From assembly GCA_905235505.1 (NCBI GenBank), contig CAJOMJ010000011.1, positions 1-44,799 on the forward strand: a stretch of DNA of 44,799 bases, written 5' to 3'. Positions 1 through 44,799 of this stretch are shown piece after piece (position 1 is the first letter of the stretch; every line of letters begins with the position of its first letter). Made by a program: the position numbers and the translations under genes. The notes below the pieces were generated by a model. The model did not search any database. It was not told where the DNA came from and saw only the letters and a program-made list of their open reading frames with translations. Origin of the DNA: Paludibacteraceae bacterium. GTDB lineage: Bacteria > Bacteroidota > Bacteroidia > Bacteroidales > Paludibacteraceae.

Positions 1-216
1 TTTCGTTTGCGGTTTTTCGCCTTCATCCGCACGCATTCTGCGCGGAGCGTTGGCCGAACCGTTACCTTCTTGCACTAACGCAAGAGCCTTTGCGTTGTTC
101 AGATTAACGCCTTTGAAGGTCAATTTACTGCTTGAACTTGGTTCGTCCTGACAGGAGACGAGAAATAGCATGGCAATCATTCCGATGCCAAGTGCTGAAA
201 GAATTTTTGTGTTCAT
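1..216 (-). CDS. Lipoprotein, partial (C-terminus outside window)
   Basis: The leftward reading frame starts at the ATG at 214-216 and runs off the left edge, leaving 72 residues. The N-terminus is a lipoprotein signal: a short basic start (MNTK), a hydrophobic core and a lipobox LFLVSC with the cysteine near residue 22, followed by an acidic and serine-rich linker. It would be exported and lipid-anchored in the periplasm or on the outer membrane. The visible mature part shows no recognisable domain, so the function is unknown. The start is the only ATG ahead of the signal peptide. Confidence 0.8.
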   Translation of the reverse strand, partial: MNTKILSALGIGMIAMLFLVSCQDEPSSSSKLTFKGVNLNNAKALALVQEGNGSANAPRRMRADEGEKPQTK

Positions 217-543
217 AATAAATGAGTATTTGTTCCGGCTCTTACACCTTCGCCGGGCTTGGGGTTTTATGAGTTAATTTCGCTCGTTAGCCCTTTTATC
301 CTCTCTTGGATATCCATACAAAAAGCATGGGCTTTCTCGCTTGTTTATATTGGGTCTTTCGGGCCCATTACCTCCAATACACGCAGAAAGTCCACACTTT
401 AGTGTGAACATTCGCTATATTAACGAAGGTAATTTTCAAGTTGTCGAGAAATGAAAGACTCCTTAATAAAGCAAATGTGCTTATTTATGTATGTCGTTTG
501 TCGCTGTTCTTATACCATAGGCGATTAATTAGTGATTTTACAA
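217..543. other. Intergenic stretch with small hairpins
   Basis: No reading frame with coding character is visible here. Two short inverted repeats can be seen: gggtc/ggccc at 351-365 and CACACT/AGTGTG at 393-406. They lie upstream of the lipoprotein gene at the left edge and downstream of the leftward DUF3990 cassette, so they may form a terminator or leader. No convincing TAnnTTTG promoter element was found for the lipoprotein gene. Confidence 0.4.
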
Positions 544-774
544 TTATTTTGTACTTAACTCTTGTTTAAGTATATCGTAAAGATAAACGGCACTTTGATA
601 ATACAAACCAGTGCGCTCATCTTCCAATTTGCGATATGTATTGGAAGTATAGAGTGTATGCATAGCAGTCGGAATATCGTATCCGTAGTCCTCAATCAGC
701 ATCTGCACAACGGCATCCGAAAGACATTCAATCATAAATTGTTTGTCATTAATATGTTGTTCTTGCTCGCTCAT
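544..774 (-). CDS. Small DUF3791-like partner protein
   Basis: A 76-residue acidic, soluble protein with the segment DIPTAMHTLYTSNTYRKLED followed by a YYQSAVYLYDIL helix. Its start overlaps the stop of the DUF3990 gene (771-774, ATGA), which indicates translational coupling. Small proteins of this type regularly sit next to DUF3990 proteins in Bacteroidales, and I read it as the third member of that cassette. There is no membrane segment or signal peptide. Assignment to the DUF3791 group is from memory of the family pattern. An antitoxin or regulator role is inference from the context only. Confidence 0.65.
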   Translation of the reverse strand: MSEQEQHINDKQFMIECLSDAVVQMLIEDYGYDIPTAMHTLYTSNTYRKLEDERTGLYYQSAVYLYDILKQELSTK

Positions 775-1250
775 ATCTTTTGTAGTAATTGGATTGCCTT
801 TTCTGTACCAAAGAAATACTGAAAAGTGGGTGCAATAAATTTAAGTTCCTCAACCAAACGCTCTACATCAATATATCGTTGCACATAGCGTTGCACCTGC
901 ACACCGACGCGGTCATTGGCGATTGGACCATAAACGATATCGAAATCATGAATAGGAGTGTCGGTTCTGTTTTGACGATTAGCTACAATAAATTTCGCCC
1001 ACTCTGCCGTATAAGCTTCAAAGCGTTTGAAACGGATATTTCCTTCGGTGAGATGTTTCTCATCAAAAAGATATGTTGTCACCACCGGCATGCCGTAGTC
1101 CTCACGCTCCACGGCGATCTGAGCCATGCGCCGAGCTTGCTGCAAATCAGGAGACAAATAGAAGCCTTGACCAAAGTCCTTACCTTTTCTGCTGATAGAT
1201 AAGTCTATCTGCTTGATGGATATATTTGAACCGTGATATAACTTAATCAT
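771..1250 (-). CDS. DUF3990 protein, ADP-ribosyltransferase-like
   Basis: This 159-residue protein carries the DUF3990 signature: LYHGS at residues 4-8, KDFGQGFYLSP at 24-34, a central WAKFIVANR segment, DIVYGPIANDRV at 104-114 and a C-terminal TEKAI at 149-153. The HG near the start, the G-x-GFY motif and the late Glu (E150) match the H-Y-E layout of ADP-ribosyltransferase folds, so a mono-ADP-ribosyltransferase activity on a cellular target is plausible. That activity is inferred from fold-level resemblance. The gene lies between two small DUF3791-like genes and overlaps the downstream one by 4 nt, an arrangement typical of toxin-antitoxin units. It is full length and has no lesions. Confidence 0.8.
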   Translation of the reverse strand: MIKLYHGSNISIKQIDLSISRKGKDFGQGFYLSPDLQQARRMAQIAVEREDYGMPVVTTYLFDEKHLTEGNIRFKRFEAYTAEWAKFIVANRQNRTDTPIHDFDIVYGPIANDRVGVQVQRYVQRYIDVERLVEELKFIAPTFQYFFGTEKAIQLLQKI

Positions 1251-1260
1251 AACGTATCAT

Positions 1261-1485
1261 TTAAGCAAGTGTTCCTCCGTTTCTTTGGCATACGCGAGTA
1301 ATATCCTCAACCGCATCGTCAATCGAAAAAGTATGCTCAATATCATAATTCCTCAATAAGAAATCGAGCCCCTTATAACGATAGAGGTACTCGTACGAAG
1401 CACCATTGAGCAGACCGAACCGTTGTGCGAATGCACCTATGCAACACACAAGCCAAGAGATAGTATTTTGTGTAGTTCGAGACAT
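1261..1485 (-). CDS. DUF3791 protein
   Basis: The 74-residue product has the DUF3791 pattern YEYLYRYKGLDFLLRNYDIEH followed by SIDDAVEDITRVCQRNGG. It is the first gene of the leftward cassette, 10 nt ahead of the DUF3990 gene, and sits directly behind a good Bacteroidota promoter. First position and small size would suit an antitoxin or specificity partner of the DUF3990 protein, but nothing in the sequence proves this. No signal peptide or membrane helix is seen. The start chosen is the ATG ahead of SRTTQN, about 20 nt from the -7 element. Confidence 0.75.
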   Translation of the reverse strand: MSRTTQNTISWLVCCIGAFAQRFGLLNGASYEYLYRYKGLDFLLRNYDIEHTFSIDDAVEDITRVCQRNGGTLA

Positions 1486-1503
1486 TTCTATCTAAAATCG
1501 CTG

Positions 1504-1534
1504 CAAAATTACGAAAAATTTTAGCACAAAACAA
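1504..1534 (-). promoter_or_regulatory. Promoter of the DUF3791/DUF3990 cassette
   Basis: Read leftward, the sequence has TTG (complement of 1532-1534), a 20-nt spacer and TAATTTTG (complement of 1504-1511). This matches the Bacteroidota -33/-7 consensus TTG/TAnnTTTG. Transcription would start around 1497, about 12 nt before the ATG at 1485. Confidence 0.75.
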
Positions 1535-1619
1535 ATAAATCAACCAGAAAATGACTAATGAGAGTGTTTTGTTTGCAAATGCCATGAGAATGTGCTGCTT
1601 ATAAAGCAGCTTAGGCATT

Positions 1620-2327
1620 TTGGTTCACGTTACAATTACTTATGCCGCCACATGGGACAATCCCTTACTATAGCACGGTTAGTGCGGGTCGGGGGGGGGG
1701 CGAGTCCGGGTAGTGGCTCAACACGATAAAAGTGAAAGCCCTTCTCCTGCGATAGCCGGTGTCCTCTTTGCAAGGACTTGAAGCCCGCTGAAAAGGATGA
1801 GGCAAAAGGTCTTCACCTCATCTGCGGAATAGTTCTGCGTGAGCAGGAAAAACACATACCGCATCTGCGAGGATATTGATGTTGCCGTAATCAATGCCAA
1901 TCAATTTTCCCCAAACCAGTTAAAGCGCCTTATCCATTGTTTGCACATGTGATGAGTGAGGGTTTGGAGGAGGTGGTCGGTGACCCGATTACCATTAGTA
2001 AAAATGATATTGTCCTCCGGTACTAACCACGCAGAACTATTTTTTCATACCTTCTTGCGTAATATGGGCATTCGTCTCACGAATATACTTATGCTTCGTG
2101 TCCTCACGGAGCACTGTGCCGCTATCCGGCACAAAAGCCACGGACGCTTTTGCGTTTGGCAGCTGCTCTATGGAAGAAAGGAAAAGTCCATCGTTTTTGT
2201 AATTTTTCGCAAAGGTACTAAGCGAGTGAGGGCACAGAAAAGACACAAAATTTGCAGGAAAATTGCAGTAAAAAGCCCAACATTACGAAAAAATGCATTT
2301 TTTTTGCATCAAAAATACGGCAAAATT
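1620..2327. other. Degraded non-coding stretch with a G10 tract
   Basis: About 700 nt without a convincing intact gene. It contains a run of ten G at 1691-1700. Two short leftward reading frames exist, at 1718-1900 and 2037-2204. The second reads like real protein (VAFVPDSGTVLREDTKHKY) but has no start codon after a leftward -7-like element (complement of 2210-2217, TACCTTTG, no matching -33). I take these as remnants of lost genes. No family could be named. Confidence 0.4.
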
Positions 2328-2357
2328 TTGAAATATTGCCAAATTTTTGTATCTTTG
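2328..2357 (+). promoter_or_regulatory. Promoter of the AbiE-type pair
   Basis: TTG at 2328-2330, a 19-nt spacer and TATCTTTG at 2350-2357 fit the Bacteroidota -33/-7 consensus. The start of transcription would be near 2364, leaving a leader of about 14 nt before the ATG at 2378. This also decides the start of the downstream gene, because the longer reading frame beginning at 2252 lies upstream of the promoter. Confidence 0.8.
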
Positions 2358-2377
2358 CAGCCGATTTTGAATTTGCT

Positions 2378-3079
2378 ATGTGTAAGAGAGATATCATATT
2401 GGATTATGCCTCAGTACATCCGCTATTCACAATAACGGATTTGTCGGCTGCGTTGGGCGACCAATGGCCGGCAACAAAGCAAGCTATGGCATGGCAGGTG
2501 AGCGAACTGGTAAAATCCGGTTCTCTTACCCGTGTTGCGAATGGACTTTTTGCAAAAAATAACAAGCACAACTACATGCCAGAGTTATCTCAACAAGCAA
2601 AAGCAGTAGGCAAATACCTGCATGAGCAGTTTCCGTTACTTACGTTTTGTATGTATGAAAGTAGCCATATATCGCCGCTGCAACATCATTTAGCTTATAC
2701 CAACACCATATTTGTTGAAACAGCACGTGAGGGAATGGAGACGGTCTTTCATGCCCTTACTGACAAATATAAACAGGTGTTTTTATCACCTACGCAGAAA
2801 GAAATGGATCTTTATCTTGACCAAAGCAAGCGGAATATCTTTGTGAAGCCGTTGATTTCGGAAGCACCGGTGCTGGGTAAAGCAGAAGTCAAAGTGCCTA
2901 CGATAGAGAAACTATTGGTGGATATATACTGCGACAAAGATTTTTTCTACCTGCAAGGTGCAGAATACGACTATATTTTGGAAAATGCTTTTACTCTGTA
3001 TAACATCAACACTTCCACACTGTTGCGCTATGCTGCACGGCGTGGAGTGAAAGATGAATTTAACAAAATGCTACAATGA
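2378..3079 (+). CDS. AbiEi-like antitoxin (DUF6577 type)
   Basis: A 233-residue protein with an N-terminal winged helix-turn-helix (residues 5-60, ITDLSAALG...MAWQVSELVKSGSLTRVANGLF) and a C-terminal region (VPTIEKLLVDIYCDKDFFYLQG) typical of AbiEi-type antitoxins in Bacteroidota. Such proteins repress their own operon and counter the AbiEii nucleotidyltransferase in type IV toxin-antitoxin or abortive-infection pairs. The gene is immediately followed, with a 4-nt ATGA overlap, by the AbiEii-like gene, which supports the call. The start at 2378 is chosen because the promoter lies at 2328-2357. It appears intact, unlike its partner. Confidence 0.8.
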   Translation: MCKRDIILDYASVHPLFTITDLSAALGDQWPATKQAMAWQVSELVKSGSLTRVANGLFAKNNKHNYMPELSQQAKAVGKYLHEQFPLLTFCMYESSHISPLQHHLAYTNTIFVETAREGMETVFHALTDKYKQVFLSPTQKEMDLYLDQSKRNIFVKPLISEAPVLGKAEVKVPTIEKLLVDIYCDKDFFYLQGAEYDYILENAFTLYNINTSTLLRYAARRGVKDEFNKMLQ

Positions 3080-4158
3080 TACAAAATGACTGTTTTACGA
3101 GTGCTTGGATTGACAGTGTGTCCAAGCGACTCAAATACAACGACAAGAACCTGATAGAGAAGGTTATTCGTGCTTTATCACTGTTAGAGATGTTGGTGGA
3201 AGCCAAGTGTCCGATGGTATTCAAAGGCGGCACATAGCTAATGTTGATACTGAACGATACTGCAAACCGACTATCAATAGATATAGATGTGATTTGTCCT
3301 CCCGGTACTGACATCGAACAATATCTGACCGCATACAAGCAACACGGATTCACCGAAAAGGAGTTGGTTGAGCGCAAGAGCCGTGGCAATGATGTGCCGA
3401 AGAGTCATTCCAAATTTTTCTATCAGATTGCCTATACAGATGGGAACAACACTCCTTCCTATATCCTTTTGGATGTTTTGTATGAGGATATACACTACAA
3501 CCAGACCGAACAAGTGGCAATCCAATCACCGTTCATTCAGTATGAAGGAGAACCGTTGATGGTAACCGTCCCCTCTGCGCCTGATATTCTTGGTGATAAA
3601 CTTACAGCCTTTGCGCCAAATACTACGGGTATTCCGTACTTCAAAGTGAACAAGCGTGGTGAAAGCAAAGATTGCGCATTGGAAATCTGCAAGCAGTTGT
3701 TTGACGTAGGCAGACTGTTTGAAAAAGTAGATGAGCTGTCCGTTACCAGCGAAAGTTTCAAAAAAATTGCAGAAGTGGAATTGTCATATAGAGGACTTCC
3801 CAATGACCTATCTATTGTTTACGAGGACATCCGTCAAACGGCATTGTGCATCTCTACGCGTGGCATAGCCGGTAATGGCAATTTCGCACAGCTGCAGCAA
3901 GGGATAAGCAGATTGAGGTCATTCATGTACAAGCAGAAATACATCATTGACAATGCCATTGTGGATGCTGCTCGTGCAGCTTATCTTGCTACACTAATAG
4001 AAAAAGGAGTCAATGAAATTGAGAAATACCATACTGCGCAAGATGTTGGGGATTTGCAAATAGCAGATACGCTAACCAATAAGTTGAACAAACTGCGTGG
4101 CGCATTGCCAGAAGCGTTCTTCTATTGGGCAAAGACCAGTAAATTATTAAAGCAATAA
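3076..4158 (+). pseudogene. AbiEii-like nucleotidyltransferase, interrupted by TAG
   Basis: Reading from the ATG at 3076, a 53-residue opening (ending VFKGGT) is followed by TAG at 3235-3237, and the same frame continues for 306 codons starting LMLILNDTANRLSIDIDV. Family members normally have F-K-G-G-T-S-L here, so the stop replaces the Ser (Cys in some homologues) of the nucleotidyltransferase GG-S motif, upstream of the metal-binding D-x-D (DID). The rest of the frame is open to 4158, and the conserved downstream domain is complete. Either the toxin is inactivated by one nonsense change, or the amber codon is suppressed. Re-initiation at the ATG at 3241 would give a protein lacking the GG-S motif. 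Confidence 0.8.
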
Positions 4159-4240
4159 ACATCCGTATTTTTTGCAAAAATTCGGATATTTGAATTATCA
4201 AAAATCTGGCAATAAATTCAATTATTGCCATTTTTTGTGC

Positions 4241-4483
4241 CTACAAAATCACCTCCATACCGTTGATTTGGAAGATGCAGACATCGCGCACTTGGCGGAT
4301 TTGTCCCGATGATAGGAGTTTGATCCGGCGTGTGCCGGAACGAAAAATCGTTTCCCAGTACTTCTGTGCCACCTCGATGTGGTATTTGATTGGCGCGGCA
4401 TTGCGCAGTTTCGCCTCTTTAGTCAATGGGACATCGGGGTGTTCCCTCGAAATCCACTTTTCTTGAAAATTCCCAAGTCTCAT
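4241..4483 (-). CDS. Small hypothetical protein, possibly a gene fragment
   Basis: An 80-residue basic leftward frame, MRLGNFQEKW... to ...QINGMEVIL. Its amino-acid composition is protein-like, with a helix PIKYHIEVAQKYWETIF and a strand-rich end (IKLLSSGQIRQVRDVCIFQ). I recognise no family. It begins 1 nt beyond the end of a frame-disrupted gene and may be the tail of something lost. No promoter or signal peptide is visible. Confidence 0.3.
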   Translation of the reverse strand: MRLGNFQEKWISREHPDVPLTKEAKLRNAAPIKYHIEVAQKYWETIFRSGTRRIKLLSSGQIRQVRDVCIFQINGMEVIL

Positions 4484-4484
4484 A

Positions 4485-4845
4485 CTATTCGTGTGTTGTT
4501 GAGAATATCTTATTTAATCCGCTATTTATTGCTTGTAGAATATCTGCAGTTTCATCCTCTCCACATCCTTCAGCTTCGCATGATGCAACCATAATGTGCG
4601 TCTTTGCGTCTCTCATCTGGATGATGATGCAACTCGCGTATGAGAATAACGACAACTGCCGTCTGCCTGTGTAACCATACGAAACAATCAGCGTCTTGTC
4701 CGCTAATTCGGGTGTGATTGATGGGAGTATGGTATATCCCAGTTTCATCATATATCCCGAAATCACCTCTGATGGATTGATTGTCTTGGTGCTGCCACCA
4801 TATACACCATATTGATTACCATATACTCCCGAACTTGACTTTCCA
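4485..4845 (-). pseudogene. Frame-disrupted gene, unknown family
   Basis: The frame ending at 4485 encodes SGYMMKLGYTILPSITPELADKTLIV... with alternating strands and a helix GEDETADILQAINSGLNKIF, a plausible single domain. Protein-like sequence continues upstream of the first ATG in this frame (SSSGVYGNQYGVYGGSTKTI, then NPSEV). The only usable ATG, at 4842-4844, is in another frame and stops after 28 codons. I therefore read it as a gene that lost its 5' end or suffered a frameshift close to the start. It lies right behind the truncated methyltransferase gene on the same strand. Confidence 0.4.
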
Positions 4846-5907
4846 TTATTTAATTCCTATAAATTCTGACAAAGGCACTATTTTAGCGCGGTATGTATTT
4901 ACTCGCTGTTTGATTTGAGGCAAGTGCTTAAATGGTTCGGGGGTGTTGTTGAAACTAACAACGATGTAATACTTTGCGTGTTCGGGGGTGAAGCCGTATT
5001 GCTCAAGTGTTTCTTTGCTCCATATCTGAAAAGTCCCAACTTTATCTAATTTGAAGAATTGGTAGTCATCGCCGTTGGTGTGTAGTAGCACATATTTCAT
5101 ACGCTCGAATCCGGGTGTTACTTGCAATGAACCTTTGCTGTCACCTGCTCGAAGATAACAGATGCCTTTCTCTATCATCAGTTGGCGCGTGTGTTTGTCG
5201 GCGTGATTGACAAGGACTGTGTCTTCTTTGTTGATTTCCGACATCTTGCGGCGGAACTTGTCGGCTGTGGTTTCGTCCTCTATCTCTTGTCGGCGGCGGA
5301 TGCCGAGTTGCAGGTATTCTTCTGATTGGTCGATGCCTATGAATTTACGGTTAAGTAGATTGGCGGCAATGCCTGTGGTGCAAGAACCTGCAAAGGGGTC
5401 AAGGATGGTGTCGCTTTCGTGGGTGCAAGCGAGGATAATGCGATACAATAGGCGAAGGGGCTTTTGTGTGGGGTGCTTGCCACAGCGTTTTTCCCACTGA
5501 CCAACGGATGGTATCTGCCACACATCAGGCATTTGTTTTCCACCGTTAATTTCGGTCATCTTCTCAAAATTGAGATAATACTTGCTCTTTGGAGATTTTG
5601 CTGCCCAAATGATATATTCCGAAGCAAAGTTGAAGCGAGTGCCTGTCATTGATGGTGGCGGGTCGACCTTTTGCCAAGTAATAACATTAAGTAGTTTATA
5701 TCCCAACTTATTCAAACAGCGTTCAACAGAATAGATATTGTGGAAAGTACCGCATATCCAAATAGTGCCATTGTCTTTTAGTAATGGGCGACAAAGTGAT
5801 AGCCACTTATAATTAAATTCGTCCTTTTCTTCATCGGAGCGAACAGTATCCCGGTCGCCTTTATTGAAATTACTTTTGTGGCCGTTTTTGGTGCGAATAT
5901 AAAAGCC
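4846..5907 (-). pseudogene. DNA methyltransferase (N6/N4 type), 5'-truncated
   Basis: The open frame runs from 5907 to the TAA at 4846 and has the second half of an N4/N6 methyltransferase: TFHNIYSVERCLNKLGYKLL, NVITWQK, HPTQKPLRLL, and the SAM-binding motif ILDPFAGSCTTGIAANLLN followed by FIGIDQ. In this beta-type order the catalytic DPPY motif should lie before the TKNGHKSNFNKGD segment. The frame instead meets a stop (TAA, 5908-5910) just upstream, next to the stop codon of the YhcG gene. No ATG exists in frame before the conserved part. The catalytic N-terminus is therefore missing, and the protein should be inactive. It was presumably the modification partner of the nearby PLD nuclease. 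Confidence 0.8.
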
Positions 5908-5910
5908 TTA

Positions 5911-7152
5911 CTATTCGTTGCTACCTCCCTCTAACAATTTTTTAAATTCTTTTTCGTTTGGCAACGCTTTGCGCAGACGTTCTGGCATATCATTAGCAGT
6001 AGTATATGTCGCAACTCCCATAGGTTTCCCGTATTCCTTGATAACATACTCAACATAGGCTTGGTTGGCCGATTTGCAAAGCACAATTCCAATGCTTGGG
6101 TTTTCATGCGGTTTGCGAACTTTATCATCCAGTATTTGCAAGTAACCCATAAGTTGTCCTAAATATCCGTTTTTGAACTTGCCTGTCTTTAGTTCGACTA
6201 CGACCAATGCGTTAAGTTCTCTATTAAAGAATATTAAATCAGGAAAGAACTCTTCACCATATATCTCCAAATGATATTGGTTGCCTACAAAAGAGAAATC
6301 ATTTCCAAAAGTCATAATGAAGTTCTTAATATTATGCACTATTTGTTGCTCTACGACTCTTTCGTCAATATCTTGTTTGTCTCGCTCACCAATTTCTTCG
6401 GTATTTATAAACTCTAAAGAATACGAATCTTTGAACATCATTACAGCTTTGCGAGCCATTGAGGAATTAGGCATTGTTTGTAAGAAGTTGTTTGGTATGT
6501 GTTCTTGGTTCTCGTAAGCTTGTCGTTTGATTAGTTTTTCGAGTGCTTCAACAGAGAGCTTTTCTTGTGCGGTGCGATGCATATAATAGTATCTGCCCTG
6601 CAAATCTTTGCATAGATTGATTATTCTTGAATGGTGAGTAAAAGGGACTGTAAAGAAGTCTTCAATGGGAAAATCCGTGAGATTAGGGATGGTGATTGCA
6701 TGATTTATATCTATCTGATTATTCGGCATTTGTAATTCAGCGGTCATAACCGCTGAATTTATTGTTGGCAATTCAGCGGTTGCAACCGTTGAATTATTAT
6801 CATACTCTTCGACGACTTCGTATTTTTCTGAATCTAATATCTGCCAAGACTCATAAAAACGTCTCATATCACGCAACTGTGTTTCAGAAAACCCTCTAAG
6901 TCCCGGCATTTCACGACGGAGTTGGTCGCTTATAGCTTTTAGTGCCCCGCTGCCGTAAGCAAGTTTGCGAGTGTTCTTTGACAAATATTTGCCTATTGCA
7001 TAATAAACTGCAAGTTGCACACGATTGACATCTTTCAATGCTTCGTATTGACCTTGCATAATTGCCGTTTTAATGGCTTCTACGGCATCTCTTAATGGTA
7101 TGAGTGAGTTGTTATTGTCCATAGATGTATTATCTTCGAAAATAGTTTTCAC
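5911..7152 (-). CDS. YhcG/DUF1016 PDDEXK nuclease family protein
   Basis: This 413-residue protein has the DUF1016 N-terminal helical domain (residues about 20-110, with VQLAVYYAIGKYLS and GFSETQLRDMRRFYESW) and a C-terminal PDDEXK-like domain with FFPDLIFFNREL and VVVELKTGKF, the D...E-x-K active-site pattern. Members are annotated as putative nucleases and are often found in defence and restriction-modification loci. Between the domains is an insertion with two near-identical NSAVMTAELQ/NSTVATAELP segments. The ATG at 7152 overlaps the end of the upstream nuclease gene by 23 nt. The ATG at 7122 (MDNNN) would avoid the overlap and is equally likely. Transcribed with the PLD nuclease gene. 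Confidence 0.8.
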   Translation of the reverse strand: MKTIFEDNTSMDNNNSLIPLRDAVEAIKTAIMQGQYEALKDVNRVQLAVYYAIGKYLSKNTRKLAYGSGALKAISDQLRREMPGLRGFSETQLRDMRRFYESWQILDSEKYEVVEEYDNNSTVATAELPTINSAVMTAELQMPNNQIDINHAITIPNLTDFPIEDFFTVPFTHHSRIINLCKDLQGRYYYMHRTAQEKLSVEALEKLIKRQAYENQEHIPNNFLQTMPNSSMARKAVMMFKDSYSLEFINTEEIGERDKQDIDERVVEQQIVHNIKNFIMTFGNDFSFVGNQYHLEIYGEEFFPDLIFFNRELNALVVVELKTGKFKNGYLGQLMGYLQILDDKVRKPHENPSIGIVLCKSANQAYVEYVIKEYGKPMGVATYTTANDMPERLRKALPNEKEFKKLLEGGSNE

Positions 7153-8053
7153 CTTTATTGGTTAATGTGTACATCCCTTTTTCGCCTCGTTTGTATATTC
7201 CTAATGATGTTGAGTATGTGCTTTCATCGTGGTGCTTGTTGAGTTCGCCACGGATGGTGTTATGGAATGTTTCAAGTTTGTAACGTCCAGCAAAAATAGG
7301 GTCTTTGATTCGTTCGTCCAATCCTGCGTAAATGTCTGCTAATGATACAAAAACTATCCCTTCAGACATTTTCTGCTTAATAAGTTCTACAATCATTGCA
7401 TTAACAGATGGAATCGTGCCGGGAAGTTTTGCTTCTTTTTCGGTCATCTCTTGTATGACTTTCTTTATGCCTTCATCTTTCTTGGCTTTTTCTTCATTGG
7501 TTGTTAATGCTTTATAAACATCTGAATACTGACATAAATAATCTTCGTCAGGGGTAAATAGTGTATCAGTGTATTTGACTGCGTTGTAGATTGCTTGCAG
7601 CTTGGAATAATAGATCGGTGTTTGCTCGTTGAAGATAGTGTTTACCTCAAAATTACTCATCAAACCGCCCTGTGTAAGATTGGTGCTACCGACAATGGAA
7701 ACAGTTTCTTTATTGTTTCGAAAGAGATAAATCTTGGGGTGGAATACTATGTCATTTTTGTTTTCTCCTTTGTCTCCATAGCAATAGAATCGTACATTTT
7801 TGTTTTGTTTGCACAAGTCCATAAAGAACTTCATTGCCATGGGGTCGGTTGTCTTAAAGTCAAGACCTACAATAAGTTCAAACTGACCACCCTTATCAAG
7901 CGACATTATCAATGAATCCTCAATTGTCTTTATACCAGAGCGTTTAAGAAAAGCGACTGCAATTTGTGTTTCGAGTGAATTTTGCAGTTCTTGATTAATG
8001 ATTTTGCCTATAGGATAGTCTGTATTGGCTAATATTTGTACTTTCGGTTGCAT
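7130..8053 (-). CDS. PLD-family restriction endonuclease
   Basis: A 307-residue protein whose first part is a phospholipase D-type nuclease domain: FHPKIYLF (H105, K107) and VGSTNLTQGG (S123, N125) form the HxK...GSxN active site. This is the layout of NgoFVII-type restriction enzymes, which cut DNA without divalent metal. Residues 215-305 form a C-terminal winged-helix module (VFVSLADIYAGLDERIKD...FHNTIRGELNKH), resembling the HARE-HTH domain linked to restriction enzymes, probably for DNA contact. The motifs are intact. The cognate methyltransferase downstream is truncated, which is unexpected for an active restriction enzyme. It starts 3 nt after the preceding gene. Confidence 0.8.
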   Translation of the reverse strand: MQPKVQILANTDYPIGKIINQELQNSLETQIAVAFLKRSGIKTIEDSLIMSLDKGGQFELIVGLDFKTTDPMAMKFFMDLCKQNKNVRFYCYGDKGENKNDIVFHPKIYLFRNNKETVSIVGSTNLTQGGLMSNFEVNTIFNEQTPIYYSKLQAIYNAVKYTDTLFTPDEDYLCQYSDVYKALTTNEEKAKKDEGIKKVIQEMTEKEAKLPGTIPSVNAMIVELIKQKMSEGIVFVSLADIYAGLDERIKDPIFAGRYKLETFHNTIRGELNKHHDESTYSTSLGIYKRGEKGMYTLTNKGENYFRR

Positions 8054-8056
8054 TTG

Positions 8057-8461
8057 TTAAGCGGCTGATAAATAGTTATAAACTTTGTCAATATCTATAT
8101 CTTTCGGATGGTTGCATATCATATCGATAAATTCAAAATTACCTTGATTATCCGGCATATTATTTCTATACTTTAGCAAATCCTGCCAAGTGGCATATTG
8201 TAAGTTGATATTGTCCCAACGTGCACATTCCTCTAAATCTCGGATAATATAGTCATATTTGTAAGTTTCCATTCTTTCAAGAATATTCGAAGCAGAATAG
8301 AAAAAGTCAGATTCTATATCACCTAAATTGGCTTTTTGCCCATCCTCCAAACCATAGCACTCTATACCGTCTTCGTCTATTCTACGGCATAAATAGAACT
8401 CAGTCATATCAAGGAATTCGATAAATAATTTTTCCCATTTATTTAGTTGTGGTTTGTTCAT
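8057..8461 (-). CDS. Small hypothetical protein, paralogue of upstream gene
   Basis: A 134-residue acidic soluble protein. It aligns with the product of the preceding gene: NKWEKLFIEFLDMTEFYLCRR against TLWERLFLEYIDYVDCSLYR, then YGLEDG/YGLDDN, YDYIIRDLEECA/EDYIFSNLRECI, and FEFIDMICNHPKDIDIDKV/FDIIDMLYNHLDDINLNKL. The two genes overlap by 4 nt (8458-8461). No family is recognised. Tandem paralogues of this kind often act as immunity or accessory proteins in conflict loci, but that is inference. No signal peptide. Confidence 0.7.
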   Translation of the reverse strand: MNKPQLNKWEKLFIEFLDMTEFYLCRRIDEDGIECYGLEDGQKANLGDIESDFFYSASNILERMETYKYDYIIRDLEECARWDNINLQYATWQDLLKYRNNMPDNQGNFEFIDMICNHPKDIDIDKVYNYLSAA

Positions 8462-8916
8462 GCTACAAGTTTATTTAAGTTGATGTCATCAAGATGATTA
8501 TATAGCATATCTATTATGTCAAAATACCATGCCTTTGATGGTAATATTTTGCGGAATTTTAATACAAGTTGTGGTTGCGTAAAATCGCTCGTAAAATGAA
8601 TATTTCCCGTCTCTATACATTCACGCAGGTTACTGAAAATATAATCTTCTTCTAAATAGGATAATTTTTCTGCTATTTCAAGAGCATTAGAGTATTGTTC
8701 ACCTTCCATATTTGCATAATTTGTTCCCATATTATCATCTAATCCATATAAACTATCACTGATTCTATATAGTGAACAATCTACATAATCAATGTATTCT
8801 AAAAACAATCTTTCCCATAACGTAATGTTGGATTGTGTAGCACGCAGGCTATCTATATATTTCTCATAGAACCCCTTTCCCCAACTAATTGTCAGGAATA
8901 TAGGGAGAGAAATCAA
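8458..8916 (-). CDS. Small hypothetical protein, tandem paralogue
   Basis: A 152-residue protein, acidic and probably cytoplasmic, sharing its whole body with the next gene (W-E-R/K-L-F start block, YGL-D-N block, DIIDMLYNH end block). Its only usable ATG (8916) lies 31 nt inside the upstream lipoprotein gene, so the first 20 residues (MISLPIFLTISW...) may be an extension not present in the paralogue. No alternative ATG lies before the conserved block. Function unknown. Part of the same leftward operon as the lipoprotein and the nucleases. Confidence 0.65.
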   Translation of the reverse strand: MISLPIFLTISWGKGFYEKYIDSLRATQSNITLWERLFLEYIDYVDCSLYRISDSLYGLDDNMGTNYANMEGEQYSNALEIAEKLSYLEEDYIFSNLRECIETGNIHFTSDFTQPQLVLKFRKILPSKAWYFDIIDMLYNHLDDINLNKLVA

Positions 8917-9373
8917 TGTAGAGATATGAGTATCCTATATCGTTTGGTTCAGAATCGCCAATGCTAAATCCCACTACAAGCGTATCACTACACCAATAGT
9001 AAAACATATCATTATCTTTCCATGCCATCCAAAATGCGCCCGTGTCCGCTCCCGGGATAAGCTCTTTAGGGAAATCCATCTTGTCGTAAGTGGGTTCGCC
9101 TAGTTCTGAACTGATAAGGCGAGATAGAGAATCAAATTCAGATAATGAAATATTAGTTGCCAGTGCTTGAAATACAGAGCCACCCTCCTCGCCGAAAAAT
9201 TCCCAGTTTCTTCCTGCCCATTCGGATGAAGCATGATTTTCGCCATATTGGGCATTTGAGATTATATCTAATACTGAAGTTTCGGAGCTGGCTGAAGTTT
9301 CGGAGCTGGTTGTACAGCACCCTACAGATAGTAGTGCGACAAACATAAAACAAAGTATAACCAGCCCTTTCAT
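8885..9373 (-). CDS. Lipoprotein of unknown function
   Basis: A 162-residue lipoprotein: MKGLVILCFMFVALLSVGC ends in a lipobox with Cys at residue 19, followed by a Ser/Thr linker. The linker is encoded by an 18-nt tandem duplication (9274-9291 and 9292-9309) giving SSETSASSETS. The mature domain (EFDSLSRLISSELGEPTYDKMDFP...WMAWKDNDMFYYWCSDTLVVGF) has no known family; it looks like a small alpha/beta domain. The start at 9373 is preferred over the ATG at 9409 because the -7 element covers 9408-9415. It is the first gene of the operon that continues into the nucleases. Confidence 0.75.
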   Translation of the reverse strand: MKGLVILCFMFVALLSVGCCTTSSETSASSETSVLDIISNAQYGENHASSEWAGRNWEFFGEEGGSVFQALATNISLSEFDSLSRLISSELGEPTYDKMDFPKELIPGADTGAFWMAWKDNDMFYYWCSDTLVVGFSIGDSEPNDIGYSYLYIDFSPYIPDN

Positions 9374-9407
9374 TTGCTTAATTCCCAAATAAACCCAAAA
9401 ACGACGC

Positions 9408-9438
9408 AAAGATACTCAAAAAATAAGCAAATATGCAA
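9408..9438 (-). promoter_or_regulatory. Promoter of the lipoprotein-nuclease operon
   Basis: Leftward TTG (complement of 9436-9438), 20-nt spacer and TATCTTTG (complement of 9408-9415). This is a perfect fit to the Bacteroidota consensus. No other promoter of similar quality is seen before the truncated methyltransferase, so this one may drive all genes from 9373 down to 4846. Confidence 0.8.
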
Positions 9439-9594
9439 ATTTTGGGGCTATAAAAGTTTAATTTTTCAAACTTTTTCACAGATTTGGGCGTTTTCGCGAT
9501 AATTTGCGACAAAAGTAGTGCAAGAATGTGACGTAAAAAAGCGGAGTGTCGGGGACCCCCTATATTTAGCGTTCAGCAACAAGGTCGCACGGAT

Positions 9595-9621
9595 GAGCGG
9601 ACGGCGTGTTGCCGTCCGCTC
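9595..9621. terminator. Strong hairpin, probable terminator
   Basis: A perfect 11-bp inverted repeat, gagcggacggc at 9595-9605 and its complement at 9611-9621, with a 5-nt loop. It lies 20 nt beyond the stop of the leftward gene ending at 9641. No T run follows on the leftward strand, so intrinsic termination is uncertain. Confidence 0.5.
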
Positions 9622-9640
9622 AGGTTCGTGTTCTGCCATT

Positions 9641-10021
9641 TTAGGCGATGGTGTTCAAGCGTTCGGGCATGTTCACCTGTCCTGTGGTTGCGTCGTAGCA
9701 CTTCCATGCTTTGCCGAAGAGCCAGCCACGGTAGGTGGTGTACTTGAAGGTTGCACCTTTTGCCTTGAGCTCGTTGAAGAAATCCATCCGGTCGTAGTTG
9801 AGGCGCATGGGGTCTATTGCGCGCCGGCGTGCGGCCTCGCTGACAGTTTTGAACTTTTCACGATGTTTCAATTCGTCAGTACAGGGCTGCGTGGTACGGT
9901 CGCCGTGGACGGAAGTGAAGTTGAGTCCGCTTGCGCGTTTGTGGTTATAGCACGTGCGGTACTTGCGCGAGATTTTGCCCGAAATGTAGTTAATCAGGTC
10001 GTTATAGAATACCTTTCCCAT
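9641..10021 (-). CDS. Hypothetical basic protein, paralogue of next gene
   Basis: A 126-residue very basic protein (MGKVFYNDLINYISGKISRK...). Its C-terminal half, KFKTVSEAARRRA...MDFFNELKAKGATFKYTTYRGWLF, resembles the product of 10306-10605 (MATAVAAVAAL...YMADFRKQSKYKTFRGFAI). Both also have an FTS plus CT/PYT block in the middle, so they are distant paralogues. I recall similar small proteins of unknown function in Prevotella and Bacteroides genomes, often in tandem. No promoter is seen directly upstream. Cotranscription with the upstream paralogue across about 280 nt of repeats is possible. Confidence 0.65.
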   Translation of the reverse strand: MGKVFYNDLINYISGKISRKYRTCYNHKRASGLNFTSVHGDRTTQPCTDELKHREKFKTVSEAARRRAIDPMRLNYDRMDFFNELKAKGATFKYTTYRGWLFGKAWKCYDATTGQVNMPERLNTIA

Positions 10022-10164
10022 AATATAAAGAGGTTTTAGTGTTCCGGAAAATCAGGGTTATTCTGACCGCTACGCTATTCCGGGTAGCGTGTGGCGGTGA
10101 AGCCGGATGGCATCCGGCGGAATAGAAGAATTGTTATCGCGCATCAATGCGCGAGACACAGCCG

Positions 10165-10334
10165 CGACTTTAGAGTTTAGCCATTTCTTGTGCGATGGCA
10201 ACTTTACAGTTTTGCAATCTCTTGTGCGATGGCAACTTTACAGTTTTGCAATCTCTTGCGCGATTGCAACTTTACAGTTTTGCAATCTCTTGCGCGATTG
10301 CAACTTTACAGTTTTGCAATCTCTTGCGCGATTG
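10165..10334. repeat. 34-nt tandem repeat, five units
   Basis: Units begin at 10165 (diverged), 10199, 10233, 10267 and 10301, exactly 34 nt apart; the last three are nearly identical. Read leftward, the unit contains the last codons of the gene at 10306-10605 (AIAQEIAKL, then TAA), so the 3' end of that gene has been copied downstream. As 34 is not a multiple of 3, the copies are not translated in the same frame. Confidence 0.85.
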
Positions 10335-10605
10335 CGAAACCACGGAAGGTTTTGTACTTGGACTGCTTGCGGAAGTCTGCCATGTAGGCAGCTTTCTGCT
10401 CCGTGGTCAGTGCGGCGACAGCGGCGACAGCAGTAGCCATCTTGGTGCGTTGTGCGGTCTGCGCTTCGGAGGGTTCGCCTGTGTAAGGGTTGCAGATTTG
10501 TGAGGTGAACTTAGTGCCGTACATCTCCTTGTAGATGATGTTGGAGTGTTTGCAGATTTTGCCACGGAAGGCAGTGAAGGGGGCTTCTAATTTAATTTGA
10601 CTCAT
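10306..10605 (-). CDS. Hypothetical basic protein ending in a tandem repeat
   Basis: A 99-residue protein starting at MSQIKLEAPFTAFRGKICKH, with a central FTSQICNPYTGEPSEAQTAQR block and the end YKTFRGFAIAQEIAKL. It shares layout with the gene at 9641-10021. The ATG at 10603-10605 is chosen because the longer frame up to 10725 has low-quality sequence before it. The stop codon falls in the first unit of a 34-nt tandem repeat, so the C-terminus could vary with repeat changes. Function unknown; no signal peptide or membrane helix. Confidence 0.6.
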   Translation of the reverse strand: MSQIKLEAPFTAFRGKICKHSNIIYKEMYGTKFTSQICNPYTGEPSEAQTAQRTKMATAVAAVAALTTEQKAAYMADFRKQSKYKTFRGFAIAQEIAKL

Positions 10606-10896
10606 AACTTTAGTTTTTTTAGGTGCATCTACCGCCTCACCACTTGAGGACGTTAGACAGATGTGTGTTGAGAACAAAGACGTTGGTACAATAACAACAT
10701 CTGTCATCGTGCTCTCTGCGTTCAATCTCAGTCATTATGTCCACATAACTCTTTCGATTGTGCGTTGTATCTGCACCCTAAAAAATATAAAGCGGGTGCG
10801 GGGAGACGATAAATGCGGGTTAATAAATCGGGTTCGTCCGGGTCGAGGGTAGGGATATATCGCTCAGATATGGTCGATGCCTTTCTTGCCGGATAG

Positions 10897-10927
10897 CATC
10901 CGTCAATTTATATGAACGGATGTTTTT
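10897..10927 (+). terminator. Possible rho-independent terminator
   Basis: catccgt (10897-10903) pairs with acggatg (10916-10922) around a 12-nt AT-rich loop, directly followed by TTTTT. The shape fits an intrinsic terminator for rightward transcription, although no rightward gene is seen upstream. Confidence 0.45.
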
Positions 10928-11036
10928 CTGTGGGAGGCGCTTCCATAAAAAGGGAAAAAGATGCGGTTTTTGTTGTCAGAATAGAAGAAAATGACAACAA
11001 GTGCCGGATGTTGGTACCTAAAAGGGCACAAAGAGA

Positions 11037-11071
11037 AATCGGAACGCACTGAGATTGAGTGCGTTCCGATT
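11037..11071. repeat. Perfect 14-bp inverted repeat
   Basis: aatcggaacgcact (11037-11050) and its exact complement (11058-11071) flank a 7-nt loop. It is followed by an A-rich tract rather than a T run on the plus strand, and on the minus strand by TCTCTTTG, so it is not a standard terminator. It may be a regulatory or site-specific element. Confidence 0.6.
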
Positions 11072-11323
11072 AAAAGAAAAAAGAGAAAAAAGTTTCAGAA
11101 AATTATTGTGTTGACAACAAGCATGACAACAAAACGTAGAAGTGGCTTCGGTATAGGTTAACCGACTCGGCGGCGGAGGTCTTTGGTAGCGTGGAGAACA
11201 TTCTCCAAAATCTTACTATTTTTTCACTCGTTCGTCTTTCGTAGTTCCTTCGTAGTTCGCTCGTCAGTTAGTGCTTGCGAAAGGGGAGAGGTCAGAGAGA
11301 CGTAATCTTAAAAACAGGAAACT

Positions 11324-11413
11324 TTACGGGAGGGGAATCTCAAAGGTTGTGACCTTTGTGTTATAGTTAATCACCTCCAACGGGCGGTTAAGATATAGAT
11401 AGATAGTGCCCAT
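11324..11413 (-). CDS. 29-residue small ORF behind a good promoter
   Basis: The ATG at 11411-11413 lies about 17 nt after the expected transcription start of a leftward promoter (11437-11467). It opens a frame MGTIYLYLNRPLEVINYNTK plus nine more residues ending IPLP. An inverted repeat caaaggt/acctttg (11341-11358) is inside it. It may be a real small peptide, a leader, or the surviving start of a lost gene. No homologue is recognised. Confidence 0.3.
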   Translation of the reverse strand: MGTIYLYLNRPLEVINYNTKVTTFEIPLP

Positions 11414-11436
11414 GGTATGTTTCTTAAAATATGGTG

Positions 11437-11467
11437 CAAAGATATGTATTTATCTTTATAACTACAA
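11437..11467 (-). promoter_or_regulatory. Leftward promoter before the small ORF
   Basis: TTG (complement of 11465-11467), 20-nt spacer, TATCTTTG (complement of 11437-11444). Perfect match to the Bacteroidota consensus. Confidence 0.7.
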
Positions 11468-11515
11468 ATTTTTCAGTGTGGTAAATACAAATATTTAGAA
11501 AAATGACGATTTTTT

Positions 11516-11750
11516 TAGTTAAATAGTTGCATGTATGGAAAATTTGTTGTACTTTTCAGCACGTAAGGTTAAGGGGGCCGATTTGGTTCCCTTATTTGTT
11601 GCGAAAAAGTGAGCAACAGGTGAGGGGAGGGCGGGTGAAAGGAGAGTGGAAAGTGGGTGAAAGAGGGGCGAAAGGTGAGTGGAATAGGAGTGATAAGTGA
11701 GTGAAAGAGAGGTGATAAGTGAGTGAGAAGCGGGGGTGAGGGCGTGTGAC
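11516..11750 (+). repeat. Duplicated rimP leader, left copy (promoter-dead)
   Basis: About 100 nt (11521-11620) match 14281-14380 with only about three differences. The match includes the -33 TTG, the hairpin of 5 G and CC against GG-TTCCC, and the GTTGC/GCAAC hairpin. One G is missing in the -7 element (TACTTTTC instead of TACTTTTG), which should kill the promoter. The downstream purine-rich part is an array of 22-nt units starting at 11609, 11631, 11653, 11675, 11697 and 11719. The homology ends near 11750, where remnants of a leftward gene begin. Confidence 0.85.
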
Positions 11751-11798
11751 AAGTGCATTACCGGTCCCGAGGATAGTGATTTGATTATCTGTGTGCAT
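11745..11798 (-). pseudogene. 5' fragment of an MBL-fold hydrolase gene
   Basis: Behind a good leftward promoter, the ATG at 11796-11798 opens MHTDNQITILGTGNALVT. The ITILGTGNALVT stretch is the typical first strand and glycine turn of RNase Z/MBL-fold metallo-hydrolases. After residue 18 the frame runs into the antisense of the duplicated rimP leader and turns into low-complexity sequence. The gene has been cut by the rearrangement; none of the metal-binding HxHxDH region remains here. Assignment rests on 12 residues, so it is moderate. Confidence 0.55.
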
Positions 11799-11813
11799 AC
11801 CGCAAATTTTCTG

Positions 11814-11844
11814 CAAAGGTACTCTTTGGGGGACACTTATGCAA
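11814..11844 (-). promoter_or_regulatory. Promoter of the truncated MBL-fold gene
   Basis: TTG (complement of 11842-11844), 20-nt spacer and TACCTTTG (complement of 11814-11821), about 15 nt ahead of the ATG at 11798. Intact although the gene behind it is cut. Confidence 0.7.
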
Positions 11845-11995
11845 ATAAAACTGCTTTTTACCACCAATATCTACCGGAATTTTGTTGATCTTGGTAAGAT
11901 TTCTGCGCAAACAGCTCTGCGGCTTGCGAAGTATGCCACTTCGGGAAGAGTGATTTCTGACTTTTTTAGTGTGTCTATGTAAGTGCTCTACAATT

Positions 11996-12897
11996 TCACT
12001 TTACTTGCATGCCAATTGCGGAATAAACTTTGTTGTCACGAATAATGAGAAGTCGCCCATCATTAATGAATTTTGTGTATTTTACTTCTGTACTTTTAAT
12101 GTCGTCAATATCTAAAGTCAGGTCTTCGGTCACCAACCTAACGCCCACTCCGTCTTGAATAGCATGACAATAGGTAACAATAGAATATCCATCCATTATG
12201 GACACACTCCATGCTGAATTCTCATTATCCTTCGTACTTGACCAATAGCCGCTCGATCCGTCAGCTGCGACCGGTATGAACTTAGTACCCAAACGCGAAC
12301 CCATTGCCGGCAGGAACACAGCGCCTGCCTGCTCCATTTGCTGCCATTGGGCTTCTGTATAGACATTGCCCGCCCATGTAGTCGCATCGGCTGCAAAACT
12401 CAGTCCTTGCGGCAGTTTCCATGCATCGGGCAGAAGAATACAGCCATGCACGCCGTTCACTGTTGCCAAGGCACGGAGTTTGTCCGCATTGGCACGGTCG
12501 TAAATCAGATATTCCCATTCCGCCTTGGATAGCGTGCGCCATTTATTGGCGGTGTTGGTGCCGTTGGAGATGGGATGAATGCCCCAGTCGGTGAAAGTGG
12601 CATAATCTGCCTCATCCTCGGAAGCAAAAGTGGGATTGTTACCCGTTCCCCAGCCGAACAAATCAATGTAACCATTATATGTCGGAGAGATATTGGCATT
12701 GTCGGCGCCAATCATGTCGTACTGTTTCTCGGCAAAGCGCCAGATGTCCTCTTCAGGGTTGTACTGCAGGTTGCCTTGAGAGAAAATCACTTTTTCCCGT
12801 TTTCATTGATGAAAAACTGTCCGGGAATACCGCCTTAGGCGAACATAGCCATGCTCGCTGCTAGCATAACCGTTAGTGAGAAGATTTTTGTTTTTAT
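11996..12897 (-). pseudogene. Exported SGNLxY-domain protein, multiply disrupted
   Basis: The intact body encodes FSQGNLQYNPEEDIWRFAEKQ, then LFGWGTGNNPT, WRTLSKAEWEYLI and GVRLVTEDL, a domain also found at the C-terminus of the lipoprotein at 38015. It ends in a T9SS-like tail (GRLLIIRDNKVYSAIGMQVK). The 5' end carries three lesions. The expected ATG before KTKIFSLTVMLAASMAMFA is ATA (12895-12897). A TAA (12835-12837) sits right after the signal peptide, where GAA would be expected. A run of five A (complement of 12791-12795) is one base short, shifting GQFFINENGKK out of frame with VIFSQGN. It is therefore dead, or expressed only as an unexported fragment. Confidence 0.8.
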
Positions 12898-12933
12898 AAT
12901 GATGATTGTTTGGTATGAATGTGAGTTTACTGT

Positions 12934-13911
12934 TTATTCTGCATTCAGGGCGTCGCAGGCATCGGGGTCTGCGGCTGTGGATTTCTCATAGGAAGCCGTT
13001 CCGACACCCGTGCCGTTTATCGCGTTCACTTGCGCTTGGGCTTCTGACTCGGTGCCCCAGTAATACGCGACAGAGGTATGCCCCATGACGGTGGATGTGA
13101 TTTTCCAGCAGGCTTCCTCACCTTCCGTCGGATTGCTGTTTTCTTTCAACTCGTCGCAGGCGTCTTCGTCTTGGGCGTCTGCCTCAGAGTAAGTATATTG
13201 GAGACCCATCTTGTCAAACTCTTCATTCAGTTGCCGCTCTGTCATCCAAACATAATTGGTAATATCCATGCCATAGGCGCTTTGGATAACTTGCCAGCAT
13301 TTGTACGTAGTGTTGTCAAACTTGCTATAGTCTTTAGGCTGATCCGGATTGCCGCCCGGATTGTCTTCCCCGTTCAACGCATCACATGCCTCTTCATCAG
13401 CGGCAGCTGCACGTTTGTAGCTGTGCGTCACACCTTTGGACTGATAGTAATCATGGCGCTCTTTCATGTTTTTCTCCGGCATCCAGCCATAACTCGTCTC
13501 CGATTGTCCGCCTGCGCTCATGGTCTCTTCCCAACATTCAGCGCCTTCCCAAACCTTTTTATGGCATGCGTCTGCGTCGTTGGCTTCAGCCTCCGTGTAC
13601 ATGATTTTCTTGGTTTGTTCGCCCGCAAACTGTTCGTCCATGGCGAGAAGCATCTTGGCGATGGCGCCCACTTGGGCTTCAGTGCCCCATTCATACTGAC
13701 GGCTGATGGTTGTGCCGTCGCACCATAGGTCAATGGCCCAGCATTTGTAATCCTTGTCGTCCATAATGGACAAATCAATCCGGTCGGCAGATGTAATCCA
13801 CTCGCCCGGCTCGGCGGGTTGGTCGGTCGGTTTGTTCTGATTGCAAGCATTGAAGAATACCACGCTTGCCATGCACAGAAGTGCTACATAAAATCTTTTC
13901 ATACTTTTCAT
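12934..13911 (-). CDS. Lipoprotein with four Cys-paired repeats
   Basis: A 325-residue protein with a lipoprotein signal (KRFYVALLCMASVVFFNAC). The rest is four repeats of about 60-80 residues, each starting with a Cys-Trp (YKCWAI, AECWEE, YKCWQV, EACWKI), then an aromatic W-G/M-T/P-E block (YEWGTE, YGWMPE, YVWMTE, YYWGTE), a Y-rich turn and an end with D/E-A-C (DADACH, DEEACD, DEDACD, DPDACD). The two Cys of each repeat probably form a disulfide in the periplasm or outside. Acidic DNPGGNPDQP linkers separate the middle repeats. No known family comes to mind. The ATG at 13902 (MKRFY) is an equally good start. Followed by the disrupted gene at 11996-12897. Confidence 0.75.
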   Translation of the reverse strand: MKSMKRFYVALLCMASVVFFNACNQNKPTDQPAEPGEWITSADRIDLSIMDDKDYKCWAIDLWCDGTTISRQYEWGTEAQVGAIAKMLLAMDEQFAGEQTKKIMYTEAEANDADACHKKVWEGAECWEETMSAGGQSETSYGWMPEKNMKERHDYYQSKGVTHSYKRAAAADEEACDALNGEDNPGGNPDQPKDYSKFDNTTYKCWQVIQSAYGMDITNYVWMTERQLNEEFDKMGLQYTYSEADAQDEDACDELKENSNPTEGEEACWKITSTVMGHTSVAYYWGTESEAQAQVNAINGTGVGTASYEKSTAADPDACDALNAE

Positions 13912-14024
13912 ATATTTAAATTAGTAAGTTGCGTGTTGTATTTACACGAAACAGTGAGAAGTGATGCTAATATGATACTAATATATTTGAATCAGAAAGT
14001 ATAATCAATACCTGAAATTCTGTG

Positions 14025-14055
14025 CAAAGTTACGGCTTCTTATTTACTCATACAA
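14025..14055 (-). promoter_or_regulatory. Promoter of the repeat lipoprotein
   Basis: Leftward TTG (complement of 14053-14055), 20-nt spacer and TAACTTTG (complement of 14025-14032), giving a leader of about 105 nt before the start codon. Confidence 0.75.
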
Positions 14056-14275
14056 TACTATATATCAAAAACCCCCATTTGGGGGAATCAGAAAATATTA
14101 GAAATTTCGTTCAATTTTCTTATATACTATGAGGGAAATAAAAGGGAGATATGTGATATTGATTAAGGAGGGATGATTATGTTGCAGAAGATGGATGATT
14201 GTGTTTCAGATGAGGATAAAAACAGCGATGAAAAGGTGTTTTTGGGTGAAAAATGCGTTTTTTTAAGAAAATAGT

Positions 14276-14485
14276 TACAAAATAGTTGCAGGAATGGAAA
14301 ATTTGTTGTACTTTTGCAGCACGTAAGGTTAAGGGGGCCGATTTGGTTCCCTTATTTGTTGCGAAAAAGTGAGCAACAGGTGGGTGAAAGAGGGGTGAAA
14401 GGTGAGTGAAAGAGAGGTGATAAGTGAGTGAAAGAGAGGTGATAAGTGAGTGAGAAGCGGGTGTGAGAGCGTGTTACAGCGGGTG
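14276..14485 (+). repeat. rimP leader, right (functional) copy with 11/22-nt repeats
   Basis: This is the counterpart of 11516-11750. After the promoter come two hairpins: 14333-14351 (ggggg-cc, loop gattt, gg-ttccc) and 14358-14377 (gttgc/gcaac). Then a purine-rich array follows with units starting at 14369, 14380, 14391, 14402, 14424 and 14446, so the basic period is 11 nt and the common unit 22 nt (GTGAGTGAAAGAGAGGTGAT plus AA). The array lies in the 5' leader of the rimP-nusA-infB unit. Confidence 0.85.
14286..14316 (+). promoter_or_regulatory. Promoter of the rimP-nusA-infB unit
   Basis: TTG at 14286-14288, 20-nt spacer, TACTTTTG at 14309-14316. Transcription would start near 14323, giving a structured leader of almost 240 nt before rimP. 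No other promoter of this quality is visible until the end of the biosynthetic cluster. Confidence 0.8.
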
Positions 14486-14559
14486 AGAAGATGGTGTGAA
14501 GATGGTGGAGGGGTGTGCTGAGGTGGAAACGGAAAGAATATAAAGTAAAGGAAAAGAAT

Positions 14560-15024
14560 ATGATACAGAAGGAAAAAGTGAGCGAGATAGTAGAGAAGTA
14601 TCTCGAAGGAAAGAAGTATGAGTTGATAGATGTGCGTGTATCGGGTGATAACGAGATACAGGTGGAGATTGACGCGTATGAAGGAGTGGATGTGGACTTC
14701 TGTGCAGAGTTGAACCAATATATCCAGTCGCAACTTGACAGAGAGGTGGAAGATTATGAGTTGGAAGTCGGGTCAGTGAGCCTGACGGCACCTTTCAAGA
14801 CTAAGATGCAGTATGAGAAGAATGTGGGTCACGATGTGGAAGTACTGGGCAGGGACGGCAAGAAATACAGGGGCGTGCTGGTAGAGGTGAATGACGCAGA
14901 TTTCTCAATAGACACAGAGGTGATGGAGGCAGTGGAAGGCAAAAAGAAGAAACAAAAGGTGGTTAAGACACTATGTTTCAAGTATGAAGAGGTGAAATAT
15001 ACTGTATATGACTTGAAGATATAG
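14560..15024 (+). CDS. rimP: Ribosome maturation factor RimP
   Basis: A 154-residue protein starting at MIQKEKVSEIVEKYLEG, with the RimP N-terminal alpha/beta domain (LIDVRVSGDNEIQVEIDAYE, VDVDFCAELNQYIQSQLD, YELEVGSVSLTAPFKT) and a C-terminal SH3-like domain (VEVLGRDGKKYRGVLVEVND). RimP assists 30S subunit maturation. The order rimP-nusA-infB is the classical one and confirms the call. The ATG at 14560 is preferred over the upstream in-frame ATG at 14515 because the family begins here and the longer N-terminus (LRWKRKEYKVK) is just translated leader. The C-terminal half has a Lys-rich insert (GKKKKQKVV). Confidence 0.93.
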   Translation: MIQKEKVSEIVEKYLEGKKYELIDVRVSGDNEIQVEIDAYEGVDVDFCAELNQYIQSQLDREVEDYELEVGSVSLTAPFKTKMQYEKNVGHDVEVLGRDGKKYRGVLVEVNDADFSIDTEVMEAVEGKKKKQKVVKTLCFKYEEVKYTVYDLKI

Positions 15025-15422
15025 GGTGGAGAGACAGAGGTATTAAAATATACTAAAGAATCAGAGTAAATATAAATGGAAGAGTGAGCATGACGCCGGC
15101 TACCTCTCGGCTTACCGATAGCATGACGAGAGCAGGGGTTGGTGTTAAGAATATGGGGCAGAATAATAAAAATATGCAAACGGAATAGGGTGTTGCAGAG
15201 GCGTAAACGCTTGGGAAGAAGGGTGTAAACGCTTGTGAAGAAGGGGCTAATTACTTGCGGAAAGATGGGTGATTACTTGGGAAAAGGAGTGTAATCGCTT
15301 GTGAAGATGGGTGGAATTACTTGTGAAGATGAAGTTTGACAACTAAAAAGAAGAATAAATGACAGTGTTGTTGGAGAGGCAACAATGATGTTGAATAAAT
15401 AATCATAAAAACTAATATAGCA
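15025..15422. other. rimP-nusA intercistronic region with repeat array
   Basis: Nearly 400 nt without a gene, unusually long inside a core operon. It contains an inverted repeat ctctcg/cgagag near 15104-15132 and an array of 22-nt repeats at 15199-15330. No TAnnTTTG promoter was found. Confidence 0.6.
15199..15330 (+). repeat. Six 22-nt tandem repeats before nusA
   Basis: Six units in strict 22-nt register, aligned on the TAA/TGA/GAA triplets at 15204, 15226, 15248, 15270, 15292 and 15314. The approximate consensus is GTGTAAnCGCTTGTGAAGAA plus GG. Purine-rich with GTGAAGA blocks, like the array upstream of rimP, and with the same 22-nt period. Confidence 0.85.
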
Positions 15423-16676
15423 ATGGCAACAAAAAAAGAGTCAGCAAATTTGATTGACACATTTTCTGAGTTTAAGGAACTCAAGAACATTGACCGTCAG
15501 ACATTGATTAATGTTATGACCGACTCGTTTCGCAATGTGATAGCGAAGATGTACGGTTCGGACGCAAACTATGACGTGATTATCAATCCTGACAAGGGAG
15601 ATTTGGAAATCTATCGCAACCGTGTGGTAGTAGAAAACGGAGAGTTGAAGAATCCGAACACGGAGATAGAGTTGAAAGACGCTATGCTGATTGACGAGGA
15701 GTCGGAAGTAGGTGAGGAGGTTACGGACAAGGTTGATTTCAACCAGTTCGGTCGCCGTATGATCCTGAATCTGCGTCAGACATTGGCAAGCAGGATACTT
15801 GATTTGCAGAAAGAGAATCTGTATTTGAAGTACAAAGAGATGCTTGGTCAGGTGGTTACGGGCGAGTTGTATCAGGTATGGAAGAAGGAGATGCTTCTGC
15901 TTGACGAGGACGGCAACGAGTTGTATCTGCCGAAGCAGAATCAGATTCCGACGGATTTCTACAGAAAAGGTGATGTAGTGAGAGCGGTGGTAGTATCTGT
16001 AGAGAACAAGAATCAGAACCCGAAGATTATATTGTCGAGAACATCTCCGCTGTTCTTGCAGCGTCTGTTTGAGCAGGAGGTGCCCGAGGTGCATGACGGT
16101 CTGATAGCAATAAAGAATATCGCCCGTGTACCGGGAGAGCGTGCCAAAGTGGCAGTGGAGTCGTTTGACGAGCGCATTGACCCGGTAGGTGCATGCGTCG
16201 GTATAAAGGGTGCGCGTATTCACGGAATAGTTCGTGAGTTGAGGAATGAGAACATAGACGTTATCAACTACACAAACAACATCAATCTGTACATTCAGCG
16301 TGCACTTGCTCCTGCAAAGATTTCGTCAATGGAAATCAACGAGGAAGAGAAGCAGGTCAATGTATATCTGAAACCTGACGAAGTAAGTCTGGCAATAGGT
16401 AAGGGCGGCTTCAACATACGTCTTGCCTCAATGCTGACAGGCTATCAGATAGACGTATTCCGTGAGATGGACGAGGAAGACACCGAAGATATCTATCTTG
16501 ACGAGTTCAACGACGAAATCGACCAGTGGGTGCTTGACCAGTTCAAGTCGATAGGTCTGGATACCGCCAAGTCGGTGCTTGGAGAGAAGAAGGAAGAACT
16601 TCTTCGCCGCACAGACTTGGAGGAAGAGACAATAGACGAGGTGCTGAAAGTGCTTGCTGCCGAGTTTGCCGAATAA
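15423..16676 (+). CDS. nusA: Transcription termination/antitermination factor NusA
   Basis: A 417-residue NusA: N-terminal RNA polymerase-binding domain (residues 1-125), S1 domain (about 130-200, GDVVRAVVVSVENKNQNPKIIL), KH1 with VGIKGARIHGIVREL and KH2 with AIGKGGFNIRLAS. A short C-terminal helical part (FKSIGLDTAKSVLG...LEEETIDEVLKVLA) follows. The length is usual for Bacteroidota and shorter than in Enterobacteria, which carry two acidic repeats. It modulates pausing, termination and antitermination. Start ATG at 15423 (MATKKESANLIDTFSEFKEL) fits the family. Confidence 0.95.
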   Translation: MATKKESANLIDTFSEFKELKNIDRQTLINVMTDSFRNVIAKMYGSDANYDVIINPDKGDLEIYRNRVVVENGELKNPNTEIELKDAMLIDEESEVGEEVTDKVDFNQFGRRMILNLRQTLASRILDLQKENLYLKYKEMLGQVVTGELYQVWKKEMLLLDEDGNELYLPKQNQIPTDFYRKGDVVRAVVVSVENKNQNPKIILSRTSPLFLQRLFEQEVPEVHDGLIAIKNIARVPGERAKVAVESFDERIDPVGACVGIKGARIHGIVRELRNENIDVINYTNNINLYIQRALAPAKISSMEINEEEKQVNVYLKPDEVSLAIGKGGFNIRLASMLTGYQIDVFREMDEEDTEDIYLDEFNDEIDQWVLDQFKSIGLDTAKSVLGEKKEELLRRTDLEEETIDEVLKVLAAEFAE

Positions 16677-16688
16677 GCGCGAGCCAAG

Positions 16689-16704
16689 GCTTGCGAGAGC
16701 AAGC
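16689..16704 (+). repeat. GNRA-capped hairpin between nusA and infB
   Basis: gcttgc (16689-16694), loop gaga, gcaagc (16699-16704): a perfect 6-bp stem with a GAGA tetraloop in the 120-nt gap between nusA and infB. There is no T run, so it is not a terminator; it may stabilise mRNA. Confidence 0.5.
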
Positions 16705-16796
16705 GGAAGAGCGCGGTTCCGGGGTGCCGACGACTGCAGTTCGGGACGATATGAAACAAAGAAACAAACAGAACAGAATCCAACCAATCACAGAAT

Positions 16797-19559
16797 ATGG
16801 CAATAAAACTGATAAAAGCGTGTAAGGAACTGAATATAGGAATGTCCACGGCTGTAGAGTTTGCAGCGAAGCACGGTAAAGAAGTCGCCACCGATCCGAA
16901 TACGAGGATAGATGATGACTTGTATCTGCTGTTGGCCAAGGAGTTCAACAAGGATATGGCTCTGAAGATGGAGGCGGAGCGCATGCAGCAAGAGCGTCAG
17001 GAGCGCGAGATACCTCAAGTGCTGACAGTGGAGCCTGAGCAGCCGAAGGAGCCGGAGAAGAAGGTTATGCCCCAGCCGAAGGTGGTAGGCAAGATAGACC
17101 TTAATCCGAAGAAGAAAGCGAAAGAGGACGTTGCACCCCAGCCGGAGGCAGAAGAGCCTGAGCAGAAAGAAGTTGCACCTCAGAAAGAGAACAAGGCAGA
17201 AGAACCGGAGGTGAAGAAAGCAAAAGAGCCTGAGGTTAAGCCGGAGCAAAAAGAAGTGCCACAACCGGAGAAGAAACAGAAGCCGAAACAGGAGCCTAAA
17301 CCGGAGCCGGAAGAGAAACCTGCGGAGGTTGAGCCTGAGGCACCGAAGAAAGCGCCTGAGGTATTCACATTGGGCAAGCCGGTATTGAAGAACGCTCCGA
17401 AGGTGATTGGCAGGATAGATTTGGACACTCTCAACCAGCAGACTCATCCTACGAAGAAGACGAAGGAGGAGAAGAAGCAACTGCGCGAGCAACGCAAACA
17501 GCAGAACGGCGGTGCTCCCAAACCCGAAGATGCAGCCAATGGCAGCAAGCGCAAGCGTGAACGCATAAGAAAAGACAAGGTTGATGTCAACAATCCTGAT
17601 TTCAAGAAAGGCGGTAAGGCCGGCAAGGGCAAGAAACCTATACGTGTGGAGGTTGACGACGAGGAGGTACAACGTCAGATAAAAGAGACGCTGAACCGCA
17701 TGCAGGCAGGCAAGGGCAAGAGCTCGGGAGCCAAATACAGAAAAGAGAAAAGAGAGAATATACGTCATCATCAGGAGGAACTGCTCGAGCAGGAGGCAGC
17801 CGAATCGAAGGTGCTGAAACTGACAGAGTTCGTTACCGCCAACGAGTTGGCAACGATGATGAATATATCTGTTAACCAAGTTATTGCCACGTGTATGTCG
17901 CTCGGACTGATGGTGAGCATCAACCAGCGTCTGGACGCAGAGACAATCAACATAGTGGCAGAAGAATTCGGATACACGACAGAGTACGTAAGTGCGAAAG
18001 TGGTGGAAGACATAGGTGATGATGAGGAGAACAATCCAGAGGATCTGGTTCCGCGTTGCCCGATTGTAACAGTGATGGGACACGTGGACCATGGTAAGAC
18101 TTCACTCTTGGACCACATCAGAAACACAAATGTGATAGCCGGTGAGGCAGGCGGTATAACGCAGCATATAGGTGCATACAATGTGAAACTGAAGAACGGT
18201 CAGCACATCACGTTCCTTGATACTCCTGGTCACGAGGCATTTACGGCAATGCGTGCCCGCGGAGCGAAAGTGACCGATATAGCGATTATCATAGTAGCCG
18301 CAGATGATGCAGTGATGCCTCAGACAATAGAGGCTATCAATCACGCACAGGCAGCAGGCGTACCTATGATTTTTGCGATAAACAAATGCGACAAGCCCGG
18401 AGCCAACCCTGAAAAGATAAAGGAACAACTGAGCAACATGAATATCCTTGTAGAAGACTGGGGCGGCAAATATCAGAGTCAGGATATAAGTGCAAAGAAG
18501 GGTGACGGCGTGTTCGAGTTGCTGGAGAAGGTGCTGTTGGAAGCAGAGATGCTTGATTTGAAGGCTAATCCTGCCAGAAAAGCGAAGGGGTCTATAATAG
18601 AGTCGTCGCTTGACAAGGGTAGGGGTTATGTGGCAACAGTGCTTGTAAGCGACGGCACGCTTCACATGGGCGACATAGTGCTTGCAGGTACAGCGCACGG
18701 TAAGATTAAGGCGATGTTCAATGAGCGTGGTCAGAAAATAAAAGAGGCAAAGCCCGGCGAACCTGCATTGATATTGGGTCTTAACGGAGCTCCACAGGCC
18801 GGCGACGAGTTCAATGTAATGGAGACGGAACAGAAGGCACGCGAGATAGCCAACCGTCGCGAGCAACTGCAGCGCGAGCAATCTATCAGAACAAAGAAGC
18901 ACGTAGGTTTAGAGGAGATAGGCAGAAGATTGGCAATAGGCGACTTCAAGGAGTTGAATATCATTGTGAAAGGTGATGTGGACGGCTCAGTTGAAGCATT
19001 GTCGGATTCGCTGATAAAACTCTCTACGGAGAACATACAGATTAACGTAATCCACAAGGCTGTGGGTGCAATATCGGATTCAGATATACTGCTTGCAGAG
19101 GCCTCGGATGCAATAATCGTAGGTTTCCAAGTCCGCCCGACAGCGACAGCGAGAAAGATGGCGGAGAAGGAGGAGATAGACATACGTCTGTATTCAATTA
19201 TCTACGATGCAATCGAGGAAATCAAGGCCGCCATGGCAGGTATGCTTGCTCCCGAGTTGAAGGAGGAGGTAACGGCAACGCTTGAGGTGCTACAGACATT
19301 CAGAATTACGAAGGTGGGTACCGTGGCAGGTTGTATTGTGCGGGAGGGCAAAATCAAACGTACAAACAAGGTGCGCGTTATCAGAGACGGCATAGTGATT
19401 CATACAGGAGAACTTGCTTCGCTAAAGCGTGAGAAAGACGATGTGAAGGAAGTGGGTGTGAATACAGAATGCGGATTGAACCTGAAGTCATATAACGATG
19501 TGGTGGAAGGCGACATAATAGAGACATTCGAAGAAGTAGAGGTTAAAAAAGAACTGTAA
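16797..19559 (+). CDS. infB: Translation initiation factor IF-2
   Basis: A 920-residue IF-2. The N-terminus ([20 protein letters not shown]) is the IF2-N domain. Residues 70-340 are a low-complexity K/E/P-rich region as in other Bacteroidota. A second IF2-N-like helix bundle ([20 protein letters not shown]) precedes the GTPase. The G domain starts near residue 425 with GHVDHGKTS (G1), then GITQHIG (G2), DTPGHEA (G3), NKCDKP (G4) and domains II-IV. It brings fMet-tRNA to the 30S subunit. It ends 34 nt before the enoyl-reductase-like gene, with no terminator between. Confidence 0.96.
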
Positions 19560-19593
19560 GCTGACAATAGGCATAATCGGTTGATAAGCAGAG

Positions 19594-20421
19594 ATGTCGA
19601 ACGGAATCTTACATAACAAGCGCGGACTGATATTCGGAGCATTAGACGAGAGGTCGCTTGCGTGGCATGTAGCCAAACGTTGCATGGACGAAGGCGCCAG
19701 GTTAGTGCTCAGCAATGTGGAAACGGCAATAAAACTCGGTGATATAAACATGCTGGCAGAGGAGAACAATCTTCCTCTGTTGGCATGTGATGTTACTGAC
19801 ACGTCCGACATCCGCAATCTGCTGGAGAAGAGTCAGGAACTGCTTGGCGGCAAGATTGACTTTGTGCTACATGCAGTGGCTCAAAGCGTGAACCTGAGAC
19901 GACATCTTGATTACGAGAACTTGAACTACGAGTATTACAAGAAGACTATAGATATATCCGCAGTGAGTCTGCACAAGATACTGAAAACAGCGATGGAAAC
20001 AGACGCAATCAGCGAAGGCGGGAGTGTTGTTACATTGTCGTTCATAGCCTCGGAGAGATATATGCACGGATACAATGACATGGCAGACGCAAAGGCTATG
20101 TTAGAGTCGATAGTACGGCAGATGGGGGCTGTGTATGGTGAGAAATGCGGCGTGAGAGTAAATGCCGTAAGTCAGTCACCGACGCAGACCAAGGCCGGCG
20201 GTATATGGAAAGAAATGAACTATTTCTACAGATATACAGATTGCCTGTCACCGTTGGGTAATGCCGATGCCGACGATTGTGCAGACGTATGTGTGGCATT
20301 GTTCTCGGACCTTATGAAGAAGGTAACCATGCAGACCATATACAATGACGGTGGTTTCGGCAGAACAGTGCTTACGGACAACATGATAGAAACCCTTAGA
20401 AACAGCCAGTTGGGAAAATGA
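19594..20421 (+). CDS. Enoyl-ACP reductase (FabI-like), divergent
   Basis: A 275-residue short-chain reductase of the FabI type: NADH-binding GLIFGALDERSLAWHVAK (residues 11-28), core LHAVAQSVN, and catalytic Y160-x6-K167 within GYNDMADAK. The first of the two tyrosines usual in FabI is a Phe (F150, in TLSFIASER). It differs clearly from the housekeeping Bacteroides FabI I remember, so it may be a cluster-specific paralogue. It overlaps the ammonia-lyase gene by 4 nt, which ties it to the pathway. An enoyl reductase is unexpected in a pure polyene pathway. It could reduce part of the chain, or simply be the genome's FabI. Confidence 0.8.
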   Translation: MSNGILHNKRGLIFGALDERSLAWHVAKRCMDEGARLVLSNVETAIKLGDINMLAEENNLPLLACDVTDTSDIRNLLEKSQELLGGKIDFVLHAVAQSVNLRRHLDYENLNYEYYKKTIDISAVSLHKILKTAMETDAISEGGSVVTLSFIASERYMHGYNDMADAKAMLESIVRQMGAVYGEKCGVRVNAVSQSPTQTKAGGIWKEMNYFYRYTDCLSPLGNADADDCADVCVALFSDLMKKVTMQTIYNDGGFGRTVLTDNMIETLRNSQLGK

Positions 20422-21923
20422 TAGATTTACAATATATTCATGATATTATCTACCGCTCAGCGCGTCTTGAGTGGGATGAGCAGACGCTTGCAGATGTAGG
20501 CAGATGTTACGATTTTCTTGAGGACTTTGCCCAAGACAAGGTTATATACGGTATAAACACGGGCTTCGGTCCGATGGCTCAGTGGCGTGTTGACGACCAG
20601 TATCTGAAAGATTTGCAATACAACATCATTCGTAGTCACTCTACAGGTGCAGGCGAGCCGCTTGGCGATGAGTATGTGCTTGCAGCTATGATAGCAAGAA
20701 TGGGCAGTTTCGTACAGTGCAAGAGCGGTATTCATCCGGAGGTGGTTGAACTTCTGACTGAGTTTGTGAACAGAGGTATAGTGCCATTTGTGCCTGAACA
20801 CGGCAGTGTAGGTGCGAGCGGCGACCTTGTTCAGTTGGCCCATATAGCCCTTTGCCTGATAGGAGAGGGTAAGGTACATTACCATGGTGAATGGCGGAAT
20901 ACGGCAGATGTAATGTCAGAATGCGGGTTGAAACCGATACAGATACATATTCGCGAGGGTCTGAGTGCCACCAATGGTACGAGTGTGATGACCGGAATAA
21001 GTGCAATAAACCAGCTTCATGCCGAGAACCTGCTCGGATGGGCGATACTGACATCGGTGTGGATAAACGAGATAGCAGGGTCGTACGATGATAGCATGTC
21101 GGAGCCGCTGAACGAGTGCAGGAGACATGAGGGTCAGCAGTATGTGGCAGCAGAGATGCGCAAGATAGCCGAGAGCTCGCATTGCTTGAAGAAGAGAGAG
21201 CATTGGCTGTACGACAACGGACACAAAGACGTGAAAGTGTTCCAAGACAAGGTGCAGGCATATTACTCGCTTAGATGTACGCCACAGATATTAGGACCTG
21301 TGTATGAGACACTTCAGCAGGCAAGGCGAGTGATAGAAGAAGAAATTAACTCGGCATCGGACAACCCGATAGTTGACCCTGAGACAAAGAATGTATATCA
21401 TGGCGGCAACTTCCACGGAGACTATATATCATTGGAGGAAGACAAGGTCAAGATAGCATTGGTTAGACTGACAATGACAGCGGAGAGGCAACTTAACTAT
21501 CTGTTCCACGACAGAATAAACGGTATATTGCCGCCATTCCTGAATATAGGTGTACTCGGGTTGAACTACGGAATGCAGGCATGCCAGTTCACAGCCACCT
21601 CCACAACTGCGGAGAGTCAGACACTTGCCATGCCCAACTATGTGCACTCCATTCCAAACAACAATGACAATCAAGACATTGTGTCGATGGGAACCAACAC
21701 GGCGTTATTGACAAAGCATGTTGTTGAAAATGCATATCAGGTGATGAGCATATTGGTAATGGCATTGGCACAGGCAACAGACTGCCTGAGTATGCGTGAG
21801 CGACTGAGCAAGAAGACCGGAGAGGTGTATGACGAGATAAGAAAACTTACTCCGACAATAAAGGAAGATACTCCGTTCTACGAAGATATAGAGAAAGTTA
21901 CAAAATATCTGAAGGCATTATGA
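20418..21923 (+). CDS. Tyrosine ammonia-lyase (aromatic amino acid lyase)
   Basis: A 501-residue MIO enzyme. A133-S134-G135 (in HGSVGASGDLVQLAH) forms the MIO cofactor. Y44 (IYGINTGFG) is the catalytic base loop. NNNDNQDIVSMG and GGNFHGDYIS are further family signatures. The sequence follows closely, from memory, the Flavobacterium johnsoniae tyrosine ammonia-lyase of the flexirubin pathway, including YNIIRSHSTG in the selectivity loop (S73-H74). The reaction would be L-tyrosine to p-coumarate plus ammonia, providing the aryl starter. A histidine ammonia-lyase is the alternative, but no hut genes are near and the context is biosynthetic. Confidence 0.88.
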   Translation: MIDLQYIHDIIYRSARLEWDEQTLADVGRCYDFLEDFAQDKVIYGINTGFGPMAQWRVDDQYLKDLQYNIIRSHSTGAGEPLGDEYVLAAMIARMGSFVQCKSGIHPEVVELLTEFVNRGIVPFVPEHGSVGASGDLVQLAHIALCLIGEGKVHYHGEWRNTADVMSECGLKPIQIHIREGLSATNGTSVMTGISAINQLHAENLLGWAILTSVWINEIAGSYDDSMSEPLNECRRHEGQQYVAAEMRKIAESSHCLKKREHWLYDNGHKDVKVFQDKVQAYYSLRCTPQILGPVYETLQQARRVIEEEINSASDNPIVDPETKNVYHGGNFHGDYISLEEDKVKIALVRLTMTAERQLNYLFHDRINGILPPFLNIGVLGLNYGMQACQFTATSTTAESQTLAMPNYVHSIPNNNDNQDIVSMGTNTALLTKHVVENAYQVMSILVMALAQATDCLSMRERLSKKTGEVYDEIRKLTPTIKEDTPFYEDIEKVTKYLKAL

Positions 21924-23023
21924 CACTGACAGACCAACTGCAAAAGATATATACTAAAGAGCAATATTCGGCTGTGGAGGCACAGGATATGGCTCATTTG
22001 ATATCGTGGGGACCGGTGGTGTTTCAGGTAGCAAGACTGCTGAACAAATACGGCATACTGGAACTGCTTGACAACCATACGGAGGGGCAGACTTTAGAAC
22101 AGTTAGTGGAAGCAACCGGTTTGTCGGAATATGCAGTCAAGTGCCTGATGGAAGCGGCACTTACGATGCATGCAGTGCTGATAGACGACAAGACAGACAC
22201 ATATACTCTTGCCAAGACTGGTTGGTTCCTGCTGAATGACCCGCTTATCAGGGTGGATATTGATTTCAACCATGATGTGAATTACGAGGGTTGGTTCAAG
22301 TTGGATGAGGCATTGGAGACAGGCAAACCTGCCGGATTGAGACATTTCGGGAGTTGGAAGACCGTGTATGAAGGACTTTCTTCGCTTCCGGAGCAGGTGC
22401 AGAAATCATGGTTCGGCTTCGACCATTACTACTCTGACCACTCGTTTGACCGTGCAATGGAGATAATCTTCAGCAGAGATGTGAAGAACCTGCTTGATGT
22501 GGGCGGTAATACAGGTAAGTTCGCACGAAAGGTGGTGGAATATAACAAGGAAGTGGAGGTGACCATCTGTGACTTGAAACAGCAACTGGAGATGATGCGG
22601 GAGCAGACAAAGGGTCACGAGTCGGCAGACAGAATACATGCATACGCCATGAATCTGTTGGACGATTCAGCGGAGTTCCCTGCAGACAGACATTATGATA
22701 TAATCTGGATGTCGCAGTTTCTTGATTGCTTCTCAGAGAAGGAGATAGTGTCAATACTGCTCCGTGCAGGCAGAATAATGGATGAAAAGAGCAGAATATG
22801 CATATTGGAAACATTGTGGGACAGACAGAAATACCAGTCTGCGGCATTGTCGCTAACGATGACCAGTCTGTACTTTACCGCCATCGCCAATGGTAACAGC
22901 AAGATGTACAATACAGACGATATGAGCAGACTGATTTCGGAGGCGGGACTTGAGATAGAAACCATAAATGACAATATAGGTATGGGCGGGCACTCAATGT
23001 TGATATGCAAGAAAAAACAATAA
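21920..23023 (+). CDS. SAM-dependent methyltransferase (O-methyltransferase type)
   Basis: A 367-residue protein with an N-terminal winged-helix dimerisation domain (VARLLNKYGILELLDNHTEG...LSEYAVKCLMEAAL) and a C-terminal Rossmann domain with the SAM motif NLLDVGGNTGKFARKV, acidic ICDLKQQ and HYDIIWMSQFLDCFSE. This is the layout of class I O-methyltransferases acting on aromatic or polyene substrates. It overlaps the ammonia-lyase gene by 4 nt, so a role in methylating the aryl head group is likely. The position methylated (O or ring C) cannot be told from sequence. Confidence 0.82.
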   Translation: MTLTDQLQKIYTKEQYSAVEAQDMAHLISWGPVVFQVARLLNKYGILELLDNHTEGQTLEQLVEATGLSEYAVKCLMEAALTMHAVLIDDKTDTYTLAKTGWFLLNDPLIRVDIDFNHDVNYEGWFKLDEALETGKPAGLRHFGSWKTVYEGLSSLPEQVQKSWFGFDHYYSDHSFDRAMEIIFSRDVKNLLDVGGNTGKFARKVVEYNKEVEVTICDLKQQLEMMREQTKGHESADRIHAYAMNLLDDSAEFPADRHYDIIWMSQFLDCFSEKEIVSILLRAGRIMDEKSRICILETLWDRQKYQSAALSLTMTSLYFTAIANGNSKMYNTDDMSRLISEAGLEIETINDNIGMGGHSMLICKKKQ

Positions 23024-23030
23024 ACAGAAT

Positions 23031-23276
23031 ATGGCAACAAAAAACGATATAATAGAGAAGGTGAACACCTTTCTTGTGGAAGACTTTGAGATTCCGGCAG
23101 AAAAGCTTCAACCGGGAGCACGTCTTAAGGAGGATGTCGGGATAGACAGTCTTGACGTTGTGGACGTGATTGTAACTGTGGATGAGCAGTTCGGAGTAAG
23201 ACTGACCAATCAAGAGATGGCTCAACTGCGCACTCTCGACGATTTTTATAATCTGATAGTAGAAAAAACTGCATAG
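23031..23276 (+). CDS. Acyl carrier protein (first of two)
   Basis: An 81-residue acidic ACP with the phosphopantetheine site GIDSLDVVDVI, the Ser at residue 40, and the helix layout of type II ACPs. It starts 7 nt after the methyltransferase gene. It probably carries the aryl starter or growing chain. The cluster has a second ACP at 25838; pathways of this type commonly use two. Confidence 0.92.
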   Translation: MATKNDIIEKVNTFLVEDFEIPAEKLQPGARLKEDVGIDSLDVVDVIVTVDEQFGVRLTNQEMAQLRTLDDFYNLIVEKTA

Positions 23277-23315
23277 GCAGGATTTGATATACAGATTGTG
23301 CAGACAACAAGGGAG

Positions 23316-24209
23316 ATGGATAACAACAAAGCATGGACAGGCAAGACAGGTGGCACTAAGCGTATGCAGCAAAGTCTGATACGCATCTTTTCTCATGTGT
23401 CTCCGTGTTGGCTCTATCCGCTTGTTGTATTATGGGTGATAGGATATATAATCTTTTCTCCCAAGGGGACAAAAGCGATATATTATTACTGGAGACACAT
23501 ACAGAAACGCAGTGTGCTTACATCATGTATCATGCTGTTTCGTAACCATTTCGAGTTCGGGAAAGTGATACTTGACAGATTTGCGGCATACAGTGGCAGG
23601 CAGTTCAAGGTGAGGATAGACGGTGAGGAATTGATAAACAGACTGCAACAGCAGAGTGGGGGATTTATAGTTATATCGTCGCACATAGGCAATCAGGAGT
23701 TGGCAGGATATATGAATCCATCGAAGAAACCTATGTGTGTACTGTTGTGGACAGGTGATACGGAGACAGTGAACACCAATCGCGAACGCATGTTCAACAA
23801 GATGGGGCTGTATTTTCTTCCTATACAAAAGGATGGCAGTCATATCTTTGCTATGCACGAAGCGTTATGCAGGGGCGAGATATTGTCAATTCACGGGGAT
23901 AGAATGTTTTACGGGGGACGGACACTGACAGCCAGTCTGATGGGAGAGAAAGCCGATTTCCCTGAAGGACCATACAAGGTGGCTGCGATAGAAGGTGTGC
24001 CTGTGATAACAATGTTTATGATGCGCGAGAAAGCGGATTCATATACGTTATACATAAGAGAACTTGCCACGGGCAGAGAACAGGGTGATACTAACAAAAA
24101 GGCCGTTGACATACTCAACAGGTTTGCCGATGAAATGGGAAAGATATTAGACAAATATCCATTACAATGGTTTCATTTCTACCAGTTCTGGCAGCGACAA
24201 GAGAAGTAA
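23316..24209 (+). CDS. LpxL/HtrB-like lysophospholipid acyltransferase
   Basis: About 297 residues. The N-terminal membrane segment (CWLYPLVVLWVIGYIIF) is followed by the acyltransferase signature SSHIGNQELAGY, an H-x4-E motif as in lipid A late acyltransferases, and by SIHGDRMFYGG and FPEGPYKVA. It would transfer an acyl chain (here perhaps the aryl polyene) from ACP to a lipid at the inner membrane. A GTG at 23298 gives six more residues; I prefer the ATG at 23316. The following ketosynthase starts 1 nt after its stop. Confidence 0.82.
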   Translation: MDNNKAWTGKTGGTKRMQQSLIRIFSHVSPCWLYPLVVLWVIGYIIFSPKGTKAIYYYWRHIQKRSVLTSCIMLFRNHFEFGKVILDRFAAYSGRQFKVRIDGEELINRLQQQSGGFIVISSHIGNQELAGYMNPSKKPMCVLLWTGDTETVNTNRERMFNKMGLYFLPIQKDGSHIFAMHEALCRGEILSIHGDRMFYGGRTLTASLMGEKADFPEGPYKVAAIEGVPVITMFMMREKADSYTLYIRELATGREQGDTNKKAVDILNRFADEMGKILDKYPLQWFHFYQFWQRQEK

Positions 24210-24210
24210 G

Positions 24211-25812
24211 ATGATAAGTGCAATAGCAGACAATATAATATCACCATTGGGGAGGACAACAGAGGAGAATCTGGAGTCGGTCATGTCGGGCAAGAGCATG
24301 CTGCGTTTGCACAACGATGTGCACGGCACGATGTTGCAAGAGCCGGTCGTAGGTAGTTTTTTTGATGAATTGCCGTGTATAGACGGATATACTGCATTCG
24401 AGTCGCTTTGTATTTGTTCCATTGAGCAGGCAATAAAGGGCAAGCAGATAGATGTAAGCGGAGAAAGATGTGTGTTTGTGGTAAGTACGACGAAAGGAAA
24501 TATATGGTCGTCTGCTGCGGACTCGGCAAAGAAGATAGCATTATATTTCGGCAACGGGACGGAGCCGGTGGTAGTATCAACTGCATGTACATCAGGAGTG
24601 TCGGCACAGATGGTAGCATGGCGTCTGCTCAAAGCTGGAGAGTATGATACGGCAGTAGTGGTGGGTTGCGATGTGCAGTCGGAATTTATAGTATCAGGTT
24701 TTCAGTCGTTCAAAGCCTTGTCGCCTGAATTGTGCAGACCTTTTGACAAAGACAGAAAAGGGCTGAATGCTGGTGAGGCAGCAGCTACAATGGTGCTGTC
24801 GGGCAAGACTGAGGGCAAATGGCATTTGTTGGGCGGAACGATTCATAATGATGCCAACCACATAAGCGGACCGTCAAGAACCGCAGAGGGCAGCTGGCGT
24901 TGTCTGGAGGACATGAAGAAGATAACAGGAGCTGAGAATTGGGATATGATAAGTGTGCACGGCACGGGTACAATATACAACGATGAGATGGAGAGTATCG
25001 CCTTGCATAGGGCAGGGGTTGATAATGTGCCGGTGAGTGCAGTTAAAGGGTATTACGGACACACAATGGGTGCGGCAGGACTGCTGGAGACCATACTCAC
25101 AATGCATGCATTGGATGAAGGAGTGATTCTGCCATGCAAAGGCTACTCTGAACAGGGGACTACCTACAAAGTGAATCTGTCGTCAGAGAAACGCAGTACG
25201 AACGGACATACATTTATAAAGCTGTTGTCAGGCTTTGGGGGAGTTAATTCAGCAGTTGCATGGACGAGTTCTCAAGAAGCAGATGTGGAGGACAATTGCG
25301 GCGGGAAAGGCGAATGGATGAATATGGGGGAACTGACTCTGACAAGCAGCGACAACCTGAAAGAACTATATAAAGCGAATATAGGGGACTACCCCAAGTT
25401 CTACAAGATGGACCGTCTTTCGCAACTTGGATTTGTGGGTGTGGAGATGTTGCTTAAGAAGACGGGTGTGGAATTAGACGGAGAGAGCACTGCCATAGTG
25501 ATGGCCAATCATACTGCCTCGCTCTGCAACGACACTGACTATCAGGCTACGATTGAGGACAAAAACAACTACTTCCCGTCGCCGGCGTTGTTTGTATATA
25601 CATTGCCGAATATAGTGACCGGTGAGGTGGCTATTAGAAACCACGTGTTTGGAGAAACAGCGTTTTATATCTTGCCGGGTGAGGACAGGATGATGCCGTT
25701 AATAGAATTGACGGGCATGAATCCATCGGTGGAAACGATAGTCGCAGCATGGGTGGAATGCCCTGACAAAGCAAACTACAGAGCACATTTCATGCTTTTA
25801 ATGCGGAAATAG
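24211..25812 (+). CDS. Beta-ketoacyl synthase with C-terminal partial KS domain
   Basis: A 533-residue protein. Residues 1-350 are a complete ketosynthase with C126 (STACTSG), H250 (VHGTGT) and H284 (GHTMGAAG), so it should condense acyl chains. Residues about 370-533 (LKELYKANIGDYPKFYKMDRLSQL, then FVGVEMLLKKTG... IVMANHTASLCND...PALFVYTLPNIVTGEVAIRN) match the shorter KS-like domain Ketoacyl-synt_2 without its own Cys-His-His set. The two-part build is shared with the KS at 26098. The likely role is chain extension from malonyl-ACP on an aryl starter. Which of the two KS starts and which elongates is open. Confidence 0.85.
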   Translation: MISAIADNIISPLGRTTEENLESVMSGKSMLRLHNDVHGTMLQEPVVGSFFDELPCIDGYTAFESLCICSIEQAIKGKQIDVSGERCVFVVSTTKGNIWSSAADSAKKIALYFGNGTEPVVVSTACTSGVSAQMVAWRLLKAGEYDTAVVVGCDVQSEFIVSGFQSFKALSPELCRPFDKDRKGLNAGEAAATMVLSGKTEGKWHLLGGTIHNDANHISGPSRTAEGSWRCLEDMKKITGAENWDMISVHGTGTIYNDEMESIALHRAGVDNVPVSAVKGYYGHTMGAAGLLETILTMHALDEGVILPCKGYSEQGTTYKVNLSSEKRSTNGHTFIKLLSGFGGVNSAVAWTSSQEADVEDNCGGKGEWMNMGELTLTSSDNLKELYKANIGDYPKFYKMDRLSQLGFVGVEMLLKKTGVELDGESTAIVMANHTASLCNDTDYQATIEDKNNYFPSPALFVYTLPNIVTGEVAIRNHVFGETAFYILPGEDRMMPLIELTGMNPSVETIVAAWVECPDKANYRAHFMLLMRK

Positions 25813-25837
25813 AGAGAATATAACAACAAAAATAAAT

Positions 25838-26101
25838 ATGGAAAACAAAGAACTTAAAGAGCAACTGAAGCAACAAGTGATTGAGGTACTGAACCTTGAA
25901 GATCTTACCCCTGCTGATATAGATGATGCAGCTCCGTTGTTTGGCGAAGGGTTGGGATTGGACTCAATCGATGCTTTGGAACTGCTGATGTTGCTTGATA
26001 AAAACTACGGAATTAAGTTTCAAGACCGCAGTCAGTCGAAGGCAGTGTTTGCAAGTATCAATGCAATGGCTGACTATATTGCTGCCAACCGTACCAAATG
26101 A
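25838..26101 (+). CDS. Acyl carrier protein (second)
   Basis: An 87-residue ACP with GLGLDSIDALELLMLL, the modified Ser at residue 43. Its stop overlaps the start of the next ketosynthase gene (ATGA at 26098), so the two are translated together. It is more leucine-rich than the first ACP and may be the partner of the KS at 26098. Confidence 0.92.
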   Translation: MENKELKEQLKQQVIEVLNLEDLTPADIDDAAPLFGEGLGLDSIDALELLMLLDKNYGIKFQDRSQSKAVFASINAMADYIAANRTK

Positions 26102-27753
26102 AGATTGCTATCACAGGTATAGGTATAATCTCAGCTTTGGGCGTAGGTGCCGAGGCTAACCGTGAGAGATTGCTTGCGGGCGAGTCGTGTGTGGCACCTG
26201 CTCAGATTCTTCCTACAGAGCACAAAGAGTGGCCTGTGGGTGAAGTAGGATTGAGCAATGCGCAACTTAAGCGTCTCGCAGGGCAGGACGAAAATGCCGA
26301 GTTGAACAGGAATGTACTGCTTGGTATGATAGCGCTGAGAGAGGCAATTACAGACTCGCAACTGACAACCGACATGCTTGCCGGGATGCAACTGCTTAAT
26401 GGTACCACCGTCGGCGGTATGGATCTTACTGAAAGGCATTATGCAGAGTGGCAACAAGGCGACTTCTCCAATCTTGACGCTATTCTCCAACATGAGGCAG
26501 GCATGACTGCAATGATGCTCCAACAATGCTTTGGCATGGCGGACTCAACCACTATCTCTACAGCTTGTTCGTCTGCACTGAATGCAATAGTAACCGGCGC
26601 AATGCTTATTCGTGCAGGAATAGAGAAACGCGTGATAGCCGGGGGTACAGAAGCACTTACCCGCTTCCATCTGAATGGTTTCGGAGCATTAGGCATTCTG
26701 TCGAAAGAAGTGTGCAAACCATTCAGCCCTGACAGAGACGGAATAAATCTCGGCGAAGGTGCCGCCTATCTTGTGTTGGAAGATGCTGACGAGGCAAAGA
26801 AGCGGGGAGCAAAGATTTATGCGTATATTGCCGGATATGGCAACCGTTGTGATGCTTATCATCCTACGGCCTCGTCTCCTGATGGTGATGGTGCATACGA
26901 TGCCATGGCTCATGCTTTGAGAATGAGTGGTATCAGTTTTGCATCAATACCTTACCTCAATGCTCATGGTACGGCAACTCCAAATAATGACGCAAGCGAG
27001 ATGCATGCTATCTACCGTTTGTTCGGTGAGAACCCGCCTCTGACAGAATCCACCAAGCCTCTGACCGGACACACCACCTCAGCCAGCGGAAGCATAGAAC
27101 TATGCTTTACAATATGGCGCATGCAGGCGAACGGATACAGATACGCAATGAGCAATGCATTCGGATTCGGCGGAAACGACACAAGTGTCATTCTGAGCGC
27201 TGAGGAGCATGAACTGCCCGAACTGACAAAGGTGGGAAAGATAGGAATTACAGAGACTGTGGTTCCATGTGAGGACGATGATTACAAGACTTATATCCCT
27301 GCCATACAGGCACGACGAATGACACCCGTGATGCGTCAATTGGTAGTAGCGGCAAAGAAAGCATTGCTTGCTGCAGGTATGGACACACCGGATGCGATAG
27401 TGGTTGGCACGGAGTGGGGCGGCATGTGCCCGACAATGGAACTACTCACCCATCTGACTAATGAAGGCGAGAAAGATTTGAGTCCGATGCAATTCATGTC
27501 CTCCACGCATAACAACGCAGCAGGCACTTTGGCAAGGTTGTTGTCATGTAAGGGATATAACACTACTTTTTCGCATGGGAAAGGCAGTATGGCGGAGGCA
27601 GAAGCACATGCCGCACTACTGTTGATGACAGGCGAAGCAAAGTCGGTGCTGGTATGCGGTTTTGACGAGATAGCAGAAGGCTGGCAGGAGTATCTCGTAA
27701 GAAAAGGTATTCCGGCAGAGAATATAGCAAAAGCAAAAGTAATGGTATGCTGA
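26098..27753 (+). CDS. FabF-like ketosynthase fused to partial KS domain
   Basis: A 551-residue protein. Residues 1-370 are a FabF/KS-II domain with C157 (STACSSALNAI), H290 (NAHGTATPNND), K320 and H325 (TKPLTGHTTSASGS). Residues 375-551 (KVGKIGITETVVP...RRMTPVMRQLVVAAKKALLAAG...VVGTEWGGMCPTMELLTHL...FMSSTHNNAAGTLAR) are a Ketoacyl-synt_2 domain. It would elongate the chain. It overlaps the ACP in front by 4 nt and the transporter-like gene behind by 7 nt. Confidence 0.87.
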   Translation: MKIAITGIGIISALGVGAEANRERLLAGESCVAPAQILPTEHKEWPVGEVGLSNAQLKRLAGQDENAELNRNVLLGMIALREAITDSQLTTDMLAGMQLLNGTTVGGMDLTERHYAEWQQGDFSNLDAILQHEAGMTAMMLQQCFGMADSTTISTACSSALNAIVTGAMLIRAGIEKRVIAGGTEALTRFHLNGFGALGILSKEVCKPFSPDRDGINLGEGAAYLVLEDADEAKKRGAKIYAYIAGYGNRCDAYHPTASSPDGDGAYDAMAHALRMSGISFASIPYLNAHGTATPNNDASEMHAIYRLFGENPPLTESTKPLTGHTTSASGSIELCFTIWRMQANGYRYAMSNAFGFGGNDTSVILSAEEHELPELTKVGKIGITETVVPCEDDDYKTYIPAIQARRMTPVMRQLVVAAKKALLAAGMDTPDAIVVGTEWGGMCPTMELLTHLTNEGEKDLSPMQFMSSTHNNAAGTLARLLSCKGYNTTFSHGKGSMAEAEAHAALLLMTGEAKSVLVCGFDEIAEGWQEYLVRKGIPAENIAKAKVMVC

Positions 27754-28103
27754 GATTGGTATTGTTGTCCATATTGCAAAGTATGCTGTTGTGCGGTGGT
27801 CAGGTAATGCTCAAACTGGCAGTGTTGAGCATGGACAAGACACAAGGCAAATGGGACTTTTTTGTTCATTCTCTGCTACTTAACTGGCAACTTGCATGCT
27901 GTGGCATACTGTTCACGGGCGCAGGACTGATGTGGATGTATATACTTCGCCATTTCCCGTTTTCTAATGCGTATCCGCTCACTGCTCTGAGTTTTGTGTT
28001 CGGCATGCTTGCTGCAATGTGGGTGTTTCATGAGAGTGTCAGTTATTGGCAATGGGCGGGGATATTGTTCATACTTATCGGATGTTTCTTCCTTACAAGA
28101 TGA
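27747..28103 (+). CDS. Small 4-TM transporter (EamA/SMR/ArnE-like)
   Basis: A 118-residue protein with four predicted membrane helices (LVLLSILQSMLLCGGQVML, LNWQLACCGILFTGAGLMWM, AYPLTALSFVFGMLAAMWVF, WQWAGILFILIGCFFLT). Size and layout fit the EamA/SMR fold used by EmrE and by the ArnE/ArnF undecaprenyl-linked sugar flippase. In this setting it may flip a lipid-linked intermediate across the inner membrane for the glycosyltransferase product. Overlaps its neighbours by 7 nt and 4 nt. Confidence 0.75.
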   Translation: MLRLVLLSILQSMLLCGGQVMLKLAVLSMDKTQGKWDFFVHSLLLNWQLACCGILFTGAGLMWMYILRHFPFSNAYPLTALSFVFGMLAAMWVFHESVSYWQWAGILFILIGCFFLTR

Positions 28104-28498
28104 AAACAATGCTTATCATATTGTTCGTGTCGCTGTTTGACGCTGATTTTGTGCAGACAAGAACCTCTGACCTGCTGGTAGAACCTCAGGTTGTGACAGG
28201 TCACATGCGATTTGAAGCACCGGAAAAGATAGTATGGCAATATGACGGCAGAGCAGAGGCAAGGTTGCCCGAACAGATGCTCACCCACATACGGAGTCTG
28301 ATTGTTTCGGAGCAATACAAAGAGGACGGCTGGCAGACAATAAACCAGTTGCCGAAACAGATGAGGAAAATGTTCAGCGAGATAAAGATTCTTATCAAAA
28401 ACAAAGTTGCTACCGAGGTTATTCTGACAGAGCCTACGGGCGATACAACCCGGATAGAGTTCCGCAATGAAAAGGTTGAACATTCATCGGAGAAATGA
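28100..28498 (+). CDS. Short LolA-like outer-membrane lipoprotein carrier
   Basis: A 132-residue protein. MKTMLIILFVSLF is a short signal-like start, then VTGHMRFEAPEKIVWQYDG follows the LolA pattern of a strand that contacts lipid, and ILTEPTGDTTRIEFRNEK is like the LolA C-terminus. LolA is about 180-200 residues, so the centre is reduced here. LolA-type proteins are a constant part of aryl polyene clusters, where they are thought to carry the product to the outer membrane. The ATG at 28100 is chosen for its ATGA overlap with the upstream stop; the next gene overlaps likewise. Confidence 0.7.
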   Translation: MKTMLIILFVSLFDADFVQTRTSDLLVEPQVVTGHMRFEAPEKIVWQYDGRAEARLPEQMLTHIRSLIVSEQYKEDGWQTINQLPKQMRKMFSEIKILIKNKVATEVILTEPTGDTTRIEFRNEKVEHSSEK

Positions 28499-29922
28499 AA
28501 CATTGTGCTCTCATACCAACCTACAACAATGTTGCAACAGCAGCAGAAATTGTACGCAAAACACTGGAGTATCTGCCGGTGATTGTAGTGGTGGATGGAG
28601 CCACCGACGGTACTCTTGAGAGCCTGCAACAGATTGAAAACGACCAACTGACTATTGTTCACTACGAGAAAAACCGAGGCAAGGGTTATGCATTGAAAAC
28701 AGGCTTCAAGAAAGCTCGTGAGATGGGTTTTACTCATGTAGTTACCCTTGACTCTGACGGGCAACACTCGCCCGAGGATATTCCTAAGATGCTCCGTGCC
28801 TCAAGAATACGACCTGAGGCACTGATAATAGGCAAACGCGAGTTGAAGCAGGACAACATGCCGGGGAAAAACTCATTTGCCAACAAGTTCTCCAATTTCT
28901 GGTTTTTCGTACAGACCCTTACATATCTGCCCGATACACAAACCGGCTTCCGTGTGTATCCATTGGAAAGACTGCATGGCGAGAAACTGATGACCAATCG
29001 TTATGAGGCGGAGTTGCTGCTACTTGTGTTCACTGCGTGGGCCAATGTGTCGCTGCTATCAGTTCCAATCAATGTATATTATCCTCCGAAGAACGAGAGA
29101 GTAAGTTATTTCCGCCCTGCAAAGGACTTTGCAAGAATATCCTTACTGAATACCATTCTCTGCGTGCTGGCAGTGGTGTATGGCCTGCCGCGACGTTGGT
29201 GCTACACTGTGTTCTATTCTCTGTTGTATGCCTTACTATGTCTCTATTTGGATTTCGCATTATTGTTCACTGCTCTGTTCGGAGGAGGAAAATCGCGTTC
29301 TAACAAGAAGTTTCGCAGGGTGGTCGGCAGGTCGGTAGGTTGGTTTATGCGAATATTCGCTAATTCGGACTATAAGATAAAAATGGCAGCAGAGGCGACA
29401 CCGCTTGATTTCAATCAGCCTGCAATATATATTGCCAATCACTCTTCTTTACTTGATGTGCTTAGTCTGCTTGCACTGCATGAGAATCTGGTGATTGTGG
29501 GAAAGAAATGGGTGGCAAACAATATATTGTACGGACATTTAGCAAGAGCAATGGGAATAATAAAGATGGAGGAGGGAATGGATAAATTTGTGTCTGTAAT
29601 AAAAGAGAAGGTGGACGCGGGCTACTCGGTTGCCATTTTCCCCGAAGGAACCCGCAGTCTGACAGGTGAAATCGGGCGCTTCCATAAAGGCACTTTCTAT
29701 CTGGCAGAGCAACTGAATCTGTCCGTCAGACCCTTGCTGATGCGGGGACATATAGATGCTCTTCCCAAAAAACCTTATATAGTGGGGTCTCCAAAGGAAA
29801 TAAGTGTAACCATCTTGCCAGAGATAAAACCCGGTGACACACGTTTCGGCATAGGTTATAGAGAGAGAACCAAGAACATAAGAAAATACTATTACCAACT
29901 GCTCGAGCAGGAAGCGGATTAA
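28495..29922 (+). CDS. Glycosyltransferase family 2 / PlsC-type acyltransferase fusion
   Basis: A 475-residue two-domain protein. Residues 1-210 are a GT2 domain (ALIPTYNNVATAAEIV, VVDGATDG, TLDSDGQHSPEDIP, IGKRELK) like dolichol-phosphate mannosyltransferase. A membrane segment (CYTVFYSLLYALLCLYLDFA) follows. Residues 290-475 are a PlsC-type acyltransferase with NHSSLLD (H316, H-x4-D) and FPEGTRS near residue 381. It could build a sugar-lipid and acylate it with the polyene. A similar fusion is known to me from aryl polyene clusters. Overlaps the LolA-like gene by 4 nt. Confidence 0.87.
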   Translation: MKHCALIPTYNNVATAAEIVRKTLEYLPVIVVVDGATDGTLESLQQIENDQLTIVHYEKNRGKGYALKTGFKKAREMGFTHVVTLDSDGQHSPEDIPKMLRASRIRPEALIIGKRELKQDNMPGKNSFANKFSNFWFFVQTLTYLPDTQTGFRVYPLERLHGEKLMTNRYEAELLLLVFTAWANVSLLSVPINVYYPPKNERVSYFRPAKDFARISLLNTILCVLAVVYGLPRRWCYTVFYSLLYALLCLYLDFALLFTALFGGGKSRSNKKFRRVVGRSVGWFMRIFANSDYKIKMAAEATPLDFNQPAIYIANHSSLLDVLSLLALHENLVIVGKKWVANNILYGHLARAMGIIKMEEGMDKFVSVIKEKVDAGYSVAIFPEGTRSLTGEIGRFHKGTFYLAEQLNLSVRPLLMRGHIDALPKKPYIVGSPKEISVTILPEIKPGDTRFGIGYRERTKNIRKYYYQLLEQEAD

Positions 29923-29934
29923 GAAACAGCGGGA

Positions 29935-30804
29935 ATGAATAGATTATATGTGATATTGATTTTCTTTCTGAGTGTCGCCACGCTTGCTGCCAAACCAAAG
30001 AATGCCTTGCGTGAAGATGCACATGGAGCAAAGGGTAGGGTGACATTACAGCCATACCTCGCAGATTCTGCAAGTAACACGGGTATTGCTATCATTGTAT
30101 GCCCGGGCGGGAGTTACTCATGGCACGATATGAAAACCGAGGGAGTGGGGGTGTGCGAGTGGCTGCAATCTATGGGAATAAACGCATATCTGCTTAAATA
30201 CCGTGTGGCAACAGTGGCTGCTTATATAACAGGATTTCGTGTGCTCGGCATAGGAAATAAATATCCTGATATGCTTGAAGATGTGGAAGATGCATTAGCA
30301 TACGTTTATTCCCGTGCAGAGCAGGACGGAGTGGATACATGCATGGTCGGAGTAATGGGGTTCTCCGCAGGAGGACATTTGGCCATGTCGTCATACATAT
30401 ACAACAGAACGGATAACAAACCCACTTTTATCTGCAGTGTGTATCCTGTGGTTACTATGAGCGACAAGAAACTGACACATCGCAGAAGCAGGCGCGGTGC
30501 TCTCGGAGTATGGAGGCAGTGGAATACCACTATGCAGGACTCGTTGTCGCTTGAAAAGCATATTCCGGCAGACTGCCCACCCGTGTTGTTGGTAAATTGT
30601 CAGGATGACCCTATAGTCAAATATCAAAACAGCGAACTGCTTGATTCTGCCTTGACTGCACAAGGTATAGAACACAAATATATACAATACAACACAGGCG
30701 GGCACGGCTTCGGTGCATCTGAAGAAAAAGGTACTGAAGAAAGCCGCCAATGGAAAAAAGAGTTTACGGAATGGATATCGAATTTGCAACAGCAGAAGAA
30801 ATAA
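29935..30804 (+). CDS. Exported alpha/beta hydrolase (esterase)
   Basis: A 289-residue protein with a cleavable signal peptide (MNRLYVILIFFLSVATLAA) and the alpha/beta hydrolase fold of acetyl-xylan-esterase-like lipases: oxyanion CPGGSY (56-61), nucleophile S144 in GFSAGG, an Asp in NCQDDPIV and the His in GGHGFG. The active site looks complete. It would act in the periplasm, perhaps releasing or trimming the polyene ester. That is inference from its place 12 nt after the acyltransferase fusion gene. Confidence 0.8.
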   Translation: MNRLYVILIFFLSVATLAAKPKNALREDAHGAKGRVTLQPYLADSASNTGIAIIVCPGGSYSWHDMKTEGVGVCEWLQSMGINAYLLKYRVATVAAYITGFRVLGIGNKYPDMLEDVEDALAYVYSRAEQDGVDTCMVGVMGFSAGGHLAMSSYIYNRTDNKPTFICSVYPVVTMSDKKLTHRRSRRGALGVWRQWNTTMQDSLSLEKHIPADCPPVLLVNCQDDPIVKYQNSELLDSALTAQGIEHKYIQYNTGGHGFGASEEKGTEESRQWKKEFTEWISNLQQQKK

Positions 30805-32063
30805 AAGCCCTGCAAGAAGAGAAACTGAGGGAGCAAATGCACTATTTGGCAACTAACTCCCCGTTCTACAAACGTATGTTTGCCGACAACGGGATTAACC
30901 CCGACTCAATCCTCCACATAGAGGACTTGCAGCATTTGCCGTTTACCGAGAAAGAGCAACTTCATAAGTATAACAGCGATTTCCTTTGCTGCGACAAGAG
31001 TAAGGTGATAGACTATGTTACCACCTCCGGCACAATGGGTGACCCTGTCACTTTTGCCTGCACCGACAAGGATTTGCAACGTCTGGCATACAATGAGAAG
31101 AAGTCGTTCGAGTGCGCAGGTATAACACCTGATTCGGTGGTGCAACTTATGACCACTCTTGACAAACGCTTTATGGCAGGAATGGCATATTTCCTCGGAT
31201 TGCGCGAACTTGGTGCAGGTGTAATCCGTGTCGGAAACGGTATCCCTGAGTTGCAGTGGGATACTATTCAGCGCCTTCAGCCTACTGCCATTATGTGTGT
31301 GCCGAGTTTTATACTACGGCTGGTGGAATATGCAAAGCAGCATAACATAGACTATCGTCATTGCTCTGTGAAGAAGATAATAGGAATAGGTGAGGGTCTG
31401 CGCGACCAGCAGTTTAATCTCAATCTGCTTGGCAGACGTATTCATGAAGAATGGCCTGAAGTGGAACTCTATGCCACGTATTCATCTACCGAAATGAGTG
31501 CCACCTTCTCCGAATGTGAGTATGGCTGTGGCGGACATGTGCATCCGGAGTTGATTATAGTCGAGATTGTCGATGAAAACGGTAATGTCGTGCCCGATGG
31601 TGAGGCAGGGGAAGTGGTTGTGACCACCCTCGGTGTAGAGGGCATGCCTCTGCTTCGTTTCAAGACCGGCGACATCGCAGCAAAAGTAACCGAACCCTGC
31701 CGCTGCGGAAGAAACTCTTTCAGACTCACTCCGCTTATCGGCAGAAAAAACAATATGATAAAGCTGAAGGGCACTACTCTTTATCCGCCTGCAATCAACG
31801 ATGTGCTCGACAATACCGACTATGTGCAGAACTATGTGGTTATTGTGCGCTCCTCTGAGGCAGGTACTGACGAAGTGCTCGTGCGTATCGGTCTCAAAGA
31901 CGGCAATTTGCAGCACGAAGATGTCATCAAGAACCTGAAAGACCGCTTTCGCGCCCGATTGCGCGTGGCTCCTGACATTGAGATTCTGCCTGCAGATGTA
32001 ATTCAGGTAATCAATTTCCCCGCCAAAAGCAGAAAACCGGTGAAATTCATTGACGAAAGATAA
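30771..32063 (+). CDS. PaaK-like acyl-CoA/acyl-ACP ligase (aryl-activating enzyme)
   Basis: About 430 residues of the phenylacetate-CoA-ligase type. ANL motifs are TTSGTMGDPV (A3, P-loop), YATYSSTEMS (A5) and LLRFKTGDIA (A7), with a Cys-containing EPCRCGRNSF loop typical of PaaK. It should activate an aromatic acid such as p-coumarate or 4-hydroxybenzoate with ATP for loading on CoA or on an ACP. An in-frame ATG at 30750 also exists; either start overlaps the esterase gene (by 55 or 34 nt). The codons are unremarkable. Confidence 0.85.
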   Translation: MDIEFATAEEIKALQEEKLREQMHYLATNSPFYKRMFADNGINPDSILHIEDLQHLPFTEKEQLHKYNSDFLCCDKSKVIDYVTTSGTMGDPVTFACTDKDLQRLAYNEKKSFECAGITPDSVVQLMTTLDKRFMAGMAYFLGLRELGAGVIRVGNGIPELQWDTIQRLQPTAIMCVPSFILRLVEYAKQHNIDYRHCSVKKIIGIGEGLRDQQFNLNLLGRRIHEEWPEVELYATYSSTEMSATFSECEYGCGGHVHPELIIVEIVDENGNVVPDGEAGEVVVTTLGVEGMPLLRFKTGDIAAKVTEPCRCGRNSFRLTPLIGRKNNMIKLKGTTLYPPAINDVLDNTDYVQNYVVIVRSSEAGTDEVLVRIGLKDGNLQHEDVIKNLKDRFRARLRVAPDIEILPADVIQVINFPAKSRKPVKFIDER

Positions 32064-32065
32064 AC

Positions 32066-32093
32066 AAGCTCACCCTAAGCTCACCCTAAGCTC
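32066..32093 (+). repeat. 11-nt direct repeat in the gap before the exporter gene
   Basis: aagctcaccct at 32066-32076 and again at 32077-32087, then aagctc at 32088-32093. It lies in the 63-nt gap between the ligase and exporter genes. Confidence 0.7.
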
Positions 32094-32126
32094 AAGCAAT
32101 CTCCTCTAACACTTATTACCACTTCC

Positions 32127-34310
32127 TTGTCCTTCCTCCTGAAAACATACGATTGGCTTTCCTCTCACAAACTTGTCCTTTGGATAAGTCTGGCGGTAGT
32201 GATGGCAGTGATGTCTGTTATGGCTTCACGCTTGCGTTTCAGTGAGGATATAATGGATTTTCTGCCTGTCACCGATGAATACAAAGAATCTGCCGGTATA
32301 TATTCATTGATGAGTGATGCCGATAAAATCGTTGTTATATTCGAGGGTCAGGATATTGATAGCATCACTCAAGCGATTGACTATTTCTCGGAGCAGGTCC
32401 CCGAAGCAGTTACGGAAGTTGACTTCTCAGGTTTCCTTAATAGACTTGATTATATATATTCCCATCTGCCGTATTTCCTCACGGAGAAAGACTATGAGCG
32501 TCTTGACAGTATTATTCTCAACAATGGCGTTCACGATGTCCTGCTTCAGGACAAAGAAATGCTATCCATGCCCGGTATGGGTATGTTGCGAAAGTCTGTC
32601 ATGAGCGACCCACTGCGTCTTATCCCTTTGTCCAAAGGTGCCGGCGGACAGTATGCAGGTGCTCAGTCAGCCTTCATGTCACATGACGGATACATGATGA
32701 CACGCAGCGGCAATATGGGCTTTGCTTTTGTTGACTCTCCATACGGCAGTACAGAGTCAAGCAGAAATGCAGGTCTCGTTGACTCCCTTGAAGTGGAATG
32801 TAGGAATACCATGCAACAGTTTTCCTCTATTGATGTGCGTCTGTTAGGGGCTCCGGTTGTGGCTGTAGGCAATGCCCGGAGAATAAAGAAAGACACTCTG
32901 CTCGTATTGTCACTCACCTTTGTGCTACTCGTATTACTGCTTCTCTATTCTTTCCCACGAAAGACGGATATATTGCTTATTCTTCTTTCTGTAGGTTTTG
33001 GCTGGCTGATGGGAATGGCTGCCCTTGCCCTTATGAATAGAAGCGTGAGCGCAATTGTGTTCGGTATAGGGGGAATACTGATAGGTATTGCCGTCAATTA
33101 TCCTCTTCATCTGCTTGTGCACCGCCGTTATACCGGCTCTGTCCGTCAGACGCTTGAAGAGGTGCTCTCTCCGCTCATTATTGGAAACATCACCACCGTG
33201 GGAGCTTTCCTCACCTTGCTCCCGTTAGATGCTGTCGCACTTCGTCAGTTAGGTCTGTTCGCAGCCATGATGCTTGTGGGCACAATATTGTTCTGCATAC
33301 TCGTAATGCCTCATCTGATGTCACGCGACAGTGTGCCCGTGCGCGACCTGCCTCTGCCTCAAACAAGCAGCAAACTCAAGAAATATGCTACATGGTCATT
33401 ATTGCCTATACTCCTCATATCGCTTGCAATACCATACATCAAGCAACAGCCGTTGTTCGACAGCAACATCTCTCATCTCAACTACATGACAGAGCAGCAG
33501 CACAAAGACTTCCTTATGTTCGAGTCGCTTGCTTCCAATACTGACGAGCCTGCTTATCTTGCAGCCACTGCACGCGAAGAACTGACTCTCCGTCTTGACC
33601 GCTGGAACAAGTTCTGGCAAGAGCATGATGCAGAGCAACTGGTCAGAACAATAAGGCAGGAGGCACAACAAACAGGCTATCGACCTGAGACTTTCGACTC
33701 ATTCTGCAACATGATTACTGCTCCTTTTGCCGCTGCAGACCTCTCCGACTCTGCCACTCTTGCCGCTCTCTGGCCCGGTAGGTTCGACTCGCAGGCTCTC
33801 AATGCTATGATTGCCTCCTCTCTAAACGACAATTTCAATTATATAGGCATTATCTGCTCGCTGATAGTGCTGCTGTTCTTGTGCTTCAGTTTCCGAAGCC
33901 TGAAGATAGGACTCGTGGCATTTATGCCCATGCTTGTCAGTTGGATACTGATAGTGGCAATGATGCAGTTGTTCGGCATTCAGTTCAATATCGTCAATGT
34001 GATTCTCGCCACCTTTATCTTTGGCCAGGGCGACGACTATACTATCTTTATTGTTGAGGGATTGCAGTATGAACACAACACGGGCAAACCTATTCTGCCG
34101 CAATACAAACAGTCGATATTATTGTCTGCGCTCCTGATGCTTATTGCAATGGGAGTACTTGTGTTTGCACAACATCCTGCCATGCACTCTCTTGGAACAG
34201 TTACCTTTATCGGAATGTTCTCCGTTGTACTGATGGCTTTCTTACTTCCGCCTCTGCTTATGAGACTCGTTTGGAAGTTAGGCAGGAAAGAGAGAATAGG
34301 GGAAAAATAA
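32127..34310 (+). CDS. MMPL/RND-family exporter
   Basis: A 727-residue membrane protein with the MMPL plan: TM1 (LVLWISLAVVMAVMSVMA) followed by a large periplasmic loop (about residues 37-255), a bundle of TM helices (LLVLSLTFVLLVLLLLYSF onward), a second loop and a second bundle to the end. FIFGQGDDYTIFI in the second half is the conserved charged TM motif. Such exporters are standard in aryl polyene clusters and should move the lipid product. The start is a TTG; no ATG lies between the in-frame stop at 32076-32078 and the first helix. Ends 8 nt from the convergent DUF5103 gene. Confidence 0.87.
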   Translation: MSFLLKTYDWLSSHKLVLWISLAVVMAVMSVMASRLRFSEDIMDFLPVTDEYKESAGIYSLMSDADKIVVIFEGQDIDSITQAIDYFSEQVPEAVTEVDFSGFLNRLDYIYSHLPYFLTEKDYERLDSIILNNGVHDVLLQDKEMLSMPGMGMLRKSVMSDPLRLIPLSKGAGGQYAGAQSAFMSHDGYMMTRSGNMGFAFVDSPYGSTESSRNAGLVDSLEVECRNTMQQFSSIDVRLLGAPVVAVGNARRIKKDTLLVLSLTFVLLVLLLLYSFPRKTDILLILLSVGFGWLMGMAALALMNRSVSAIVFGIGGILIGIAVNYPLHLLVHRRYTGSVRQTLEEVLSPLIIGNITTVGAFLTLLPLDAVALRQLGLFAAMMLVGTILFCILVMPHLMSRDSVPVRDLPLPQTSSKLKKYATWSLLPILLISLAIPYIKQQPLFDSNISHLNYMTEQQHKDFLMFESLASNTDEPAYLAATAREELTLRLDRWNKFWQEHDAEQLVRTIRQEAQQTGYRPETFDSFCNMITAPFAAADLSDSATLAALWPGRFDSQALNAMIASSLNDNFNYIGIICSLIVLLFLCFSFRSLKIGLVAFMPMLVSWILIVAMMQLFGIQFNIVNVILATFIFGQGDDYTIFIVEGLQYEHNTGKPILPQYKQSILLSALLMLIAMGVLVFAQHPAMHSLGTVTFIGMFSVVLMAFLLPPLLMRLVWKLGRKERIGEK

Positions 34311-34318
34311 CAGGCAGT

Positions 34319-35575
34319 CTATAATTTCTTCACACCTATCAGGCGGTCGGCACGCGAACCGAAAGGATGGTAATACACATAAACCGTGTACTCGTTCTGT
34401 GTCTGCCAATGACTGCCTTCTATTGGGAGAGTGGTGGCTTTGTTCTTGCCCTTCTCAAGCAAGAGATACTGATAGTCATACCCGCCTTGTTTCAGATACA
34501 GAGACAACACGTATGCCTTATGCTCGTTGTCGTATTGCATACGGTTGTCTGCCGTGAAAGAGTTGTATGTCAAGTCTCCTGATACATATACTCCGCCTGT
34601 GAACCAAGGATTAGCGGTAGGCAGAAGAAAATGCACCCACATATAATCCGCCTCCGTGTCATCATCTTCCACTTTCTCTGCATGCACTACACACTGGCCG
34701 TTGGCATCATATTCGGTAAGATAAGGCGACTCCGCTCTTACTTCATCAGGGAAAAGAAATGCATGATAGTAGTTGCGGTCGAACGTTATCCGGTCCACAT
34801 TATAGCCCTTGAAATATTGTGAGGCAATATCGAAGTGCCGGAACTCGTTACCTGCCTCGAAGATGAGCTGTTTCTGGTTTATATAGCGCAACCTGTTGCT
34901 CTCCACGAAAGTGGGTTTGGGGTTCATTACTTCATTGTCGGTTCTTCCATTCTGCCGAACAAGGAGTGTGATGTCGTTAGTAGGATTAACAATGTTCATA
35001 TCCTTGAAACTGACATCTATGTCAAGTTGCTGATACCTGCCTGCAAGTTCAATATCGGTGTTGCCACGCACATTAACATCAATACCCGCCAAAGGCTCGA
35101 CAATAGAGAAACATACGTATGCTACCACATTCTCAGGGTCGCCGTCTTCATAAATCTTGAGCGCATAGTTGCCGCTAACCATAGGCAGCATATCATCGTT
35201 GGGGAACAGGAAAGAGTAGTGGGTATAGAGCTGTTGCGTATTAAACGAGGTGACATAGTCGGTTATGTCCAGAGTGGTGAATCCGCTCAGATACTCGCTC
35301 GTCGTGAGACTGCTCTGCGTGTTGTCTGCATTAAGATGAATGAGAGTATATGTGTAGTTGCGTGTGTCGTGAGTGAGTTCATCAAATGATACCTCCAACT
35401 GCTCATCGCTTCCGAGAGTCAGGATAGGCCGCTCCGGCTGGGTAGTGTCCGCATAGCGCACACGCAATGTCTTCACTTCGTCTTTCATCACGCATGTCTC
35501 ATACTTGAGAGCACGCTGCGAATAAGCTGACAATGCAACAAACAAAAGAAGTTGTATGTAAACTAATCGTTTCAT
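34319..35575 (-). CDS. DUF5103 type IX secretion system plug protein
   Basis: A 418-residue exported protein with signal peptide MKRLVYIQLLLFVALSAYSQ and the DUF5103 body (LRVRYADTTQPERPILTLGS, TLIHLNADNTQSS, YTHYSFLFPNDDML, TYNSFTADNRMQYD, VYVYYHPFGSRADRLIG). In Flavobacterium the family plugs the SprA channel of the type IX secretion system. The start at 35575 is chosen because the signal peptide begins there; the longer frame from 35614 crosses the promoter. This suggests the organism has a T9SS. Confidence 0.85.
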   Translation of the reverse strand: MKRLVYIQLLLFVALSAYSQRALKYETCVMKDEVKTLRVRYADTTQPERPILTLGSDEQLEVSFDELTHDTRNYTYTLIHLNADNTQSSLTTSEYLSGFTTLDITDYVTSFNTQQLYTHYSFLFPNDDMLPMVSGNYALKIYEDGDPENVVAYVCFSIVEPLAGIDVNVRGNTDIELAGRYQQLDIDVSFKDMNIVNPTNDITLLVRQNGRTDNEVMNPKPTFVESNRLRYINQKQLIFEAGNEFRHFDIASQYFKGYNVDRITFDRNYYHAFLFPDEVRAESPYLTEYDANGQCVVHAEKVEDDDTEADYMWVHFLLPTANPWFTGGVYVSGDLTYNSFTADNRMQYDNEHKAYVLSLYLKQGGYDYQYLLLEKGKNKATTLPIEGSHWQTQNEYTVYVYYHPFGSRADRLIGVKKL

Positions 35576-35591
35576 AATATGGTTTTGCTTG

Positions 35592-35621
35592 CAAAAGTAC
35601 AAAAAAAATGCCAAATACCAA
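35592..35621 (-). promoter_or_regulatory. Promoter of the DUF5103 gene
   Basis: Leftward TTG (complement of 35619-35621), 19-nt spacer, TACTTTTG (complement of 35592-35599), just ahead of the ATG at 35575. Confidence 0.75.
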
Positions 35622-35651
35622 TCATTCTATGAATATATCGAAATATTTTTG

Positions 35652-35659
35652 TATCTTTG
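35652..35659 (+). promoter_or_regulatory. -7 element of the recR promoter
   Basis: TATCTTTG matches TAnnTTTG. The -33 TTG is not clear (atg at about 35629-35631). Transcription would start near 35666. Confidence 0.55.
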
Positions 35660-35719
35660 CAGTGAATTTCAGAAGATGGGGTGGAGTCGTGTTGTAAGAA
35701 AGTTAAAAGAGAATCAGAC

Positions 35720-36328
35720 GTGTCAGAATATCCTTCCATACTGCTTGAGAATGCAGTGAATCAGTTTTCCTCTCTGCCCGGATTGGGCAGAAAGACTGCA
35801 TTGCGACTTGTCCTGCACCTGCTTCGTCAGCCCCAAAGTGATGTAGAGGCGTTTGCAGACTCTCTCACCCGCCTGAAGCATGAGGTTCATTATTGCAGGA
35901 TTTGTCATAATATCTCCGACACTGAGGTGTGCCCTATATGCCAATCTACGAGGCGTGACCGGCAGACAGTGTGCGTGGTGGAGAACATACAGGATGTAAT
36001 GTCTGTCGAGAAAACAGGGCAATACAACGGCTTGTATCATGTGCTCGGCGGAATTATCTCTCCTATGGATGGTATAGGACCGAAAGATATTGAAATAGAC
36101 TCACTCGTGGCGCGTATCGTGCCTGAGCGGATTAAGGAAGTGATACTCGCTCTGCCTACCACTATGGAAGGTGACACTACCAACTTCTATATCTATCGCC
36201 GACTGGCTCCCACCGGAGTCAAAGTGTCGCAGATTGCCCGCGGAATGGCTATCGGTAACGAACTGGAATATACCGATGAAATCACTCTCGGCCGCTCTAT
36301 ACTCAACAGAACGGAATTTAAGGAGTAG
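35720..36328 (+). CDS. recR: Recombination mediator RecR
   Basis: RecR with the N-terminal helix-hairpin-helix ([17 protein letters not shown]), a four-Cys zinc finger ([16 protein letters not shown]), a Toprim domain ([13 protein letters not shown]) and the C-terminal TLGRSI segment. It works with RecF/RecO to load RecA at gaps. The frame has GTG codons at 35681 and 35720 and no ATG. From 35720 ([16 protein letters not shown]) the length is 202 residues, which is the family norm, so I prefer it over the 215-residue form. Promoter just upstream. Confidence 0.93.
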
Positions 36329-36356
36329 TTAGAAAACATAATATACTAAATATACC

Positions 36357-36827
36357 ATGGAAAAGAAAGTTAACAATACACTCAACTGTTTTTATTATGG
36401 TTTTTATGTCCTGATAGTGGCTGCCGCTGTCCTGATGTGGCATCTGCTGGTCAAAACGCAGCAAGTCGCTGCTATTGACAAGATGAGTGCTCTCGGTCAG
36501 GCAATGCAATATGTAGTGATCGGCTACGTGATAGTGTCGGTAGCGGGAGGATTATTCGGCTTCAAGAAACTGCTCGAGAGAAATAAAAAGAAAGGAGTGA
36601 GCGGTGAAGAACTGCTGAATAAATATCGTGGTTTAGGCATCGCCCGTATATGTATTATTGGCATAGGTGCCGTGCTCGGCATTGTGGCTTTCTACTGGCT
36701 CGGCGGTTACACGTCAATGCTTTGGTGCGCAGGTATTTCGGTCATAGGGCTCTATTTCTGCAAACCTACACTCAGAAAGATGGAGATTGAACTCTCAGAC
36801 AATTCCGGACAAACTTATCAGAACTGA
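36357..36827 (+). CDS. Four-helix membrane protein of unknown function
   Basis: A 156-residue protein with four predicted membrane helices (FYYGFYVLIVAAAVLMWHLL, YVVIGYVIVSVAGGLFGF, ARICIIGIGAVLGIVAFYWL, SMLWCAGISVIGLYFC) and a basic cytoplasmic loop (KKLLERNKKKGVSGEE). Similar proteins are found near recR in Bacteroidales as I recall, without known function. It sits 28 nt after recR, so cotranscription is likely. Confidence 0.7.
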   Translation: MEKKVNNTLNCFYYGFYVLIVAAAVLMWHLLVKTQQVAAIDKMSALGQAMQYVVIGYVIVSVAGGLFGFKKLLERNKKKGVSGEELLNKYRGLGIARICIIGIGAVLGIVAFYWLGGYTSMLWCAGISVIGLYFCKPTLRKMEIELSDNSGQTYQN

Positions 36828-36851
36828 AAACCTCTCAAACATCTCCCTATC

Positions 36852-37268
36852 ATGATAATCGCAGTAGATTTCGACGGCACAATAGTTACTCACGAGTATC
36901 CGCGTATTGGCAAACCCATTCCTTTTGCTATAGAGACACTGAAAAAACTCCAGCAGGAGGACCATCATCAGATTATCCTTTGGTCTGTGCGTGAGGGCGA
37001 ACTCTTGCAGGAGGCTATTGAGTATTGCCGTGCCAAAGGCTTGGAGTTTTATGCCGTCAATAGCAACTATCCCGAAGAAACCGACGAACACAATGCTCCT
37101 CGCAAGATAAATGCAGACCTCTGGATTGACGACAAGAACCTCGGCGGTCTGCCCGACTGGGGAGTCATTTATCAGATGGTGCATTCGGGCAATCCTCACA
37201 AACCATTCTCGGGGGAGAACACTGCTGACATGCCCAAGAAACGTTTGTTCTCAAAGTTCAGGAAATAG
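36852..37268 (+). CDS. HAD-like protein, BT0820 type
   Basis: A 138-residue small HAD-fold protein: IIAVDFDGTIVTHEYP (D-x-D at residues 5-7 as nucleophile motif), IILWSVREG (motif II Ser), and DLWIDDKNLGG (acidic motif). It lacks a cap domain. It resembles the structurally solved Bacteroides protein BT0820, with unknown substrate. The stop is TAG at 37266-37268, and the next gene continues in the same frame after one codon. Confidence 0.8.
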   Translation: MIIAVDFDGTIVTHEYPRIGKPIPFAIETLKKLQQEDHHQIILWSVREGELLQEAIEYCRAKGLEFYAVNSNYPEETDEHNAPRKINADLWIDDKNLGGLPDWGVIYQMVHSGNPHKPFSGENTADMPKKRLFSKFRK

Positions 37269-37271
37269 ATT

Positions 37272-37784
37272 TTGTTGCATACAGACAACATATTGCTAAG
37301 AAAGGTCGAACCCTGTGACTTGCCTTTTCTCTATCAGTGGGAAAACGACTCCCGCTCATGGGCGGACTCTGACATACATAATCCTCTCTCCCAAAAGGAC
37401 CTGCGCGACTATATAGAGACCTCTACCGGTGATATATACAAAGACGGGCAACTCCGTCTGATCATTGAGCTGAAGTCTGAATCTGTCAATTCCACTATAG
37501 GTTGCATCGACCTCTTCGACTTTGACCCCCACAACCGCAAGGCTGCTCTTGGACTTTATATCGCAGAACATGCTCGAGGTAAAGGAGTGGGGAAGACAGT
37601 GGTAAGACTATTGGAAGAGTATGCATTCAGCTACTTGAACCTGAGAATGCTGTATGTATTCGTGGCAGAAAACAATGCGGCTTGTATAAGGCTATATAAG
37701 TCGCTTGGTTGGGAGCAGACCGCATCTCTGAAGGAGTGGCTCAATACAGGCGACGTGGTAGTGCTGCAACGTTTGAAACAATAA
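37272..37784 (+). CDS. GNAT acetyltransferase with TTG start
   Basis: A 170-residue GNAT protein of the RimJ/SpeG group: ILLRKVEPCDLPFLYQWEND at the start, ALGLYIAEHARGKGVGKTVV as the acetyl-CoA loop (R/Q-x-x-G-x-G), and NNAACIRLYKSLGWEQTA at the end. It would acetylate an amine of a protein or small molecule. The first in-frame ATG comes more than 100 codons in, so translation must begin at TTG (37272 or 37275), at ATT, or by reading through the TAG of the upstream gene in the same frame. Confidence 0.82.
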   Translation: MLHTDNILLRKVEPCDLPFLYQWENDSRSWADSDIHNPLSQKDLRDYIETSTGDIYKDGQLRLIIELKSESVNSTIGCIDLFDFDPHNRKAALGLYIAEHARGKGVGKTVVRLLEEYAFSYLNLRMLYVFVAENNAACIRLYKSLGWEQTASLKEWLNTGDVVVLQRLKQ

Positions 37785-37798
37785 AATTCGACTGGATG

Positions 37799-37829
37799 TT
37801 GTGTATTTAAGATATTTATACTACCTTTG
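37799..37829 (+). promoter_or_regulatory. Promoter upstream of the Big_2/BACON lipoprotein
   Basis: TTG at 37799-37801, 20-nt spacer, TACCTTTG at 37822-37829. The transcript would start near 37836 and has a 180-nt leader with a mini-ORF and a hairpin. Confidence 0.75.
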
Positions 37830-37855
37830 TAAACTACTTTAACTAAAACACAATT

Positions 37856-37876
37856 ATGCGAATCCCCCCCGTGTAA
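37856..37876 (+). CDS. Possible 6-residue leader peptide MRIPPV
   Basis: ATG CGA ATC CCC CCC GTG TAA, containing a C7 run and two adjacent prolines, 20 nt after the predicted transcription start and 32 nt before a hairpin. It looks like an attenuation leader, but this is only suggested by position. Confidence 0.3.
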   Translation: MRIPPV

Positions 37877-37908
37877 ATAGCGATATATTCGCAATAGATA
37901 CACTACTG

Positions 37909-37943
37909 CAAGCAGTGTCCGATAACCATGCGGATACTGCTTG
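37909..37943 (+). terminator. Hairpin in the leader, possible attenuator
   Basis: caagcagtgtcc (37909-37920) pairs with ggatactgcttg (37932-37943), 12 bp with one G-U, loop of 11 nt, followed by TTGTTTT. It could terminate transcription before the lipoprotein gene. Confidence 0.45.
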
Positions 37944-38014
37944 TTGTTTTAATATGAACAAAAGGAAATACTATTACAACAGAGAACTAAATTAACCAAT
38001 AAACATAAACAACA

Positions 38015-39397
38015 ATGAAGAAAACTTATTTATTCCTGCTTGCGGCACTTGTGCTTGCTGCTTGCACACCGTCGGAGAACAATACTCCGAAGGAACTCAA
38101 AGGCATTGGTCTTAACAAAAAGTCAATAGAAGTTGAAGTTGACGACACTTACCAACTTCGAGTATGGTATGATCCTGAGGATGCGGAAGATTCTGCACCT
38201 GAAGTGGAATGGGAGTCTGCCAACACGAAGATTGCCAAGGTAAGTCAAAGCGGTAAGGTAACAGGAGTGAAGATAGGCAAGACCGCCGTCACTGCTACCT
38301 GTGGCAAGTTTACGGCAGAGTGCGAAGTAGAGGTCGTAAAGGCTACTTCTAATCCAGATAATCCGGATAATCCCGAGAATCCGGATAATCCGGAGAATCC
38401 GGATGATGTCAAGTTTAGCGTATTTCCGACAAGTATTGAGTGCACGGCAGACGGAGGTAAGTTCACCATCTCTGTTACAGCAGAGGGCGCAGTTTGGAGT
38501 GTAGAGTCATCAGAGAGTTGGGCTGAACTTTCCACAACAGGAAGTATGGGTAATGCAGATGTTATTGTATCAGTAGAGCCCTCAAAGTCATCAACAGAGA
38601 CAACTGCAGAAATCACATTTACGTGCAATAACAAGAAAAAGGTAGTTACAATCACCCGTGCCGCTGCCAAGTATTTCTCTGTCAGCAGTTCGAAAAAGGT
38701 GAGATTCTCTTCAGGCAACCTTAGATATCAGGCAAGCACGAACACATGGAGTTTTGCCGAGAACCAATATGACATTGTCGGCAATGACAACGAAAACATA
38801 TCTTCTACATACAGCGGTTGGATAGACCTGTTCGGTTGGGGAACAGGTCAGAACCCTACAAATGCATCAACCAAAACTTCTGATTATCCTGCATCATTCC
38901 AAGATTGGGGAGCGAATCCTATCTCGAATGGTGGTGATGAGTCAAATCAATGGAGGACATTGAGCTTGGATGAATGGAAATATCTTATCAGTAGTCGCAG
39001 CAATGCATCAAGTAAACATGGGAAGGGAAAGGTAAACGGCATTGAAGGTTGCATCTTCCTGCCTGACGATTGGACACTTCCTGTAGGAGTAAGTTTTACT
39101 TCAAAAGACTATAGTTGGTCAGACAATCTGTATTCTGCTGCCGAATGGGAGAAAATGGAGAATAATGGAGCAATATTTCTTCCTAATGCAGGCTTTAGAT
39201 TTTATTTTTACGATCAAATTCATATAGGTAACGTTAATAATAGTTATGGAAGATATTGGACAACCACTCCCGGTGATACAAGTGGAGAGGCATATTATAT
39301 TGATTTTGGTACAGATGAAAGCCTTGGAATAACTACTACATCCCATAGAGAAAAATGTGATGGCTTGTCTGTACGTCTTGTGCAAGACTTGTTATAA
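38015..39397 (+). CDS. Lipoprotein with Big_2, BACON and SGNLxY domains
   Basis: A 460-residue surface lipoprotein. The signal MKKTYLFLLAALVLAAC ends in a lipobox. Residues 25-110 are an Ig-like Big_2 domain (IEVEVDDTYQLRVWYDPEDA, VTGVKIGKTAVTATC). A NPDNPDNPENPDNPENPD linker follows, encoded by a short repeat. Residues 130-220 are a BACON domain (FPTSIECTADGGKFTISVTA). The C-terminal 240 residues (VRFSSGNLRYQASTNTWSFAEN, LFGWGTGQNPT, WRTLSLDEWKYLIS, GLSVRLV) match the body of the pseudogene at 11996-12897. BACON domains usually bind carbohydrate or mucin. Promoter and hairpin upstream. Confidence 0.8.
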   Translation: MKKTYLFLLAALVLAACTPSENNTPKELKGIGLNKKSIEVEVDDTYQLRVWYDPEDAEDSAPEVEWESANTKIAKVSQSGKVTGVKIGKTAVTATCGKFTAECEVEVVKATSNPDNPDNPENPDNPENPDDVKFSVFPTSIECTADGGKFTISVTAEGAVWSVESSESWAELSTTGSMGNADVIVSVEPSKSSTETTAEITFTCNNKKKVVTITRAAAKYFSVSSSKKVRFSSGNLRYQASTNTWSFAENQYDIVGNDNENISSTYSGWIDLFGWGTGQNPTNASTKTSDYPASFQDWGANPISNGGDESNQWRTLSLDEWKYLISSRSNASSKHGKGKVNGIEGCIFLPDDWTLPVGVSFTSKDYSWSDNLYSAAEWEKMENNGAIFLPNAGFRFYFYDQIHIGNVNNSYGRYWTTTPGDTSGEAYYIDFGTDESLGITTTSHREKCDGLSVRLVQDLL

Positions 39398-39410
39398 TAG
39401 TATATTAGAA

Positions 39411-39447
39411 ATTCAGGGTGGCAGTCGTAAAGGCTGCCACCCTGAAT
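39411..39447. terminator. Bidirectional terminator between convergent genes
   Basis: attcagggtggcag (39411-39424) and its exact complement (39434-39447), loop tcgtaaagg. It lies between the rightward lipoprotein and leftward gcvT, 13 and 28 nt from their stops. Confidence 0.7.
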
Positions 39448-39475
39448 ATTGAATAGAATGGAATATCCGGGTTTG

Positions 39476-40552
39476 TTAAACAATCTTGGCGGGTATCAGT
39501 TTCTCCCTAATCTTTACGTAGATTACCGTATCTTTCTTTGAATACTCGGTCTTGACATATCCCATGCCGATACCTGTGCGCGTACCCGGAAGCATAATTC
39601 CCGAGGTGACATTACCGATAGTCTCGCCTTCTGCATCGCAGAGTTCGTAACCATGGCGGGGAATGCCTCGTTCGGTCAGTTCAAAATGTACCAGCTTGCG
39701 GTTTACTCCCTCTGCTTTCTGCTTCTGCAGATACTCCTTGTCGATGAAGTCCTTGCCGTCAATGAACTTGGTTATCCAGCCGAGTCCTGCCTCTATAGGC
39801 GAGGTGGTGTCGTCAATATCGTTGCCGTAGAGACAATACCATTTCTCAAGGCGCAGAGAGTCGCGTGCACCAAGACCTATAGGTTGCAGACCATAGTCTT
39901 TGCCTACTTCGAATATAGCATCCCAAATCTGCTTTGCGTGCTCAGGGTAGAAATACAACTCGAATCCGCCTGCTCCGGTGTATCCTGTGTTACTGATGAT
40001 AACAGGTTGCACTCCTGCAAAACTCCACTCGCGGAAAGAGTAGTATGGAATACTGCTCAGGTCCAAGTCGGTCAGTTTCTGCAGCATCTCTGTTGCCTTT
40101 GGTCCTTGCACGGCTAATTGTGCCATGTTGTCAGAAGCATTCTGCAGCGTACAGCCGAAACGCTCGTTTTGCAGGTTAACCCATGCCCAGTCCTTGTCGA
40201 TATTCGAGGCATTGACTACAAGCAGATACTTGGTAGTGCTGTATTTATATACTATAAGGTCATCCACAATACCGCCTTTCCCGTTCGGGAAGCAGTTGTA
40301 TTGTGCCTTGCCTGCTTCCAGTTTGCTTATGTCGTTTGAGCAGATGTATTGGAGCAGGTCAAGTGCACGCTCGCCTTTTACCCAGAACTCGCCCATGTGA
40401 CTTACGTCAAACACACCCACTCCCTGACGCACGCAGAGATGTTCCTGTGTTATTCCGGTAGGATACTCAATAGGCATATTATAGCCCGCAAACTCGTGCA
40501 TCTTTGCACCTAAGGCTATATGCGTTGCTGTAAACGGAGTTTCTTTTAACAT
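39476..40552 (-). CDS. gcvT: Aminomethyltransferase, glycine cleavage T-protein
   Basis: A 358-residue Gcv[21 protein letters not shown] at the start, [34 protein letters not shown], the folate-binding [18 protein letters not shown] and [20 protein letters not shown], and a C-terminal barrel ([20 protein letters not shown]). It transfers the methylene of glycine to tetrahydrofolate. Its start overlaps the stop of pepT by 7 nt, an arrangement seen in other Bacteroidales as I recall. Confidence 0.95.
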
Positions 40553-41760
40553 AGTTCTATTATTTTTAGTATAACCTGCATGGCCTTCTCCATGCTTTGT
40601 ATTGGTAGATATTCAAATCTGCTGTGGAAGTTCTCGCCTCCGGCAAAGATGTTGGGGCAGGGTAGTCCCTCGAAACTGAGCCTTGCTCCGTCCGTGCCGC
40701 CGCGAATAGGCTGCACTTTCGGTGCCACACCTGCTTCGGCCATAGCTTTCTTCGCTAATTCCACCACATGCATCACAGGCTGAATCTTCTCCAGCATGTT
40801 GTAGTATTGGTCACGAAGTTCAACAACCACTGTTCCCTCACCGTATTTATCGTTCAGTTTGCCTGCAAGAGCTTGAACAAACTGCTTGCGGTCTTCAAAA
40901 CGCTTGCGGTCATGGTCACGGATGATGTAGTTCAACCTTGCTTCCTCCACTGTACCCTCCATACCTACTATGTGGTAGAAACCCTGGTAACCCTGCGTGC
41001 ATGCGGGAGTCTCTGCCTGCGGCATAAGTGATACGAACTCATTGGCAATCAGCATCGCATTCTTCATCTTTCCGTATGCCATACCCGGGTGCACATTCAC
41101 TCCTTTTATTATAACCTTACAGCCGGCTGCGTTGAAGTTCTCATATTCCAGTTCGCCCACTGCTCCACCGTCCATAGTGTATGCCCAGTCAGCACCGAAA
41201 CTCTGCACGTCAAAGTAGTCGGCTCCTTGACCAATCTCTTCGTCAGGAGTGAAACCAATGCGCACCTTGCCGTGCTTTATCTCAGGGTGCTGCAGCAGAT
41301 ACTCCATGGCTGTGATTATCTCTGCCACTCCCGCCTTGTCGTCTGCTCCAAGCAGTGTGGTGCCGTCGGTGCAGATGATGTCGTTACCGATATAATGCTT
41401 TATCTCAGGATATTTCTCCACTTCCAGCACTATGTTCTTCTCAGCATTGAGCATTATGTCGCCGCCTTGGTAGTTCTCTACAATAAACGGACGTATGTCT
41501 TTCCCTGAAGCATCAGGCGCTGTGTCCATGTGAGCTATGAAACCTATCACGGGCTTGTTCTCATCTGTGTTGGCAGGCAAGGTGGCCATCAGATAGCCGT
41601 TGTCATCAAGTGTCACATCCTCCATACCCATCTTCACCAACTCGTCGCGTATTGCACGCGCAAGCACCATCTGTCCCGGAGTGGACGGAGTCGTGCCTGT
41701 GGTCTCGTCCGACGTGGTATGGAAGGAGACGTAATGTAAAAATCTGTCAGTAATGTTCAT
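40546..41760 (-). CDS. pepT: Peptidase T (tripeptidase)
   Basis: A 404-residue M20 zinc peptidase: [63 protein letters not shown], and [20 protein letters not shown] near the end supply the metal-binding His, Asp and Glu residues. It removes N-terminal residues from tripeptides in the cytoplasm. The ATG at 41758-41760 ([11 protein letters not shown]) is the family start; the longer frame from 41814 crosses a hairpin. Followed by gcvT with overlap. Confidence 0.94.
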
Positions 41761-41778
41761 AATGGTAATTTCAAATCC

Positions 41779-41807
41779 GTAGAGACGCGACATTGTCACG
41801 TCTCTAC
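41779..41807. repeat. GTAGAGACG palindrome (REP-like)
   Basis: gtagagacgcgaca at 41779-41792 pairs with tgtcacgtctctac at 41794-41807, 14 bp with one mismatch and almost no loop. It lies in the 69-nt gap between the lipoprotein and pepT genes. Palindromes of this GTAGAGACG type recur in many genomes, including Bacteroidota, as I recall. It could attenuate transcription or be a small mobile repeat. Confidence 0.6.
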
Positions 41808-41829
41808 CTTCCAATCTGGCGCAGTCCGA

Positions 41830-42330
41830 TTATTTCTTGAACATGCTGATGATGTTTGTTACGCTGTTGGCAACATTCTGCACCTCAGTAGCGGTTGCTT
41901 GTCCTTTCTGCATGGCGGCCTGCAGTTCGTCAACCTTCGTCTCTTCCATCATGTTGGTGAGATTGTCGGTTATAGTGCCGGCATTCATGTCGTCGATATT
42001 GACTGAATTGGCAATCATACCCTTGATGAATCCCTGACGGTATTCTTTGTTTGACTTGTTCTCATAAACCTGCTGTGCAGCTCCCACGAGGTTGAGCATC
42101 TGTGCGATGTTCATCATGTTGGTCATGTCAAGTTTGCCGTCTGCCTTGTACTGATAAGCGAGGTTGTCAATGGCCATACCTGCGTTTTTGCCCATCATGG
42201 TAGCGTCTGCTGACGTTGCCTGAGTGGTGGTGGTTGCAGTTGTGGTGTTGGTTGTTGCACTCTTGCCGAATCCGCAAGAGGTGAGCATCAATGCTGCTAT
42301 AGCCGATGCGAAGATGATAGTCTTTTTCAT
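41830..42330 (-). CDS. Small lipoprotein of unknown function
   Basis: A 166-residue lipoprotein: MKKTIIFASAIAALMLTSC signal and lipobox, a Thr-rich linker (TTNTTTATTTTQATSADAT), then an all-helical Met- and Asn-rich domain (AGMAIDNLAYQYKADGKLDM, NIAQMLNLVGAAQQVYENKS, FIKGMIANSVNIDD, VANSVTNIISMF). No known domain recognised. First gene of a leftward unit with pepT and gcvT. Confidence 0.8.
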   Translation of the reverse strand: MKKTIIFASAIAALMLTSCGFGKSATTNTTTATTTTQATSADATMMGKNAGMAIDNLAYQYKADGKLDMTNMMNIAQMLNLVGAAQQVYENKSNKEYRQGFIKGMIANSVNIDDMNAGTITDNLTNMMEETKVDELQAAMQKGQATATEVQNVANSVTNIISMFKK

Positions 42331-42397
42331 ACTATTGAATTTTATATGTGAATATTGTTGTTATATGCATGGTTATATCTGCCTCGTAAATTCTCTG

Positions 42398-42428
42398 CAA
42401 AGTTACAACTTTTTTTTGAATTAACCAA
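42398..42428 (-). promoter_or_regulatory. Promoter of the lipoprotein-pepT-gcvT unit
   Basis: Leftward TTG (complement of 42426-42428), 20-nt spacer, TAACTTTG (complement of 42398-42405). Confidence 0.8.
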
Positions 42429-42479
42429 AATACATACAAAAGTATTTTCTGGGGCATGTTTAGTCTCTTTTATTTATAT

Positions 42480-42510
42480 TTGCACAATCCAAACATTTCT
42501 TGTATCTTTG
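42480..42510 (+). promoter_or_regulatory. Promoter of a candidate non-coding RNA
   Basis: TTG at 42480-42482, 20-nt spacer, TATCTTTG at 42503-42510, a perfect consensus. It is followed not by a gene but by structured sequence ending in a terminator at about 42859. Confidence 0.8.
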
Positions 42511-42515
42511 CAGGC

Positions 42516-42859
42516 GTAATGAGTATTATGTGCAGTGTGCTGCAGCAAAACGTGCTCATTCGGCGGATTCTATCTACGCCGCGCCTGCCATGCGCAGGAG
42601 GGTTAGAGGGATTCATTACATATTGAAAAGGCGTTTATTGAACGCTTTGTTATTGACGAACTGAAAGCTTCGCAACCTTTTTAATTGATAAGTCAGAAAC
42701 AAAGTAGCAATAGATGCCTGCGGGATATGATATTATCATGTCGATTCATGCGATGTGACATCATATCGGCGTAGGTTTCATTGTTGTTTATTTGACTTAT
42801 CGGCATGCGAAGGCCTCAGTTCGTGAGTAAGCAACGAATGAGGTCTGCGCTTCTTTTTT
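42516..42859 (+). ncRNA. Candidate structured non-coding RNA (two domains)
   Basis: Domain 1 (42516-42619) is closed by GTAATGA/TCATTAC and holds internal hairpins gcag/ctgc, cggcg/cgccg and cctgc/gcagg, a multi-branch shape. Domain 2 (42687-42801) is a 115-nt extended hairpin: GATAAGTCA/TGACTTATC at the base, then aaacaa/ttgttt, gcaat/attgt, cctgcg/cgtagg and gatatgat/atcatatc with internal bulges. The extended rod with bulges resembles 6S-type RNA, and 6S-Flavo of Bacteroidota has a similar size, but I cannot confirm it. No reading frame of note lies here. It is not tmRNA or RNase P by motif. Confidence 0.6.
42807..42859 (+). terminator. Rho-independent terminator of the candidate RNA
   Basis: gcgaaggcctcagttcgt (42807-42824) pairs imperfectly with acgaatgaggtctgcgc (42834-42850) around gagtaagca, followed by TTCTTTTTT (42851-42859). 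Confidence 0.75.
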
Positions 42860-42931
42860 GTATTTCCTCTTTGTTGCTATTGACGTGACTTATAGCGAAA
42901 CCTGTTTCGCATAAATCTTAATCAAGGAGTA

Positions 42932-42959
42932 ACTCCCTGCCAAATTGTAAAGTGGGAGT
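42932..42959 (+). promoter_or_regulatory. Conserved leader hairpin, copy 1
   Basis: ACTCCC (42932-42937) pairs with GGGAGT (42954-42959) around the 16-nt loop tgccaaattgtaaagt. It lies 20 nt before the ATG of the HEPN-like gene. A related hairpin with the same loop length and distance precedes the gene at 43624. A further small hairpin (gcgaaa/tttcgc) lies at 42895-42910. Confidence 0.6.
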
Positions 42960-42979
42960 AAAATTAAATGTAAATTATT

Positions 42980-43546
42980 ATGAAAGAAACAGATGTTATT
43001 ATTAAGACCTATACAACAGTATCTAACAAAATAGAAAGAAGAATAGCATATTATGGGTGGGATAGCAAGTATCCCATTGTGGCATTTTTCAACTATGCAG
43101 ATAGTTATAGGTTTTCTGCTGATATTATATTCGAAAAATTTCAAAGAAAAGAGACTCCTCTAAGTGATTTAGACCGTTTAGGTTTTGCAATCTGTTTTTT
43201 ATATAGGCAAAGCATAGAACTTTCATTAAAGTTCGTATACATGACTTGCAGGCAGTCAGATGCAAATAATGAAACTTTTCTTAACAAAGGACATCGCTTG
43301 TTAGATTTATGGGACACACTACAGCCATTAATAGAGTCATCAATTAATGATGCAAAGGAGATTAGACACTATATTAATGAATTTTGCAAATTAGATCCAG
43401 ATTCAATGATGATGAGGTACCCTGTTAAGAAAAATAATACACCTAACAAAACGGATACAAAGTTAGATATTATAATTTATGCACACGCAGCACAAAAACT
43501 TCAAAGAAGATTAATAGAGATAGGGGAGTCTATTCGAAATCAATAA
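42980..43546 (+). CDS. HEPN-like domain protein
   Basis: A 188-residue protein. The helix DRLGFAICFLYRQSIELSLKFVY followed by NKGHRLLDLWDTLQPLIE matches the HEPN pattern (a first helix with E-L-x-L-K and a later G-H-x-L). HEPN proteins are often RNases or regulators in toxin-antitoxin and defence systems. The R-x4-6-H catalytic motif is not obvious, so activity is uncertain. The N-terminal 50 residues (IERRIAYYGWDSKYPIVAFF) are of unknown type. AT-rich compared with the biosynthetic cluster, which suggests accessory DNA. Confidence 0.55.
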   Translation: MKETDVIIKTYTTVSNKIERRIAYYGWDSKYPIVAFFNYADSYRFSADIIFEKFQRKETPLSDLDRLGFAICFLYRQSIELSLKFVYMTCRQSDANNETFLNKGHRLLDLWDTLQPLIESSINDAKEIRHYINEFCKLDPDSMMMRYPVKKNNTPNKTDTKLDIIIYAHAAQKLQRRLIEIGESIRNQ

Positions 43547-43578
43547 AGCAACCTTTGAACTTAATATAACCGACTTCC

Positions 43579-43602
43579 CTCCTGCCGAATAGTAGAGTGG
43601 AG
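43579..43602 (+). promoter_or_regulatory. Conserved leader hairpin, copy 2
   Basis: CTCC (43579-43582) pairs with GGAG (43599-43602) around tgccgaatagtagagt, 16 nt, as in copy 1. The distance from the stem to the ATG (21 nt) equals that in copy 1. The stem is one pair shorter on both sides, so pairing is kept. Confidence 0.6.
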
Positions 43603-43623
43603 TCTACTAAATAAATATATGTT

Positions 43624-43944
43624 ATGAAAAAATATCAATGCATTGTTATTTGGACATTTAACGATGATTTCAATGAAGAGAATCGTAAAAAGTTATTAAA
43701 AGTCTTAGATAATTTTAATTTCGAAGAAATTGATCAATCAACCTGGGGCTCTCAAAAGGTCAATATTCAAGATTTGATAAATAAATTAAAGGGTGAATCT
43801 TTCAACCGCTGTAAAAACGACTTTATTAAGGTGGCATATACAGCAATTTCTGAAGGGATAATTGTGCAAGAAGTAAAAAAAGGGTTCCAGCCGGTTAATG
43901 AGGGGCATGCACGAATGTTGGAAATAATGAATTATATGGTGTAA
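43624..43944 (+). CDS. Small protein, possibly ferredoxin-like fold
   Basis: A 106-residue protein, MKKYQCIVIWTFNDDFNEEN and onward. The order strand (YQCIVIWTF), helix (NRKKLLKVLDNF), strand (FEEIDQSTWGSQ), helix (IQDLINKLKGES), strand-rich end suggests a Cas2/VapD-like ferredoxin fold, but no catalytic residue pattern is certain. It follows the HEPN-like gene by 77 nt. The pair could be a toxin-antitoxin module. Function not recognised. Confidence 0.5.
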   Translation: MKKYQCIVIWTFNDDFNEENRKKLLKVLDNFNFEEIDQSTWGSQKVNIQDLINKLKGESFNRCKNDFIKVAYTAISEGIIVQEVKKGFQPVNEGHARMLEIMNYMV

Positions 43945-44041
43945 AACATCATTGGTGAACACAAATATATAATAACCATTCGCAAATATTGAAACGTCTA
44001 TGAATAAGATGTTGATTTTGTGAGCATAAAAAATAATTTAT

Positions 44042-44707
44042 ATGGGAAATACAGATTCTCTAAAATTGGTAGATGTCAATGCCGACAACATTGTAATGAA
44101 TTTTTCTACTCTTCTTCCAAGTCAGATAAAAGAGATTGAACTTAGACAGAAGGAGAAAGAAGAGAGACTCGAAGCCGAACGTCAAAGGCTTGAGGCGGAA
44201 CGTCGTGCTGAAGCGGAAAGGCTAGAAAAAGAAGCAAAAAGAATAAAAACACTTATAGCTATCTTCATAATTCTTTGCTCTTTACCCGCGGTTGTATTCG
44301 GGGTAGTCGTCCCCATAGTAGACCATATTAATATAAACATTCAAACGCGAAAGGCTCTCAAAGTATCTCAACAAAATATATCCTTAGGTGATAGTTGTCT
44401 GGCTATCTATCATTTTGAAGAGGCTAATAAATATTATGAGGATGCGATAATTGATAATGAAAAGATTAGGGGAGAGATAGAGGTCCGTGAAATGAACGAA
44501 TATATTAGTAAGAAACAAGAGGAGAGCGCCGTGTATCAGCAAAAAATTGATGAAGAGTATAACAAATATCTCAAGCGTCTCAAGGTGTTGCTTATTGCGG
44601 ATGACAATGAATTCAACCAATACAGCAACGAATGCCTTGACAATATGATTCGCATTTATCCGAATAAAAAAGAAACAATATATTATAAAAATCTCAGAAA
44701 CAAATGA
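44042..44707 (+). CDS. Coiled-coil membrane protein of unknown function
   Basis: A 221-residue protein. Residues 30-68 form a charged coiled coil with an E-A-E-R-Q-R-L-E repeat, followed by one membrane helix (TLIAIFIILCSLPAVVFGVVV). Residues 100-221 are a helical region resembling a single TPR-like unit (LGDSCLAIYHFEEANKYYEDA). The coiled coil would be cytoplasmic. It overlaps the next gene by 4 nt, so both are likely one operon. No family assigned. Confidence 0.65.
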   Translation: MGNTDSLKLVDVNADNIVMNFSTLLPSQIKEIELRQKEKEERLEAERQRLEAERRAEAERLEKEAKRIKTLIAIFIILCSLPAVVFGVVVPIVDHININIQTRKALKVSQQNISLGDSCLAIYHFEEANKYYEDAIIDNEKIRGEIEVREMNEYISKKQEESAVYQQKIDEEYNKYLKRLKVLLIADDNEFNQYSNECLDNMIRIYPNKKETIYYKNLRNK

Positions 44708-44799
44708 AAACACGACTATTAACAATTATCGTTTGTGTACTCCCTGTTATGCTATATGCTCAGAGTTACGAGCAGCAGGGAGACGAATTGTATGCCCAG
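44704..44799 (+). CDS. Exported protein, partial (3' end outside window)
   Basis: The first 32 residues of a protein with a signal peptide MKTRLLTIIVCVLPVMLYAQ, then SYEQQGDELYAQ, which looks like the start of a TPR- or Sel1-type repeat helix. It overlaps the coiled-coil gene by 4 nt. Not enough remains in the window to assign a function. Confidence 0.65.
   Translation, partial: MKTRLLTIIVCVLPVMLYAQSYEQQGDELYAQ

Follow-up and report, generated by a model that had tools for sequence, protein, structure and literature searches.

Half of a flexirubin/aryl-polyene-type pathway lies behind the rimP-nusA-infB operon in a few gut Bacteroidales and is probably co-transcribed with these protein-synthesis genes

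Results

Gene content of the infB locus

The window, i.e., the whole 44,799-nt stretch of Paludibacteraceae DNA analysed here, carries a core translation operon followed by a run of biosynthetic genes, all on the plus strand. A Bacteroidetes-type promoter, TTG-N20-TACTTTTG, lies 5' of rimP (14286..14316); it is the sole plus-strand match to the full pattern in 2328-37799, and its TTG falls on the position at which a preliminary description of this DNA had started the unit. Then come rimP (14560..15024; NCBIfam NF002531, 145.9 bits against a cut-off of 123), nusA (15423..16676; Pfam NusA_N and KH_5) and infB, encoding IF-2 (16797..19559; TIGR00487, 788.3 bits, cut-off 424.4). After a junction of 34 nt (19560..19593), 14 genes occupy 19594-34310, as described previously.

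The first is a FabI-like short-chain dehydrogenase/reductase (SDR, 19594..20421; PF13561, 180.8 bits) with a YX6K motif, for which all NCBIfam FabI models score under their cut-offs. It precedes a FlxA-type tyrosine ammonia-lyase (TAL, 20418..21923; NF053541, 833.7 bits, cut-off 700), a FlxJ-family methyltransferase (21920..23023; NF053543, 560 bits, which is also the listed cut-off), acyl carrier protein 1 (23031..23276; PF00550, DSL motif) and a lipid-A-type acyltransferase (LAT, 23298..24209; PF03279, 43 bits, cut-off 22.3). A ketosynthase-like protein of 533 aa (24211..25812; PF00109, PF02801) is separated by acyl carrier protein 2 (25838..26101; PF00550, 36.7 bits) from a 551-aa ketosynthase with a C-terminal Ketoacyl-synt_2 domain (26098..27753; PF00109, PF02801, PF13723). 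The remaining genes encode an EamA-type small membrane protein (27747..28103; PF00892, 41.9 bits, cut-off 28.2), a LolA-like protein (28100..28498; PF03548, 39 bits, cut-off 23.6, scored on 28046-28495), a GT2-PlsC fusion (28495..29922; PF00535, PF01553), an alpha/beta hydrolase (29935..30804; PF20434, 64.9 bits), a FlxY-type acyl-CoA ligase (30771..32063, longest ORF from 30750; NF053551, 695.7 bits, cut-off 520) and, finally, an MMPL-family exporter (32127..34310; PF03176, 47.9 bits, cut-off 20.5). The start codons of LAT, LolA, FlxY and MMPL were chosen by the analyst. A convergent minus-strand T9SS plug-domain gene (34319..35614; PF17116, 132.2 bits, cut-off 23.9) bounds the run.

The genes are tightly packed, although the reported prevalence of 4-nt overlaps was overstated: these occur at five of the 13 junctions, overlaps of 7 and 34 nt at two, and gaps of 1-63 nt at six. 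Motif and hairpin scans agree with the earlier reading that the infB-SDR junction holds no recognisable promoter or terminator: there is no TAnnTTTG box, and the hairpin scan, which is blind to Rho-dependent ends, lists no plus-strand terminator-like structure from infB to SDR. By strand, short gap and absence of a recognisable promoter or terminator in between, the run forms a candidate operon with rimP-nusA-infB.

A pathway divided between two contigs

The scores of FlxA and FlxY exceed the NCBIfam cut-offs, in keeping with the proposed aryl-polyene-type cluster, yet only about half of the pathway lies behind infB. The flexirubin-type model LolA2_flexi, an accessory component, scores 51.9 bits on the LolA-like protein (cut-off 125), which passes the general Pfam LolA model; the assignment is thus kept at flexirubin/aryl-polyene type. 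Profile searches of the run recognised neither a dehydratase nor a FabG-type ketoreductase, only the FabI-like SDR. The ketosynthase (KS), candidate dehydratases (DH) and FlxB ketoreductase (KR) of an extension module are found outside the window (contig C11 of its genome, G000), on contig C17, so that the usual one-cluster arrangement of polyene genes gives way to a division between C11 and C17. FlxB scores 392 bits (cut-off 340); both dehydratase candidates stay under their cut-offs (FabZ-like, 30.8 against 113 bits; ApeI-like, 26.2 against 28.5). The same split recurs in a second genome (G248), with the KS, DH and KR on C9, and a TAnnTTTG box lies upstream of the module in both. The pN/pS ratios of KS, ACP3 and KR are 0.03-0.05, rough values as pS is near saturation. 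One unexplained outlier, FlxY against relative L002 (pN 0.683), was set aside; the same stretch matches at 87%.

Promoters and base composition

One full Bacteroidetes-type promoter match occurs in 14001-34310, which is at chance level (0.89 in shuffles), and the plus-strand pattern scan finds none inside the run past infB. Sigma-70 type matches (39 against 29.6 in shuffles) were set aside, the consensus in Bacteroidetes being different. The 123 distinct FlxA loci comprise 111 detached clusters, 94 of which have a TAnnTTTG box no more than 150 nt from their first gene, and 12 attached clusters, none of which has one. This contrast is partly built in because a promoter cannot fit in a short gap, and its rows are related to each other. 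Loci with less than 400 nt upstream and the duplicates L097 and L189 were dropped, and L102-L105 were left out as likely repeats of named loci in the set. L014 and L067, initially scored as attached, were moved to the detached group since their upstream ORF looks antisense to the peptidase-like gene that L012, L016 and L023 carry on the minus strand; L123, whose first gene is FlxY, counts as detached with a box. If the limit is widened to 350 nt, the attached locus L099 shows a box at 283 nt.

Fourfold-site skew was considered as a footprint of read-through and set aside. The baseline, taken as the median of 260 ORFs in 20 stretches of the window's genome, is -0.10. Between rimP and ACP2 the skew runs from +0.21 to +0.59, and further 3' it reaches -0.04 at KS-CLF, +0.12 to +0.28 from EamA to the hydrolase, and about -0.17 at FlxY and MMPL. 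High values also occur in the detached cluster L007 (+0.70 at SDR), L097 is mixed (-0.21 to +0.43), L006 is mostly negative, and infB and FlxA are negative at the infB-near loci L048 and L026.

The junction in related genomes

The same junction occurs in two relatives, L002 and L003, with TAL identities to the window of 88% and 87%. The infB-cluster gaps are 34 (window), 48 and 21 nt long and differ in sequence; L002 and L003 have no TAnnTTTG box there, and the hairpin scan, which is blind to Rho-dependent ends, gives terminator-like matches on the minus strand only. This recurrence with differing gaps argues that the junction is beyond chance. Across the three genomes the pS of infB is 0.57 and 0.67, and the cluster genes are under purifying selection.

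Within the genus, one of the 19 genomes with both places listed has the arrangement. The neighbourhood behind infB is indeed a changed one, as had been suggested, but such change is common in the genus: the next gene varies widely among the 37 selected infB neighbourhoods compared. Elsewhere, FlxA clusters lie directly 3' of genes for seryl-tRNA synthetase, DnaJ and lumazine synthase. In L004, a related cluster occupies a site other than the infB tail and has a full promoter match just 5' of SDR, with TAnnTTTG 41 nt upstream. Among the 40 neighbourhoods fetched of 58 order-level FlxA matches besides that of the window, several of them ending at a contig edge near FlxA where infB could not show, rimP-nusA-infB is near FlxA in L103 and L104 only, both from genus g133. 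L111 gives a weak 27% match to infB only. An ancestral infB link in Bacteroidales is unsupported, as the window and g133 clades are apart on the FlxA tree with many unlinked rows between. The titles and abstract beginnings of open PMC papers describe no infB-flexirubin link among the matches listed.

Discussion

Our favoured explanation, with a probability of about 0.68, is that a rearrangement placed half of the cluster behind the rimP operon and that read-through replaced its own promoter. The 14 genes would cover the starter, loading and export steps of a flexirubin/aryl-polyene-type pathway whose genes are split into two halves. The rearrangement may have taken place in the chromosome of an ancestor that three related species share, joining the first gene of the cluster to rimP-nusA-infB at the 3' end of the latter, with loss of the cluster's own promoter; the half-cluster would now be read mainly from the rimP promoter in a transcript of up to ~20 kb, and the extension half on C17 would be transcribed separately. 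FlxA is predicted to convert tyrosine to 4-coumarate, which FlxY would activate and the ketosynthases and acyl carrier proteins extend, using the ketoreductase and dehydratases from C17. The acyltransferases, LolA-like protein and MMPL exporter would put the product into the envelope.

Several other readings bear on this explanation. The cluster might retain a promoter of its own, located either in the gap or in the 3' part of infB and invisible to our scans because it is recognised by an alternative sigma factor or has diverged in its box, with read-through being minor. Such an unseen promoter is possible, given that no box is visible in 17 of the 111 detached clusters either and that, according to PMC7366714, the sigma-ABfr motif accompanies 81% rather than all of the primary start sites of B. 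thetaiotaomicron; we nevertheless consider it unlikely. The gaps are short and dissimilar, and fourfold-site divergence in the last 100 codons of infB (0.51) equals that in the rest (0.50), so no conserved hidden promoter shows there. Alternatively, transcription from rimP may fade or end within the cluster, leaving distal genes such as FlxY and MMPL to internal promoters. Lone TAnnTTTG boxes (23843, 29583, 30875 and 34016), terminator-like hairpins within the run, the long transcript otherwise required and a GC skew that declines toward the 3' end, skew being an unclear marker, are consistent with this. The lack of any full promoter match in a run whose genes overlap or lie at most 63 nt apart leaves it less likely than not. 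PMC7366714 also gives a maximum transcript length of ~18 kb for B. thetaiotaomicron, which a ~20-kb transcript from rimP would exceed, a point against read-through.

Whether read-through means much is a separate matter. The infB tail could be a high-turnover slot and the cluster its neutral occupant, a reading compatible with the favoured one and, in our judgement, evenly balanced: a co-directional gene follows infB within 100 nt in 30 of the 37 neighbourhoods, the genes differ, and none of the 30 has a TAnnTTTG box in between. Retention of the junction in three diverged genomes whose cluster genes are under purifying selection weighs against neutrality but still allows it. That loss of the extension module broke the pathway, or changed its product to something other than an aryl polyene, agrees with the run's missing dehydratase and FabG-type ketoreductase and with the sub-threshold ApeI-like match; the module on C17 and C9, the FlxB score and the low pN/pS ratios make it very unlikely. 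An assembly error is conceivable in metagenome-derived drafts, but the shared junction between diverged flanks in three different genomes renders it highly improbable.

Under the favoured explanation, expression of the half-cluster would follow growth rate, as the preliminary description proposed. Its view of a pigment-type cluster that is joined to rimP-nusA-infB and lacks a recognisable own promoter agrees with the sequence. That the pathway as a whole is coupled to infB cannot be concluded from this, as about half of it is on C17. A broader and rather doubtful extension would make promoter capture by housekeeping operons (infB, dnaJ, serS, ribH) a recurrent, selected route for FlxA-type clusters in Bacteroidales, with own promoters lost several times; the infB clade would have docked only the starter/export half, its dose following the translation machinery and the extension half being set separately.

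A gene cluster for a specialised metabolite is usually viewed as controlled on its own. In the genome of the window, a portion of such a cluster now seems to form the distal end of a core translation operon. This offers a testable case of pathway regulation changed by rearrangement, in which the two halves would be driven from different promoters, and close relatives, whose cluster has kept its promoter, serve as natural controls.

A close comparison is the G146 FlxA cluster of the same genus (L097 and L188; L004 is apparently the same record). It shares the order SDR-TAL-MT-ACP-LAT-KS-ACP-KS/CLF-EamA-LolA and the downstream block of recR and the next three genes; unlike the window, it contains the extension module, has a different upstream side with the full promoter match 5' of SDR, and is not behind infB. 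The infB-near clusters of genus g133 (family f101) likewise have rimP-nusA-infB upstream on the same strand, but other genes intervene at 1.2-15.2 kb, the extension genes lie within the cluster, and a TAnnTTTG box is found 56-64 nt 5' of FlxA in 12 of 12 loci read. In Pseudomonas putida, biosynthetic genes have reportedly been engineered into rDNA (PMC6505042); expression from a housekeeping locus is the common element, although that case is engineered and from another phylum. In the flexirubin system of Chitinophaga pinensis, as presented in PMC3992019, the polyene genes flxA to flxY form one cluster and the DAR genes another locus. The flx cluster resembles the window in its FlxA/FlxY-type starter enzymes, several ketosynthases and acyl-carrier-based extension, and both genomes place part of the pathway at a second locus; in that of the window, by contrast, another contig carries the extension genes, and infB precedes the starter half.

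Gene content and organization

On the + strand of the window, a run of 14 genes ending at 34310 starts behind rimP, nusA and infB, after a gap of 34 nt; the next gene, encoding a T9SS plug-domain protein, begins at 34319 and is convergent with the run. The 13 internal junctions comprise five 4-nt overlaps, two longer overlaps (7 and 34 nt) and six gaps of 1-63 nt. Gene positions and gaps thus bear out the same-strand run recognized in the preliminary description. The second gene encodes FlxA (NCBIfam, 833.7 bits; cut-off 700), the thirteenth FlxY (695.7 bits; cut-off 520) and the third an FlxJ-family protein (560 bits, equal to the cut-off shown). The remaining products are a FabI-like SDR (first gene), two acyl carrier proteins (ACP), a ketosynthase-like protein, a ketosynthase (KS) with a Ketoacyl-synt_2 domain, a lipid-A-type acyltransferase, EamA, LolA-like, GT2-PlsC, a hydrolase and the exporter MMPL (last gene). 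Elsewhere in the window (4846-8053, - strand), a DNA-methyltransferase-like ORF adjoins nuclease- or helicase-like ORFs, as recognized by eye; this may be a defence locus.

A pathway split between two contigs

In G146, a same-genus genome with a detached cluster (i.e., one not directly behind an upstream gene), a block of KS, dehydratase (DH), DH2, FAD oxidoreductase and ketoreductase (KR) is placed between LolA and GT2-PlsC, while in the window GT2-PlsC directly follows LolA. Within the source draft assembly (G000; 2.4 Mb, 67 contigs; the window is C11:1-44799), the best matches to the G146 KS, DH and KR are all located on contig C17 (74, 43, and 67% identity, respectively), where a domain search finds a PlsC-KS-ACP-DH-thioesterase-DH2-FAD-KR run (6725-13144) whose KR is FlxB (NCBIfam, 392 bits; cut-off 340). 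The pathway is split likewise in the same-genus genome G248, with the first half behind infB on C28 and the second on C9. Hence, the earlier claim that the pathway is joined to the infB operon holds for about half of it, the 14 genes, and fails for the extension half. TAnnTTTG, the box of the Bacteroidetes-type promoter, lies 280 nt (G000) and 74 nt (G248) before the listed ORF of the second unit. The related locus L002 contains the first half in shortened form. Of the remaining clusters read in this genus, the majority (L189-L194, L196) contain KR and other extension genes, whereas the stretch read in L195, L197 and L198 shows only some of these. A further KS (52%), KR (52%) and ACP-like match on another G000 contig (C28; L182:7231-9604) perhaps marks another fatty-acid or polyketide-type locus.

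The pN/pS ratios, which are rough because pS is near saturation, are 0.09-0.29 from SDR to the hydrolase (against L002 or G248), 0.11 for FlxY and 0.28 for MMPL (against G248), and 0.03-0.36 for seven C17 genes (against G248); the FlxY value against L002, an unexplained outlier, was set aside. From these ratios, the function of both halves seems to be kept.

Distribution of the infB junction

The order rimP-nusA-infB-SDR-FlxA recurs in two Paludibacteraceae loci from roe deer rumen, L002 and L003 (the latter seemingly the same record as contig C28 of G248), where 48 and 21 nt separate infB from SDR, and both form one clade with the window in the FlxA tree (SH-aLRT 99). Matches of at least 70% occur in 21 same-genus genomes besides G000. 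The place of infB is given for 19 of them among the matches listed: infB shares contig and orientation with the match in G248 only, lies on the same contig in opposite orientation in G215, and is on a separate contig in the other 17.

Among 37 infB neighbourhoods hand-picked from high-scoring matches (the three linked ones included), the gene behind infB is co-directional and at most 100 nt away in 30, and lies on the opposite strand in seven. TAnnTTTG is found between infB and the next co-directional gene in none of the 30. The identity of the gene varies (dxr in L084 by Pfam, the rest recognized by eye); the infB tail is fluid within this genus. The neighbourhood described earlier as changed is indeed so, with the cluster behind infB in the window, L002 and L003, but such change is frequent among these relatives. 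Many of the loci L084-L096, L101 and L199-L218 have a lipoprotein-like protein family of ~410-525 aa behind infB (by eye).

Promoter evidence

This promoter type is reported at 81% of primary start sites of Bacteroides thetaiotaomicron (PMC7366714). On the + strand of the window its full pattern, TTG-N17-24-TAnnTTTG, occurs at 2328, 14286, 37799 and 42480. Because shuffles give 0.89 matches in 14001-34310, where one is found, the count itself proves nothing; it is the position that counts, with a match ahead of rimP and none ahead of the cluster, in agreement with the proposed lack of a promoter between infB and the cluster. Directly after the rimP promoter lies a terminator-like hairpin of 11 pairs (14330-14354), possibly a leader element. 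Arrays of a 22-nt unit flank rimP in the leader (14380-14453, 3.4 copies) and the rimP-nusA gap (15210-15331, 5.5 copies). GC skew over 14286-34310 shows a steep increase at the rimP leader and declines toward the cluster end.

A comparison of 123 distinct FlxA loci, comprising 111 detached and 12 attached clusters, finds TAnnTTTG no more than 150 nt from the first cluster gene in 94 of the former and none of the latter. This contrast is partly built in, because a short gap cannot contain a promoter, and the rows compared are related. With a 350-nt limit, before two reclassifications, the counts were 95/110 (shuffles 24.8) and 3/15 (shuffles 1.5). The FlxA tree requires at least eight changes between the two states. 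Attached loci sit behind infB (three), DnaJ (two; L009:8781-9980 and L036:8813-9988, with a grpE-like gene ahead of dnaJ by eye), a SIMPL protein, seryl-tRNA synthetase (L099:13502-14770), lumazine synthase (L133:3264-3773), an acetyl-CoA hydrolase-type protein (L190:10768-12273; the last three on the - strand), and, in three further cases, proteins without a Pfam match. Gaps behind dnaJ, serS, ribH and the acetyl-CoA hydrolase-type gene are at most 50 nt, with no TAnnTTTG within 150 nt.

A conserved promoter hidden in the 3' end of infB would leave that end less diverged. Fourfold-site divergence in the last 100 codons is 0.51 (L002) and 0.50 (L003), and 0.39-0.51 and 0.44-0.60, respectively, in the four preceding 200-codon blocks, which speaks against such an element. 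Lone TAnnTTTG boxes are present inside the cluster. The proposed transcript of ~20 kb exceeds the longest reported for B. thetaiotaomicron (roughly 18 kb; PMC7366714), which counts against read-through. Fourfold-site skew fails to discriminate between attached and detached clusters.

Origin of the arrangement and comparison with other systems

On the 3' side of the detached G146 cluster, ~13 kb from MMPL, lies a block of recR and three genes homologous to those behind recR in the window (69, 38, 60, and 59% identity). As this block is downstream in both, it is the 3' side that is shared and the infB side that carries the new junction. We infer that a rearrangement then replaced the promoter of the cluster, so that the half-pathway would be read through from the rimP operon. 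To such promoter replacement, with rimP-operon read-through of half a flexirubin/aryl-polyene-type pathway that is split, we assign a probability of roughly 0.7. Close relatives retaining a promoter make this reading testable.

In another genus (g133, family f101), FlxA matches of 70-74% occur in 24 genomes; in 13 of them infB is 1.2-15.2 kb upstream, sharing contig and strand with FlxA, and in 11 it is on another contig. The 12 named loci (L013, L017, L019, L021, L026, L029, L030, L032, L034, L037, L045, L048) all have rimP, nusA or infB matches within 10 kb before FlxA (infB itself in nine), and TAnnTTTG 56-64 nt before it (full pattern in 11). Other genes, mostly for secreted proteins (by eye), intervene, and, as judged from this gene order, the linkage is one of proximity, with no evident operon common to infB and FlxA. 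FlxA in these g133 loci retains its own promoter box; none is recognized ahead of the window cluster.

What is new is the arrangement itself. The chemistry, as judged from the family assignments, is of an already known, flexirubin/aryl-polyene type: in Chitinophaga pinensis, according to PMC3992019, flexirubin synthesis employs tyrosine ammonia-lyase (FlxA) and 4-coumarate-CoA ligase (FlxY), and the gene set of the window agrees with these first steps.
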